Origin: Sedimenticola sp.
Lineage (GTDB): Bacteria; Pseudomonadota; Gammaproteobacteria; Chromatiales; Chromatiaceae
Assembly (NCBI GenBank): GCA_026994195.1
Contig: JALWRH010000105.1
Span: 1-41,453 of the forward strand
Length of the DNA: 41,453 bases
Reading direction: 5' to 3'
The notes beneath the pieces were generated by a model. That model had not been told where the DNA came from. It worked only from the letters and a program-made list of their open reading frames with translations, and did no database searches. Position numbers and translations under genes: made by a program. Shown here piece by piece: positions 1 through 41,453 of this stretch. Position 1 is the stretch's first letter. Every line of letters begins with the position of its first letter.

Positions 1-420
1 ATCATAGAACACCGACTCGGTCATGCGGTCATGCAGCAGGTCCGCTGCCCGGGCCAGTTCCTCGCTGCTCAGTTCACTGTCGAGATAGAAAACCACCCCA
101 CGCTCGATACGCTCGACATTCTGCAGGCCACAGTTGTGAGCAATATCCGTCGCCTTGGACGACCAGGGCGATATGGTGCCGGGTCTGGGCGTGACCAGCA
201 GCAACTGCCCCTCGGGTTCATGGCTGGCCAGAGCCGGGCCATAGCGCAGTATGCGGTCCAGAACCGCCTGTTCTTCTTGGGAAAGTTCTTCAAATAATTC
301 AACAAGATGAATATATTCCGCATACAGGGAAACGGGCTTGCCAAGGATACTGGCAAGTCTGCTGGTGAGCTTTTCCAGACGGAAATCGGAATACGCCGGC
401 GCGCCGCGCAACTTGAGCAT
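1..420 (-). CDS. purL: Phosphoribosylformylglycinamidine synthase, N-terminal part (cut by window edge)
   Basis: This is the first 140 codons of PurL, which makes phosphoribosylformylglycinamidine from FGAR, glutamine and ATP in purine synthesis. The reading frame starts at ATG 420-418 and stays open to base 1. It begins MLKLRGAPAYSDFRLEKL and contains ALASHEPEGQLLLVTPRP, then GTISPWSSKATDIAHNCGL and ERGVVFYLD, which closely match the N-terminal PurS-like domain of the roughly 1300-residue single-chain PurL of Gammaproteobacteria. GAGG lies 7 bases before the ATG. The rest of the gene lies outside the window. It is separated from tcdA by 94 bases that hold its own putative promoter. Family assignment is very secure. 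Confidence 0.96.
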   Translation of the reverse strand, partial: MLKLRGAPAYSDFRLEKLTSRLASILGKPVSLYAEYIHLVELFEELSQEEQAVLDRILRYGPALASHEPEGQLLLVTPRPGTISPWSSKATDIAHNCGLQNVERIERGVVFYLDSELSSEELARAADLLHDRMTESVFYD

Positions 421-440
421 TTCAGGCCCTCGGTCAGAGA

Positions 441-488
441 TGGATTCAGCAGGGACAATGATACCCTGAATCCAGGCGCAGCGGACAA
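441..488 (-). promoter_or_regulatory. Putative purL promoter with inverted repeat over the -10
   Basis: On the minus strand TTGTCC (488-483) and TATCAT (463-458) form a -35/-10 pair with a long 19-base spacer upstream of purL. A perfect 9-base inverted repeat, TGGATTCAG (441-449) and CTGAATCCA (466-474), brackets the -10. It could be an operator or a 5' hairpin in the leader. It does not resemble the E. coli PurR box. Promoter strength and role are inferred. Confidence 0.35.
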
Positions 489-514
489 CCGCCAGCGGGC
501 TTTTTGCGGGAAAA

Positions 515-1270
515 TCAGCCGGCAAGCTTCCTCAGCACATGCGCGGCAGCTGCCATGCCGAACCCCGCAGTCACCGGTGTGCAGGAACCCAGGCCCCCGC
601 AATTCAATCCGCCAGCCGGAACCTTCCCGCAGGCTGGCGCTATTTCCTCATGCCTCACCAGGGGTTCATCCGACCAGACCGCCGGCACGCCAAAAGCCCG
701 TCTGGGATTGCGGGGAAATCCGTGCCGCTGGCGCAACTCCCTGCGCACCTTGGCCAACAGCGGGTCCTGTTCCGTGTGCTTCAGGTCTGATACCCGGATG
801 CGGCAGGGATCCACCTGCCCTCCGGCTCCCCCCACAGTGACCAAAGGTATTCGCTGCTTTCTGCAATGGCTGATCAGGGCCGTCTTGATGCGGAAGCTGT
901 CGATACAGTCGATGACAAAATCATACTCGGCAGTGATCAGGCCGGAGACATTCTCCACTGTGACGAAATCATCCACCAGGCGGCACTGGCAGGAAGGATT
1001 GATATCCGCCACCCGCGCAGCCATGACTTCTATCTTGGAAGCGCCCAGGGTGGAGTCCAGGGCGGGCAGCTGGCGGTTGATATTGGATTCCGCCACATGA
1101 TCCATATCGATGAGGGTCAGCTCACCAATGGCGCTGCGCGCCAGGGCGTCCACAGCCCAGGAACCCACCCCGCCAATGCCAATAATGCAGACCCGGGCAC
1201 GGCGAAAGCGCTCCAGAGCCTCCTGACCATACAGGCGGGCCAGGCCGCCAAATCGCCGTTGAAAATCCAC
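515..1270 (-). CDS. tcdA: tRNA threonylcarbamoyladenosine dehydratase (ThiF/E1-like)
   Basis: TcdA (CsdL) uses ATP to cyclise t6A at position 37 of ANN-decoding tRNAs to ct6A. The protein has the E1-like Rossmann motif IIGIGGVGSWAVDALARS, then TLIDMDHV, VDDFVTVENV, DFVIDCIDSFRIK and VTVGGAGGQVDP, matching E. coli CsdL almost throughout. The open frame runs up to 1402, but the upstream residues have no family counterpart. I chose GTG 1270-1268, giving 251 residues beginning VDFQRRFGG, because AGGA lies 9 bases before it and E. coli CsdL aligns from that point. It is divergent from selD, so two tRNA-modification transcription units leave the same intergenic region. The next gene on the same strand is purL. 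Confidence 0.93.
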   Translation of the reverse strand: MDFQRRFGGLARLYGQEALERFRRARVCIIGIGGVGSWAVDALARSAIGELTLIDMDHVAESNINRQLPALDSTLGASKIEVMAARVADINPSCQCRLVDDFVTVENVSGLITAEYDFVIDCIDSFRIKTALISHCRKQRIPLVTVGGAGGQVDPCRIRVSDLKHTEQDPLLAKVRRELRQRHGFPRNPRRAFGVPAVWSDEPLVRHEEIAPACGKVPAGGLNCGGLGSCTPVTAGFGMAAAAHVLRKLAG

Positions 1271-1282
1271 CAGACCGGTTCC

Positions 1283-1293
1283 TGTTATATAAT
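1283..1293 (+). promoter_or_regulatory. Putative extended -10 promoter for selD-mnmH
   Basis: TGT followed by TATATA (1283-1291) fits an extended -10, with a predicted start near 1298. TATAAT also occurs at 1288-1293. No good -35 lies at normal spacing (TTGAAA at 1259 is 23 bases away from that TATAAT). On the minus strand TTACAT-N17-TATATA is also present, but its start point would fall inside the tcdA ribosome-binding site, so I do not call it for tcdA. Confidence 0.3.
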
Positions 1294-1337
1294 ATGTTGT
1301 TTTTTTGAATGTAATTGGACAGGCATTATATCCGAAC

Positions 1338-2372
1338 ATGGATAACATACGATTGACAGAATACAGCCACGGCTCCGGCTGCGGCTGCAAGATCGCCCCC
1401 AAGCTGCTGGACGAAATCCTCCAGGGTCATGTCCACATGCTGCCGGATCCACGCCTGCTGGTAGGCAACCAGAGCCGTGACGACGCTGCCGTCTATGACC
1501 TGGGAGACGGACGCTCAGTGGTCTCCACCACGGATTTCTTCATGCCCATTGTGGATGACCCTTTCGAATTTGGCCGTATTGCCGCCACCAATGCCATCAG
1601 CGACATCTACGCCATGGGAGGCACGCCACTCATGGCCATAGCCATCTTCGGCTGGCCCATCGACAAGCTCAGCGCCGAGGTGGGACAACGGGTCGTGGAC
1701 GGCGGGCGCCAGACCTGCAAGGATGCCGGCATTCCTCTCGCCGGGGGGCACTCCATCGATTCCCCGGAACCCATATTCGGCCTGGCTGTCACCGGCATCG
1801 TGGAAAATGACCGTCTCAAGCGCAACGACCAGGCTACCCCGGGATGTAAACTCTACCTGACCAAACCCATCGGTATAGGCATTCTCACCACCGCGCAGAA
1901 ACAGAAGAAACTGGCACCGGAACACCAGCGCATCGCCCCGGACACCATGTGCCAACTGAACAGCATCGGTACAGAGCTGGCCGCCCTGCCCGGCGTGACC
2001 GCCATGACAGACGTTACCGGCTTTGGCCTGGCCGGGCACCTGCTGGAGATCTGCCGCGGCAGCAACGTCTCTGCCCGGGTGGAATTCGACCGAATCCCCT
2101 TGCTGCCCCATGTTCAGGACTATCTGAACCGGGGCTGTTCCCCCGGCGGCGCCCGGCGTAACTTCGAAAGTTACGGGGAACAGATCGCCCCCATGGAAGA
2201 ACGGCAACAGCAAATACTCTGCGATCCCCAGACTTCCGGCGGCTTGCTGGTCGCGGTAAATGAGGAAGGGGAAAAAGACTTTCTTGCCGTGATCCGGGCA
2301 GCCGGACTGGATCTTGCTCCCCTGGGATCCCTGCACGAACCCCGCAACGACCACCGTATCCAGGTTATCTGA
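1338..2372 (+). CDS. selD: Selenide, water dikinase (selenophosphate synthase)
   Basis: SelD makes selenophosphate from selenide and ATP, the selenium donor for selenocysteine and 2-selenouridine. The chosen start ([18 protein letters not shown], 344 residues) aligns with E. coli SelD. The frame also offers ATG 1305, which adds 11 residues with no homologue. The catalytic position is cysteine (C15, in GSGCGCK, with K18), not selenocysteine. Other hallmarks are [45 protein letters not shown] and [13 protein letters not shown]. Its stop overlaps the mnmH start by one base (TGATG), indicating translational coupling. No selA or selB is visible here, so the only local selenium use is tRNA modification. 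Confidence 0.96.
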
Positions 2373-3460
2373 TGGAACTGCCGGAAATCAGCGATTTCAG
2401 GAAACTGTTTCTCAAAGACACTCCCCTGCTGGACGTGCGCGCTCCCGTGGAGTTCTCTGCCGGCGCTTTTCCCTACACGGAAAATCTGCCCCTGCTGGAG
2501 GACGAGGAACGTCATCTCATCGGCATTCGCTACAAAGAAAATGGTCAGGAAGCCGCCATCGAGCTGGGACGTGAACTTATCGACGGGCAACCCAAAGTGG
2601 AACGTACCAAGGCATGGAAAGCATTCGTGGATCGGCATCCTGGGGGCGCGCTCTACTGTTTTCGTGGCGGCATGCGCTCTAAAATCGCCCAGGAATGGAT
2701 ATATGAAGCCACGGGCATTGCCTATCCCCGTATCAAAGGCGGCTACAAGGCTTTGCGTAATTTCCTTCTGGAGGAAATCGAGGTCTCCTGCCAGGAAATC
2801 AATCCCATCATTCTTGGGGGTCGCACGGGTGCCGGAAAGACTCTGGTTCTGCATGAACTGGCCAACAGCATCGACCTGGAAGGCCTCGCCTGGCATCGCG
2901 GTTCTGCTTTTGGGCGCCACGCCACCCCCCAACCTACACAAATCGATTTCGAGAACCGCCTGTCCATCGAACTGATAAAACACCGGGCAGCAGCTCATAC
3001 GCAGCTGGTGCTGGAAGATGAAAGCAAGGCCGTGGGATCCCGCCACCTGCCTCCTATTCTTTACGAGACGATGTCTGCAAGTCCCCTGGTCATGCTCGAT
3101 GTATCTCTGGAAGAACGCATACACAATTCCATTCAGGAATATGTCATTGAAGCCCTGCAGGAATATCAGAAACTGTATGGGGAAGAAACGGGTTTTGACA
3201 AGTGGTCGGAATATGCAACAGAAAGCCTGCAGAAAATCCGCAAACGCCTGGGAGGCGTGCGTTACAAAGAAATGAACGACAAGCTACAGCATGCCATTCA
3301 GGTGCTGCGCAAAACAGGAAAAGCTGACACCCATGCCGACTGGATATCACAACTTCTTACCGACTATTATGATCCCATGTATGACTATCAGCTGGCCAAG
3401 AAGTCCCATCGCATCATCTACTCGGGAAACAGGAAACAGGTTGAAGAATATCTCCGATAG
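2372..3460 (+). CDS. mnmH: tRNA 2-selenouridine synthase
   Basis: MnmH (SelU, YbbB) replaces sulfur with selenium at the wobble uridine of tRNA Lys, Glu and Gln, using selenophosphate and a geranylated intermediate. The 362-residue protein has an N-terminal rhodanese domain with the active cysteine C96 in LYCFRGGMRS, then a P-loop domain with GGRTGAGKT at about residues 149-157. LEDESKAVGSRHLP also matches the family. It overlaps selD by one base, so enzyme and selenium donor are co-expressed. Length and domain order are normal. About 300 bases of non-coding DNA follow. Confidence 0.96.
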   Translation: MELPEISDFRKLFLKDTPLLDVRAPVEFSAGAFPYTENLPLLEDEERHLIGIRYKENGQEAAIELGRELIDGQPKVERTKAWKAFVDRHPGGALYCFRGGMRSKIAQEWIYEATGIAYPRIKGGYKALRNFLLEEIEVSCQEINPIILGGRTGAGKTLVLHELANSIDLEGLAWHRGSAFGRHATPQPTQIDFENRLSIELIKHRAAAHTQLVLEDESKAVGSRHLPPILYETMSASPLVMLDVSLEERIHNSIQEYVIEALQEYQKLYGEETGFDKWSEYATESLQKIRKRLGGVRYKEMNDKLQHAIQVLRKTGKADTHADWISQLLTDYYDPMYDYQLAKKSHRIIYSGNRKQVEEYLR

Positions 3461-3581
3461 CCGACCGTATTTCCCATAACAGAAGAAGCCGAAACGAGCA
3501 TTTCTGTTTCCTGCATTGAGGAAACGCTTGAGCAACGTGCGAATCTGTAACCTACACACAGGCTCCTTGGTCACTCTTTAT

Positions 3582-3608
3582 TTGTTCATATCAATGCTAT
3601 ATGAACAA
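3582..3608. repeat. Perfect 10-base inverted repeat, 7-base loop
   Basis: TTGTTCATAT (3582-3591) and ATATGAACAA (3599-3608) are perfect reverse complements around CAATGCT. There is no T tract, so a terminator is unlikely. It lies in the 307-base gap between mnmH and the winged-helix gene, about 54 bases upstream of a good promoter, and may be an operator. GCTCCTTGG also occurs twice nearby (3562-3570 and 3613-3621). Nothing else gene-like is seen in 3461-3767. Confidence 0.45.
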
Positions 3609-3661
3609 CTCCAGCTCCTTGGCGTGGAATATCAAGAATATTGACATACAAAATATACTCA

Positions 3662-3757
3662 TTGATAAACAGTTGACAATACATTATATTTCTGACGTCT
3701 ACATCCAACAAAAGGATTTCTGCAGAGTGATGTACTTAACATATTGATATTGTCAAC
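3662..3757 (+). promoter_or_regulatory. Promoter of the winged-helix gene with a GTTGACAAT/ATTGTCAAC operator-like pair
   Basis: TTGATA (3662-3667) and TATATT (3685-3690) are separated by 17 bases, a good sigma-70 arrangement with a predicted start near 3697. A perfect 9-base inverted pair lies across it: GTTGACAAT (3672-3680) in the spacer and ATTGTCAAC (3749-3757) just before the ribosome-binding site. The pair could be two binding sites joined by looping, for example for autoregulation by the DNA-binding protein encoded next. The promoter is supported by sequence. The operator role is inferred. Confidence 0.5.
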
Positions 3758-3767
3758 GAGGAACAAC

Positions 3768-4211
3768 ATGGCCAAGAAAAAAGTATCCGCACGCAGCAAG
3801 AAAGTTGATTCATTGTCTTCTTCAGAACTCTACAAACTGGCAAAACAACGTGAGCAGGAAGAAATGAAGAAAATGCTGGAAGCCAACAAGGAAAAGCTGA
3901 AGGCATTGCGTGATAAACGCCGTGCTCTCGTTGCTGCTCACCGCAAGGAACTGAACAAGATCGACCGGGAAATTGCACGCTTGGACGGCAAATCCACCAC
4001 AAGAAAGAAAGGCAGATCCCGTAGTGGCAGCATTACTGATGCCGTTGTGGAAATCATCGGAAAATCCGGAAAGATCTCCACCACTGATCTCAAGGCAGCA
4101 CTCAAGAAAAAAGGCATTGTGGCGGGCAACCTCTCCCAAACCCTCGCCTATCTGAAACGTCAGGGCCGCGTAACCTCGCCTTCAAGAGCCATCTACACAT
4201 TGACCAAATAA
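3768..4211 (+). CDS. Small basic coiled-coil plus winged-helix DNA-binding protein
   Basis: The 147-residue protein starts MAKKKVSARSKK at ATG 3768, preceded by GAGGAAC. An in-frame upstream start at 3744 lacks a ribosome site. Residues 1-15 are lysine and arginine rich. About 20-80 form a charged coiled coil (KLAKQREQEEMKKMLEANKE onwards). A basic linker KSTTRKKGRSRSG follows. Residues about 90-147 read as a winged helix (ITDAVVEIIGKSGKISTTDL, then LSQTLAYLKRQGRV and AIYTLTK). This resembles a nucleoid-associated or regulatory architecture, with dimerisation by the coil and DNA binding by the C-terminus. I do not recognise a named family. The upstream inverted repeats suggest it may regulate itself. 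Confidence 0.75.
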   Translation: MAKKKVSARSKKVDSLSSSELYKLAKQREQEEMKKMLEANKEKLKALRDKRRALVAAHRKELNKIDREIARLDGKSTTRKKGRSRSGSITDAVVEIIGKSGKISTTDLKAALKKKGIVAGNLSQTLAYLKRQGRVTSPSRAIYTLTK

Positions 4212-4269
4212 GGGTTTTAATCTCTGGCAAAGCCTGATCAGGTAGATCATGGCTCAGGGCGGCTCGAAA

Positions 4270-4308
4270 CAGCCGGGGCTTTTCTGAAGCACCCGGCTGA
4301 TTTATTTG
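4270..4308 (+). terminator. Hairpin terminator after the winged-helix gene
   Basis: CAGCCGGG (4270-4277) pairs with CCCGGCTG (4292-4299). Inside the loop, GCTT and AAGC (4278-4281 and 4287-4290) extend the stem with one bulged base. The tail ATTTATTTG is only moderately T-rich. The rest of 4212-4456 shows no gene. Confidence 0.6.
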
Positions 4309-4456
4309 ACAGGCTGTCGAAAAAGCCTTCTTTTCTCCAACCTGTGCCTGCATAAGAAAGCAGAGTCATTTCTAATGCCGCAAACCATGAAAAACAAAGG
4401 AAGTAAAAAACGTATTTTCCAGTTTCCCGGAGTGCTGGCACGGCTTGACAGGCCAC

Positions 4457-4486
4457 TTGCACAATCAGGGGGTTCCCGTGTATAGT
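4457..4486 (+). promoter_or_regulatory. tRNA-Val promoter
   Basis: TTGCAC (4457-4462), an 18-base spacer and TATAGT (4481-4486) are followed by a GC-rich discriminator (TCGCCCTCGC), typical of stringently controlled stable-RNA promoters. The predicted start near 4493 is 7 bases before the mature tRNA 5' end. Confidence 0.6.
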
Positions 4487-4499
4487 TCGCCCTCGCAAC

Positions 4500-4576
4500 A
4501 GGCGCGTAGCTCAGCTGGTTAGAGCACCACCTTGACATGGTGGGGGTCGGCGGTTCGATTCCGTTCGCGCCTACCA
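4500..4576 (+). tRNA. tRNA-Val (anticodon GAC)
   Basis: This 77-base gene has acceptor stem AGGCGCG paired with CGCGCCT, discriminator A and an encoded CCA. The D arm is GCTCAGCTGGTTAGAGC. The anticodon arm is CCACC-TTGACAT-GGTGG, giving GAC. The T arm has TTCGATT. The anticodon stem-loop is the same as that of the E. coli tRNA-Val with the GAC anticodon. Confidence 0.97.
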
Positions 4577-4585
4577 GATAAAACA

Positions 4586-4617
4586 AGCACTTACGGATCT
4601 TCCGGGGTGCTTTTTTT
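4586..4617 (+). terminator. Rho-independent terminator of tRNA-Val
   Basis: AGCAC (4586-4590) pairs with GTGCT (4607-4611), with an inner CGGA/TCCG pairing (4594-4597 and 4601-4604). A run of T follows from 4611 to 4617. Confidence 0.8.
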
Positions 4618-4688
4618 ATTTCTCTGTACCCATTCCGAAAGCGAAATGCTTTCTGCGTCTCGTGCCTGCCTAAAAAGGCACAACAGTC

Positions 4689-4733
4689 ACTGTCATACAG
4701 ATGACAGTCTCCGATGCAGTAGTCCTATATGGT
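4689..4733 (+). promoter_or_regulatory. Regulon site 1: TGTCA-N6-TGACA palindrome plus -10, upstream of the 113-residue stress protein
   Basis: ACTGTCAT (4689-4696) and ATGACAGT (4701-4708) form a perfect palindrome around ACAG, with core TGTCA-N6-TGACA at 4691-4706. The dyad centre is 4698.5. TATGGT (4728-4733) is a 4/6 match to the -10 and predicts a start near 4740, putting the dyad at about -41.5, as in class II CRP/FNR-activated promoters. No -35 is needed in that arrangement. The downstream gene starts at 4779. Confidence 0.75.
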
Positions 4734-4778
4734 TCAATGTAACTCTCATTGAGCTTTTCAGCTTTTTGTGTGGATCAA

Positions 4779-5120
4779 ATGAAAAAATCCAACTGCTGCA
4801 TTGCTATCTTTCCTGACCATGCCAGTGCTGTGAAGGCTGTTGATCAGCTGCGGAAAAACCACATAGATAACAGCCTTATTTCCCTGGTCGGAAAGGAAAA
4901 GCAATTTGGAACTGTGGGCATCAATGGATTATCAATGTTGAATGAAGACCTGACTCAATTGGGTGTTCAGGAAGGGACTTTGTACTGCTACCAATGCATG
5001 GTGCACAGCGGTTCTTTTCTCGTGGTTGTCTCTGGCAGCCCTGGGCAGGTGGAATCCGCCTGCGATCAGTTGGAAAAGTTTGACCAGGCAGATGTTGCTC
5101 TTCATTTCAACACCCCCTGA
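4779..5120 (+). CDS. Small YflT/DUF1269-like stress protein (tentative)
   Basis: The 113-residue protein begins MKKSNCCIAIFPDHASAVKA. I placed the start at ATG 4779; the frame opens at 4749, but those extra residues look unrelated. The opening pattern, a short hydrophobic strand followed by DHASAVKAVDQLRKNHI and a second strand LISLVGKE, resembles the start of YflT/DUF1269-type stress proteins, in which a helix pairs with two strands. A second strand-helix unit, SFLVVVSGSPGQVESACDQL, lies near the C-terminus. There is no signal peptide or membrane helix, so it should be cytoplasmic. It lies behind a perfect copy of the window's shared palindrome. The family link is tentative and the function unknown. 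Confidence 0.7.
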   Translation: MKKSNCCIAIFPDHASAVKAVDQLRKNHIDNSLISLVGKEKQFGTVGINGLSMLNEDLTQLGVQEGTLYCYQCMVHSGSFLVVVSGSPGQVESACDQLEKFDQADVALHFNTP

Positions 5121-5162
5121 AGGATCACCAGCCCCCAATACCGCCACTCCCTTCTCTCTTGT

Positions 5163-5205
5163 TGTCACCCAAATGACATACAACCCTTTCCCGTCAATCC
5201 AAAAT
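5163..5205 (+). promoter_or_regulatory. Regulon site 2: TGTCA-N6-TGACA plus -10, upstream of the 64-residue protein
   Basis: TGTCA (5163-5167), CCCAAA and TGACA (5174-5178) give a perfect core with the dyad centre at 5170.5. CAAAAT (5200-5205) is a 4/6 match to the -10 and places the start near 5212, with the dyad at about -41.5. The site sits between the two small stress-type genes, so each has its own copy. Confidence 0.7.
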
Positions 5206-5256
5206 AACCCTGAACATACTCTTACAGGTTATCCTACCACTATGGAGACAACGATC

Positions 5257-5451
5257 ATGAGCAAGACCATAACCAAGACTTTCAAATCCCACGAGGCACT
5301 CAGCAATGTAAAAGAAGACCTCATTGCCACGGGTATTGAACAGGAGCAGATTTTTGTGGACAAAGACAAGAATCAGGTCAAGGTCATCATTCCCAAGGAA
5401 GCAGAACCTGAGATTCTTGAGATCCTGAGTCGCCACCAACCCCTGGACTGA
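5257..5451 (+). CDS. 64-residue protein of unknown function
   Basis: The protein starts MSKTITKTFKSHEALSNVKE at ATG 5257, with GGAGA 9-13 bases upstream. The open frame begins at 4963, but most of that extension overlaps the previous gene. The pattern is strand, helix (SHEALSNVKEDLIATGI), strand (IFVDKD), strand (QVKVIIPK) and helix (EPEILEILSRH), consistent with a small ferredoxin-like alpha/beta fold. No catalytic or metal motif is visible. It has its own copy of the shared palindrome and is followed by a strong hairpin, so it is probably a single-gene transcript. I do not recognise a named family. Confidence 0.7.
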   Translation: MSKTITKTFKSHEALSNVKEDLIATGIEQEQIFVDKDKNQVKVIIPKEAEPEILEILSRHQPLD

Positions 5452-5456
5452 GCAGT

Positions 5457-5495
5457 CAGTGCAAAGGCACGCGGGATCGCCTTTGCGCTGGTTTT
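5457..5495 (+). terminator. Strong hairpin between the 64-residue gene and gpmA
   Basis: CAGTGCAAAGGC (5457-5468) pairs with GCCTTTGCGCTG (5479-5490), a 12-base stem with one G-T pair and a 10-base loop, followed by GGTTTTG. It is likely a terminator for the small gene. It ends only 11 bases before the gpmA ATG, where no Shine-Dalgarno sequence is visible, so it could also affect gpmA translation. Confidence 0.6.
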
Positions 5496-5501
5496 GTCCC
5501 C

Positions 5502-6194
5502 ATGAGTCAAGAAGGACAGCTTGTTCTGGTACGGCACGGGCAGTCCGTATGGAACAGGCAGAACCGCTTTACCGGCTGGGTAGATGTATCTCTGAGCCAG
5601 GAAGGGATAGCTGAAGCCTCCAGAACAGGCGAACTGCTGCGCTCCACACGGTTTGACTTGGCTTTTACCTCTTCATTGTTGCGTGCCCAGGACACCCTCT
5701 ATGAGATTTTGAAGCAGAATCGTCACTGCGACCAGTATATACGCATCCATGAAACCAGTAGCGAATGGTATGAACACTTCGTCTCCACCCAGGCTGACCT
5801 GGTAGAACTGAAGATCTACATTTCCGAGAAACTGAACGAACGCTACTATGGCGATCTTCAGGGCAGGAACAAAGATGCCGCCAGGAAAGAATTTGGTGAT
5901 GAGAAGATTCACCTCTGGCGGCGCAGCTACGACATCCCGCCCCCTGGTGGCGAAAGCCTTGAAATGACCGCGCTGCGCGTCATTCCCTATTACCATTCAC
6001 ACATCAGGCCCCATCTCAAAAAAGGCGCTTCAGTATTGGTTTCTGCTCACGGCAATTCCCTGCGTGCGCTCATCATGCACCTGGAACAACTGACCCCGGA
6101 ACAGATATTAGCCTACGAGTGGCCCACGGGATCTCCCCATATCTATCGTTTTGACCGCAATATTCAAATAGTGGACAAGAAAGTGCTCTCTTAA
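5502..6194 (+). CDS. gpmA: 2,3-bisphosphoglycerate-dependent phosphoglycerate mutase, short-lid variant
   Basis: It interconverts 3- and 2-phosphoglycerate in glycolysis and gluconeogenesis in the cytoplasm. The histidine-phosphatase motif LVRHGQSVWN gives the phosphorylated H12. RFTGWVDVSLSQEG, LNERYYGDLQGRNKD and VSAHGNSLRALI (H183) are diagnostic of GpmA. The protein is 230 residues against about 250 in E. coli. It has an insertion of roughly 25 residues before LNERYYG (STQADLVELKIYISEK) and lacks most of the loop after RRSYDIPPP. The start at 5502 has no visible ribosome site and sits directly behind a hairpin. It stands with other central-carbon enzymes in the window. Confidence 0.93.
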   Translation: MSQEGQLVLVRHGQSVWNRQNRFTGWVDVSLSQEGIAEASRTGELLRSTRFDLAFTSSLLRAQDTLYEILKQNRHCDQYIRIHETSSEWYEHFVSTQADLVELKIYISEKLNERYYGDLQGRNKDAARKEFGDEKIHLWRRSYDIPPPGGESLEMTALRVIPYYHSHIRPHLKKGASVLVSAHGNSLRALIMHLEQLTPEQILAYEWPTGSPHIYRFDRNIQIVDKKVLS

Positions 6195-6267
6195 GACCCT
6201 ATATCCATAACCGTTCCCGGCAGGCTATACTTGCTGCTCGGCAAGCCTGAGCCTTTCCTGCAAAACG

Positions 6268-7005
6268 ATGAAGAACAGTCAGCCCCTATACCATACTTAC
6301 CGTGCGCGATTGTCCAAAGCGGCGCTTTTTCAGGGTCTGTCTGCCAATACCCTGGATGACATGCTGTCCCATTTCCGTTTCGAATCCTGGAACAGGGGCT
6401 CTACTCACGACAGCAGCGTTGCTCTGCGCCGCTTCTATGTCATCATAGAAGGACGCATGCAATTGACCCGCATTCACCCCGGGACAGGAAAGCAGATCAC
6501 CATCTCTATTCTCAGCGATGGAGACATGTATGATGTTCTGACCCTGCTGGACGGGCAACTGCATGACATCACCCCCAGTGCCCTGGATGACCTCAAACTG
6601 CTCTCCGCACCCATTGATGAAGTGCGCAACTGGATCCGGGAGCACCCGGATTTCAACAGAAATTTTCTGCCCTATCTGGGAAAACGAATTCGCTGCCGGG
6701 AGGCTCTGGCTACCGACCTGGGTCTGTATGATACACATACCCGATTGGCCAGACTCATACTCCGGCACGTAAATCCACACGATTCTTCTCAGGAAGATTC
6801 GGGTATCGAAGTCAATCTGCTGCGCGGCCTTTCCAATGAAACCCTGGCCCAAATGGTGGGGGCAGCCCGGCAAGTTATCAACAAACACCTCCAGGCCATG
6901 AAAAAGGACGGGATCCTGCACGTCGAGAACCGCCGGCTTATCATTGATGACCTGAACCGGCTGCAACAGGAAGCGCAAGATCTGGAAAATCATCTGTTAG
7001 GATGA
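6268..7005 (+). CDS. Crp/Fnr-type transcription regulator (first paralogue)
   Basis: The 245-residue protein has a cyclic-nucleotide-binding-like barrel at about residues 15-125, a dimerisation helix (about 128-165, with FNRNFLPYLGKRIR) and a C-terminal winged helix (LSNETLAQMVGAARQVINKH) with recognition helix about 199-210. The CRP phosphate-binding Arg-Ser-Ala signature is replaced in the region DVLTLLDGQLHDITPSALDD, and there is no FNR-type N-terminal cysteine cluster, so neither cAMP nor an FNR-like iron-sulfur cluster is likely. TATACT at 6226-6231 could be its -10. It probably forms an operon with the cardiolipin synthase 46 bases downstream. It is paralogous along its whole length to the regulator at 33608-34384 and is a candidate reader of the TGTCA-N6-TGACA sites. 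Confidence 0.92.
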   Translation: MKNSQPLYHTYRARLSKAALFQGLSANTLDDMLSHFRFESWNRGSTHDSSVALRRFYVIIEGRMQLTRIHPGTGKQITISILSDGDMYDVLTLLDGQLHDITPSALDDLKLLSAPIDEVRNWIREHPDFNRNFLPYLGKRIRCREALATDLGLYDTHTRLARLILRHVNPHDSSQEDSGIEVNLLRGLSNETLAQMVGAARQVINKHLQAMKKDGILHVENRRLIIDDLNRLQQEAQDLENHLLG

Positions 7006-7051
7006 GGAAGCTACAGCAAAAACACCGCAGTATCTTCTGCTGAGGCATACG

Positions 7052-8431
7052 ATGCTTGATTTTGCTCTATATCACCTCTTCCTTGCCTTGGGAGTGTTGC
7101 TGGCCCTCTTTCTCATCGCCCAAGTGTTGCGGGAGCGGCGACCACCGGCAGCTTCTCTGGCCTGGTTGCTCTTTATCGTCACTCTTCCCTATATCGCCAT
7201 CCCTCTCTACCTCACGATTGGCATACGAAAAATCAAGTTCAACAACAAATCTGCGCTCTACAGCCGTCCCACGCACTCAGATCAGACCTCTACAATACCG
7301 GACCTTGACCTGCTGCTGGATTCCTACGGGATTCCTGAAGCCTCCGAGAACAATCAGGTGATATTCCATACGGATGGTGAAGAAGCCAGAACGGCGCTGT
7401 GGGACACCCTGGACTCAGCACTGAAACAGCTGGATATCGCCATTTTCATACTGGCTGATGACTTACTGGGAAAACAGGTATGCGAGAAACTCAAACTCAA
7501 GGCGCAAAGTGGTGTACAGGTGCGTTTGCTGCTCGATGGCGTTGGCTCCTTTTTGTTGCCACGTCACCGGGTTCGGGAACTGCAGGAACATGGAGTGCAG
7601 GTACTCTGGTTCATTCCCGTGCTACACCGGCCATTCAAGGGACGCACCAACCTACGTAATCACCGCAAGCTGGTACTGGCTGATGGCCAGCGTCTCTGGA
7701 CCGGCGGCAGAAATCTGGCTCAGGAGTATTTCGACTCGATAGGGGCACAGGGGCAACCCTGGCTGGATCTGAGCTTCGATCTCCAGGGGCCAGGTGTCAT
7801 CCAGTACCAGGAACTCTTCGAGGAAGACTGGAGGTTTGCAGGCGGGCAAACTCCGACACCCGGCACCCTCCCCCCGCCCATATCTGCAGGGAAATCACGC
7901 ACCCGTTTGCTGCCATCCGGACCGGATATGCCCAATGATCCTTTGCAGGCATTGCTGCTCGCGGCCTGCTTTGAAGCTCAGGAAAAGATTGTTGCCGTAA
8001 CCCCTTATTTCATCCCCGATGACCCGATCATGGAAGGCCTCTGCCTGGCCGCCAGGCGTGGGATTTCGGTAACCTTGATCCTGCCTGAGAAATCCAACCA
8101 CCTGCTCCCGGATATTGCCCGGAACCGTTATCTACGGGAACTGACGACATCCGGCGCCACCATAGTGCTGCTGCCTCAGATCATGTGCCATGCCAAAGCG
8201 CTGGTGGTGGATCAGCGCCTGGGGCTTTGCGGTAGTGCCAACCTCGATCTGCGCAGCCTGTATCTCAATTTTGAAGCCATGACACTTTTCTACCAGCAAG
8301 ATGACATTCTTTGGCTGACCCACTGGATGAAGAACCTTGCTTCCCGGGGTATCGAACACAAGCCCAATACCCCGGGAACAATCGGACTGCTCCTGGAAGG
8401 GGTTGTTGTCATGCTCTCCTTTCAACTTTGA
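7052..8431 (+). CDS. Cardiolipin synthase / phospholipase D family membrane enzyme
   Basis: The 459-residue protein starts with two membrane helices (about residues 3-25 and 36-58), then carries two PLD motifs: NHRKLVLADG with H204 followed by GGRNLAQEYFD, and CHAKALVVDQ with H380 followed by GSANLDLRS. This is the ClsA layout, in which two phosphatidylglycerols are converted to cardiolipin and glycerol at the inner membrane. TGAGG lies 8 bases before the ATG. It follows the regulator closely on the same strand, so the two may be co-transcribed. ClsA-type synthase is the best reading. Another phosphatidyltransferase of the same family cannot be excluded. Confidence 0.88.
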   Translation: MLDFALYHLFLALGVLLALFLIAQVLRERRPPAASLAWLLFIVTLPYIAIPLYLTIGIRKIKFNNKSALYSRPTHSDQTSTIPDLDLLLDSYGIPEASENNQVIFHTDGEEARTALWDTLDSALKQLDIAIFILADDLLGKQVCEKLKLKAQSGVQVRLLLDGVGSFLLPRHRVRELQEHGVQVLWFIPVLHRPFKGRTNLRNHRKLVLADGQRLWTGGRNLAQEYFDSIGAQGQPWLDLSFDLQGPGVIQYQELFEEDWRFAGGQTPTPGTLPPPISAGKSRTRLLPSGPDMPNDPLQALLLAACFEAQEKIVAVTPYFIPDDPIMEGLCLAARRGISVTLILPEKSNHLLPDIARNRYLRELTTSGATIVLLPQIMCHAKALVVDQRLGLCGSANLDLRSLYLNFEAMTLFYQQDDILWLTHWMKNLASRGIEHKPNTPGTIGLLLEGVVVMLSFQL

Positions 8432-8468
8432 ATGTAACAGGATACAGCTGGAAAGATATTCAGGAAAA

Positions 8469-8510
8469 AGTCATCTAGACGACACTTCAACCCCCTACTC
8501 TTATGGCAAT
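8469..8510 (+). promoter_or_regulatory. Degenerate regulon site upstream of the pta-ackA-xfp-glgP operon
   Basis: AGTCA-TCTAGA-CGACA (8469-8484) matches TGTCA-N6-TGACA at 8 of 10 fixed positions, with the dyad centre at 8476.5. The hexamer at the expected -10 position, GGCAAT (8505-8510), is weak. It is the only palindrome in the 115-base gap before the pta start. I rate it as a possible low-affinity site. Confidence 0.35.
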
Positions 8511-8546
8511 GTGTGAAAATGACGCCTGAATCTGGATAGGCACACC

Positions 8547-9461
8547 ATGAAAAATCTGCAGGGAAAAGGCTTCAAAGAACTCCTTGAGCGTGCAAGAACC
8601 TGTCCGCCGCTCACTGTAGCCGTGGTGGATGCCGGGGAGACTCACGTCCTACAGGGTGTTTTTGAAGCCCGCGATGAGGGCTTGCTGAAACCGGTTCTTA
8701 TTGGCAGGCCTGATCGTATTCAAGAAGCTGCGCAAGCCTTGGGGCATACAGAAGTTCAGGACCCGATCATTCCGGTTCAATCGGATCAGGCAGCAGCAGA
8801 AGCCGGGGTGGAACTGGTTCTACAAGGAAAGGCCAACGCCCTGGCCAAGGGCTGGATTCATACCGATATGCTTCTGCACCCGGTAGTGAGAAAGCTGCGC
8901 ACAGAGCGCCGCGTAAGCCATGTATTCGTGGCGCAAATGGCGAGCTATCACAAACTGCTTTGCATAACCGACGCAGCAATAAACATCGAACCCGACCTGC
9001 TGATCAAGGCTGCCATCGTACAGAATGCCATTGACCTCACTCTGTTGCTAGGCATCAAGGAGCCAAAGGTTGCTGCACTCTCAGCGGTAGAAGTTGTCAA
9101 ACCGGGAATAGCGTCAACAATCGATGCCGCCTGCCTGAGCAAGATGGCTGAACGGGGACAGATAAAGGATGGAATCGTGGATGGACCTTTGGCCTTCGAC
9201 AACGCCATTTCTGCCGAAGCCGCCCGCATCAAAGACATACACAGCCCAATAGCAGGTGATGTGGACATCCTCCTGGCGCCGGATCTCAATGCCGCTAACA
9301 TCCTAGCCAAGAATCTCGAATATCTTGCCGGCGCTACCCTTGCGGGTATCGTGGTCGGCGCCAAGGTTCCTATTATTCTGCCTTCACGCTCCGACCCTCC
9401 CCTGGCTCGCCTGGTAGCGGCGGCTCTGGCGGTATTGTCGGCTGTGGATAAAGATGGATAG
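8547..9461 (+). CDS. Phosphate acetyl/butyryltransferase family protein
   Basis: The 304-residue protein is the short Pta/Ptb type, about the length of the catalytic PTA_PTB domain alone. Motifs include KPVLIGRPDRI, LAKGWIHTDMLLHPVV, ITDAAINIEPDL, VVDGPLAFDNAIS and LLAPDLNAANILAKNLEYLA, followed by AGIVVGAKVPIILPSRSD. It should interconvert acetyl-CoA (or another short acyl-CoA) and acyl phosphate. It is followed by acetate kinase and phosphoketolase, so acetyl phosphate is the likely common metabolite, and acetyl specificity is inferred from that context. ATG 8547 is the first methionine of the conserved frame. It heads a four-gene operon behind a degenerate regulon palindrome. Confidence 0.88.
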   Translation: MKNLQGKGFKELLERARTCPPLTVAVVDAGETHVLQGVFEARDEGLLKPVLIGRPDRIQEAAQALGHTEVQDPIIPVQSDQAAAEAGVELVLQGKANALAKGWIHTDMLLHPVVRKLRTERRVSHVFVAQMASYHKLLCITDAAINIEPDLLIKAAIVQNAIDLTLLLGIKEPKVAALSAVEVVKPGIASTIDAACLSKMAERGQIKDGIVDGPLAFDNAISAEAARIKDIHSPIAGDVDILLAPDLNAANILAKNLEYLAGATLAGIVVGAKVPIILPSRSDPPLARLVAAALAVLSAVDKDG

Positions 9462-9548
9462 GGCGATTAAGAGTGATGTGTTTGGTCGCTGGGTTAATAA
9501 TAAAGTAACAGCAAATGCTGTATTTTCTGAAAACAGGAGTATTTTTTC

Positions 9549-10760
9549 TTGACCCAGACTCGCTCAGTTCCGCTTCTGCTGACGATCAATGCCGGCTCAT
9601 CAAGCCTCAAATTTGCCCTGTATGAAGCAGCTGAGCCTCTTGCGGATGCTTGCTTTCGGGGGGCCATACGGCAGATTGGCGACGCACCATACTTCGATTT
9701 GCTCCAAAGCCCCGATGGTGCTGCCACCAGCTGGAAGATCGATGCCAGCACTCCAGAAGAAGCCATAGCCGAACTAATGGCATGGCTGGGGCGGCATCCC
9801 TACCATCCGGTCATCCTCGCGGCAGGGCACCGGGTTGTTCATGGCGGCAGTACATTCGACAAACCCGTTCTGCTGAACCGCAAAATACTTCAGCAACTGG
9901 AATCCCTCAGCCCCCTGGCACCTCTGCACATGCCACACAATCTGGCAGGGGTAAAGTCGTTGTGGCAACATCTTCCTGACCTGCCCCAGGTGGCCTGTTT
10001 CGATACAGCATTCCATTGGCATATGCCCCCTGTTGAACACGAGTTCGCTATTCCCCGTTCCTGGCGCGACCTTGGCATACAGCGCTATGGTTTTCATGGA
10101 CTGTCCTATGAGTACATCGCCCAGGTATTGCCAGAATATCTTGGCCAGAAAGCAGACGGACGAATCATCGTCGCGCATCTGGGCAGCGGCGCCAGCCTGT
10201 GCGCCCTGCATCGCCGGCGCAGCATTGCTACCACCATGAGCTTTACGCCTTTGGATGGAATTCCCATGGCAACCCGGCCCGGCCAACTCGATCCCGGGGC
10301 ACTTCTCTATCTGCGTCAACAGGGCTTTGATGACAAAACCATCAGCCAGGGTCTCAACCATGAATCAGGACTTCTTGGGCTGTCAGGCATCAGCGGCGAC
10401 ATACGCTCCCTGTTGACCCACTCTGACCCAACCGCCCAGCTGGCGGTGAAGTACTTTGTCCACCACACTCATCGGGCCATCGGTTCTCTGGCCGCTGCCC
10501 TCGGAGGGCTGGATGCTCTCATCTTTACGGCAGGTATTGGCGAGAACTCCGCTTTCATACGCCAGCAGTTGTGCGAGAAAGGCGCCTGGCTGGGACTTGA
10601 GCTCGACCCCAAAGCCAACGAACAGGGGCAAGGGCGGATCAGCCCCGGGCACTCGATTCCTTCCGTATGGGTGATACCCACCAACGAGGAACTGATGGTA
10701 GCCCGGCACACGCTTCACCTCACACAGGAACTTTTGCTTGAGCAAGGCACACCAACATGA
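9549..10760 (+). CDS. ackA: Acetate kinase, TTG start
   Basis: Acetate kinase makes ATP and acetate from acetyl phosphate. The 403-residue protein has [72 protein letters not shown] and [14 protein letters not shown], all standard ASKHA acetate kinase motifs. The start is TTG 9549. AGGAG lies 10 bases upstream and no ATG is available before the conserved strand. A tight inverted repeat, ACAGCA-AA-TGCTGT (9508-9521), lies just upstream of the ribosome site. Phosphoketolase follows 34 bases after, so acetyl phosphate produced by both neighbours can be cashed in as ATP. Confidence 0.95.
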
Positions 10761-10794
10761 AAACGGTACCCGATACCCGAGCATGGGAGCAATC

Positions 10795-13173
10795 ATGAAA
10801 AACAACCCTTCACAGCCTCTGTCTCAGAATGAACTACAGCTTATTCATGCCTGGTGGCGCGCAGCCAATTATCTTTCCGCCGGTCAGATATTTCTCCTGG
10901 ACAACCCTTTGCTTGAAGAACCCTTGACGCCGGAGCAGATCAAGCCACGCCGCCTTGGCCACTGGGGTACGACCCCCGGCCTCAACCTGCTCTACGCTCA
11001 CATGAACCGGGTGATCCGAAAATTTGATCTGAATGCCATCTTCGTCACCGGTCCCGGACATGGCGGACCGGCGCTGGTGGCCAGCACCTGGCTGGAAGGC
11101 AGCTACAGCGAACACTACCCTGATGTCTCCAGAGACAAAACCGGTATGAAGCGCCTGTTCAGGCAATTTTCCTTCCCTGGAGGAGTGCCCAGTCACTGCG
11201 CACCGGAAACCCCCGGTTCCATCAATGAAGGAGGGGAGCTGGGTTATTCCCTCGCACACGCCTTTGGCGCCGTTTTCGACAACCCCGAACTGCTCGCGCT
11301 GTGCGTGGTGGGAGACGGCGAAGCGGAAACTGGGCCATTGGCCACGGCTTGGCATTCCAACAAGTTTCTCAACCCCGCCAGCGATGGCGCGGTGCTGCCT
11401 GTATTGCATCTCAATGGCTATAAGATAGCCAATCCTACGGTTTTGGCCCGTATTGATGACCATAGCTTACAGCAACTGTTTACCGGCTACGGCTACCAGC
11501 CCAGCATCGTTGCTGGAGAGGACCCCGTCAGTGTACATCAGGGGCTGGCAGCAGCCATGGACAAGGCCATCGAACAGATTCACAGTATTCAGAAAAACGC
11601 GCGTGAAGGAAAAAGAACAGGCCAGATCTGTTGGCCCATGATCATTTTGCGCACACCTAAGGGCTGGACAGGCCCCAAGGAAGTGGATGGACTCAAAGTG
11701 GAAGGCTTCTGGCGCGCCCACCAGGTGCCCATCCCGAATGTCACGACACCCGAACACATGCGTATCCTGGAAGCATGGATGCGCAGCTACCACCCCGAAG
11801 AGCTCTTCGACGCCCAGGGACACTTGCGACCGGAGATCGCGGCCCTGGCACCTGAAGGCGAACGGCGCATGGGCGCAAACCCCCATGCCAATGGCGGGCT
11901 GCTGCTCAAACCCCTGCACCTGCCGGACTATAAGGACTACGCAGTGAGCTTACCCATCCCCGGCGCCACGCTGGCAGAAGCCACCAGGCACCTGGGCGAA
12001 TATTTGCGTGATGTCATGAAGCTCAATCTGGATGCAGCCAATTTCCGGGTGATGGGTCCGGATGAAACCGCTTCCAACCGCCTTTCCGCCCTGTTTGAAG
12101 TCACCAATCGCGCCTGGATGGCAAAAACCTTTGACTATGATGACCATCTTGCTCCGGATGGACGGGTTATGGAGATCCTTTCTGAACATACCTGCCAGGG
12201 CTGGCTGGAAGGCTATCTTCTGACAGGACGGCACGGGCTGCTCTCATGCTATGAAGCCTTCATCCACATTGTCGATTCCATGTTCAACCAACATGCCAAA
12301 TGGCTGAAGGTATGCAATGAAATCCCCTGGCGAGCACCTATTGCCTCCCTGAATATCCTGCTTACCTCCCACGTATGGCGCCAGGATCACAATGGATTCT
12401 CCCACCAGGATCCCGGTTTCATCGATCACGTGGTGAACAAGAAAGCCGACATCGTGCGCGTCTATTTGCCACCGGATGCAAATTGCCTGTTGTATGTCGC
12501 ACACAAATGCCTGAATTCACGCAATCTGGTCAATGTCATCGTGGCTGGGAAACAGCCTGAACCCCAATGGCTGGACATGGAGGCCGCCATCAAGCACTGC
12601 TCTGCCGGTATCGGCATCTGGGAATGGGCCAGTAACGACCAGAACAAAAAGGCCGATATCGTCATGGCCTGTTGTGGAGATGTCCCGACGATTGAAACCC
12701 TGGCCGCAGTGGACCTGTTGCGCGACATCGCGCCGGAACTGAGCATACGCGTCATCAATGTCGTGGATCTGATGACCCTGCAGCCCCAGGAAGAACACCC
12801 CCATGGTTTGCACGAAAATGAGTTCAATGCACTGTTCAGCACAGACACCCCTGTGATCTTTGCCTTTCACGGCTACCCCTGGCTGATCCATCGCCTGACC
12901 TATCGGCGCTGCATTCACGACAACCTCCATGTACGGGGCTACAAGGAAGAAGGCACCACCACTACACCTTTTGATATGGTTGTGCTCAACGAACTGGATC
13001 GTTTCCACCTGGTGATGGATGTAGCTGACCGCGTACCTCTGCTGCAGGATCGCGCTGGCCACATTCACCAGGCCATGCATGACAAACTGGTGGAGCATCG
13101 TCAGTACATCACAGCCCATGGTGAAGACATGCCGGAGATCCGCAACTGGCGATGGAGCAGGACGGGTGAATAG
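10795..13173 (+). CDS. xfp: Xylulose-5-phosphate/fructose-6-phosphate phosphoketolase
   Basis: This TPP enzyme splits xylulose 5-phosphate or fructose 6-phosphate with phosphate to acetyl phosphate plus glyceraldehyde 3-phosphate or erythrose 4-phosphate. ATG 10795 with GGGAGC just upstream gives 792 residues, the normal family length. The longer frame from 10738 overlaps ackA and has no family counterpart. Diagnostic segments are [89 protein letters not shown] and [19 protein letters not shown]. It is encoded between acetate kinase and glucan phosphorylase, with a 3-base gap to the latter, fitting a glycogen-to-acetate ATP route. Confidence 0.97.
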
Positions 13174-13176
13174 ACG

Positions 13177-15678
13177 ATGAAAACATCTTACGACTTGGTG
13201 CGCCCTGATCTGCCCCCGGAGCTGGAAGCACTGGGAGAACTGGCACTGGATCTTCGCTGGTCCTGGAACCATGTTGCCGACGAACTATGGCAGCGCATCG
13301 ATGCCGGCTTGTGGCATCGCACGCGGAATCCCTGGCTGATCCTGCAGATGGTCAGTCTCCGGCATCTTCAGGATCTGGCAAAGGATGGGCACTTTCTCGA
13401 ACTGCTACAGGCGCTGCGCCAGGAGCAGCAGCGCGCTTCAGAAGATCAGGCCTGGTTCCAGGAACAGGGTTACGGGGACAAGCTCAAATCAGTGGCCTAC
13501 TTCAGCATGGAGTTCGGACTGAGTGAAGCCCTTCCCATTTACTCGGGCGGCCTGGGTGTACTGGCCGGAGACCATCTCAAGACAGCCAGCGAGCTGGGGC
13601 TTCCCCTGGTGGCGGTAGGTCTGCTGTACCAACAGGGCTACTTTCGCCAGGGGCTGGATGCGGAAGGCCGGCAGCTCAGCTTTTATCCGTACAACGACCC
13701 CACCCTGATGCCGGTTCGCCCTGCGCGGGACGCTACCGGTGAGTGGCTGCAGGTAAGCCTGCCTTTTCCAGGCAGGAAACTCCTGCTGCGTGTCTGGGAG
13801 GTAAGCCTGGGAAGAGTAAGGCTCTATCTGCTCGACAGCAATCACCCGCTCAACAGGCCTGCCGACCGTGGTATCACCTCGGAACTCTACGGCGGTGGAT
13901 CGGAAATGCGGCTGCAGCAGGAAATGGTTCTGGGATTGGGGGGCTATGCAGCCCTGCATGCCATGGGAAGCGAACCCGAAATCTGCCATCTCAACGAGGG
14001 CCATGCAGCCCTGGTGATACTGGCCCGCGCACATCATTTCATGGAGCAGCAATCCGTGGATTTCAGCACTGCCCTCACCGCCACACGCGCTGGAAACCTG
14101 TTTACCACCCATACACCTGTAGAAGCCGGTTTTGACCGCTTCGACCCATCACTGATCAAGTGTTACCTCAAACCGTTGATGCAGGATCTAAAGCTTTCAA
14201 CAGACGAGCTGCTGTCACTCGGCCACGCCCCCGGCACTCCCCCGGACACGCCTTTCCAGATGGCCTGGCTGGCACTGCATGGAAGCGGGCATGTCAACGC
14301 TGTCAGCCGCCTGCACGGCGAAGTTTCCCGCAAACTGTTCTCCCCCTTGTTTCCCCGCTGGCCTCTGGCGGAAGTGCCTGTGAGCCATGTAACCAATGGC
14401 GTGCATACCTCTACCTGGGATTCCTATGAGTCAGACCGATTGTGGACGCGGATCTGCGGCAAGGAACGCTGGCGAGGGAGCCTCATCGACCTGGAAGACT
14501 CCATACGCCGCGCCACAGATGTAGAACTCTGGGAAACACGAACCAGGAATCGCCAGCAATTGATACGCTGGCTGGCTGATCAGCCAATTGGGCTGCGCAA
14601 CGATACTGATCCCACTATCGAGTTGGATCCCAATGCGCTGACTCTGGGGTTTGCCCGGCGCTTTGCCACCTACAAACGCCCTAACCTGCTGTTGCAGGAT
14701 CCGGCACGCCTTGCCCGCTTGCTGCTCAGTAAGCAACGGCCGGTACAACTGCTGATCGCAGGAAAGGCCCACCCACAAGACCATGACGGCCAGCGTATGA
14801 TTCAGGACTGGATCCGCTTTGTTCGAGACTATCATTTGCAACACAAAGTCGTCTTTGTTCCGGATTATGATCTGCTTGTGGCGGAACAACTGGTGCAAGG
14901 CATAGATCTTTGGATCAACACTCCCCGCCGCCCCTGGGAAGCCTGTGGCACCAGCGGCATGAAAGTGCTGGTGAACGGTGGACTCAATCTGTCCGAACTC
15001 GACGGCTGGTGGGCTGAAGCCTGGTCACCGGAGGTGGGATGGGCTATTGGCGACGGGCAGGAGCACGGTGACGACCCGGCCTGGGACGCTACTGAAGCCC
15101 AGGCTTTGTATGACCTTCTGGAAAACGAAATACTGACGTTGTACTACCAACGCGATCATGCCGGCATTCCCCGGGAATGGGTGGCAAAGATGCGCATGAG
15201 CATGGCGAAGCTCACGCCCCGTTTTTCCAGCAACCGCATGCTGCGCCAGTATACGGAAAGGCACTATCTGCCCATGGCAGCTGCCTGGCGCAAACGCCAT
15301 ACCCGGGGGGCCCGGCTTGCTTTAGAAATCAACGATTGGCGGCGATTCATACAAAGACATTGGGCGGGGATTCACTTTGGCCAAATGGAAAGCCGAAGCA
15401 TGGAGAATCAACATGTGTTCGATGTCCAGATCTATCTCGATGACATTCCAGCTGACCAGGTGCTCGTGGAAATCTATGCAGACCCGAAAGGCAGTCAAGC
15501 CCCTGAACGTTACCCGATGAAACGGGTGAAAGCGTTGGCCGGAGCAGTGAACGGCTACGCCTATCTGGGTGTTATTCCCGCACAACGCCCCATAAGCCAC
15601 TACACTGTACGCGTGATCCCCCATCATCCGGAAGCCAGCGTCCCTCTGGAAGAATGGCATATTCTGTGGGCGCACTGA
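13177..15678 (+). CDS. glgP: Alpha-glucan (glycogen) phosphorylase, DUF3417 type
   Basis: It releases glucose 1-phosphate from glycogen or maltodextrin using PLP. The 833-residue protein starts with the DUF3417 region (LPPELEALGELALDLRWSWN), then has SVAYFSMEFGLSEALPIYSG, GLGVLAGDHLKTASELGLPL, TTHTPVEAGFDRF and VTNGVHTSTW. The PLP segment is EACGTSGMKVLVNGGLNLSE with the predicted Schiff-base lysine K596. This is the GlgP/MalP relative common in bacteria with a long N-terminal domain rather than the E. coli form. It starts 3 bases after xfp, so it is translated with it. The C-terminal 130 residues carry a beta-rich extra domain. DedA follows convergently. Confidence 0.94.
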   Translation: MKTSYDLVRPDLPPELEALGELALDLRWSWNHVADELWQRIDAGLWHRTRNPWLILQMVSLRHLQDLAKDGHFLELLQALRQEQQRASEDQAWFQEQGYGDKLKSVAYFSMEFGLSEALPIYSGGLGVLAGDHLKTASELGLPLVAVGLLYQQGYFRQGLDAEGRQLSFYPYNDPTLMPVRPARDATGEWLQVSLPFPGRKLLLRVWEVSLGRVRLYLLDSNHPLNRPADRGITSELYGGGSEMRLQQEMVLGLGGYAALHAMGSEPEICHLNEGHAALVILARAHHFMEQQSVDFSTALTATRAGNLFTTHTPVEAGFDRFDPSLIKCYLKPLMQDLKLSTDELLSLGHAPGTPPDTPFQMAWLALHGSGHVNAVSRLHGEVSRKLFSPLFPRWPLAEVPVSHVTNGVHTSTWDSYESDRLWTRICGKERWRGSLIDLEDSIRRATDVELWETRTRNRQQLIRWLADQPIGLRNDTDPTIELDPNALTLGFARRFATYKRPNLLLQDPARLARLLLSKQRPVQLLIAGKAHPQDHDGQRMIQDWIRFVRDYHLQHKVVFVPDYDLLVAEQLVQGIDLWINTPRRPWEACGTSGMKVLVNGGLNLSELDGWWAEAWSPEVGWAIGDGQEHGDDPAWDATEAQALYDLLENEILTLYYQRDHAGIPREWVAKMRMSMAKLTPRFSSNRMLRQYTERHYLPMAAAWRKRHTRGARLALEINDWRRFIQRHWAGIHFGQMESRSMENQHVFDVQIYLDDIPADQVLVEIYADPKGSQAPERYPMKRVKALAGAVNGYAYLGVIPAQRPISHYTVRVIPHHPEASVPLEEWHILWAH

Positions 15679-15699
15679 TGCTGCTGCCTACAGCCCCAT

Positions 15700-16320
15700 T
15701 CAGCGCTGTCCGGCGGGCTTATACCTGCTGCGGTAGTATCGCAGCAGTAGCAACAGGCCTGCCAGCACCAGGCAAATGCCCACGCCTACCATAAACTCAA
15801 GGGTTCGATCACGGGCCATCCCTGTCGCCCAATGTCCGACTCCCGCATACAGAATCACCCACAAAATCACCGCAGGCAGATCCGCAAGGTAGAACCAGCC
15901 AGGCCGAATCCCCGTAGCGCCCGCCAGAAAGGGAACCGCCGGATGAAAGAACCACACAAAACGGCCCAGGAAGACAGCCAGGCGGCCATGGCGTTTCAGC
16001 AACTGTTCCGCCATGGCATGACTGCTTTGGCTTCTCTTGCTATTGGGGTGCAGAAAGCTTCGTTCTATCCCCAGGTAACCCAGCCAATAGCCAATACTGT
16101 CGCCCAGCAGGGCACCTATGACGGAATACAGCACGCAATCTGGAAAAGAGAGATAACTGGTGCCGCTCAGGGACCCCAGCCCCACCATGAGAAAAACCCC
16201 GGGCATGAACAAACCGACGACGGGAAGGGATTCCAGCATCAGCAGCGCCACAATACCCAGTGCGCCCCAGTAACCCAGGGCGAAAGATTCCACCAGTAGC
16301 GTAAATGCATGATCTTGCAT
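15700..16320 (-). CDS. DedA-family membrane protein
   Basis: The 206-residue protein begins MQDHAFTLLVESFALGYWGA. A TTG 24 bases upstream is a less likely start. It has about five to six hydrophobic segments and the DedA (SNARE-associated) features LLMLESLPVVGLFMPGVFLM, GALLGDSIGYWLGYLG, FLGRFVWFFHPAVPFLAGAT and a final membrane helix before a basic tail. DedA proteins act in lipid flipping or membrane-potential homeostasis at the inner membrane. The exact substrate is unknown. It is convergent with glgP and divergent from the pyruvate dehydrogenase operon. A perfect inverted repeat near its 3' end (CTGCTGCG/CGCAGCAG, 15725-15747) lies inside the coding frame. Confidence 0.9.
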   Translation of the reverse strand: MQDHAFTLLVESFALGYWGALGIVALLMLESLPVVGLFMPGVFLMVGLGSLSGTSYLSFPDCVLYSVIGALLGDSIGYWLGYLGIERSFLHPNSKRSQSSHAMAEQLLKRHGRLAVFLGRFVWFFHPAVPFLAGATGIRPGWFYLADLPAVILWVILYAGVGHWATGMARDRTLEFMVGVGICLVLAGLLLLLRYYRSRYKPAGQR

Positions 16321-16501
16321 CGAAATATCCCAACCTACCCACAATGAAAATGAGGTCCCTTGCCAACAAAATCAACCTGAAGAAGCCAGCCCAATATACA
16401 GACAAAACCCGCTGTTTTCGAATAAACCTGCCGCAGGGCATCTCAAACAGTTCATGACTACCCTACGACAAATCTTACCTCCACAGAATTGGCTGACCGC
16501 A

Positions 16502-16545
16502 GCTGTCATACAAATGACAGCGTGACGAAAAACAGCCAGTAAGAT
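16502..16545 (+). promoter_or_regulatory. Regulon site 3: TGTCA-N6-TGACA plus -10, upstream of the PDH operon
   Basis: GCTGTCAT (16502-16509) and ATGACAGC (16514-16521) form a perfect palindrome around ACAA, with core 16504-16519 and centre 16511.5. TAAGAT (16540-16545) is a 4/6 match to the -10 and predicts a start near 16552, putting the dyad at about -40.5. The E1 alpha ATG is at 16580. The remaining part of the 259-base gap toward dedA shows no clear promoter. Confidence 0.75.
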
Positions 16546-16579
16546 AGTAAAGACCCAACATAGCTTCACAGGCTTGACC

Positions 16580-17632
16580 ATGAAACGCGATACCTTGCTA
16601 TCCATGTTGCATGACATGCTGCTGGCGCGCGCCTTTGAGGAACGGGCCGCGCAGGAATATACAAAAGGCAATATCGCCGGTTTCCTGCACCTCTATCCCG
16701 GGGAAGAAGCCGTTGCTGTAGGCGTACTTCATGGGGCAGAACCCAATGACTATATTGTCAGTACCTACCGGGAGCATGTCCATGCCCTGGTGCGTGGTGT
16801 GCCGGCAGAGAAAGTCATGGCTGAATTGTTTGGCAGGCGTGACGGATGCAGTGGCGGCATGGGCGGTTCCATGCACTTGTTCGACCACGAACGGCGCTTC
16901 ATGGGAGGCTATGGCATCGTCGGGGAGACCTACCCCGTAGCCATTGGCATTGGCTACAGCATAGCCATGCAGGAACTGCCAGAAGCCGTCATCTGTTTCT
17001 TCGGTGATGGCGCGGTTAATCAGGGCACTTTTCATGAATCACTCAATATGGCGGCCTTATGGAAACTGCCGGTATTGTTCGTATGTGAAAACAACCGCTA
17101 CCAGATCGGTACAGAGATCCATCGTCATTCCGCGGTAACCGAAGTATACAAACGCGCTTGCGGCTATCGTATTCCCAGTGAAAAGGTGAACGGCATGGAC
17201 GTGCTGGCCGTGCATCAGGCCACTCTGTCAGCCCTGCAAAGAATCCGGGAAGGAACCGGCCCACAGTTTCTGGAAGTGGAGACCTATCGATTCCGCGGCC
17301 ATTCCATGTCCGACCCGGGAAGTTACCGGCCCAATGTTGAAGTACAGGCTTTCAAGGATGAGGACCCCGTTACCGTGGTTCTCGAAGAGAGCATTCCAAA
17401 CTACCCCACCGAAAGCCAGCTCGACGCCCTGGGCAGAGACAACATCGCCCATCTGACCGGCCACATGCGCCGGGAAGGTTATCTGGAAATGGAAGATGTT
17501 GCGCACATGAAAGACGAAATCGCCAGGCTTGTAGACAGCGCCGTAAATTTTGCCCTCAACAGCCCCGAGCCGGACATGCAGGATGCTTGGCAGGCCCTGA
17601 ATTGCAATCGTGGTCAGGAGGTAGTGATCTGA
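16580..17632 (+). CDS. pdhA: Pyruvate dehydrogenase E1 component, alpha subunit
   Basis: With E1 beta it decarboxylates pyruvate and reductively acetylates the lipoyl domain of E2. The 350-residue protein starts MKRDTLLSMLHDMLLARAFE at ATG 16580, with AGG 8 bases upstream. It has GFLHLYPGEEAVAVGV, YIVSTYREHVHALVRGVP, GGMGGSMHLFD and the TPP-binding pattern GDGAVNQGTFHESLN with VCENN about 25 residues on. YRFRGHSMSDPGSYR is the phosphorylation-loop equivalent. This heterotetrameric type differs from the single-chain AceE of E. coli. Its stop overlaps the E1 beta start by one base. A 2-oxoacid specificity other than pyruvate is possible, but the context favours pyruvate. Confidence 0.94.
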   Translation: MKRDTLLSMLHDMLLARAFEERAAQEYTKGNIAGFLHLYPGEEAVAVGVLHGAEPNDYIVSTYREHVHALVRGVPAEKVMAELFGRRDGCSGGMGGSMHLFDHERRFMGGYGIVGETYPVAIGIGYSIAMQELPEAVICFFGDGAVNQGTFHESLNMAALWKLPVLFVCENNRYQIGTEIHRHSAVTEVYKRACGYRIPSEKVNGMDVLAVHQATLSALQRIREGTGPQFLEVETYRFRGHSMSDPGSYRPNVEVQAFKDEDPVTVVLEESIPNYPTESQLDALGRDNIAHLTGHMRREGYLEMEDVAHMKDEIARLVDSAVNFALNSPEPDMQDAWQALNCNRGQEVVI

Positions 17633-18624
17633 TGAGCGAAGAAACCCCCGTATGGAAAGCGCTCAACCTGGCTATGGATGCTGAAATGTCCGATGATGAC
17701 AGCGTTTTCACCCTGGGAGAAGATGTGGGCCTCTATGGCGGCAGTTACCGGGTGACTCAGGACTTGTACGCACGCTACGGCGAATGGCGCGTTCGTGACA
17801 CCCCGATCTCTGAAGGCAGTTTCACCGGCCTGGCGGTCGGCGCCGCCATGGTGGGCATGCGTCCAGTTGTTGAGATCATGACTGTCAACTTTGCTCTTCT
17901 TGCCCTGGATGCCATCATCAACATGGCGGCAAAGATTCCTTTCATGTCAGGTGGACAGTTTCCCATGCCACTGGTGGTACGCATGCCCGGAGGCGTTGCC
18001 AAGCAGCTTGCTGCCCAGCACTCGCAGCGCCTGGAACATACTCTGATGAATGTGCCAGGCCTGCGTATTGCTGTACCTGCCACGCCACAAGATGCCTGGT
18101 GGCAATTGCGCCAGGCAATACGCAGCGACGAGCCAATCGTGTTTCTTGAGCATGAACTGCTGTATTTCAGTAAAGGGACGCTGGACACCAAGCTACCGCC
18201 ACCCCCCATGCATCGAGCCACCGTGCGCCGACCGGGCAATGATCTAACCATCATCAGTTACTCGCACATGGCCAAGCTGTCCCTGAAAGCCGCTGAACGA
18301 CTCTCCGCCGAAGGCATGGATATCGAGGTCATCGATCTTCGCAGCCTGCGCCCTATCGACTGGGACAGCTGTGCCGCTTCTGTTGAAAAAACACACCATC
18401 TGCTGGTGGTGGAAGAGGACTGCGGCTTTGCCGGAGCAGGCGCCGAGATTGTTGCCACCCTGACTGAGCGCTGTTTCCATTTCCTCGATGCACCTGCCCA
18501 GCGGCTTGCCGGCCTGGATATGCCAACCCCTTACAACGGCACTCTGGAAACTGCGAGCATTCCCACCACTGCATCCATCGCGGACGCTGCAAGGCAAATG
18601 CTCCTGCCGGGAGAAATCTCATGA
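17632..18624 (+). CDS. pdhB: Pyruvate dehydrogenase E1 component, beta subunit
   Basis: This is the partner of E1 alpha. The 330-residue protein starts MSEETPVWKALNLAMDAEMS at ATG 17632, with AGGAGGT 9 bases before it, the strongest ribosome site in the operon. Motifs include FTLGEDVGLYGGSYRVTQ, RVRDTPISEGSFTGLAVGAA and PLVVRMPGGVAKQLAAQHSQ in the pyrimidine-binding domain. The C-terminal transketolase domain has IEVIDLRSLRPIDWD and LLVVEEDCGFAGAGAEI. It overlaps pdhA by one base and pdhC by four. The length is standard for the family. Confidence 0.95.
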   Translation: MSEETPVWKALNLAMDAEMSDDDSVFTLGEDVGLYGGSYRVTQDLYARYGEWRVRDTPISEGSFTGLAVGAAMVGMRPVVEIMTVNFALLALDAIINMAAKIPFMSGGQFPMPLVVRMPGGVAKQLAAQHSQRLEHTLMNVPGLRIAVPATPQDAWWQLRQAIRSDEPIVFLEHELLYFSKGTLDTKLPPPPMHRATVRRPGNDLTIISYSHMAKLSLKAAERLSAEGMDIEVIDLRSLRPIDWDSCAASVEKTHHLLVVEEDCGFAGAGAEIVATLTERCFHFLDAPAQRLAGLDMPTPYNGTLETASIPTTASIADAARQMLLPGEIS

Positions 18625-19769
18625 AGAAAGAGCCCATTACCATGCCAGTGTTATCCGATACCATGGAGAGCGGTCACCTGATCAAATGGCTGAAACAGCC
18701 TGGTGACAGAGTGAAGAAAGGAGACATCCTGGCCGAAGCCGAGTCTGACAAAGCCATTATGGATGTTGAAGCTTTCTCAGACGGATATCTGACGGGCCCT
18801 CTGGCAAGTCCTGGCACTGACATACCCACGGGCACTGTCATCGGATACATCAGTGATGCGCCGGAGCATGCCGGGAATGAGACAGAACAGCAACCCTCCA
18901 TTCCAGCAACGACATCAACCAGCCAAAACAGCACCCAGCCGGCAACTCATCCATCTGCCGCCCCACCCCATGAACATGCCAGGCATAACACCAGGGACAT
19001 CAAGGCTTCCCCTTATGCAAGAGGATTGGCCCATGAACTGGGCGTGAACCTGGCAACCGTGCCACCCGGCCCACAGGGCATCATACAAGCCCCCCAGGTA
19101 GTTGCTGCCGCCATGCAAGGACCACAGCCGAATCTTGATGCAGGTCCCGGTTGGCGATTCAAAATGCTTTCCAGCATGCGCCGCGCTGTTGCGGACAACA
19201 TGTCGGCCACCGTAAATACCCCTACTTTCCGGATCAGCAGTGATTTACGTATGGATCTTCTGCGCCAGGCAGCAAAAAAGCGGGGGATGTCATTGACGCT
19301 GCTTCTCGCCAAAGCCCTGGCACTGACAGTAACCAAGCACCCTCTATTCAACGCCGTCTACACGCCCAATGGACTGGCATTGCGCCAACAGGTGAATGTG
19401 GGTATTGCCGCCGATGTTCCTGGAGGCTTGTTGACACCAGTATTGCACAACGCCGCAGAACGTCCCGTCCCGGAACTTGCCGAGGACTGGCGCATTCTCA
19501 AGAACAAACTCAAGCGGCAACGCCTGGCGCCCGAAGACTATGAAGGGGCCACCATCTATCTATCCAACCTCGGCATGTTCAAAGTGGTCAAGAGTTTTGA
19601 AGCCATCGTACCCCTGGGAGCCGCTGCCATACTGTCTGTGGGCGCCCAAAAGGATGGCGCAGCCAGCGGCACCCTCAGCTGCGATCATCGGGTGGTTTAT
19701 GGCGCAGATGCCGCCCGCTTTCTCGAGACGCTGACAGCCTTACTCAACAACCCCGGAGACTGGTCATGA
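18621..19769 (+). CDS. pdhC: Dihydrolipoamide acetyltransferase (PDH E2), single lipoyl domain, plastid/cyanobacteria-like active site
   Basis: E2 moves the acetyl group from lipoamide to CoA and forms the core of the complex. The 382-residue protein has one lipoyl domain (about 1-77, lipoyl lysine K44 in ESDKAIMDVEA), an Ala/Pro/Thr/His linker, an E3-binding domain (IKASPYARGLAHELGVNLA onwards) and the catalytic domain. The active-site signature reads LSCDHRVVYGADAARF, with H356 present but Y360 where most E2 proteins have Asp (DHRVVDG). The TAT codon is clear in the sequence. From memory, plastid and cyanobacterial E2 proteins carry HRVIYGAD, so this is probably functional and points to that branch. 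It overlaps both neighbours by four bases (ATGA). Confidence 0.93.
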   Translation: MKKEPITMPVLSDTMESGHLIKWLKQPGDRVKKGDILAEAESDKAIMDVEAFSDGYLTGPLASPGTDIPTGTVIGYISDAPEHAGNETEQQPSIPATTSTSQNSTQPATHPSAAPPHEHARHNTRDIKASPYARGLAHELGVNLATVPPGPQGIIQAPQVVAAAMQGPQPNLDAGPGWRFKMLSSMRRAVADNMSATVNTPTFRISSDLRMDLLRQAAKKRGMSLTLLLAKALALTVTKHPLFNAVYTPNGLALRQQVNVGIAADVPGGLLTPVLHNAAERPVPELAEDWRILKNKLKRQRLAPEDYEGATIYLSNLGMFKVVKSFEAIVPLGAAAILSVGAQKDGAASGTLSCDHRVVYGADAARFLETLTALLNNPGDWS

Positions 19770-21178
19770 TATTGGACAAATATGATTACCTGGTAATTGG
19801 CGGTGGTCCTGGTGGTACCCCGGTAGCATCAGCCCTTGCACAGGCAGGCAAGCAGGTATTGCTGGTTGAGAAAGGTGCCGGCCTTGGCGGCACCTGCCTT
19901 TTTGAAGGCTGTATCCCGTCAAAGATATTCAGAGAGTCGGCCCGCCGCCTCAGAGAACTCCGGGAATCCGACGACTTTGGTTTGTGCCTGCCCAGCAGAG
20001 ATGTACATATCGACTGGAGTGCCATTCAGGAACGGAAACAGTCCATCCTGCACTTGCGCAGCATCGGCGCCATGCAGCGGATACGGCAGAATCCTTCTCT
20101 GGATGTCGTCTTGGGAAGCGCCATGTTTCTGAACAGTACACATGCACGTATCACCCCGGTTTCAGACGGTCCTGTGGACATCGAGTTCCGTGAGGCTGTT
20201 ATCGCAACAGGCTCGCAGCCTGTTCGCCCTCCCATCCGCGGTGTGGACAATCCTCATGTGCTGGACAGTGGACAAATCCTGGACATCAATCATATCCCCA
20301 AGAGACTCGCCATCATCGGCGCTGGCCCTATCGGAGTGGAACTCAGTCAGATATTCAACACATTTGGCAGTGAAGTGACCCTGTACGAGGCCGGTCCCCG
20401 TATCCTGTCTCCTGTGGACCAGGATTTGGCAGAATACCTGCAGCAGAAAATGTCAGATGATGGCATCGAAGTCATTACAAACTGCCATATCAAATGCATT
20501 TCCCGAACCGGCAGCGGTGTATTTGTCGAATACCTGTCCAATGGCAATCCCTCTGCACATCGTTATACGGACACCGTTCTACTGGTCACCGGCAGGCAAC
20601 CCAACACAGAAGGACTGGGCCTGGAAAACACTGCTGTCAAACAAACCCCTCACGGCATCCAGGTGAACAGCCACCTACAGACCAACGAAAGCAATATCTT
20701 CGCCCTGGGTGATGTCATTGGACAACCCATGTTTGCCCACTGGGCCACAGCCCAGGCTCTGGCGTTGGCAAAAAACCTGTTGAACCAGCCCAGTCCCTTT
20801 CCTGTTACCGAGAACAATACCGCAGTTATCTTCAGCGAGCCTGAACTGGGCATGGCCGGTCTCACAGAAACACAGGCACAATCCCGCGACATCGACTATG
20901 CGGTTGCCCGTTACCATTTCAAGCAAGACGCCCGCGCCCAGATCGCCAACCAGGCCAGGGGACAACTCAAGATTCTATACACGAGAGACAAGCACCGGAT
21001 CATTGGCCTCCATGCACTGGTGGAGGGGGCGGGAGACCTCATGGGCGAAGCCGCCCTGGCTATTGCACAAGGCACGACACTGGAAGAACTGGCCAGCGCC
21101 ATCCATCCCCACCCGACCCTTACAGAATCTTTTGCGGCAGCAGCCCGCGCTGCTTTGCAGGAAAACAGTTCAGGTTAG
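19766..21178 (+). CDS. lpdA: Dihydrolipoamide dehydrogenase (PDH E3)
   Basis: E3 reoxidises dihydrolipoamide with FAD and NAD+. The 470-residue protein has the FAD motif YLVIGGGPGGTPVASALAQA, the redox disulfide C44/C49 in GGTCLFEGCIPSK, the NAD-binding motif LAIIGAGPIGVELSQIF, IFALGDVIGQPMFAHWATAQ and the C-terminal catalytic HPHPTLTESF. It starts four bases before the pdhC stop and ends the operon. The 79 bases after it hold a small hairpin around GTGTC/GACAC (21196-21213) without a T tract. Context makes it the E3 of this complex. Confidence 0.95.
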   Translation: MILDKYDYLVIGGGPGGTPVASALAQAGKQVLLVEKGAGLGGTCLFEGCIPSKIFRESARRLRELRESDDFGLCLPSRDVHIDWSAIQERKQSILHLRSIGAMQRIRQNPSLDVVLGSAMFLNSTHARITPVSDGPVDIEFREAVIATGSQPVRPPIRGVDNPHVLDSGQILDINHIPKRLAIIGAGPIGVELSQIFNTFGSEVTLYEAGPRILSPVDQDLAEYLQQKMSDDGIEVITNCHIKCISRTGSGVFVEYLSNGNPSAHRYTDTVLLVTGRQPNTEGLGLENTAVKQTPHGIQVNSHLQTNESNIFALGDVIGQPMFAHWATAQALALAKNLLNQPSPFPVTENNTAVIFSEPELGMAGLTETQAQSRDIDYAVARYHFKQDARAQIANQARGQLKILYTRDKHRIIGLHALVEGAGDLMGEAALAIAQGTTLEELASAIHPHPTLTESFAAAARAALQENSSG

Positions 21179-21257
21179 CCCGTAATATACACGCGGTGTC
21201 AACCTGCGGACACTGGGCTATTCCGCCCTACCCTCTGCAATACTGTTGCTCACGGAG

Positions 21258-21599
21258 CTACTGTGGCAGAAACTCATCGATGGCATCAAGCAAGGGAGTC
21301 ATATACATGTAAGCCGGTCCACCGTGCATGATCACAGCCATGAAACCCGCTTCCACGATCTCGTCCCGGGTCGCTCCGGCTCGCACCACCTGCTCGACAT
21401 GGAAGGCTATACACCATTCACACTGCGCAGCTACCGCCAGAGCCACATTGATCAGCTCTTTCTCCTTTATGCCCAACGCCTTTCCGGATTCAGCCTTTTG
21501 CAAGAAACCCAGAAACGCATCGGTTTCCATAGGATAGTCCTTTCGAAGCTGTTCGGTCAGCGTCTTTATTTCTTCCATTTTTCTATGCATCTTCTCCAT
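21258..21599 (-). CDS. AhpD-like / carboxymuconolactone decarboxylase family protein
   Basis: The protein is 113 residues from ATG 21599, preceded by GAGGTG 7 bases upstream. An upstream in-frame start at 21623 lies across that ribosome site. The hallmark is QCEWCIAFHVEQVVRAGATR, with C60, C63 and H67 as in the AhpD thiol-disulfide active site. Family members are alkylhydroperoxidase-type reductases or proton-relay enzymes and often use the CxxC pair in peroxide defence. The true substrate is unknown. It lies 102 bases downstream of the HdeD-like gene on the same strand, so the two probably share the divergent palindromic promoter. Confidence 0.88.
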   Translation of the reverse strand: MEKMHRKMEEIKTLTEQLRKDYPMETDAFLGFLQKAESGKALGIKEKELINVALAVAAQCEWCIAFHVEQVVRAGATRDEIVEAGFMAVIMHGGPAYMYMTPLLDAIDEFLPQ

Positions 21600-21701
21600 A
21601 GTCTTGCACCTCACTGCAATCAAAGAAGTGTTGATGAAAAAGAAAGGCAGAGGCCGATCCTACACCTCCAGATGGGGCTCCACCTTTCTTGTGTGGCTTA
21701 C

Positions 21702-22274
21702 TCAGGACGCAGCATGTCGTTGAGCCCACCCGATATAGACAAGCACGACACCATCAAAGAACAGGCTGATAGCCACATACAGACCAACAAGAAACATGGA
21801 CGTAGCAGGCCAACCGATCAGAAACAGCATCGCCAGCAACAGGGACAAAATCCCATTGAACATCATCCAGCCCCAACCTCGTGCTGGGCGCAAAGATGAA
21901 GCCAGGGAGAAACTGCCAAAGGCATCCAACAACAGGTACACCGCCAACAGCAGGCCTACGGCGGCAATGCCACTAAGTGGGTAGAACAACATGAATCCAC
22001 CAGTAACCAGAAGCAAAACCGGCTTCAGCCAGTCACCCCAATTCCTGAGGCTGTACTTGAACGAATGGGACAGCCAGAATATGCCGCCCACCAGAAACAG
22101 GCTGGCGATGAAAATGCTGGTTTCCAGGGACATCAGCCCCGGAAGTACCATGCCTACACTGCCAAGTATTATCAATAAAAATCCTACAATGATGGAATAG
22201 CGGCCAAAGCGCTTGTTCAGTTGCTCGGCTACGGCTCCGGCACCTCCGTCCAAAGCATTTATAGGTTCTTGCAT
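21702..22274 (-). CDS. HdeD/DUF308-family membrane protein
   Basis: The 190-residue protein has a short hydrophilic N-terminus and about six membrane helices in paired repeats (YSIIVGFLLIILGSVGMVLP, TSIFIASLFLVGGIFWLSHS, KPVLLLVTGGFMLFYPLSG, AAVGLLLAVYLLLDAFGSF and so on), with the RPARGWGWMMFNGILSLLLA segment typical of HdeD. HdeD in E. coli supports acid resistance at high cell density. The role here is presumed to be membrane stress. GAGGAG lies 6 bases before the ATG. It is divergent from the TSUP transporter and shares the regulon palindrome at 22363 with it. Confidence 0.88.
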   Translation of the reverse strand: MQEPINALDGGAGAVAEQLNKRFGRYSIIVGFLLIILGSVGMVLPGLMSLETSIFIASLFLVGGIFWLSHSFKYSLRNWGDWLKPVLLLVTGGFMLFYPLSGIAAVGLLLAVYLLLDAFGSFSLASSLRPARGWGWMMFNGILSLLLAMLFLIGWPATSMFLVGLYVAISLFFDGVVLVYIGWAQRHAAS

Positions 22275-22335
22275 GTCTGTTCTCCTCTAGAATAGTTTTA
22301 CTGTTATGAAAATGGTTGCTCTTCATACTTTTTCA

Positions 22336-22405
22336 AGTATGCCTAAAACTGTTGATATTGCCTGTCACATGAATGACAGGCTTTGAAAGCGCTAGCAGTT
22401 ACATT
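22336..22405. promoter_or_regulatory. Regulon site 4: dual divergent promoter of hdeD-like and TSUP genes
   Basis: The core TGTCA-CATGAA-TGACA spans 22363-22378 inside CCTGTCA...TGACAGG, with centre 22370.5. On the plus strand TACATT (22400-22405, 4/6) and on the minus strand CATACT (22341-22336, 4/6) sit at the same distance from the centre. Both predict starts with the dyad at about -41.5. A 6-base inverted repeat ATACTT/AAGTAT (22325-22340) overlaps the leftward -10. One dimer could not activate both directions at the same moment by simple class II contacts, so orientation choice or competition is possible. Confidence 0.72.
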
Positions 22406-22435
22406 TTCATTCCCATACCACGATAATTCGGTTCC

Positions 22436-23230
22436 ATGTCTGAAACCTCCCACCAAGCTGTTCATCACCTGTACGCCAAGTCTTTGGTGATTGGCATCAT
22501 CGCCGGCATCGGCGGAGGACTGGTCAGCCTGGGTGGTGGAACCCTGGTCATCCCCATGCTCATGGGCTGGATGAAGATGACACCTGTTGCTGCACGAGGC
22601 ACTGCCATGGCCGTAAGCCTGTTTACTGCCAGCATGGGCGCATTCATGTACGGCAAGAGCAATATGCTGGATCTGCCAGTGGCAGTCTGGGTTGCCATCC
22701 CTTCGCTGGTAGTGGCCCCACTGGCTGCAAATTGGTCTGAAAACTGGCCAGCCACACGACTGAAAAGAGGCTTTGGCCTGGCAGTCATCCTGGGCGGCCT
22801 GCTCGTCATGTTCAGAGACGAAGCGGGCATTTCCCTACATATCAATGGCCAGTGGGAGATCCCCTTTCTACTGATGGTCGGCCTGTTTGAAGGACTGGTT
22901 GCTGGCGTGATTGGAATCAGTGGTGGCCCGGTTCTTGCGCCTCTCTTCGTGCTGGGCATGGGCATGCCACAACAACTCGCCCAGGGATGCTCCCTTGCTG
23001 CCAGACTGCCGGCTGTTGGGACGGGCACCTGGGAAAACTGGAAACTGGGAAACATCCAAATGCGCTGGATCCCCGGACTGGCCCTGGGGGGAATGGCTGG
23101 CGCCTGGGCTGGAAGCAGGACAGCGCTGTGGCTGCCCGAACACGGGTTGAGGGTGCTTTTTGCGGTTCTGTTGATCACCCTGGGTGGTCATTACCTGACA
23201 ACTTCCACCCATCACATCCGGCATAGCTGA
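22436..23230 (+). CDS. TSUP (TauE/SafE) family membrane transporter
   Basis: The 264-residue protein has seven to eight membrane helices and the TSUP hallmarks GIGGGLVSLGGGTLVIPMLM near the N-terminus and the repeated GLVAGVIGISGGPVLAPLFV in the second half. The family exports or imports sulfite, sulfoacetate, thiosulfate or other organosulfur anions across the inner membrane. The substrate here cannot be read from sequence. The start MSETSHQAVHHLY follows no strong ribosome site. It is alone on its strand, divergent from hdeD, under the shared palindrome. Confidence 0.9.
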   Translation: MSETSHQAVHHLYAKSLVIGIIAGIGGGLVSLGGGTLVIPMLMGWMKMTPVAARGTAMAVSLFTASMGAFMYGKSNMLDLPVAVWVAIPSLVVAPLAANWSENWPATRLKRGFGLAVILGGLLVMFRDEAGISLHINGQWEIPFLLMVGLFEGLVAGVIGISGGPVLAPLFVLGMGMPQQLAQGCSLAARLPAVGTGTWENWKLGNIQMRWIPGLALGGMAGAWAGSRTALWLPEHGLRVLFAVLLITLGGHYLTTSTHHIRHS

Positions 23231-23308
23231 AAGATCCACTCAAGAAGCTCCGATGGATTCAGGGTAAGGCCAATGCAGGGTAAAAAGCTGAATATCGGGC
23301 TGTGAGCT

Positions 23309-24172
23309 CTATTGATCCGGCAGGCGCACGACCATCACATCACAGCGGGCATTGTGCACAACGGCAGCAGCCGTCGATCCCAGCAACCTGGCAATGCCGT
23401 GTTTTCCGTGGGAACCCACCACGATTAAATCCGCCTTCTGCGCCTCTGCATAAGACAGTATGGCACTGTTCGGTCCACCCCAGATCACCTCATGCTGTAC
23501 ATCCGGATAATCGAGCTCCCTGGCCAGCTTGTCCAGGAGCATTACGGCGCGATCATGCCTTTTCTGATCGAGTTCCACAAACTCCGCCGGATCATACATG
23601 GCCAGATCATTTCCCAGATCCGGGTAGAAAGTATTCTCCACAGCATGAATCAACGACAGCTTTGCTTTATAGTGATGAACCAACTCCAAAGCTCTTGCCA
23701 ATACCTTTTGGGAATGGGGCGTGAAATCCAGTGCCACCAGGATGTTTCGGTATGCATCCGGGGCTTCTTTCAGCAGTTCTTCCGTACTCGTTATTGCTGA
23801 CAGCTGGTCTTCATCTCCTTTTCTTAGCCAGTCCCAGGCGTCCTGAATACGGTTCTGGTAGAAAAAGCGTATCTTGGTGAGGGTAAAGGCATCTCCAATG
23901 GCTGACATCCATTTCTGCCAGGCTTTCTGGCCGACAATGGCTATGCGTACAAAGTCCTTATCATGTTCCATGCCAAACCGGAAGTCGTCCCATGCGGCCT
24001 TTGGCTCCCAGCCCTGAAAGTCCACCAACTCAATCATCAGTGAGATTGGGCCACAATCCTCTATCAGCTTCTGCAAACGCGGCAGAAACTGCTGATAGTC
24101 GGCATCGGTAAGCTTTCCTGATGCGCGGACAGCAAATATGTTTTTTTCAGAAACCGGTACAAACTCAATCAT
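23309..24172 (-). CDS. Fusion of SpoIIAA-like (STAS) domain and UspA universal stress domain
   Basis: The 287-residue protein starts MIEFVPVSEKNIFAVRASGK at ATG 24172, with GGGAGAG 4-10 bases before it. An upstream in-frame start at 24196 would put that site inside the gene. Residues 1 to about 125 match the SpoIIAA-like fold (KLTDADYQQFLPRLQKLIED, ISLMIELVDFQGW, RIAIVGQKAWQKWMS). Residues about 140-287 are UspA (NILVALDFTPHSQKVLARAL, DLIVVGSHGKHGIARLLGST), with the GxxG-N9-G(S/T) ATP-binding pattern intact. It is probably a cytoplasmic stress protein whose N-terminal domain binds a partner or lipid. It is divergent from the beta-CASP operon and shares regulon site 5. Confidence 0.88.
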   Translation of the reverse strand: MIEFVPVSEKNIFAVRASGKLTDADYQQFLPRLQKLIEDCGPISLMIELVDFQGWEPKAAWDDFRFGMEHDKDFVRIAIVGQKAWQKWMSAIGDAFTLTKIRFFYQNRIQDAWDWLRKGDEDQLSAITSTEELLKEAPDAYRNILVALDFTPHSQKVLARALELVHHYKAKLSLIHAVENTFYPDLGNDLAMYDPAEFVELDQKRHDRAVMLLDKLARELDYPDVQHEVIWGGPNSAILSYAEAQKADLIVVGSHGKHGIARLLGSTAAAVVHNARCDVMVVRLPDQ

Positions 24173-24217
24173 GATCACTCTCCCGTCAGCAGACAAATCT
24201 TTTTTGGCTATGCCGAT

Positions 24218-24286
24218 ATCTTACTGCTTGCTGAAGTTCTGCCTGTCATTCAGGTGACATGATCTTTTATCTGGATAACCTATACT
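24218..24286. promoter_or_regulatory. Regulon site 5: dual divergent promoter of the UspA fusion and the beta-CASP/aldolase operon
   Basis: The core TGTCA-TTCAGG-TGACA spans 24244-24259, with centre 24251.5. On the plus strand TATACT (24281-24286) is a 5/6 -10 predicting a start near 24293 with the dyad at -41.5. On the minus strand TAAGAT (24223-24218) sits 28.5 bases from the centre, the same hexamer at the same distance as in the PDH promoter. This is the best-formed site of the set. The remainder of the 254-base gap shows no other gene. Confidence 0.78.
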
Positions 24287-24426
24287 TTGAGCGTGACATT
24301 GACTCCAGGCGTGGATAAATGGAAGCGTTTTCTGTTTCTCCCCGCCTCCGGGAAAGGAAAGGCACTATTGACCCTCATGGGGACACAAACTGCAATTCCG
24401 GATTGGCCAACCAGAGGACAACAACG

Positions 24427-25824
24427 ATGAAAATCTCTTTTCATGGGGCGGATCAGGGTGTTACAGGCTCCTGCCATCAAATCGATTGTGCCGGTAAACG
24501 CATCCTCATTGACTGCGGCATGTACCAGGGAGGCCGGGAACTTGCAGAGGAAAATGCAGAACCTTTTGGCTTCGATCCTGAATCCATCGACTATCTGCTT
24601 CTGACTCACGCGCATCTGGATCACTGTGGGCGCATTCCTCTGCTCGTCAAACGCGGATTCAAAGGGGAAATCATCACAACATCCGCTTCTCTGGAGTTGG
24701 CTCGGCTGGTCATGCTCGATGCGGCAGGGCTTCAGGAGGAGGAAGCGCGTTATCAGGCTCGCAAGGCTAAACGGCATTCAGGGAAATCTCATACTGAGAT
24801 AGAACCCCTTTATACGACACTGGATGCCCTCAACAGTCTCGACTACGTTGGACGCCAGGCATCCTATGATCATCCCCTGGAGGTGGCGCCAGGTATCCGC
24901 GCCACTTTCCTGGATGCCGGACATATCCTCGGTTCCGCCAGCATACTGTTGGAACTGAAGGAGGATGGGAAAAGTCATCGTATTCTATTCTCCGGTGACC
25001 TGGGAAACAGCGGCAACCGAGCCATCCTGCGCGCACCGGAAACACCCCCGGATGTCGATACTGTGGTTATGGAAACCACCTATGGTGACCGGCTGCACAA
25101 GCAACTGGAACCCTCCATCGAGGAACTGTACGACGCTGTCAATACCACTGTCAGCCGTGGTGGTAAGGTGATCATCCCCACTTTCGCCCTGGAACGCGCC
25201 CAGGAAATACTCTACTACCTGCGGGAAGGCCTTGAGAACGGAAAGATCCACCACTACATCAATGTCTTCCTTGATTCGCCCATGGCCATATCCGCTACGG
25301 AGATTTTCAGACGCCATCCCGAGTGTTATGACACGGAAACACTGAAAATCAGCAGAGACGGCAATGACCCCTTCAATCTCCCGGGGCTGCATTTCACCCG
25401 GGAAACGGCAGAGTCCATGGCCATCAACAACATCGACGGCGGCGCCATCATCATGGCAGGCTCTGGCATGTGTACCGGGGGGCGGGTCCGTCATCATCTG
25501 AAACACAATATCTGGGACAAAAAGAACAGCATTGTTTTTGTCGGCTATGCGGCCAGAGGCACGCTGGCGCGGCGCATCATCGACGGTGCTGAAAAAGTCA
25601 GGATATTTGGCGAAGAATTCCCGGTCAACGCCGACATCTACACCATTGGCGGCTTCTCCGCCCACGCCGACCAAGCCGAACTGCTGGCTTGGCACAAAGA
25701 AACCGGCAATCCCGCTACCACCTACCTGGTGCATGGTGAGGAAACAAGCATGCAGGCGTTCTCCAAACTGCTCACCGACACGAAGGTCGTCATGCCCAGG
25801 CTGGGAGACAGTTTTGAACTGTGA
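24427..25824 (+). CDS. Beta-CASP metallo-beta-lactamase fold hydrolase (RNA-processing type)
   Basis: The 465-residue protein starts at ATG 24427, with AGAGGA 5 bases before it. The frame extends to 24319, but the added residues are not family-like. The zinc motif is LTHAHLDHCGRIP (H61, H63, D65, H66), followed by DAGHILGSASILLEL, the beta-CASP segments VVMETTYGDRLH, IIPTFALERAQEILYYL, IIMAGSGMCTGGRVRHHLKH and the C-terminal GGFSAHADQAELL. Relatives are CPSF/YSH1-like RNA endonucleases and exonucleases. Its presence at the head of a carbon-metabolism operon hints at post-transcriptional control, but that is inference. Aldolase follows 94 bases later. Confidence 0.9.
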   Translation: MKISFHGADQGVTGSCHQIDCAGKRILIDCGMYQGGRELAEENAEPFGFDPESIDYLLLTHAHLDHCGRIPLLVKRGFKGEIITTSASLELARLVMLDAAGLQEEEARYQARKAKRHSGKSHTEIEPLYTTLDALNSLDYVGRQASYDHPLEVAPGIRATFLDAGHILGSASILLELKEDGKSHRILFSGDLGNSGNRAILRAPETPPDVDTVVMETTYGDRLHKQLEPSIEELYDAVNTTVSRGGKVIIPTFALERAQEILYYLREGLENGKIHHYINVFLDSPMAISATEIFRRHPECYDTETLKISRDGNDPFNLPGLHFTRETAESMAINNIDGGAIIMAGSGMCTGGRVRHHLKHNIWDKKNSIVFVGYAARGTLARRIIDGAEKVRIFGEEFPVNADIYTIGGFSAHADQAELLAWHKETGNPATTYLVHGEETSMQAFSKLLTDTKVVMPRLGDSFEL

Positions 25825-25918
25825 AGAAAGCGCTGATCAATCAGACATTCCCAGACAAACATCACAGCAACCTTGAACCAAGAGTACATCCACTACAAAT
25901 GACATTCAGGAGTACATC

Positions 25919-26944
25919 ATGAGCACGAGCAGCGAACTGCAACAAACCATCTCTGACATGGTGGACGATCACCGCGGCATACTGGCAGCTGATGAAAGTC
26001 TGCCAACCATCAGCAAACGTTTTGCAGCCATCAATGTAGAGCCCAGCGAAGAAAACCGTCGTGCGTACCGTGCGCTGCTGCTGGACACGCCGGATCTGGG
26101 CAAATATATTTCCGGCGTCATTCTTTTCGAAGAAACCTTGGCACAGCGGGATGACAGGGATATCCCCCTGCCTGAAGTCGCCTGGTCTCAGAAAATCGTC
26201 CCCGGTGTAAAGGTGGACAAGGGGAAAGGCCCTCTGCCCGGCGCTCCGGGAGACCTGATCACCTATGGGCTGGATGGTCTTGGAGATCGCCTGGAGCAGT
26301 ACAAGCAGCAGGGCGCGCGTTTTGCCAAGTGGCGTGAAGTCTATCCAATCTCCCACCACAACCCCACACATATGGGGCGGCATGCCAATGCCGAAATGCT
26401 GGCGCGGTATGCCGCCGCATGCCAGGAAAAAGGCGTAGTGCCCATCGTTGAGCCTGAGGTGCTCATGGACGGCGATCATGATATCGATCGCTGCGCCAGC
26501 GTAACTGAACATGTGTTGCATGCTGTGTTTCATGCCCTGCACCTGCATGGCGTCAGCCTTGAACACATGATCCTGAAACCGAACATGGTATTGCCTGGCA
26601 AAGACTGCCGTACCGCCGACCCCCAGGAAGTCGCGGAAGCCACTTTGCGCACGCTGAAACGTACGGTACCGGCTGCCGTCCCCAGCATCAACTTCCTCTC
26701 TGGCGGACAGGGTCCTGAGGAAGCCACGGCCAATCTCAACGCCATCAACCAACTCAGGGGGAACGCTCCCTGGCAGTTGAGCATCTCCTACGGCAGAGCT
26801 TTGCAGCAACCTGCCTTGCACGCTTGGTCCGGGAAGCCGGAAAACCGGCAAAAGGCTCAGCAGGCATTGCTCAAGCGCGCACGTCTCAACAGCCTGGCGC
26901 GGCAAGGTAAGTATGAACCCTCTATGGAAAACGACGATGTCTGA
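25919..26944 (+). CDS. Class I fructose-bisphosphate aldolase
   Basis: It cleaves or forms fructose 1,6-bisphosphate by a Schiff-base mechanism, with no metal needed. The 341-residue protein is of the eukaryote-like class I type: HRGILAADESLPTISKRF, FEETLAQ, PGVKVDKG, FAKWREVYPI, PIVEPEVLMDGDHDI and MILKPNMVLPG with the predicted catalytic lysine K220. C-terminal matches include INFLSGGQGPEEATANLNAI and LSISYGRALQ. GGAG is close before the ATG. It overlaps ppsA by eight bases, which couples the two gluconeogenic enzymes. Confidence 0.95.
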   Translation: MSTSSELQQTISDMVDDHRGILAADESLPTISKRFAAINVEPSEENRRAYRALLLDTPDLGKYISGVILFEETLAQRDDRDIPLPEVAWSQKIVPGVKVDKGKGPLPGAPGDLITYGLDGLGDRLEQYKQQGARFAKWREVYPISHHNPTHMGRHANAEMLARYAAACQEKGVVPIVEPEVLMDGDHDIDRCASVTEHVLHAVFHALHLHGVSLEHMILKPNMVLPGKDCRTADPQEVAEATLRTLKRTVPAAVPSINFLSGGQGPEEATANLNAINQLRGNAPWQLSISYGRALQQPALHAWSGKPENRQKAQQALLKRARLNSLARQGKYEPSMENDDV

Positions 26945-29360
26945 CAAACACAATCTGATCCGATGGTTCGACGAGCTGGGCATCGATGATGTTCCCCTGG
27001 TAGGCGGTAAAAATGCCTCCCTGGGCGAGATGTACCAGCAACTCACACCCAAGGGCATTCTCATTCCCAACGGTTTTGCCATCACAGCGGAGGCCTACCG
27101 CTATATGCTGGACCAGGCGAACGCCTGGGATGACTTGCATCAGGTTCTGGATGAGCTCGATCCTGAAGACGTGGATGACCTGGCAAAACGCGGCGCGCGC
27201 GCCCGGGAAATCATTTATGGTGCCGGGCTGCCTGAAGATCTGGAAGCGGAAATATTGCAGGCCTATGCCCGGCTGACTGCCGAGTATGGCGGCAACCTGA
27301 CGGTGGCTGTCCGTTCTTCTGCCACAGCGGAAGACCTGCCCACGGCTTCATTTGCCGGGCAACAGGATACCTATTTGAATATCAGCGGCGAAGCCTCTCT
27401 TCTAGACGCCTGCCGCCGCTGCTTTGCCAGCCTGTTCACAGACCGGGCCATACATTACCGTGTTGACCAGGGTTTCGATCATTTCAAGGTGGCGTTATCC
27501 ATTGGTGTAATGAAAATGGTACGTTCCGATCTCGCCGCCAGCGGTGTCATGTTTTCCCTTGACACTGAAACCGGCTTTGAGGACGTGATATTCATTACCG
27601 GAGCCTATGGACTGGGGGAGAACGTGGTTCAGGGCAACGTGGAGCCTGATGAGTTCTATGTGCACAAACCCACTTTCAATCAGGGCTACCGTTCAGTGGT
27701 ACGCCGTCATCTGGGCAGCAAGCGGATCAGAATGGTATATGCCCAGGGCCAGACCAAATCCACCACCCGTAACGAACGAGTGCCCGATGCTGAGCGAGGC
27801 CGCTATTGCATCACTGATACTGAAGTGCTGAAACTGGCTGAATACGCCCTGACCATCGAACAACACTACAGCCAGGAGGCCGGGCACACCAAGCCCATGG
27901 ATATGGAATGGGCAAAAGATGGCCTGGATGGAAAGCTGTATATCGTACAGGCCAGGCCTGAAACAGTTGCATCACAGCAAACAGGCACCCTTCTGGAACA
28001 GTATCACCTCGATGGCGACGGCGAGATACTCACCCGCGGTTACGCGGTGGGTACCAAAATCGGCAAGGGATATGCACGATATATTCCTGATGTCGCTCAT
28101 CTGCACGAATTTCAGGCGGGTGAAGTGCTGGTTGCAGATACCACCACACCCGATTGGGAACCCGTAATGAAGATCGCTGCAGCTATCGTCACCAATCGTG
28201 GCGGACGTACCTGCCATGCCGCCATTATCTCCCGGGAACTCGGCATACCGGCAGTGGTGGGCTGCGACAACGCCACTCAAAAAATTCCCAACGGCGAAAT
28301 GGTGACCGTCTCCTGCGCAGGAGGCGATGAGGGCCGAGTGTACAAGGGAGACATTCCTTTCAGCATTGAGCGTACCGATCTTTCCGGACTTTCCCGTCCC
28401 AGAACCAAAATCATGCTCAACCTGGGTAATCCTGATCTAGCCTTTACAACCCGCGCTCTGCCCAATGATGGCGTGGGCCTGGCCAGGCTGGAGTTCATCA
28501 TCAATGAATACATCAAGGCCCATCCCATGGCCCTGTTGCACCCGGACAAAGTGGGTGATGAAGAGGAGCGTATCCGGCTGGAAACGCTAATCCAGCATCA
28601 TGACAATGGCGGCGACTACTTCATCCAGCGCCTGTCTGAAGGAGTGGGAACCATCGCTGCGGCTTTCTATCCCAAGCCGGTAATCGTACGTATGTCTGAT
28701 TTCAAGACCAACGAGTACGCCTCCCTGCTGGGGGGACGCTATTTTGAACCTATGGAAGCCAACCCCATGATCGGCTTCCGGGGTGCGGCACGCTATACCC
28801 ATCCGGCCTATCAGGAAGGCTTTGCCCTGGAATGCGCCGCCATGAAACGGGTTCGGGAAGTGATGGGGCTGAAGAACGTCAAGCTCATGATTCCATTCTG
28901 CCGTACCCTGAAAGAAGGAAAGAGAGTATTGTCAGCCATGGCGGAACAGGGACTGGAACGGGGCAAGGATGATCTGGAAATCTATGTAATGTGCGAGATT
29001 CCCAACAATGTCATCCTCATCGACAAGTTCTCAGAATTGTTCGATGGTTTTTCAATTGGTTCCAACGACCTCACCCAGCTCACTCTGGGCGTGGATCGGG
29101 ATTCGGAAATCGTATCCTTCGACTTTGACGAACGGGATGAGGGTGTGAAAACCATGATACGCATGGCTGTTGAAGGTGCCCGGCGGAACGGACGGCATTC
29201 CGGACTTTGTGGACAGGCGCCCTCAGATTACCCGGAGATGGCTGAATACCTGGTCAGAATCGGCATAGATTCCATGAGCCTCAATCCTGATACCCTGCTC
29301 AGCACCACCCGTCATGTACTGGAAGTAGAGAAGCAGATCGCTGCACAGTCCTCAGAATGA
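26937..29360 (+). CDS. ppsA: Phosphoenolpyruvate synthase
   Basis: It makes PEP from pyruvate, ATP and water (AMP and phosphate released). From ATG 26937 it is 807 residues and starts MSDKHNLIRWFDELGIDDVP, aligning with E. coli PpsA. ATG 26913 would add eight unrelated residues. Motifs are VGGKNASLGEMYQQL, AVRSSATAEDLPTASFAGQQ, the phosphohistidine segment GGRTCHAAIISRELGIPAV (H427), FKTNEYASLLGG, SNDLTQLTLGVDRD and the catalytic-cysteine region GLCGQAPSDYPE. It overlaps the aldolase gene. With aldolase and phosphoglycerate mutase it supports gluconeogenic flow. The reverse, PEP to pyruvate with ATP gain, has been suggested for some organisms. Confidence 0.96.
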   Translation: MSDKHNLIRWFDELGIDDVPLVGGKNASLGEMYQQLTPKGILIPNGFAITAEAYRYMLDQANAWDDLHQVLDELDPEDVDDLAKRGARAREIIYGAGLPEDLEAEILQAYARLTAEYGGNLTVAVRSSATAEDLPTASFAGQQDTYLNISGEASLLDACRRCFASLFTDRAIHYRVDQGFDHFKVALSIGVMKMVRSDLAASGVMFSLDTETGFEDVIFITGAYGLGENVVQGNVEPDEFYVHKPTFNQGYRSVVRRHLGSKRIRMVYAQGQTKSTTRNERVPDAERGRYCITDTEVLKLAEYALTIEQHYSQEAGHTKPMDMEWAKDGLDGKLYIVQARPETVASQQTGTLLEQYHLDGDGEILTRGYAVGTKIGKGYARYIPDVAHLHEFQAGEVLVADTTTPDWEPVMKIAAAIVTNRGGRTCHAAIISRELGIPAVVGCDNATQKIPNGEMVTVSCAGGDEGRVYKGDIPFSIERTDLSGLSRPRTKIMLNLGNPDLAFTTRALPNDGVGLARLEFIINEYIKAHPMALLHPDKVGDEEERIRLETLIQHHDNGGDYFIQRLSEGVGTIAAAFYPKPVIVRMSDFKTNEYASLLGGRYFEPMEANPMIGFRGAARYTHPAYQEGFALECAAMKRVREVMGLKNVKLMIPFCRTLKEGKRVLSAMAEQGLERGKDDLEIYVMCEIPNNVILIDKFSELFDGFSIGSNDLTQLTLGVDRDSEIVSFDFDERDEGVKTMIRMAVEGARRNGRHSGLCGQAPSDYPEMAEYLVRIGIDSMSLNPDTLLSTTRHVLEVEKQIAAQSSE

Positions 29361-29420
29361 CTTGAATTTCTTTATATTCAACCCGAAATACGGGCAGTAG
29401 AGAGCATAGGAAAAACCGGC

Positions 29421-32171
29421 ATGACAGATATCGATCCCTCACTTTTGCAGACTGATCCGCAAAGGGGCCTCAGCAGCGAGGAGGCCCAAAAACGCCAGCA
29501 GCAGTTTGGTCTGAATGTACTGGAAACCAAGGAAGAAAGCTGGCTGGCCAGGCTGGCCAAGCGTTTTTGGGGTCCTATTCCCTGGATGATCGAAACAGCT
29601 GCTGTGCTTTCAGCATCCGTACAGCGCTGGGAAGATTTCACCATCATCATGGTAATGTTGCTGGTGAATGCTTTTGTGGATTTCTATCAGGAGTCGAAGG
29701 CTCTCAATGCCATCGAGGTACTGAAACAGAAGCTGGCGTTACAGTCCACAGTAAAACGTGACGGGCGGTGGCAACAACTGCCTGCCGCGGAGCTGGTGCC
29801 AGGCGATATCATAAAAATCAAGATTGGAGATATCGTTCCCGCTGATCTCAAACTATTGAGTGGCGGAGACTTCCTGCAGATCGACCAATCCGCCCTTACA
29901 GGAGAGTCACTCCCGGTCAACAAAAAGCCCGGTGAAGAAGCTTATGCGAATACGGTGATCAAACAGGGTGAGATGATAGCGGTGGTCAGCGGCACAGGGC
30001 TGAACACCTATTTTGGCAAGACAGTCGGGCTGGTTGCCAAAGCACAGATGGAAGGGCGCAGCCACTTCAAACGCATGGTCATCAAAGTTGGCAATTTTTT
30101 AATTCTCCTTACCCTGGTAATGATTGCGGTCATCATCTACCTGGGCATCAAGCGCGGCGAGCCTGTTACCGAACTGTTGATCTTTTCCCTGGTGCTGACC
30201 ATCTCAGCCATTCCGGTGGCCATGCCCGCCGTTCTTACAGTCACCATGGCCATTGGCGCCACCGCTCTTGCCAGGAAACAGGCTATCGTCAGCCGCCTGG
30301 ATGCCATAGAAGAGCTGGCTGGCATGGATATACTCTGCTCAGACAAAACCGGCACCCTGACCCAGAATCGTATGTCGGTTGCGCCTGCCTATGTTGCCGG
30401 CAAGTTCAACGAGGATGATCTGTTCCTGTTTGCGGCCCTGGCCAGCCGGATGGAGAACCAGGACCCCATAGAGCAACCCATCTTTGAAATCCTGAAGCAA
30501 AGAGGCTTGCAGGACAGGCTGAACAGTTACACGGTGAATAAATTCGTTCCTTTCGATCCGGTTTCAAAGCGCACAGAAGCCAAGCTGACCAGCAGCAATG
30601 GCTCCACCCTCATCGTCACCAAAGGCGCTCCCCAGGTCATCATCGATTTGTGCCACAACAACAATTTCGACAAGCAGGCGGCGTTCGACAAGGTCAATAC
30701 TTTTGCTCAAAGCGGATTCCGTACCCTTGGCGTCGCTTTCAAAAACACCGATACAGACAGCTTCACCTTTGTCGGCCTGATCCCCTTGTTCGATCCGCCG
30801 AGGGAGGACTCCAAGGCCACCATCGCCGAGGCCAGAAGCAAAGGCGTGGTCACCAAGATGGTCACGGGAGACAACTTGGCGGTAGCCAAATACATCGCCA
30901 GGTTGCTGGATATCGGCGACAACATCGAAGACATTCGTGAACTCAGGGGAGAAAGCACCCAGGAGTACCTGTTACTCGCAGAAGTTATCTCCAAAGCTCT
31001 GCTGAATACTGTCAAGACAGACCTCGATGAAGAACAACTTCAGCACAAGGTAAACGATATTGTCAGCCAGGTAAGAAAGGAATTGAACACCCGGGTACTC
31101 CCCAAAGGCACCATCAAAAAGCATGAATCAGAAATCATTGCCCAGATAGAAGCCGCCGACGGTTTTGCCCAGGTCTATCCGGAAGACAAGTATTTCATCG
31201 TTGACAAATTGCAGAAGGCCGGACATATCGTGGGGATGACCGGTGACGGCGTCAACGATGCTCCGGCCCTGAAAAAAGCGGATGTGGGCATTGCCGTGAG
31301 CGGTGCCACCGATGCCGCCCGCGCAGCGGCGGATATTGTTCTGGTAGAGCCGGGGATAGACACCATTGTCGATGAACTCAAAAGAGCCGGTCATGCCGTC
31401 AAACTGACAAAGAGTGAAAACGCTGACAACAAGAATGACATCGGCATATCGGTAAACGGCACTACCTATACACCCTGCAAGGCAGCCGATATCGTATTGA
31501 TGGCCTCGGGTCTGAGGGTCATTGTCGATGCGATAAAGCAGGCCCGTATTACTTTTGAGCGAATGCAAAGCTACACCATCTTCCGCATCGCAGAAACCGT
31601 TCGCATCATAATTTTCATGAGCCTTGCCATCGGCCTGTTCCAATTCTATCCGGTAACAGCCCTGATGATCATTATGCTGGCACTGCTCAATGATATCCCC
31701 ATTCTGGCAATCGCCTATGACAATACCAAAGTAAGGGAAAGGCCCGTGCGCTGGAACATGCACCAGGTGCTGGTCATGTCCAGCTGGCTGGGAATAGCAG
31801 GCGTGCTGTCATCTTTTCTCCTGTTCTGGATCATTATGGTTTACATGAAACTTCCCCTGGACTTTGTGCAGTCGGTGTTCTTTTCCAAACTCATCGTTGC
31901 TGGACATGGAACCATCTATAACACACGGGTAGATGACTGGTTCTTCAAGCGCCCCTTTCCTTCATGGATACTGGTCATCGCCACTTTGGCCAGTGCCGTT
32001 GCCGGAACCGTTATCGCGGTGTACGGCTTTGGACTGATAACCCCCATTGGCTGGAAATGGGGACTGGCCACCTGGGCCTATGCCTTGGCGTGGTTTGTAT
32101 TCAACGACGCAGTGAAAATGGCCGTGTTGCGCTTCTATCGTCACCTGAAAGGCGTGGAAGTTGAGATCTAA
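29421..32171 (+). CDS. Plasma-membrane P-type H+-ATPase (type IIIA-like) with internal duplication
   Basis: The 916-residue protein resembles PMA1-type proton pumps: an N-terminal cytosolic part starting MTDIDPSLLQ, about ten membrane segments, the actuator motif DQSALTGESLPVNKKPG, the phosphorylated D308 in CSDKTGTLTQNRMSV, KGAPQVIID in the nucleotide domain, and MTGDGVNDAPALKKADVGIA in the P domain. A tandem duplication of the P-domain end inserts about 52 residues (see the repeat at 31281-31544). A four-base-stem hairpin CCCG/CGGG (29382-29394) precedes the gene. It lies 60 bases after ppsA and 44 before DUF4010, probably in one operon. Proton export at ATP cost, or Na+, is possible. H+ is inferred from family similarity. 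Confidence 0.9.
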   Translation: MTDIDPSLLQTDPQRGLSSEEAQKRQQQFGLNVLETKEESWLARLAKRFWGPIPWMIETAAVLSASVQRWEDFTIIMVMLLVNAFVDFYQESKALNAIEVLKQKLALQSTVKRDGRWQQLPAAELVPGDIIKIKIGDIVPADLKLLSGGDFLQIDQSALTGESLPVNKKPGEEAYANTVIKQGEMIAVVSGTGLNTYFGKTVGLVAKAQMEGRSHFKRMVIKVGNFLILLTLVMIAVIIYLGIKRGEPVTELLIFSLVLTISAIPVAMPAVLTVTMAIGATALARKQAIVSRLDAIEELAGMDILCSDKTGTLTQNRMSVAPAYVAGKFNEDDLFLFAALASRMENQDPIEQPIFEILKQRGLQDRLNSYTVNKFVPFDPVSKRTEAKLTSSNGSTLIVTKGAPQVIIDLCHNNNFDKQAAFDKVNTFAQSGFRTLGVAFKNTDTDSFTFVGLIPLFDPPREDSKATIAEARSKGVVTKMVTGDNLAVAKYIARLLDIGDNIEDIRELRGESTQEYLLLAEVISKALLNTVKTDLDEEQLQHKVNDIVSQVRKELNTRVLPKGTIKKHESEIIAQIEAADGFAQVYPEDKYFIVDKLQKAGHIVGMTGDGVNDAPALKKADVGIAVSGATDAARAAADIVLVEPGIDTIVDELKRAGHAVKLTKSENADNKNDIGISVNGTTYTPCKAADIVLMASGLRVIVDAIKQARITFERMQSYTIFRIAETVRIIIFMSLAIGLFQFYPVTALMIIMLALLNDIPILAIAYDNTKVRERPVRWNMHQVLVMSSWLGIAGVLSSFLLFWIIMVYMKLPLDFVQSVFFSKLIVAGHGTIYNTRVDDWFFKRPFPSWILVIATLASAVAGTVIAVYGFGLITPIGWKWGLATWAYALAWFVFNDAVKMAVLRFYRHLKGVEVEI
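31281..31544 (+). repeat. Diverged tandem repeat inside the H+-ATPase P domain
   Basis: Two 36-residue segments exactly 52 codons (156 bases) apart align without gaps: DVGIAVSGATDAARAA... (residues 621-656, 31281-31388) and DIGISVNGTTYTPCKA... (residues 673-708, 31437-31544). By my hand alignment, 18 of 36 positions are identical. The first copy keeps the conserved start of the segment (GATDAARAAADIVL) and the second keeps the conserved end that leads to RITFERM. The 16 residues between them (GHAVKLTKSENADNKN) have no counterpart I recognise in ordinary P-type ATPases. Confidence 0.75.
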
Positions 32172-32215
32172 GGCGGCTATGAGATACTCGATCAGCGAAT
32201 GGCAAGACAGCAACC

Positions 32216-33520
32216 ATGACTGAACAGAGTCTTATTGCCGAGGCCATGTCCCAGATTTGGTTCCAGTTTGTCCTGGTCGCCATATTTGGTTTCCTGACCG
32301 GACTGGAATTCCGTGAGTATATTCTTCTGCGCAGCAAGGAACGCCCGGAAATTCCATCCATCAGCCTTGGTGCCACACGCACATTCACCTTCATAGCCGT
32401 TTTGGGGTTTGTGCTCTATCTCTTGGATCCTGAACTTCAACTGTACCTGGCTGGGTTACTGGGGCTCACTCTCTTCTTCGCACTGTTCTACTATCAGAAG
32501 CTACGAAGTGGCCAGCCAGGACTTCTCCAGCCTCTGATTTCCCTGGTAGTCTATACCTATGGTCCCGCTATCATGCTGCAGCCGCCCTGGTTCCTGGTTT
32601 TGCTGTTCGTGACCATCGTTTTCATACTCAGCGCACGCCCTTTTACCCAACAACTGACCAGAAACCTGGAGCCTCAGGAAATCTCCACCCTGGCCAAGTT
32701 TCTGTTGCTTTCCGGTGTGATACTTCCCCTGTTGCCGAATCACTCCATCTCCAGCTATATACCCGCCACACCCTTTAAGATATGGCTTGCTGTAGTAGTA
32801 ATCTCCGCCATTTCCTATGCCGGTTATATTCTTAAGAAGTACCTGCTGAAACGCCAGGGTTACCTGGTCACAGGTCTTCTGGGAGGACTCTATTCCAGTA
32901 CAGCCACGACCGTCGTTCTGGCCCGCAAGAGCCGTCTCCTGGAACATCCTGATGCGGCGTTGAACGCGGGCATTCTCGCTGCATCCGGCATCATGTATCT
33001 GAGGCTGCTGGCCCTCATTGCCATCATGAACACAAACCTTATCCCCCATACCTACATCCCTCTCATGCTGTTCAGCATCACCACTATTGCTGGCGCAATC
33101 CTCATCGACCGAAAGGCGCCGGATGCTGCTGACACCACGACTGATCTTGGGCGATCCAACCCGCTTGAACTGGGTATAGCCCTGTTGTTCGCCATTCTGT
33201 TCGTGGTCATGATGATCATCACCCAGCAGGTCATCAATCACTTTGGTCAAACCGGGTTGAATCTGCTTTCCTTTGGCGTGGGCTTCACAGATATCGACCC
33301 TTTCGTACTCTCTATACTAAGTGGCCACTACCAGGCGACCAGCCTGCAGCAACTGAGTGCGGCCATCATTATTGCCGCAGGCAGCAATAACCTTCTCAAG
33401 GCAGTGTATGCAGCCACCCTGGGTGGCTTCAGAAATAGCGGTCGGATAGCGGCTTATCTGTTGATACTCGGGTTGGGAACGATTGGCTATGGGTTGACCA
33501 TGTCCGCGGTCATTTTGTAG
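32216..33520 (+). CDS. DUF4010 / MgtC-SapB-like membrane protein
   Basis: The 434-residue protein has about twelve hydrophobic segments. The N-terminus (FVLVAIFGFLTGLEFREYIL) resembles the MgtC/SapB fold. The middle GGLYSSTATTVVLARKS and the C-terminal GVGFTDIDPFVLSILSGHY and IIIAAGSNNLLKAVYA are typical of DUF4010. The function of this family is unknown. MgtC relatives modulate membrane potential or inhibit F-type ATP synthase. Coming directly after an H+-ATPase, a role in membrane energetics is a reasonable guess. No strong ribosome site precedes ATG 32216. It ends the long rightward operon and is convergent with the second regulator. Confidence 0.85.
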   Translation: MTEQSLIAEAMSQIWFQFVLVAIFGFLTGLEFREYILLRSKERPEIPSISLGATRTFTFIAVLGFVLYLLDPELQLYLAGLLGLTLFFALFYYQKLRSGQPGLLQPLISLVVYTYGPAIMLQPPWFLVLLFVTIVFILSARPFTQQLTRNLEPQEISTLAKFLLLSGVILPLLPNHSISSYIPATPFKIWLAVVVISAISYAGYILKKYLLKRQGYLVTGLLGGLYSSTATTVVLARKSRLLEHPDAALNAGILAASGIMYLRLLALIAIMNTNLIPHTYIPLMLFSITTIAGAILIDRKAPDAADTTTDLGRSNPLELGIALLFAILFVVMMIITQQVINHFGQTGLNLLSFGVGFTDIDPFVLSILSGHYQATSLQQLSAAIIIAAGSNNLLKAVYAATLGGFRNSGRIAAYLLILGLGTIGYGLTMSAVIL

Positions 33521-33607
33521 TGTGTCATCAGGCCAAGCGCCAACAAACTGATACATATCCAGGACTGAAGTCTAAGAAAGGTTCTGAATCAAACTCGAAT
33601 CTGTCTA

Positions 33608-34384
33608 TTAATCGGTGTTACCGTGGTGCATGGGATCAGTCTGCTTGTCGCTATGAGTACTATGGGACAAATACAAATCAGCCTGTTTCTTCAGCGCTTC
33701 CAGTTCCTTGACTATCAAATGCCGTGGGTGCTTGTCCAGGATACCCTTTCGCCGCAACTCCTGCAGATGCCGGTTCACCGCCTGGCGAGTTGATCCAATC
33801 ATATGCGCTAGTGACTCATTGGTAAGGTCATGAATCAGCTTTACTGGGTAGGCTTTTTTGTCCGGCAACGGATCAGGCATCGTATGGCGTAGTATCAGAT
33901 GTGCCAAGCGTGTTATTGTATCCTTCAATCCCAGGTCTGCCACCAAGTCTTCCATTTTGCGCATCCTTTCTCCCAGGTAGGGCAGGAAATTCCGATTGAA
34001 TGCGGGAGATTTTCGTATCCATTCCCGCACCTTTTCTGTTGAAGCTCCCAACAGTTGTACGTCTTCAACAGCCACCGGCGCCACTTCGTGTATGTTTCCA
34101 TCGAGCAGAGAAATCACATCAAACCCATCTCCGGCACCCAGCACAAAAAGGGTGACCCAATTGCCTGATGCCATATCTATGTGCTCCATTTTCACCCGTC
34201 CACTGATGATCACATGAAACTGCTCCACCAATGCTGCTGGCTCCATGGTTACGCCCTTACGCCAGGTAATAGGCCGAAAGCAATCGAGCATTTCCTTCAT
34301 AAATTCATCAGAAACATCTCGAAATAGTGGGGACCTGGCAAGCTGCCCCTTATAGTGTAGATAGAGTGGTGAATTGCTGTTCAT
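33608..34384 (-). CDS. Crp/Fnr-type transcription regulator (second paralogue)
   Basis: The 258-residue protein starts at ATG 34384, preceded by GAGGGGA 8 bases upstream. It is collinear with the first regulator at 6268-7005: both share the pattern LYxxYxxxLxxxxLF, an LLDG-x-x-H loop, RNFLPYLG and a similar recognition helix (STRQAVNRHLQE here, AARQVINKHLQA there). The Arg-Ser-Ala signature of cAMP-binding CRP is missing (DVISLLDGNIHEVAPVAVED). The single cysteine near residue 35 is not an FNR cluster. The sensed signal is unknown. It stands alone between convergent DUF4010 and divergent yfdX, and is the second candidate reader of the palindromes. Confidence 0.92.
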   Translation of the reverse strand: MNSNSPLYLHYKGQLARSPLFRDVSDEFMKEMLDCFRPITWRKGVTMEPAALVEQFHVIISGRVKMEHIDMASGNWVTLFVLGAGDGFDVISLLDGNIHEVAPVAVEDVQLLGASTEKVREWIRKSPAFNRNFLPYLGERMRKMEDLVADLGLKDTITRLAHLILRHTMPDPLPDKKAYPVKLIHDLTNESLAHMIGSTRQAVNRHLQELRRKGILDKHPRHLIVKELEALKKQADLYLSHSTHSDKQTDPMHHGNTD

Positions 34385-34974
34385 CAAGTCTTCCCCTCAT
34401 TCCAATGCATCGTGGCATGGTATTCACTGTTTTCCGAAGTTTTACGAAATGCCTTCCACTTTGCCTACTACCATCCTCTGCCGCCACATATGCTATGTTT
34501 GATTCTGTCCTCTTCTCCCTCTGATTACAGTATCTCTGACAGCAACCCAACCACCTTGGCACCAATGTGCGGTAGATGTCTTTCAGCAGACACCCTGAGC
34601 ACCGCATCAGAGGTAATCTACATACAAAACAGAACCGCGCGAAAGATCTTACGGGTTCTGTAAGACGGATACAAACGGGCAGAACCTGCTTGTTTCTAAA
34701 CTGTAGATATACTCCTTGAGAAAAACCTATGAATAATTTATGGCTGACAATTGTGCGTCCGCAATGCCCAATATCAGCATAGCCCAGTTTGCCGATGATT
34801 GCCGGTTACCGGCAGCTTGATAGTGGGTATTTTGGCTCTCATCTCTGCTCATCCGGAATTGTTCATGGATTCCTTGAGACTAGAAATCCGGGAATAAGAG
34901 TATCAGATCAGTACAAAGCAGTAGTAACGCCGTTTTATGTCCTGGGATGCACACCAGTTAGAGGAAATAATCCA
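34385..34974. other. 590-base non-coding region between regulator 2 and yfdX
   Basis: No convincing gene is visible. The upward extension of the yfdX frame (from 34789) has no signal-peptide or family support. It contains an inverted repeat ACAGAACC (34629-34636) and GGTTCTGT (34654-34661), an overlapping TCTTAC/GTAAGA (34647-34665), a TGCCGG/CCGGCA hairpin (34800-34814) and a -10-like TATACT (34708-34713) without a normal -35. No copy of the regulon palindrome was found here. The size leaves room for a small RNA, but none can be supported. Confidence 0.4.
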
Positions 34975-36252
34975 ATGCGAAAAACCATTCTATCCACTGC
35001 TATAGCACTATCCATAGGTATATCATCCACAAACATCATGGCCGCTTCAGCGCCTGACTCATCTATGCAGGAAGCCATTGTTGTCAAGCCGGCTCAGTCG
35101 TTGACCCCACAACAGTCTGGCGAGGTTTCAGACTATGCGGTGAAAGCTCTCATGCACATTGCTCGTGCCCGGGCAGCCATTCATGAAAAGAAACAGACCG
35201 ATGTCGATAAGGAACTCAAGAAAGCACTGGCCTACCTCGCTCTTGCCAAGACAAAACTCCCAACGAGTAAAATCATCGATGAAGTGAACATAGCCAAAGC
35301 TCACATCAAGTTTGCAGAAACAGAAACTGTAGTGGAGGATTTAGTACCCATCTACTCGGACCTGACTGTAGTGGGAGAATTGATTCCGGTACAACAAGCC
35401 AACGACAAGCTGAATGAAGCCAAGGCTGCCTTGAAGCAAGGTAACAAGAAGGCGGCAGAGGCCTCCCTCAATGCCATTGAGGAATCACTGATATACACAG
35501 AGGTTGATCTTCCTGTCGCCTCTACAGAGCGATACATCAAGGCCGCATTGAAATATGTGGCCCATGACGATCTTGCCAAAGCTGACAAAACCCTTCGTGC
35601 CGCTGAAGACAATCTTCAATTCTTGTCTTTTGATATGGAGTCCCCCATCGCAGAAGCACGTGACAACCTGTCTCTGGCCAGCCAAAACTATACGACCAAA
35701 CACTACTCTCAAGTAAAGAAAAACCTGATTGCTGCAAAAAAATGGCTGGAAGTCGCTAGAGCCAGCGTTGACAGGGATTCCGCCGCCACAGAAGAGTACG
35801 AGGCCATCAACCAGCTCGAAGGCGATGTCGAAAAAATGTCTGTCCGCCTTGATAAAAAAGATACAAGTCTTGCTGCTTCTCTGGAAGGCGCTTTGCATAA
35901 ACTGAACGCAATGGCTGAAACAGAGGCAGAGAAAATCGTCATCGGTTGGAAAGACAAGCGGCCTGACACCGATGTACGAGCAGATTTGATCGAAGCCAAG
36001 CAACACGTTGCTTTCGCTGAAAACATGCAGTTCTATGCACACAGTGATCCGGCAGATGTCTTCAAGTCTCTCGATCAGGCCAAAGCTGATCTCGAAAATG
36101 TCGCTCATTCCGGAAAACTTTCCGACAAGGCCTTCCGCACACTGGAAACAGTAAGGAAAGACCTTGAGACAATCCGAAAAACCCCAGGCAAACGTGGAAC
36201 GTATGAGCGTATCCGCGCACACCTGAGAGAATTGATACACAACCGCTTCTGA
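34975..36252 (+). CDS. yfdX: Exported YfdX-family protein, long form
   Basis: The 425-residue protein starts MRKTILSTAIALSIGISSTN at ATG 34975, with AGAGGA 9 bases upstream. A signal peptide ends near ...IMAASA, so it should be periplasmic. The central part matches YfdX: YAVKALMHIARARAAIHEKK, VPIYSDLTVVGELIPVQQAN, KLNEAKAALKQGNKKAAEAS and ALKYVAHDDLAKADKTLRAA. E. coli YfdX is about 210 residues, so this one is about twice as long. The extra C-terminal half is also alpha-helical and lysine rich (QVKKNLIAAKKWLEVARA, DLIEAKQHVAFAENMQ). YfdX has been linked to acid and stress response and periplasmic chaperone activity. The role here is inferred. Confidence 0.85.
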   Translation: MRKTILSTAIALSIGISSTNIMAASAPDSSMQEAIVVKPAQSLTPQQSGEVSDYAVKALMHIARARAAIHEKKQTDVDKELKKALAYLALAKTKLPTSKIIDEVNIAKAHIKFAETETVVEDLVPIYSDLTVVGELIPVQQANDKLNEAKAALKQGNKKAAEASLNAIEESLIYTEVDLPVASTERYIKAALKYVAHDDLAKADKTLRAAEDNLQFLSFDMESPIAEARDNLSLASQNYTTKHYSQVKKNLIAAKKWLEVARASVDRDSAATEEYEAINQLEGDVEKMSVRLDKKDTSLAASLEGALHKLNAMAETEAEKIVIGWKDKRPDTDVRADLIEAKQHVAFAENMQFYAHSDPADVFKSLDQAKADLENVAHSGKLSDKAFRTLETVRKDLETIRKTPGKRGTYERIRAHLRELIHNRF

Positions 36253-36344
36253 CAGCAACAAAAGAGAGCTTATAATAAGCGTATTATCAATGACATACAA
36301 TTGCTGGCATTCAGTTCATATGCAGCAGCTGTTCACAGGATGCC

Positions 36345-36378
36345 CCGGGCGGAGAGCAGCCGAAGTTTCTCTGCCCGG
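36345..36378 (+). terminator. Hairpin terminator after yfdX
   Basis: CCGGGCGGAGA (36345-36355) pairs with TCTCTGCCCGG (36368-36378), an 11-base stem with one G-T pair and a 12-base loop, followed by CCTTTCTTCT. The T tract is imperfect. Confidence 0.6.
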
Positions 36379-36484
36379 CCTTTCTTCTGGCCTACTCATC
36401 AACACATAGCCTGTTGAAAAAAAGTTGTATCTGGCCTCCGGCCAAACCCACATACAAAAAAAGTATATTCCACAAAGATAGGAC

Positions 36485-36512
36485 TTGCCAAAAATCCCTA
36501 TCTGGGTACAAT
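36485..36512 (+). promoter_or_regulatory. tRNA-fMet promoter
   Basis: TTGCCA (36485-36490), a 16-base spacer and TACAAT (36507-36512) predict a start near 36519, seven bases before the tRNA. Confidence 0.6.
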
Positions 36513-36525
36513 GTGCTCCGTCAGT

Positions 36526-36602
<77 letters not shown>

Positions 36603-36617
36603 AATTTTCCCAAGAAA

Positions 36618-36649
36618 ACTCAATCACTTAGCGGTGGTTGAGTTTTTTT
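36618..36649 (+). terminator. Rho-independent terminator of tRNA-fMet
   Basis: ACTCAATCAC (36618-36627) pairs with GTGGTTGAGT (36634-36643), with one G-T pair and loop TTAGCG, followed by a run of T at 36643-36649. Confidence 0.85.
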
Positions 36650-36733
36650 GTTTGGGCAGAATTATATGCTGATGGCTAGTCAACTCTACATGTTGTTGGA
36701 CAATCTGTGCGACAATTGTCTTCACCACACCTA

Positions 36734-38440
36734 TTACTCCTTCGAATAAACTGTGCGCCCTTCCTTGATCGCCTCGATGATCTTGATGTCGTGTATTTTC
36801 ATGGAATCAATCTTGAGCGGGTTCTTGTCCAGAATGACGAAATCTGCCAACTTCCCCTGAGTGAGAGTTCCCTTGGTATCTTCTTCGAAGTACTGGAAAG
36901 CCGCCCAGTCAGTCAGGGTCTTCATGCCTTCATAGGGCGTCAGCCTTTGATCCGGCCCCAGGATCTTCTCGCTGCGCGTCACCCGGTTCACCGTGGCATC
37001 GAGCACCCGCATGGAGTTGGGGAAGGTCACCGGCGCATCATGGTGGGAAGTGATGGTCAGCCCGGCATCGACCACATCCCGGGTCGGTGAGATATAACTG
37101 GCCCGCGGCTCACCCAGCACCGAGCTCTCATGCCAGTCTCCCCAGTAGAAGGTGTGCATGGGAAAGAGCGACGGATAGATCTTCAATCGCACCAGTACTG
37201 GAATCTGGTCCTTTCTCAGGGTCTGGCCGTGTACGAGAACCGTTCTGTGATCCGGATAGCCGTAGGCCTTTTCAGCCGCGTCCACCGCCTTGACGTACTG
37301 GTCGATGGCTGCATCGCCGTTGGTATGACAAAGAATCTGCCACTTGTTCCTGAAGGCCGTCTTGACATACCCAACGGCTTTCTCATCGCTCATGACGGGA
37401 TAGCCCCGGTAACCTTTCTTCTGTCCAGTGGGCGGCACCAGGTAGGGTTCACTCAGCCAGGCCGTTTTTCCCTGGGGTGAACCGTCCAGGGTGAGCTTCA
37501 CGCCACCGATTCTGAACCGCTTCTTGTAGTCGTGCGAGGGACTGTACTCCTGCCCAATAAGGTATTCCGTTCCCAGGGTGATGTCCGGATAGGCGACCAC
37601 ATCGATATAGAACTTGCCGGCTTTAGCCGCGAAAACCAGCGCCTCCACCTGTTCCTTGGTTGTTCGCCCGTCCTGCGCCGTCAGGTAGCCGTTTTTCGCA
37701 TACTCTTCCTGTCCCTTCTCAATGCATTTGAGGGCGAACTCGGCATCCGACTTGCCGATGATGGGAAACAAGGCGCCAAACAGGGCGCCTTCTTCCAGCA
37801 CCCCTGTAGGCACGCCCTTGGCGTCCCTTCTGTAGGCGCCACCCTTGGGATCCTTGCTGTTCGCGCCAATCTTCAGCAGTTCCATAGCCTTAGAGTTCAC
37901 CACGCCCAGATGACCGGACTGGTGGATAATGATGACGGGAACATCCTTGCTGACCCTGTCCAGGGTCTCAGCGGTGGGATGATCCTTCTCGGCCAACTGC
38001 GAATCGTCGTAGCCGTTGCCGATGATCCATCCCAGTTTGTTCAGCATGTACTTGCCTTCTTTGGACGCCTTGTAGGTATTCATGGTATCCACGATGGAAT
38101 CGAAATTCTGTCCCGGGCCATCCGGTGGCGGCAGCAAATTGGCGCACAGCGCCGCGAAACCCACGTTGTACATGTGCCCGTGCCCGTCCAGGAAGGCGGG
38201 CAGCAGGGTCTTGCCTTTCAGGTCCACCTGCTTGGCCTGTTTCCCGAACTTCTTCAGGGCCTCCACCCTGCTTCCGACAAAGGCAATTCTCCCATCGCGC
38301 TGGACGACGGCTTCGGCATATTGCGGTGATGCGCCTTCCATGGTGATGATATCGCCGCCATAGTAAATGGTCGCCTCTCCGGCGACGGCCGCGGAAACCA
38401 CCCATAGCGTCATCATGATTGTCATTCTCAGCGTTTTCAT
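36734..38440 (-). CDS. Exported metal-dependent amidohydrolase (Amidohydro_3/YtcJ-like), copy 1
   Basis: The 568-residue protein starts MKTLRMTIMMTLWVVSAAVA at ATG 38440, with GGGAG 6 bases before it. A signal peptide is clear, so it acts in the periplasm or outside. It has YYGGDIITMEGASPQYAEAV at the N-terminus, the metal motif FLDGHGHMYN (H87, H89), IIHQSGHLGVVNSKAMELL, VKLTLDGSPQGKTAWLSEPY, ILCHTNGDAAIDQYVKAV and a C-terminal KGTLTQGKLADFVILDKNPL. The family hydrolyses amide or similar bonds in small molecules. The substrate is unknown. It is the last of three related minus-strand genes, 143 bases downstream of copy 2. The gap holds a REP-like repeat. Confidence 0.9.
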   Translation of the reverse strand: MKTLRMTIMMTLWVVSAAVAGEATIYYGGDIITMEGASPQYAEAVVQRDGRIAFVGSRVEALKKFGKQAKQVDLKGKTLLPAFLDGHGHMYNVGFAALCANLLPPPDGPGQNFDSIVDTMNTYKASKEGKYMLNKLGWIIGNGYDDSQLAEKDHPTAETLDRVSKDVPVIIIHQSGHLGVVNSKAMELLKIGANSKDPKGGAYRRDAKGVPTGVLEEGALFGALFPIIGKSDAEFALKCIEKGQEEYAKNGYLTAQDGRTTKEQVEALVFAAKAGKFYIDVVAYPDITLGTEYLIGQEYSPSHDYKKRFRIGGVKLTLDGSPQGKTAWLSEPYLVPPTGQKKGYRGYPVMSDEKAVGYVKTAFRNKWQILCHTNGDAAIDQYVKAVDAAEKAYGYPDHRTVLVHGQTLRKDQIPVLVRLKIYPSLFPMHTFYWGDWHESSVLGEPRASYISPTRDVVDAGLTITSHHDAPVTFPNSMRVLDATVNRVTRSEKILGPDQRLTPYEGMKTLTDWAAFQYFEEDTKGTLTQGKLADFVILDKNPLKIDSMKIHDIKIIEAIKEGRTVYSKE

Positions 38441-38510
38441 TCGCTTCTCCCTGATGATCGTGCCTCTATTCAGCATCATGTAACAGGACGAGTACGGAAC
38501 CCGACGTATC

Positions 38511-38568
38511 AGGTTCGGACTGAAGCCCGACCTACGAAATGCCCCATGCAGGTTGGGCTATAGCCTGA
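38511..38568. repeat. REP/BIME-like palindromic repeat pair
   Basis: Two related imperfect palindromes lie between amidohydrolases: 38511-38533 (AGGTTCGGACTGAAGCCCGA, then CCT) and 38550-38568 (AGGTTGGGCTATAGCCTGA). Both have an AGGTTsGGnCT arm and a short GAA or AT loop. This looks like the AGGTCGGGCTTCAG-type REP repeats common in Gammaproteobacteria, which are normally dispersed by a TnpA-REP transposase not seen here. Only this pair was found in the window. Confidence 0.55.
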
Positions 38569-38583
38569 CAGAATCGTTTTATT

Positions 38584-40449
38584 TTATTTCCCACAAAAAT
38601 GCTCAAAAGCCTTTTGGGTGTTTTCAAACTTCTGTTTTTTTGCCAGTTCCCAGGGTCTTTCGCAGTTCCCGGTTTTGGCGCACCACCTGAATCCGGCCGA
38701 TGCGACGCAGCCATGGGCATCCCTGTCCCCCCCGACGAGTCCGTTGTGGTTGACCACCATTTCTCCCCTGTGCACCACGCCATAGACCGGGATGTCCTTG
38801 ATCTTCATCGGATCGATCTTGAAGGGGTTTTGCGCGAGGATAGTGAAGTTCGCGATTTTTCCCTTTTTGATGGAGCCGATCATCTCTTCCAGGTTGAGGG
38901 TGCGCGCCGCGGTGATGGTGATGCCTTTCATGGCGGTAAAGACGTCCAGGCGCTGATCCTGCGAGAACTTGCTCCCTTCTCCCGTGACACGGTTGATGGC
39001 GGTCCATGCCAGTGTCAGCGGCTCAGCCGGCGCCATGGCAAAATCGGAATGGAAAGAGACGGGTACGGCCCGTTGGGTCAGCTCCTTGATACGCACCAGG
39101 TTTTCCGCCCTCTCCTTGCCCAGCCCCACCTCGGCATATTTGTCCGCCAGAGCCCACAGGTAGTATGGGTTGACGGAGGCTTCCATCCCCAACTCCTTGA
39201 CCTCCTCGGCGATATTCGCGTCGAAATAACCCATGTGATGCAGGGTAAAACGGTGATCCTTGCGCGGATGCCTTTTCTGATCCTCGCGGTTGAAATCGAT
39301 CACCTGCTGTATCCCCTTGTCACCGTTGGCGTGCACATGGATCTTGTAGCCCTTGTCCCAATAGAAGCTGAGCTGCTGCTTGAAAAGATCAAGCGGCGTC
39401 ATCCACTCTCCCTTGAAACGCGGGTCGGTGTAGGGCTGCTTCATCTCCATGGCCAGTGAATAGATAGCGCCGTCGGCGTAGAGCTTGACCTGCTTTGGCA
39501 AGAAAAAGATATTCTGCGTGTTGTATTTTTCCGGAAGCTCTTGCATCAGCGCTTCCGCTTTTTCGTTGCTGTTACCGGCCATGCCGTAGAGCTGTGTGCC
39601 GTTGGCGATCAGGTAGGTGTCGTAGGGCGGGTTCTTGTCCATCTCACTTTTGAGCAGCCCGTATTCCATCTTGAAGTCCGACCCCGGGAAACCGGGCTCG
39701 CAGATGGTGGTGATGCCGTTTTGCAGCATCAGCTCTGTCATCATGGACAGGCCTTTCTTGTACGTGTCGGGGTTGAGCAGGTAGGCGCCAATCTTGGGGG
39801 CCAGCGCCAGCCAGCCTCCCTCGAAGAAGTGCCCCTTCTCCCATTCAACCTGGGGATTGCCCTTGAAGTCCTCCTTGGTGATCTTGAACAGCTCGATGGC
39901 GGCATCGTTCAGGTAGATCTCATGAAAAGAGCGGTGGATCACGCCGACAGGCTTGTTGGGCGCGAGTTGGTTGAGCATCTGGCGGCTCAGACCCCCGTGC
40001 CAGAGCGGGTGGTAGCCCCAGACAAAGTGCATTTCCCCCTCTTTGGCTTTTGCAATGGACGCCCTGAGAAGCTTCTGGAACGCCTCGGGTGTCTTTGCCG
40101 CCGGGGTCACGCCGTTGGGCTTCTTCCAGGCATGAGGGGCGATGGTATCGTTGGGCAGCATGATCGCCGCGATGGAGGGGTGCAGGTGCGGTTCGATGAA
40201 GCCAGGCAGCATGGTCTTGCCGTGCAGATCAACCATTTCCGCGCCGTCCCCGGCTTTTTGCAGCGCACCAGCTTTCTTTCCGACAAAAACGATCTTGTCA
40301 TCTATTACCAGCACTGACTCGGCATACCGGGCCTTGTCACCTTCCATGGTGACGATATCACCACCATAATAAATTGTCGTTTTGCCTGCTGCAGCCGGCG
40401 CGGAAATCACCCACAGCGCCAACATCATTGCCAAGATCACCCTTTTCAT
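38584..40449 (-). CDS. Exported amidohydrolase (Amidohydro_3/YtcJ-like), copy 2, with Cys-containing C-terminal extension
   Basis: The 621-residue protein starts MKRVILAMMLALWVISAPAA with a signal peptide, preceded by ATGGAG. It has YYGGDIVTMEGDKARYAESV, the metal motif FIEPHLHPSI (H88, H90), HFVWGYHPLWHGGLSRQML, QVKLYADGAIYSLAMEMKQP, IHVHANGDKGIQQVIDFNRE, FHSDFAMAPAEPLTLA and KKGKIANFTILAQNPFKI. Beyond the normal end it has about 55 extra residues with four cysteines (GCVAS, WCAKTGNC, HFCGK) that could form disulfides in the periplasm. Copy 1 and the visible part of copy 3 lack this tail. It is 112 bases from copy 3. The substrate is unknown. Confidence 0.9.
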   Translation of the reverse strand: MKRVILAMMLALWVISAPAAAGKTTIYYGGDIVTMEGDKARYAESVLVIDDKIVFVGKKAGALQKAGDGAEMVDLHGKTMLPGFIEPHLHPSIAAIMLPNDTIAPHAWKKPNGVTPAAKTPEAFQKLLRASIAKAKEGEMHFVWGYHPLWHGGLSRQMLNQLAPNKPVGVIHRSFHEIYLNDAAIELFKITKEDFKGNPQVEWEKGHFFEGGWLALAPKIGAYLLNPDTYKKGLSMMTELMLQNGITTICEPGFPGSDFKMEYGLLKSEMDKNPPYDTYLIANGTQLYGMAGNSNEKAEALMQELPEKYNTQNIFFLPKQVKLYADGAIYSLAMEMKQPYTDPRFKGEWMTPLDLFKQQLSFYWDKGYKIHVHANGDKGIQQVIDFNREDQKRHPRKDHRFTLHHMGYFDANIAEEVKELGMEASVNPYYLWALADKYAEVGLGKERAENLVRIKELTQRAVPVSFHSDFAMAPAEPLTLAWTAINRVTGEGSKFSQDQRLDVFTAMKGITITAARTLNLEEMIGSIKKGKIANFTILAQNPFKIDPMKIKDIPVYGVVHRGEMVVNHNGLVGGDRDAHGCVASAGFRWCAKTGNCERPWELAKKQKFENTQKAFEHFCGK

Positions 40450-40561
40450 TCATTTCTCCATTTTCTGTTTGTAAAGCGAAGACCGTCCCGGCAAAGCCTG
40501 GCATTGACATTCTCCACACCCTACCCGGTTTCCTGCTTTTCTGCTCGTTTCAATTGCTCCA

Positions 40562-41453
40562 TCAGATACCAATCTTCTTGTAGATCACCCTTCCCTCCTT
40601 CACCGTGGCCAGGACTTCGTTGTCCCTGATCTCAGAAACCTTCTGCTTGAGCGGGTTGTGCTTGAGCACGACGAAGTCCGCCAGCATGCCTTCCTTGATC
40701 CTGCCCTTGCGGTCCTCTTCGAACACTTGCCAGGCGGGACCGGTGGTAAGGGCCTGCAGGGCAGTATAGGCATCCACCCGCTGATCCGGACCAATGATGG
40801 TGCCACTACGGGACTCCCGCGCCATGGCGGACCAGATGACCCAGAAAGGATCGAGAGGCGTGACATTGAAGTCCGTATGGTTGGACATGACCAGCCCGGC
40901 AGCCTTGGCTGCCTTCATGGGTGAAATGAAGAACGCTGCTTCCTTGCCAATATTCTTGATATGCACATCACCCCAGTAGTAAGTATGCAAAGTAAAGTAG
41001 GACGGCGTAAGCCCCAGCTCAACGTATTTGGGCAGGTGTTCAGGACGCTGGAACTGGGAATGCACGATCACCGTGCGCCGGTCATCCTTGGCGCTGATGC
41101 CAGCATGTTCGATAGTCTTGATCATCATATCGATAGCACCGTCACCATTGGCATGAACGTGCAGTGGAATTTTCGCATCGAACAACTTCTTGGTGATGGC
41201 ATCCAGCTGTTCCTGAGTGATGGATGATTCACCTTTCCAGTTCTTCTGCCCGGCGGGTCCACCACCATGATAGGGATGAGAGACCAGCGCCGTCTTGCCC
41301 TGGGGGGAGCCGTCGATAGTGATCTTGGCCGCCTGGATCTTGAAGTGGTTGTTGTAGGAGCCGAACTTGTATTTCGGATTGCCGAACCACTTATCCATCT
41401 CGGTAAAACCCGGCAGGGCCAGGACATCCAGGAACAGACGCTCCTGTTCCGCC
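40562..41453 (-). CDS. Amidohydrolase (Amidohydro_3/YtcJ-like), copy 3, N-terminal part beyond window
   Basis: The C-terminal 296 residues are in the window, and the frame stays open to base 41453, so ATG 41398 is not the real start. The visible frame begins AEQERLFLDVLALPGFTEMD, aligned with the middle of copy 1. It has ITIDGSPQGKTALVSHPYHG, IPLHVHANGDGAIDMMIKTI, VIVHSQFQRPEHLPKYVELG, YFTLHTYYWGDVHIKNIG, MSNHTDFNVTPLDPFWVIW and EGMLADFVVLKHNPL. It is closer to copy 1 than to copy 2 (both share SPQGKTA and HTFYWGD/HTYYWGD). A signal peptide like those of its neighbours is expected but unseen. The gene ends with ...VIYKKIGI. Confidence 0.9.
   Translation of the reverse strand, partial: AEQERLFLDVLALPGFTEMDKWFGNPKYKFGSYNNHFKIQAAKITIDGSPQGKTALVSHPYHGGGPAGQKNWKGESSITQEQLDAITKKLFDAKIPLHVHANGDGAIDMMIKTIEHAGISAKDDRRTVIVHSQFQRPEHLPKYVELGLTPSYFTLHTYYWGDVHIKNIGKEAAFFISPMKAAKAAGLVMSNHTDFNVTPLDPFWVIWSAMARESRSGTIIGPDQRVDAYTALQALTTGPAWQVFEEDRKGRIKEGMLADFVVLKHNPLKQKVSEIRDNEVLATVKEGRVIYKKIGI

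Follow-up and report, generated by a model that had tools for sequence, protein, structure and literature searches.

We analysed a window of 41,453 nucleotides, a 41-kb contig from a genome of the genus Thiolapillus (2,996,874 bases). It encodes two small proteins, two Crp/Fnr-family regulators, pyruvate dehydrogenase, several stress-related proteins, and a long run that includes a β-CASP protein and a P-type H+-ATPase, and its intergenic regions carry the palindrome TGTCA-N6-TGACA (Table 1). An earlier note had claimed five exact copies of it, none inside a gene. All five are present where it placed them, and all lie outside the accepted genes; where overlaps occur, they are with longer ORFs called mechanically. 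For the copy at 5163 this is a frame of sp5257 extended upstream; the start of that gene is set at ATG 5257 because the orthologues align from there. The core of the site stands as claimed, but its length had been given too short: the fuller consensus is TGTCAYNYRNRTGACA, with a spacer of pattern YNYRNR.

Table 1. Features of the cluster, with positions in the window. G numbers denote genomes.
Feature	Position	Strand	Remarks
Operator 1 TGTCATACAGATGACA	4691..4706	+	-10 TATGGT 4728-4733; before sp4779; also before orthologues in G006, G009, G010, G014, G004, G005
sp4779	4779..5120	+	113-aa protein; no Pfam family found
Operator 2 TGTCACCCAAATGACA	5163..5178	+	-10 CAAAAT 5200-5205; before sp5257-gpm-crp1-cls; also in G006, G014
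sp5257	5257..5451	+	64-aa protein; no Pfam family found
Phosphoglycerate mutase	5502..6194	+	Shares run with crp1
crp1	6268..7005	+	Crp/Fnr-family regulator; recognition helix AARQVINKHLQ
Operator 3 TGTCATACAAATGACA	16504..16519	+	-10 TAAGAT 16540-16545 (gap 20); before pdhA
Pyruvate dehydrogenase E1 alpha, E1 beta, E2, dihydrolipoamide dehydrogenase	16580..21178	+	E1 alpha by family match; other three from translations and adjacency
hdeD-like (DUF308) and ahpD-like (CMD)	21258..22274	-	Domain matches
hdeD promoter -10 CATACT	22336..22341	-	
Operator 4 TGTCACATGAATGACA	22363..22378	.	Divergent, hdeD/tsup; tsup -10 TACATT 22400-22405
TauE/SafE (TSUP) transporter	22436..23230	+	
SpoIIAA-like/UspA fusion (usp)	23309..24172	-	Domain matches
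usp promoter -10 TAAGAT	24218..24223	-	Gap 20
Operator 5 TGTCATTCAGGTGACA	24244..24259	.	Divergent, usp/bCASP; bCASP -10 TATACT 24281-24286
β-CASP-type metallo-β-lactamase-fold protein, class I fructose-bisphosphate aldolase, PEP synthase, P-type H+-ATPase, DUF4010 protein	24427..33520	+	One co-directional run; PEP synthase from translation
crp2	33608..34384	-	Second Crp/Fnr protein; helix STRQAVNRHLQ

The five exact palindromes of the window stand against about 0.03 expected from base composition. With at most one mismatch allowed six are found, while 100 shuffled sequences average 1.38 and never exceed 4, and TGTCA ranks first in the window among all 5-base half-sites with N6 spacing. Seven exact copies occur in the whole source genome, five of them in this contig, versus one in the reversed control. 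The earlier note would have counted the motif being equally common inside genes genome-wide as a refutation, but exact copies are not spread over the genome. The other two copies look chance-like: their spacers do not fit YNYRNR, and gap 21 holds no -10. One mismatch raises the genome count to 82, versus 42 for the reversed control, and looser matches are therefore merely about twice the control. The counts exclude two weak resemblances to the site: one upstream of pta at 8469, which has two mismatches and lacks a -10, and one at 34577 with three mismatches. No operator was found in the upstream region of crp2 in the window.

The -10-like hexamers proposed in the earlier note do give a class II geometry, with small corrections: the gap from TGACA is exactly 21 for the promoters of sp4779, sp5257, tsup, hdeD, and bCASP, and 20 for those of pdhA and usp. 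With the -10 elements in these positions, the five sites face seven promoters, two pairs of which are divergent. The promoters share only the 16-mer and the -10, and the 21 intervening bases vary from one promoter to another. Across 15 genomes of the genus there are 52 exact copies, 37 of which were classed as linked, meaning that they lie within the cluster or upstream of a gene orthologous to one of its members. A -10 scoring above 3 bits is found at gap 21 in 37 of the 74 orientations of the linked copies, which are largely orthologous to each other and hence not independent; at each of the remaining gaps between 10 and 49 the count is 0 to 7 of 74. Eight of the 15 unlinked copies were examined (the seven left out being three in G014, two in G003, and one each in G007 and G011), with no -10 at gap 21 in any of 16 orientations. 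One of these eight, before the pps orthologue of G007 (L054:7489), was put among the unlinked although pps is a cluster gene, G007 being a genome without crp1. The palindromic operator, its N6 spacing, and the class II promoter geometry are those of the CRP/FNR superfamily, as the note had proposed for the last two.

Both Crp proteins carry a cNMP-binding domain followed by a Crp-type helix-turn-helix. Crp1 scores 29.3 bits for PF00027 (cut-off 27.5) and 49.3 for PF13545 (cut-off 27), and Crp2 also exceeds both cut-offs. The RE..GR recognition helix of E. coli-type CRP is absent, the corresponding segments being RQVINK in Crp1 and RQAVNR in Crp2. When aligned with 4byy, Crp1 has DVLTLLDGQLHDI in place of GELSIFDPGPRTS, at positions which we take to be those of the cAMP pocket. 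Each protein contains one Cys rather than the four that hold the 4Fe-4S cluster of FNR, and among 30 homologues no alignment column has Cys in the majority of sequences; His99 is retained in 28 of 37 aligned homologues. Sensing of cAMP or through an Fe-S cluster by Crp1 or Crp2 is thus disfavoured, as far as the sequences indicate. Crp1 also falls short of the NtcA NCBIfam equivalog (56.6 bits, cut-off 244.95), and its AlphaFold model is weak (mean pLDDT 64.2, pTM 0.53). The eight other distinct Crp/Fnr proteins of the source genome that aligned (6 of 17 PF13545 loci were unaligned, and L008 and L009 are the same protein in the alignment) all carry Glu in place of the Gln of Crp1 and Crp2, and were rejected as readers of the sites for this Glu at the position of CRP residue 181. 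The two local paralogues put forward in the note are supported as candidate regulators.

Nor is conservation lacking, the note's second refuting outcome: the sites are kept before orthologous genes in other Thiolapillus genomes, although the gene order differs and some genes lie elsewhere. The regulon is local, as the note had it, in this lineage, but the sp4779 and usp orthologues of G009 and G005 carry the site on other contigs. Genomes of the genus with crp1 hold 7, 7, 10, 5, and 8 exact copies and those without it 0, 0, 2, 4, 5, 2, 1, 1, 0, and 0 (P = 0.0015, which overstates independence because related genomes share ancestry). Against a link with crp1, G005 and G004 have five and four exact sites and crp1 was found in neither; the contigs of both end beside fba, the place at which one would look for crp1 or pps-crp1. 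Inspection by eye of 29 regions upstream of cluster genes, from genus members that mostly lack crp1, revealed no obvious replacement motif. One scan of named genomes with Crp1 returned two loci only, one of them in Thiolapillus.

Among 369 genomes of the class, scored on at most seven candidates per genome, the site plus -10 occurs in 8 of the 10 that encode an RQ-type homologue and in 10 of the 359 that do not, including 0 of 15 genomes with non-RQ homologues. Two observations run against this association: the composite motif also turns up in ten class genomes that lack a close homologue, and G323 and G186 encode RQ-type proteins yet do not have it. In the G186 helix, Q replaces H, and this genome has a single one-mismatch site with a -10; its locus L175 was excluded from the RQ loci because this helix is intermediate, while the genome is still counted as RQ-type above. 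No motif was found near the more distant homologues (L176-L182).

In E. coli CRP, base pair 4 of the half-site is read by Glu181 and Arg185 (excerpt of PMC11253593). A set of homologues, termed RV-type, has Val rather than Gln where CRP has Glu181, and these adjoin TGYAA-N6-TTRCA sites of the same geometry with partly the same targets. Ten RV loci hold nine TGYAA and one TGTCA site, and ten RQ crp loci none and 18, respectively. TGYAA ranks first in the RV loci only once half-sites built from just one or two different letters are dropped; in the unfiltered ranking A/T-rich half-sites lead and TGYAA is outside the eight shown. The RV genomes were taken as 25.8 Mb in total, for an expectation of 0.21; their individual sizes add up to about 24.9 Mb, with which it would be 0.22.

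The palindromes are very probably operators of an RQ-type Crp/Fnr subfamily, in this genome of Crp1 and possibly of Crp2, that would act as a class II activator at the seven promoters of the cluster. A dimer would bind with the dyad near -41.5, beside a TANNNT-like -10, and activate pyruvate dehydrogenase, the β-CASP/aldolase/PEP synthase/H+-ATPase run, the universal-stress, HdeD/AhpD, and TauE/SafE genes, and the two small proteins. The run containing crp1 is probably among the activated targets; we infer autoregulation because crp1 lies downstream of operator 2 among genes that share its direction, with gaps of 50 and 73 nt. Such a regulon may serve survival under stress or energy limitation.

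We favour Crp1 as the regulator. That Crp2 is instead the main one, or that the two compete, is rather unlikely: Crp2 has the same helix class and is encoded on the same contig, but G006 (3 contigs, 100% complete) retains a cluster of five sites although Crp1 is its sole homologue at E 1e-20, Crp1 alone was detected in G010 and G014, though these are 84% complete, and the second homologue of G009 is not clearly a Crp2 orthologue in the tree. Palindromes of this size are generally known from several families, and a LysR-, GntR-, or TetR-type regulator merely co-resident with the Crp proteins might read them; the CRP/FNR-like spacing, the class II geometry, and the variation of the operator with the Crp recognition helix make this very improbable. 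The resemblance of TGACA to the TTGACA -35 hexamer could suggest a -35 element within an incidental palindrome. This reading was rejected as having next to no likelihood, since the -10 sits 21 bases past TGACA, gap 17 gives 0 of 74 hexamers above 3 bits, and both half-sites are conserved. Least credible of all is an origin by chance or from a dispersed repeat without regulatory function, although the two other exact copies of the source genome do look like chance. Chance was rejected on the number of copies, a repeat disagrees with the variable sequence between 16-mer and -10, and cross-genome conservation contradicts both.

The favoured regulator, Crp1, has its best solved-structure matches in the actinobacterial CRP proteins 4byy, 4cyd, and 3r6s (E 1.1e-23), presumably GlxR; the match extends to the N aligned with Crp1 N205, but the helix of these proteins is RETVNK, with Glu at 181. 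The GlxR-type operator is TGTGA. Crp1 also matches the CooA structures 2hkx (E 2.8e-12) and 2fmy (E 3.9e-12), and CooA has Gln at the corresponding recognition-helix position. The CooA sites predicted in Desulfovibrio (TGTCGGCnnGCCGACA) have C at base 4, as in TGTCA here (excerpt of PMC545781), whereas the half-site is TGTCG and the regulon consists of CO dehydrogenase genes. E. coli CRP shares the fold, the N6 spacing, and the class II position, but its RETVGR helix reads TGTGA (excerpt of PMC11253593), and Crp1 is far below the NCBI CRP cut-off (31.9 versus 266 bits). The earlier note was mistaken in knowing of no named regulator with this exact site: Mycobacterium tuberculosis Cmr (Rv1675c), a CRP/FNR-family protein compared here by description only, binds TGTCAGCGTGCTGACA in gel shifts, according to the excerpt of PMC5499769, and the TGTCA-N6-TGACA core is identical. 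The Cmr spacer begins with G, whereas the sites here follow YNYRNR, and the same excerpt ascribes its redox control to two cysteines, unlike the homologues here with their lack of a conserved cysteine column. Searches of open-licence PMC papers yielded nothing on such a regulon or on the motif in N6 notation.

The contrast between RQ/TGTCA and RV/TGYAA is an apparent natural operator switch, as judged from helices and sites. It is likely that a Crp/Fnr subfamily, for which we found no name, controls a regulon of stress and central-carbon genes across several families of Gammaproteobacteria, and that its operator changed from TGTCA to TGYAA through recognition-helix substitutions Q202V (CRP position 181) and H207Q, with target families such as YfdX, Phage_holin_4_2-like, HdeD, and P-type ATPase kept on both sides. 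This looks like a natural experiment in which a whole regulon swaps its operator while keeping targets. Sequence alone here yields a regulon that can be read, a candidate for its regulator, and a testable protein-DNA recognition code, which would offer a handle on the joint control of stress proteins, pyruvate dehydrogenase, and a proton pump in sulfur-oxidising and related bacteria. HcpR of the δ-proteobacteria provides a precedent for a helix-dependent operator among orthologous Crp/Fnr proteins, its operator differing with one recognition-helix residue, Arg180, although another residue, base, and regulon are concerned (excerpt of PMC545781).

A scan of contig C105, the whole of the window and part of a 2,996,874-base genome of 126 contigs, confirmed the five exact TGTCA-N6-TGACA copies described in the earlier note, at the same positions; base composition predicts 0.03 by chance. 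The whole genome (G000) holds seven exact copies, five of them on C105, and one copy of the reversed control. One-mismatch copies number 82 genome-wide versus 42 for the control, so that it is mainly the exact copies that stand out. The two exact copies outside C105 have neither a YNYRNR spacer nor a -10 hexamer at a gap of 21. The genus is taken as Thiolapillus, of which T. brandeum Hiromi 1 is described in PMC4136832 as using oxygen or nitrate to oxidise sulfur for growth.

In the class II position of CRP, the dyad lies near -41.5. Among 37 linked exact sites, i.e. those in the cluster or before an orthologue of a cluster gene, a -10 hexamer above 3 bits is found exactly 21 nt past the site in 37 of 74 orientations, and all other gaps from 10 to 49 give 0 to 7; these sites include orthologous copies and are hence not independent. 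Eight unlinked exact copies gave 0 of 16 orientations at gap 21. When both strands of the linked sites are read, a pyrimidine (C or T) stands at position 6 in 73/74 and at position 8 in 70/74, and we therefore take TGTCAYNYRNRTGACA as the site consensus.

The domain search assigns both candidate regulators of the window, Crp1 and Crp2, to the Crp/Fnr family. Their recognition helices (AARQVINKHLQ and STRQAVNRHLQ, respectively) carry a Gln that is replaced by Glu in all eight other alignable distinct family members of the genome. In E. coli CRP, base pair 4 of TGTGA is read by Glu181 and Arg185 (PMC11253593, in part), and the predicted CooA sites of Desulfovibrio have C at base 4 (PMC545781, in part). 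The earlier note knew of no named regulator with this exact site; the core site is read by Cmr of M. tuberculosis, whose target is given as TGTCAGCGTGCTGACA in the relevant section of PMC5499769. The features tested exclude Crp1 as an E. coli-type CRP, FNR, NtcA or Cmr-like cysteine sensor. The open-access PMC literature yielded nothing on the motif notation or such a regulon, which may be in print elsewhere.

The crp1 gene is present (E 1e-20) in five of the 15 genus genomes, G000, G006, G009, G010 and G014, which hold 7, 7, 10, 5 and 8 exact sites, versus 0, 0, 2, 4, 5, 2, 1, 1, 0 and 0 in the ten genomes without it (rank test, P 0.0015). Five of the seven copies of G006 lie within 1,929,292-1,954,363 of a 3.1-Mb contig. 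Two genomes without crp1, G005 and G004, have high counts; their contigs stop next to fba, the point at which crp1 would come next in the gene order of G009 and pps-crp1 in that of G010, so that an assembly gap is possible and the absence of crp1 there is possibly an artefact. In genus members the site is found before orthologues of sp4779, sp5257, pdhA, hdeD/tsup and usp, despite differing gene order, and it also precedes a second usp gene heading the fba run. Orthologues outside the cluster retain it as well, both for sp4779 (G009 C61, G005 C7) and for usp (G009 C4, G005 C64). G001 encodes a bCASP protein 96% identical to that of G000; crp1 was not found in this genome, which has no exact site, and the bCASP contig carries no site even at one mismatch. 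Its hdeD site (L056:9334) is one base off with the -10 CATACT unchanged and may be a decaying operator. In G007, also without crp1, an exact copy before pps (L054:7489) has no -10 at gap 21, and we regard it as a chance copy or relic.

Among 369 class genomes, the composite motif (TGTCAYN4RTGACA, 21 bases, TANNNT) matched 36 times in 18 genomes, nine times in G195 alone, and the reversed control five times. A Crp1/Crp2 profile match at E 1e-40 was found in 25 genomes (at most seven candidates scored per genome), eight of which contain the motif (Fisher 4e-6). Helix type divides them: the motif occurs in 8 of the 10 genomes with RQ-type homologues (Gln at the position equivalent to CRP Glu181) and in 0 of the 15 of other helix type, versus 10 of 359 genomes without an RQ-type homologue (Fisher 2e-10). 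The two RQ-type exceptions are G323, with a single exact site and no -10, and G186, with the helix RQVVNKQLQ and one site bearing one mismatch and a -10. RQTVT-type proteins may account for part of the ten composite sites that lack a close homologue. G076 encodes a more distant Crp/Fnr protein with the helix SRQTVTTSL and Gln at the equivalent position (L118; G076:C9:46504-47148), about 3.6 kb from its sole composite site (G076:C9:50739-50781), and RQTVT-type proteins also occur in G333 and G216, each of which contains one composite site.

In classical genetics, Val at CRP position 181 is reported to shift preference toward A:T at base pair 4. Homologues from nine genomes carry the helix RVVVNRQLQ, with Val at this position (RV-type). 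Ten RV loci (168 kb), chosen by homology only, contain nine TGYAA-N6-TTRCA palindromes spread over six loci, six followed by a -10 hexamer above 2.5 bits at gap 21, and one TGTCA palindrome without a -10; ten RQ crp loci (154 kb) contain 18 TGTCA palindromes, 11 with a -10, and no TGYAA palindrome. With low-complexity half-sites omitted, TGTCA ranks top among all half-sites in RQ loci and TGYAA in RV loci, and neither is prominent around more distant homologues; unfiltered, A/T-rich half-sites top the RV loci. Across the nine RV genomes there are 33 copies of TGYAACN4GTTRCA, seven of them in the ten RV loci, which make up <1% of this DNA (Poisson P 3e-9); with a match in 195/369 class genomes, the motif is a weak genome marker. 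Three columns, E145A, Q202V and H207Q, split RQ (n=19) from RV (n=11) proteins, and the tree places the RV clade inside the RQ proteins (support 0.999). Phage_holin_4_2-type, YfdX, P-type ATPase and HdeD genes stand behind TGTCA (RQ loci) and TGYAA (RV loci) sites alike, the RV YfdX member scoring slightly under the Pfam cut-off and the RV hdeD site having a weak -10. From these sequences, certain target families appear to have been retained on both sides of the apparent operator switch.

The regulon would comprise seven promoters, with operons predicted from gene spacing: sp4779; sp5257-gpm-crp1-cls; pdhABC-lpd; hdeD-ahpD; tsup; usp; and bCASP-aldolase-PEP synthase-H+-ATPase-DUF4010. Downstream of cls, in the same orientation, come genes for phosphotransacetylase, acetate kinase, phosphoketolase and glycogen phosphorylase, none of which has its own exact site. 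The divergent dnaK-like (Hsp70) and clpB-like genes of G195 are separated by a region containing two sites, and a further site lies upstream of an Hsp20 gene. The predicted membership suggests that stress protection is joined with central carbon and proton-pump genes.

Predicted operators, candidate regulators and other features of the window
Feature	Position	Strand	Remark
Exact TGTCA-N6-TGACA copies	4691, 5163, 16504, 22363, 24244		predicted operators
crp1	6268-7005	+	favoured candidate regulator
crp2	33608-34384	-	second Crp/Fnr gene
Small basic protein	3768-4211	+	C-terminal part resembles Mrr N-terminal domain
tRNA-Val gene	4500-4576	+	directly ahead of first operator
P-type H+-ATPase	29421-32171	+	apparent internal repeat in C-terminal half (by eye)
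Three tandem amidohydrolase-like genes	36734-41453	-	translations only; last gene cut by contig end

In the apparent repeat of the H+-ATPase, a second GISV...AADIVL stretch follows GIAVSGATDAARAAADIVL; the G006 copy is 89% identical and aligns along all 916 residues. tRNA genes are frequent integration sites. The small basic protein scores 20.9 bits for the Mrr N-terminal domain, under the Pfam cut-off of 29.5, and is kept in G006 at 91%.
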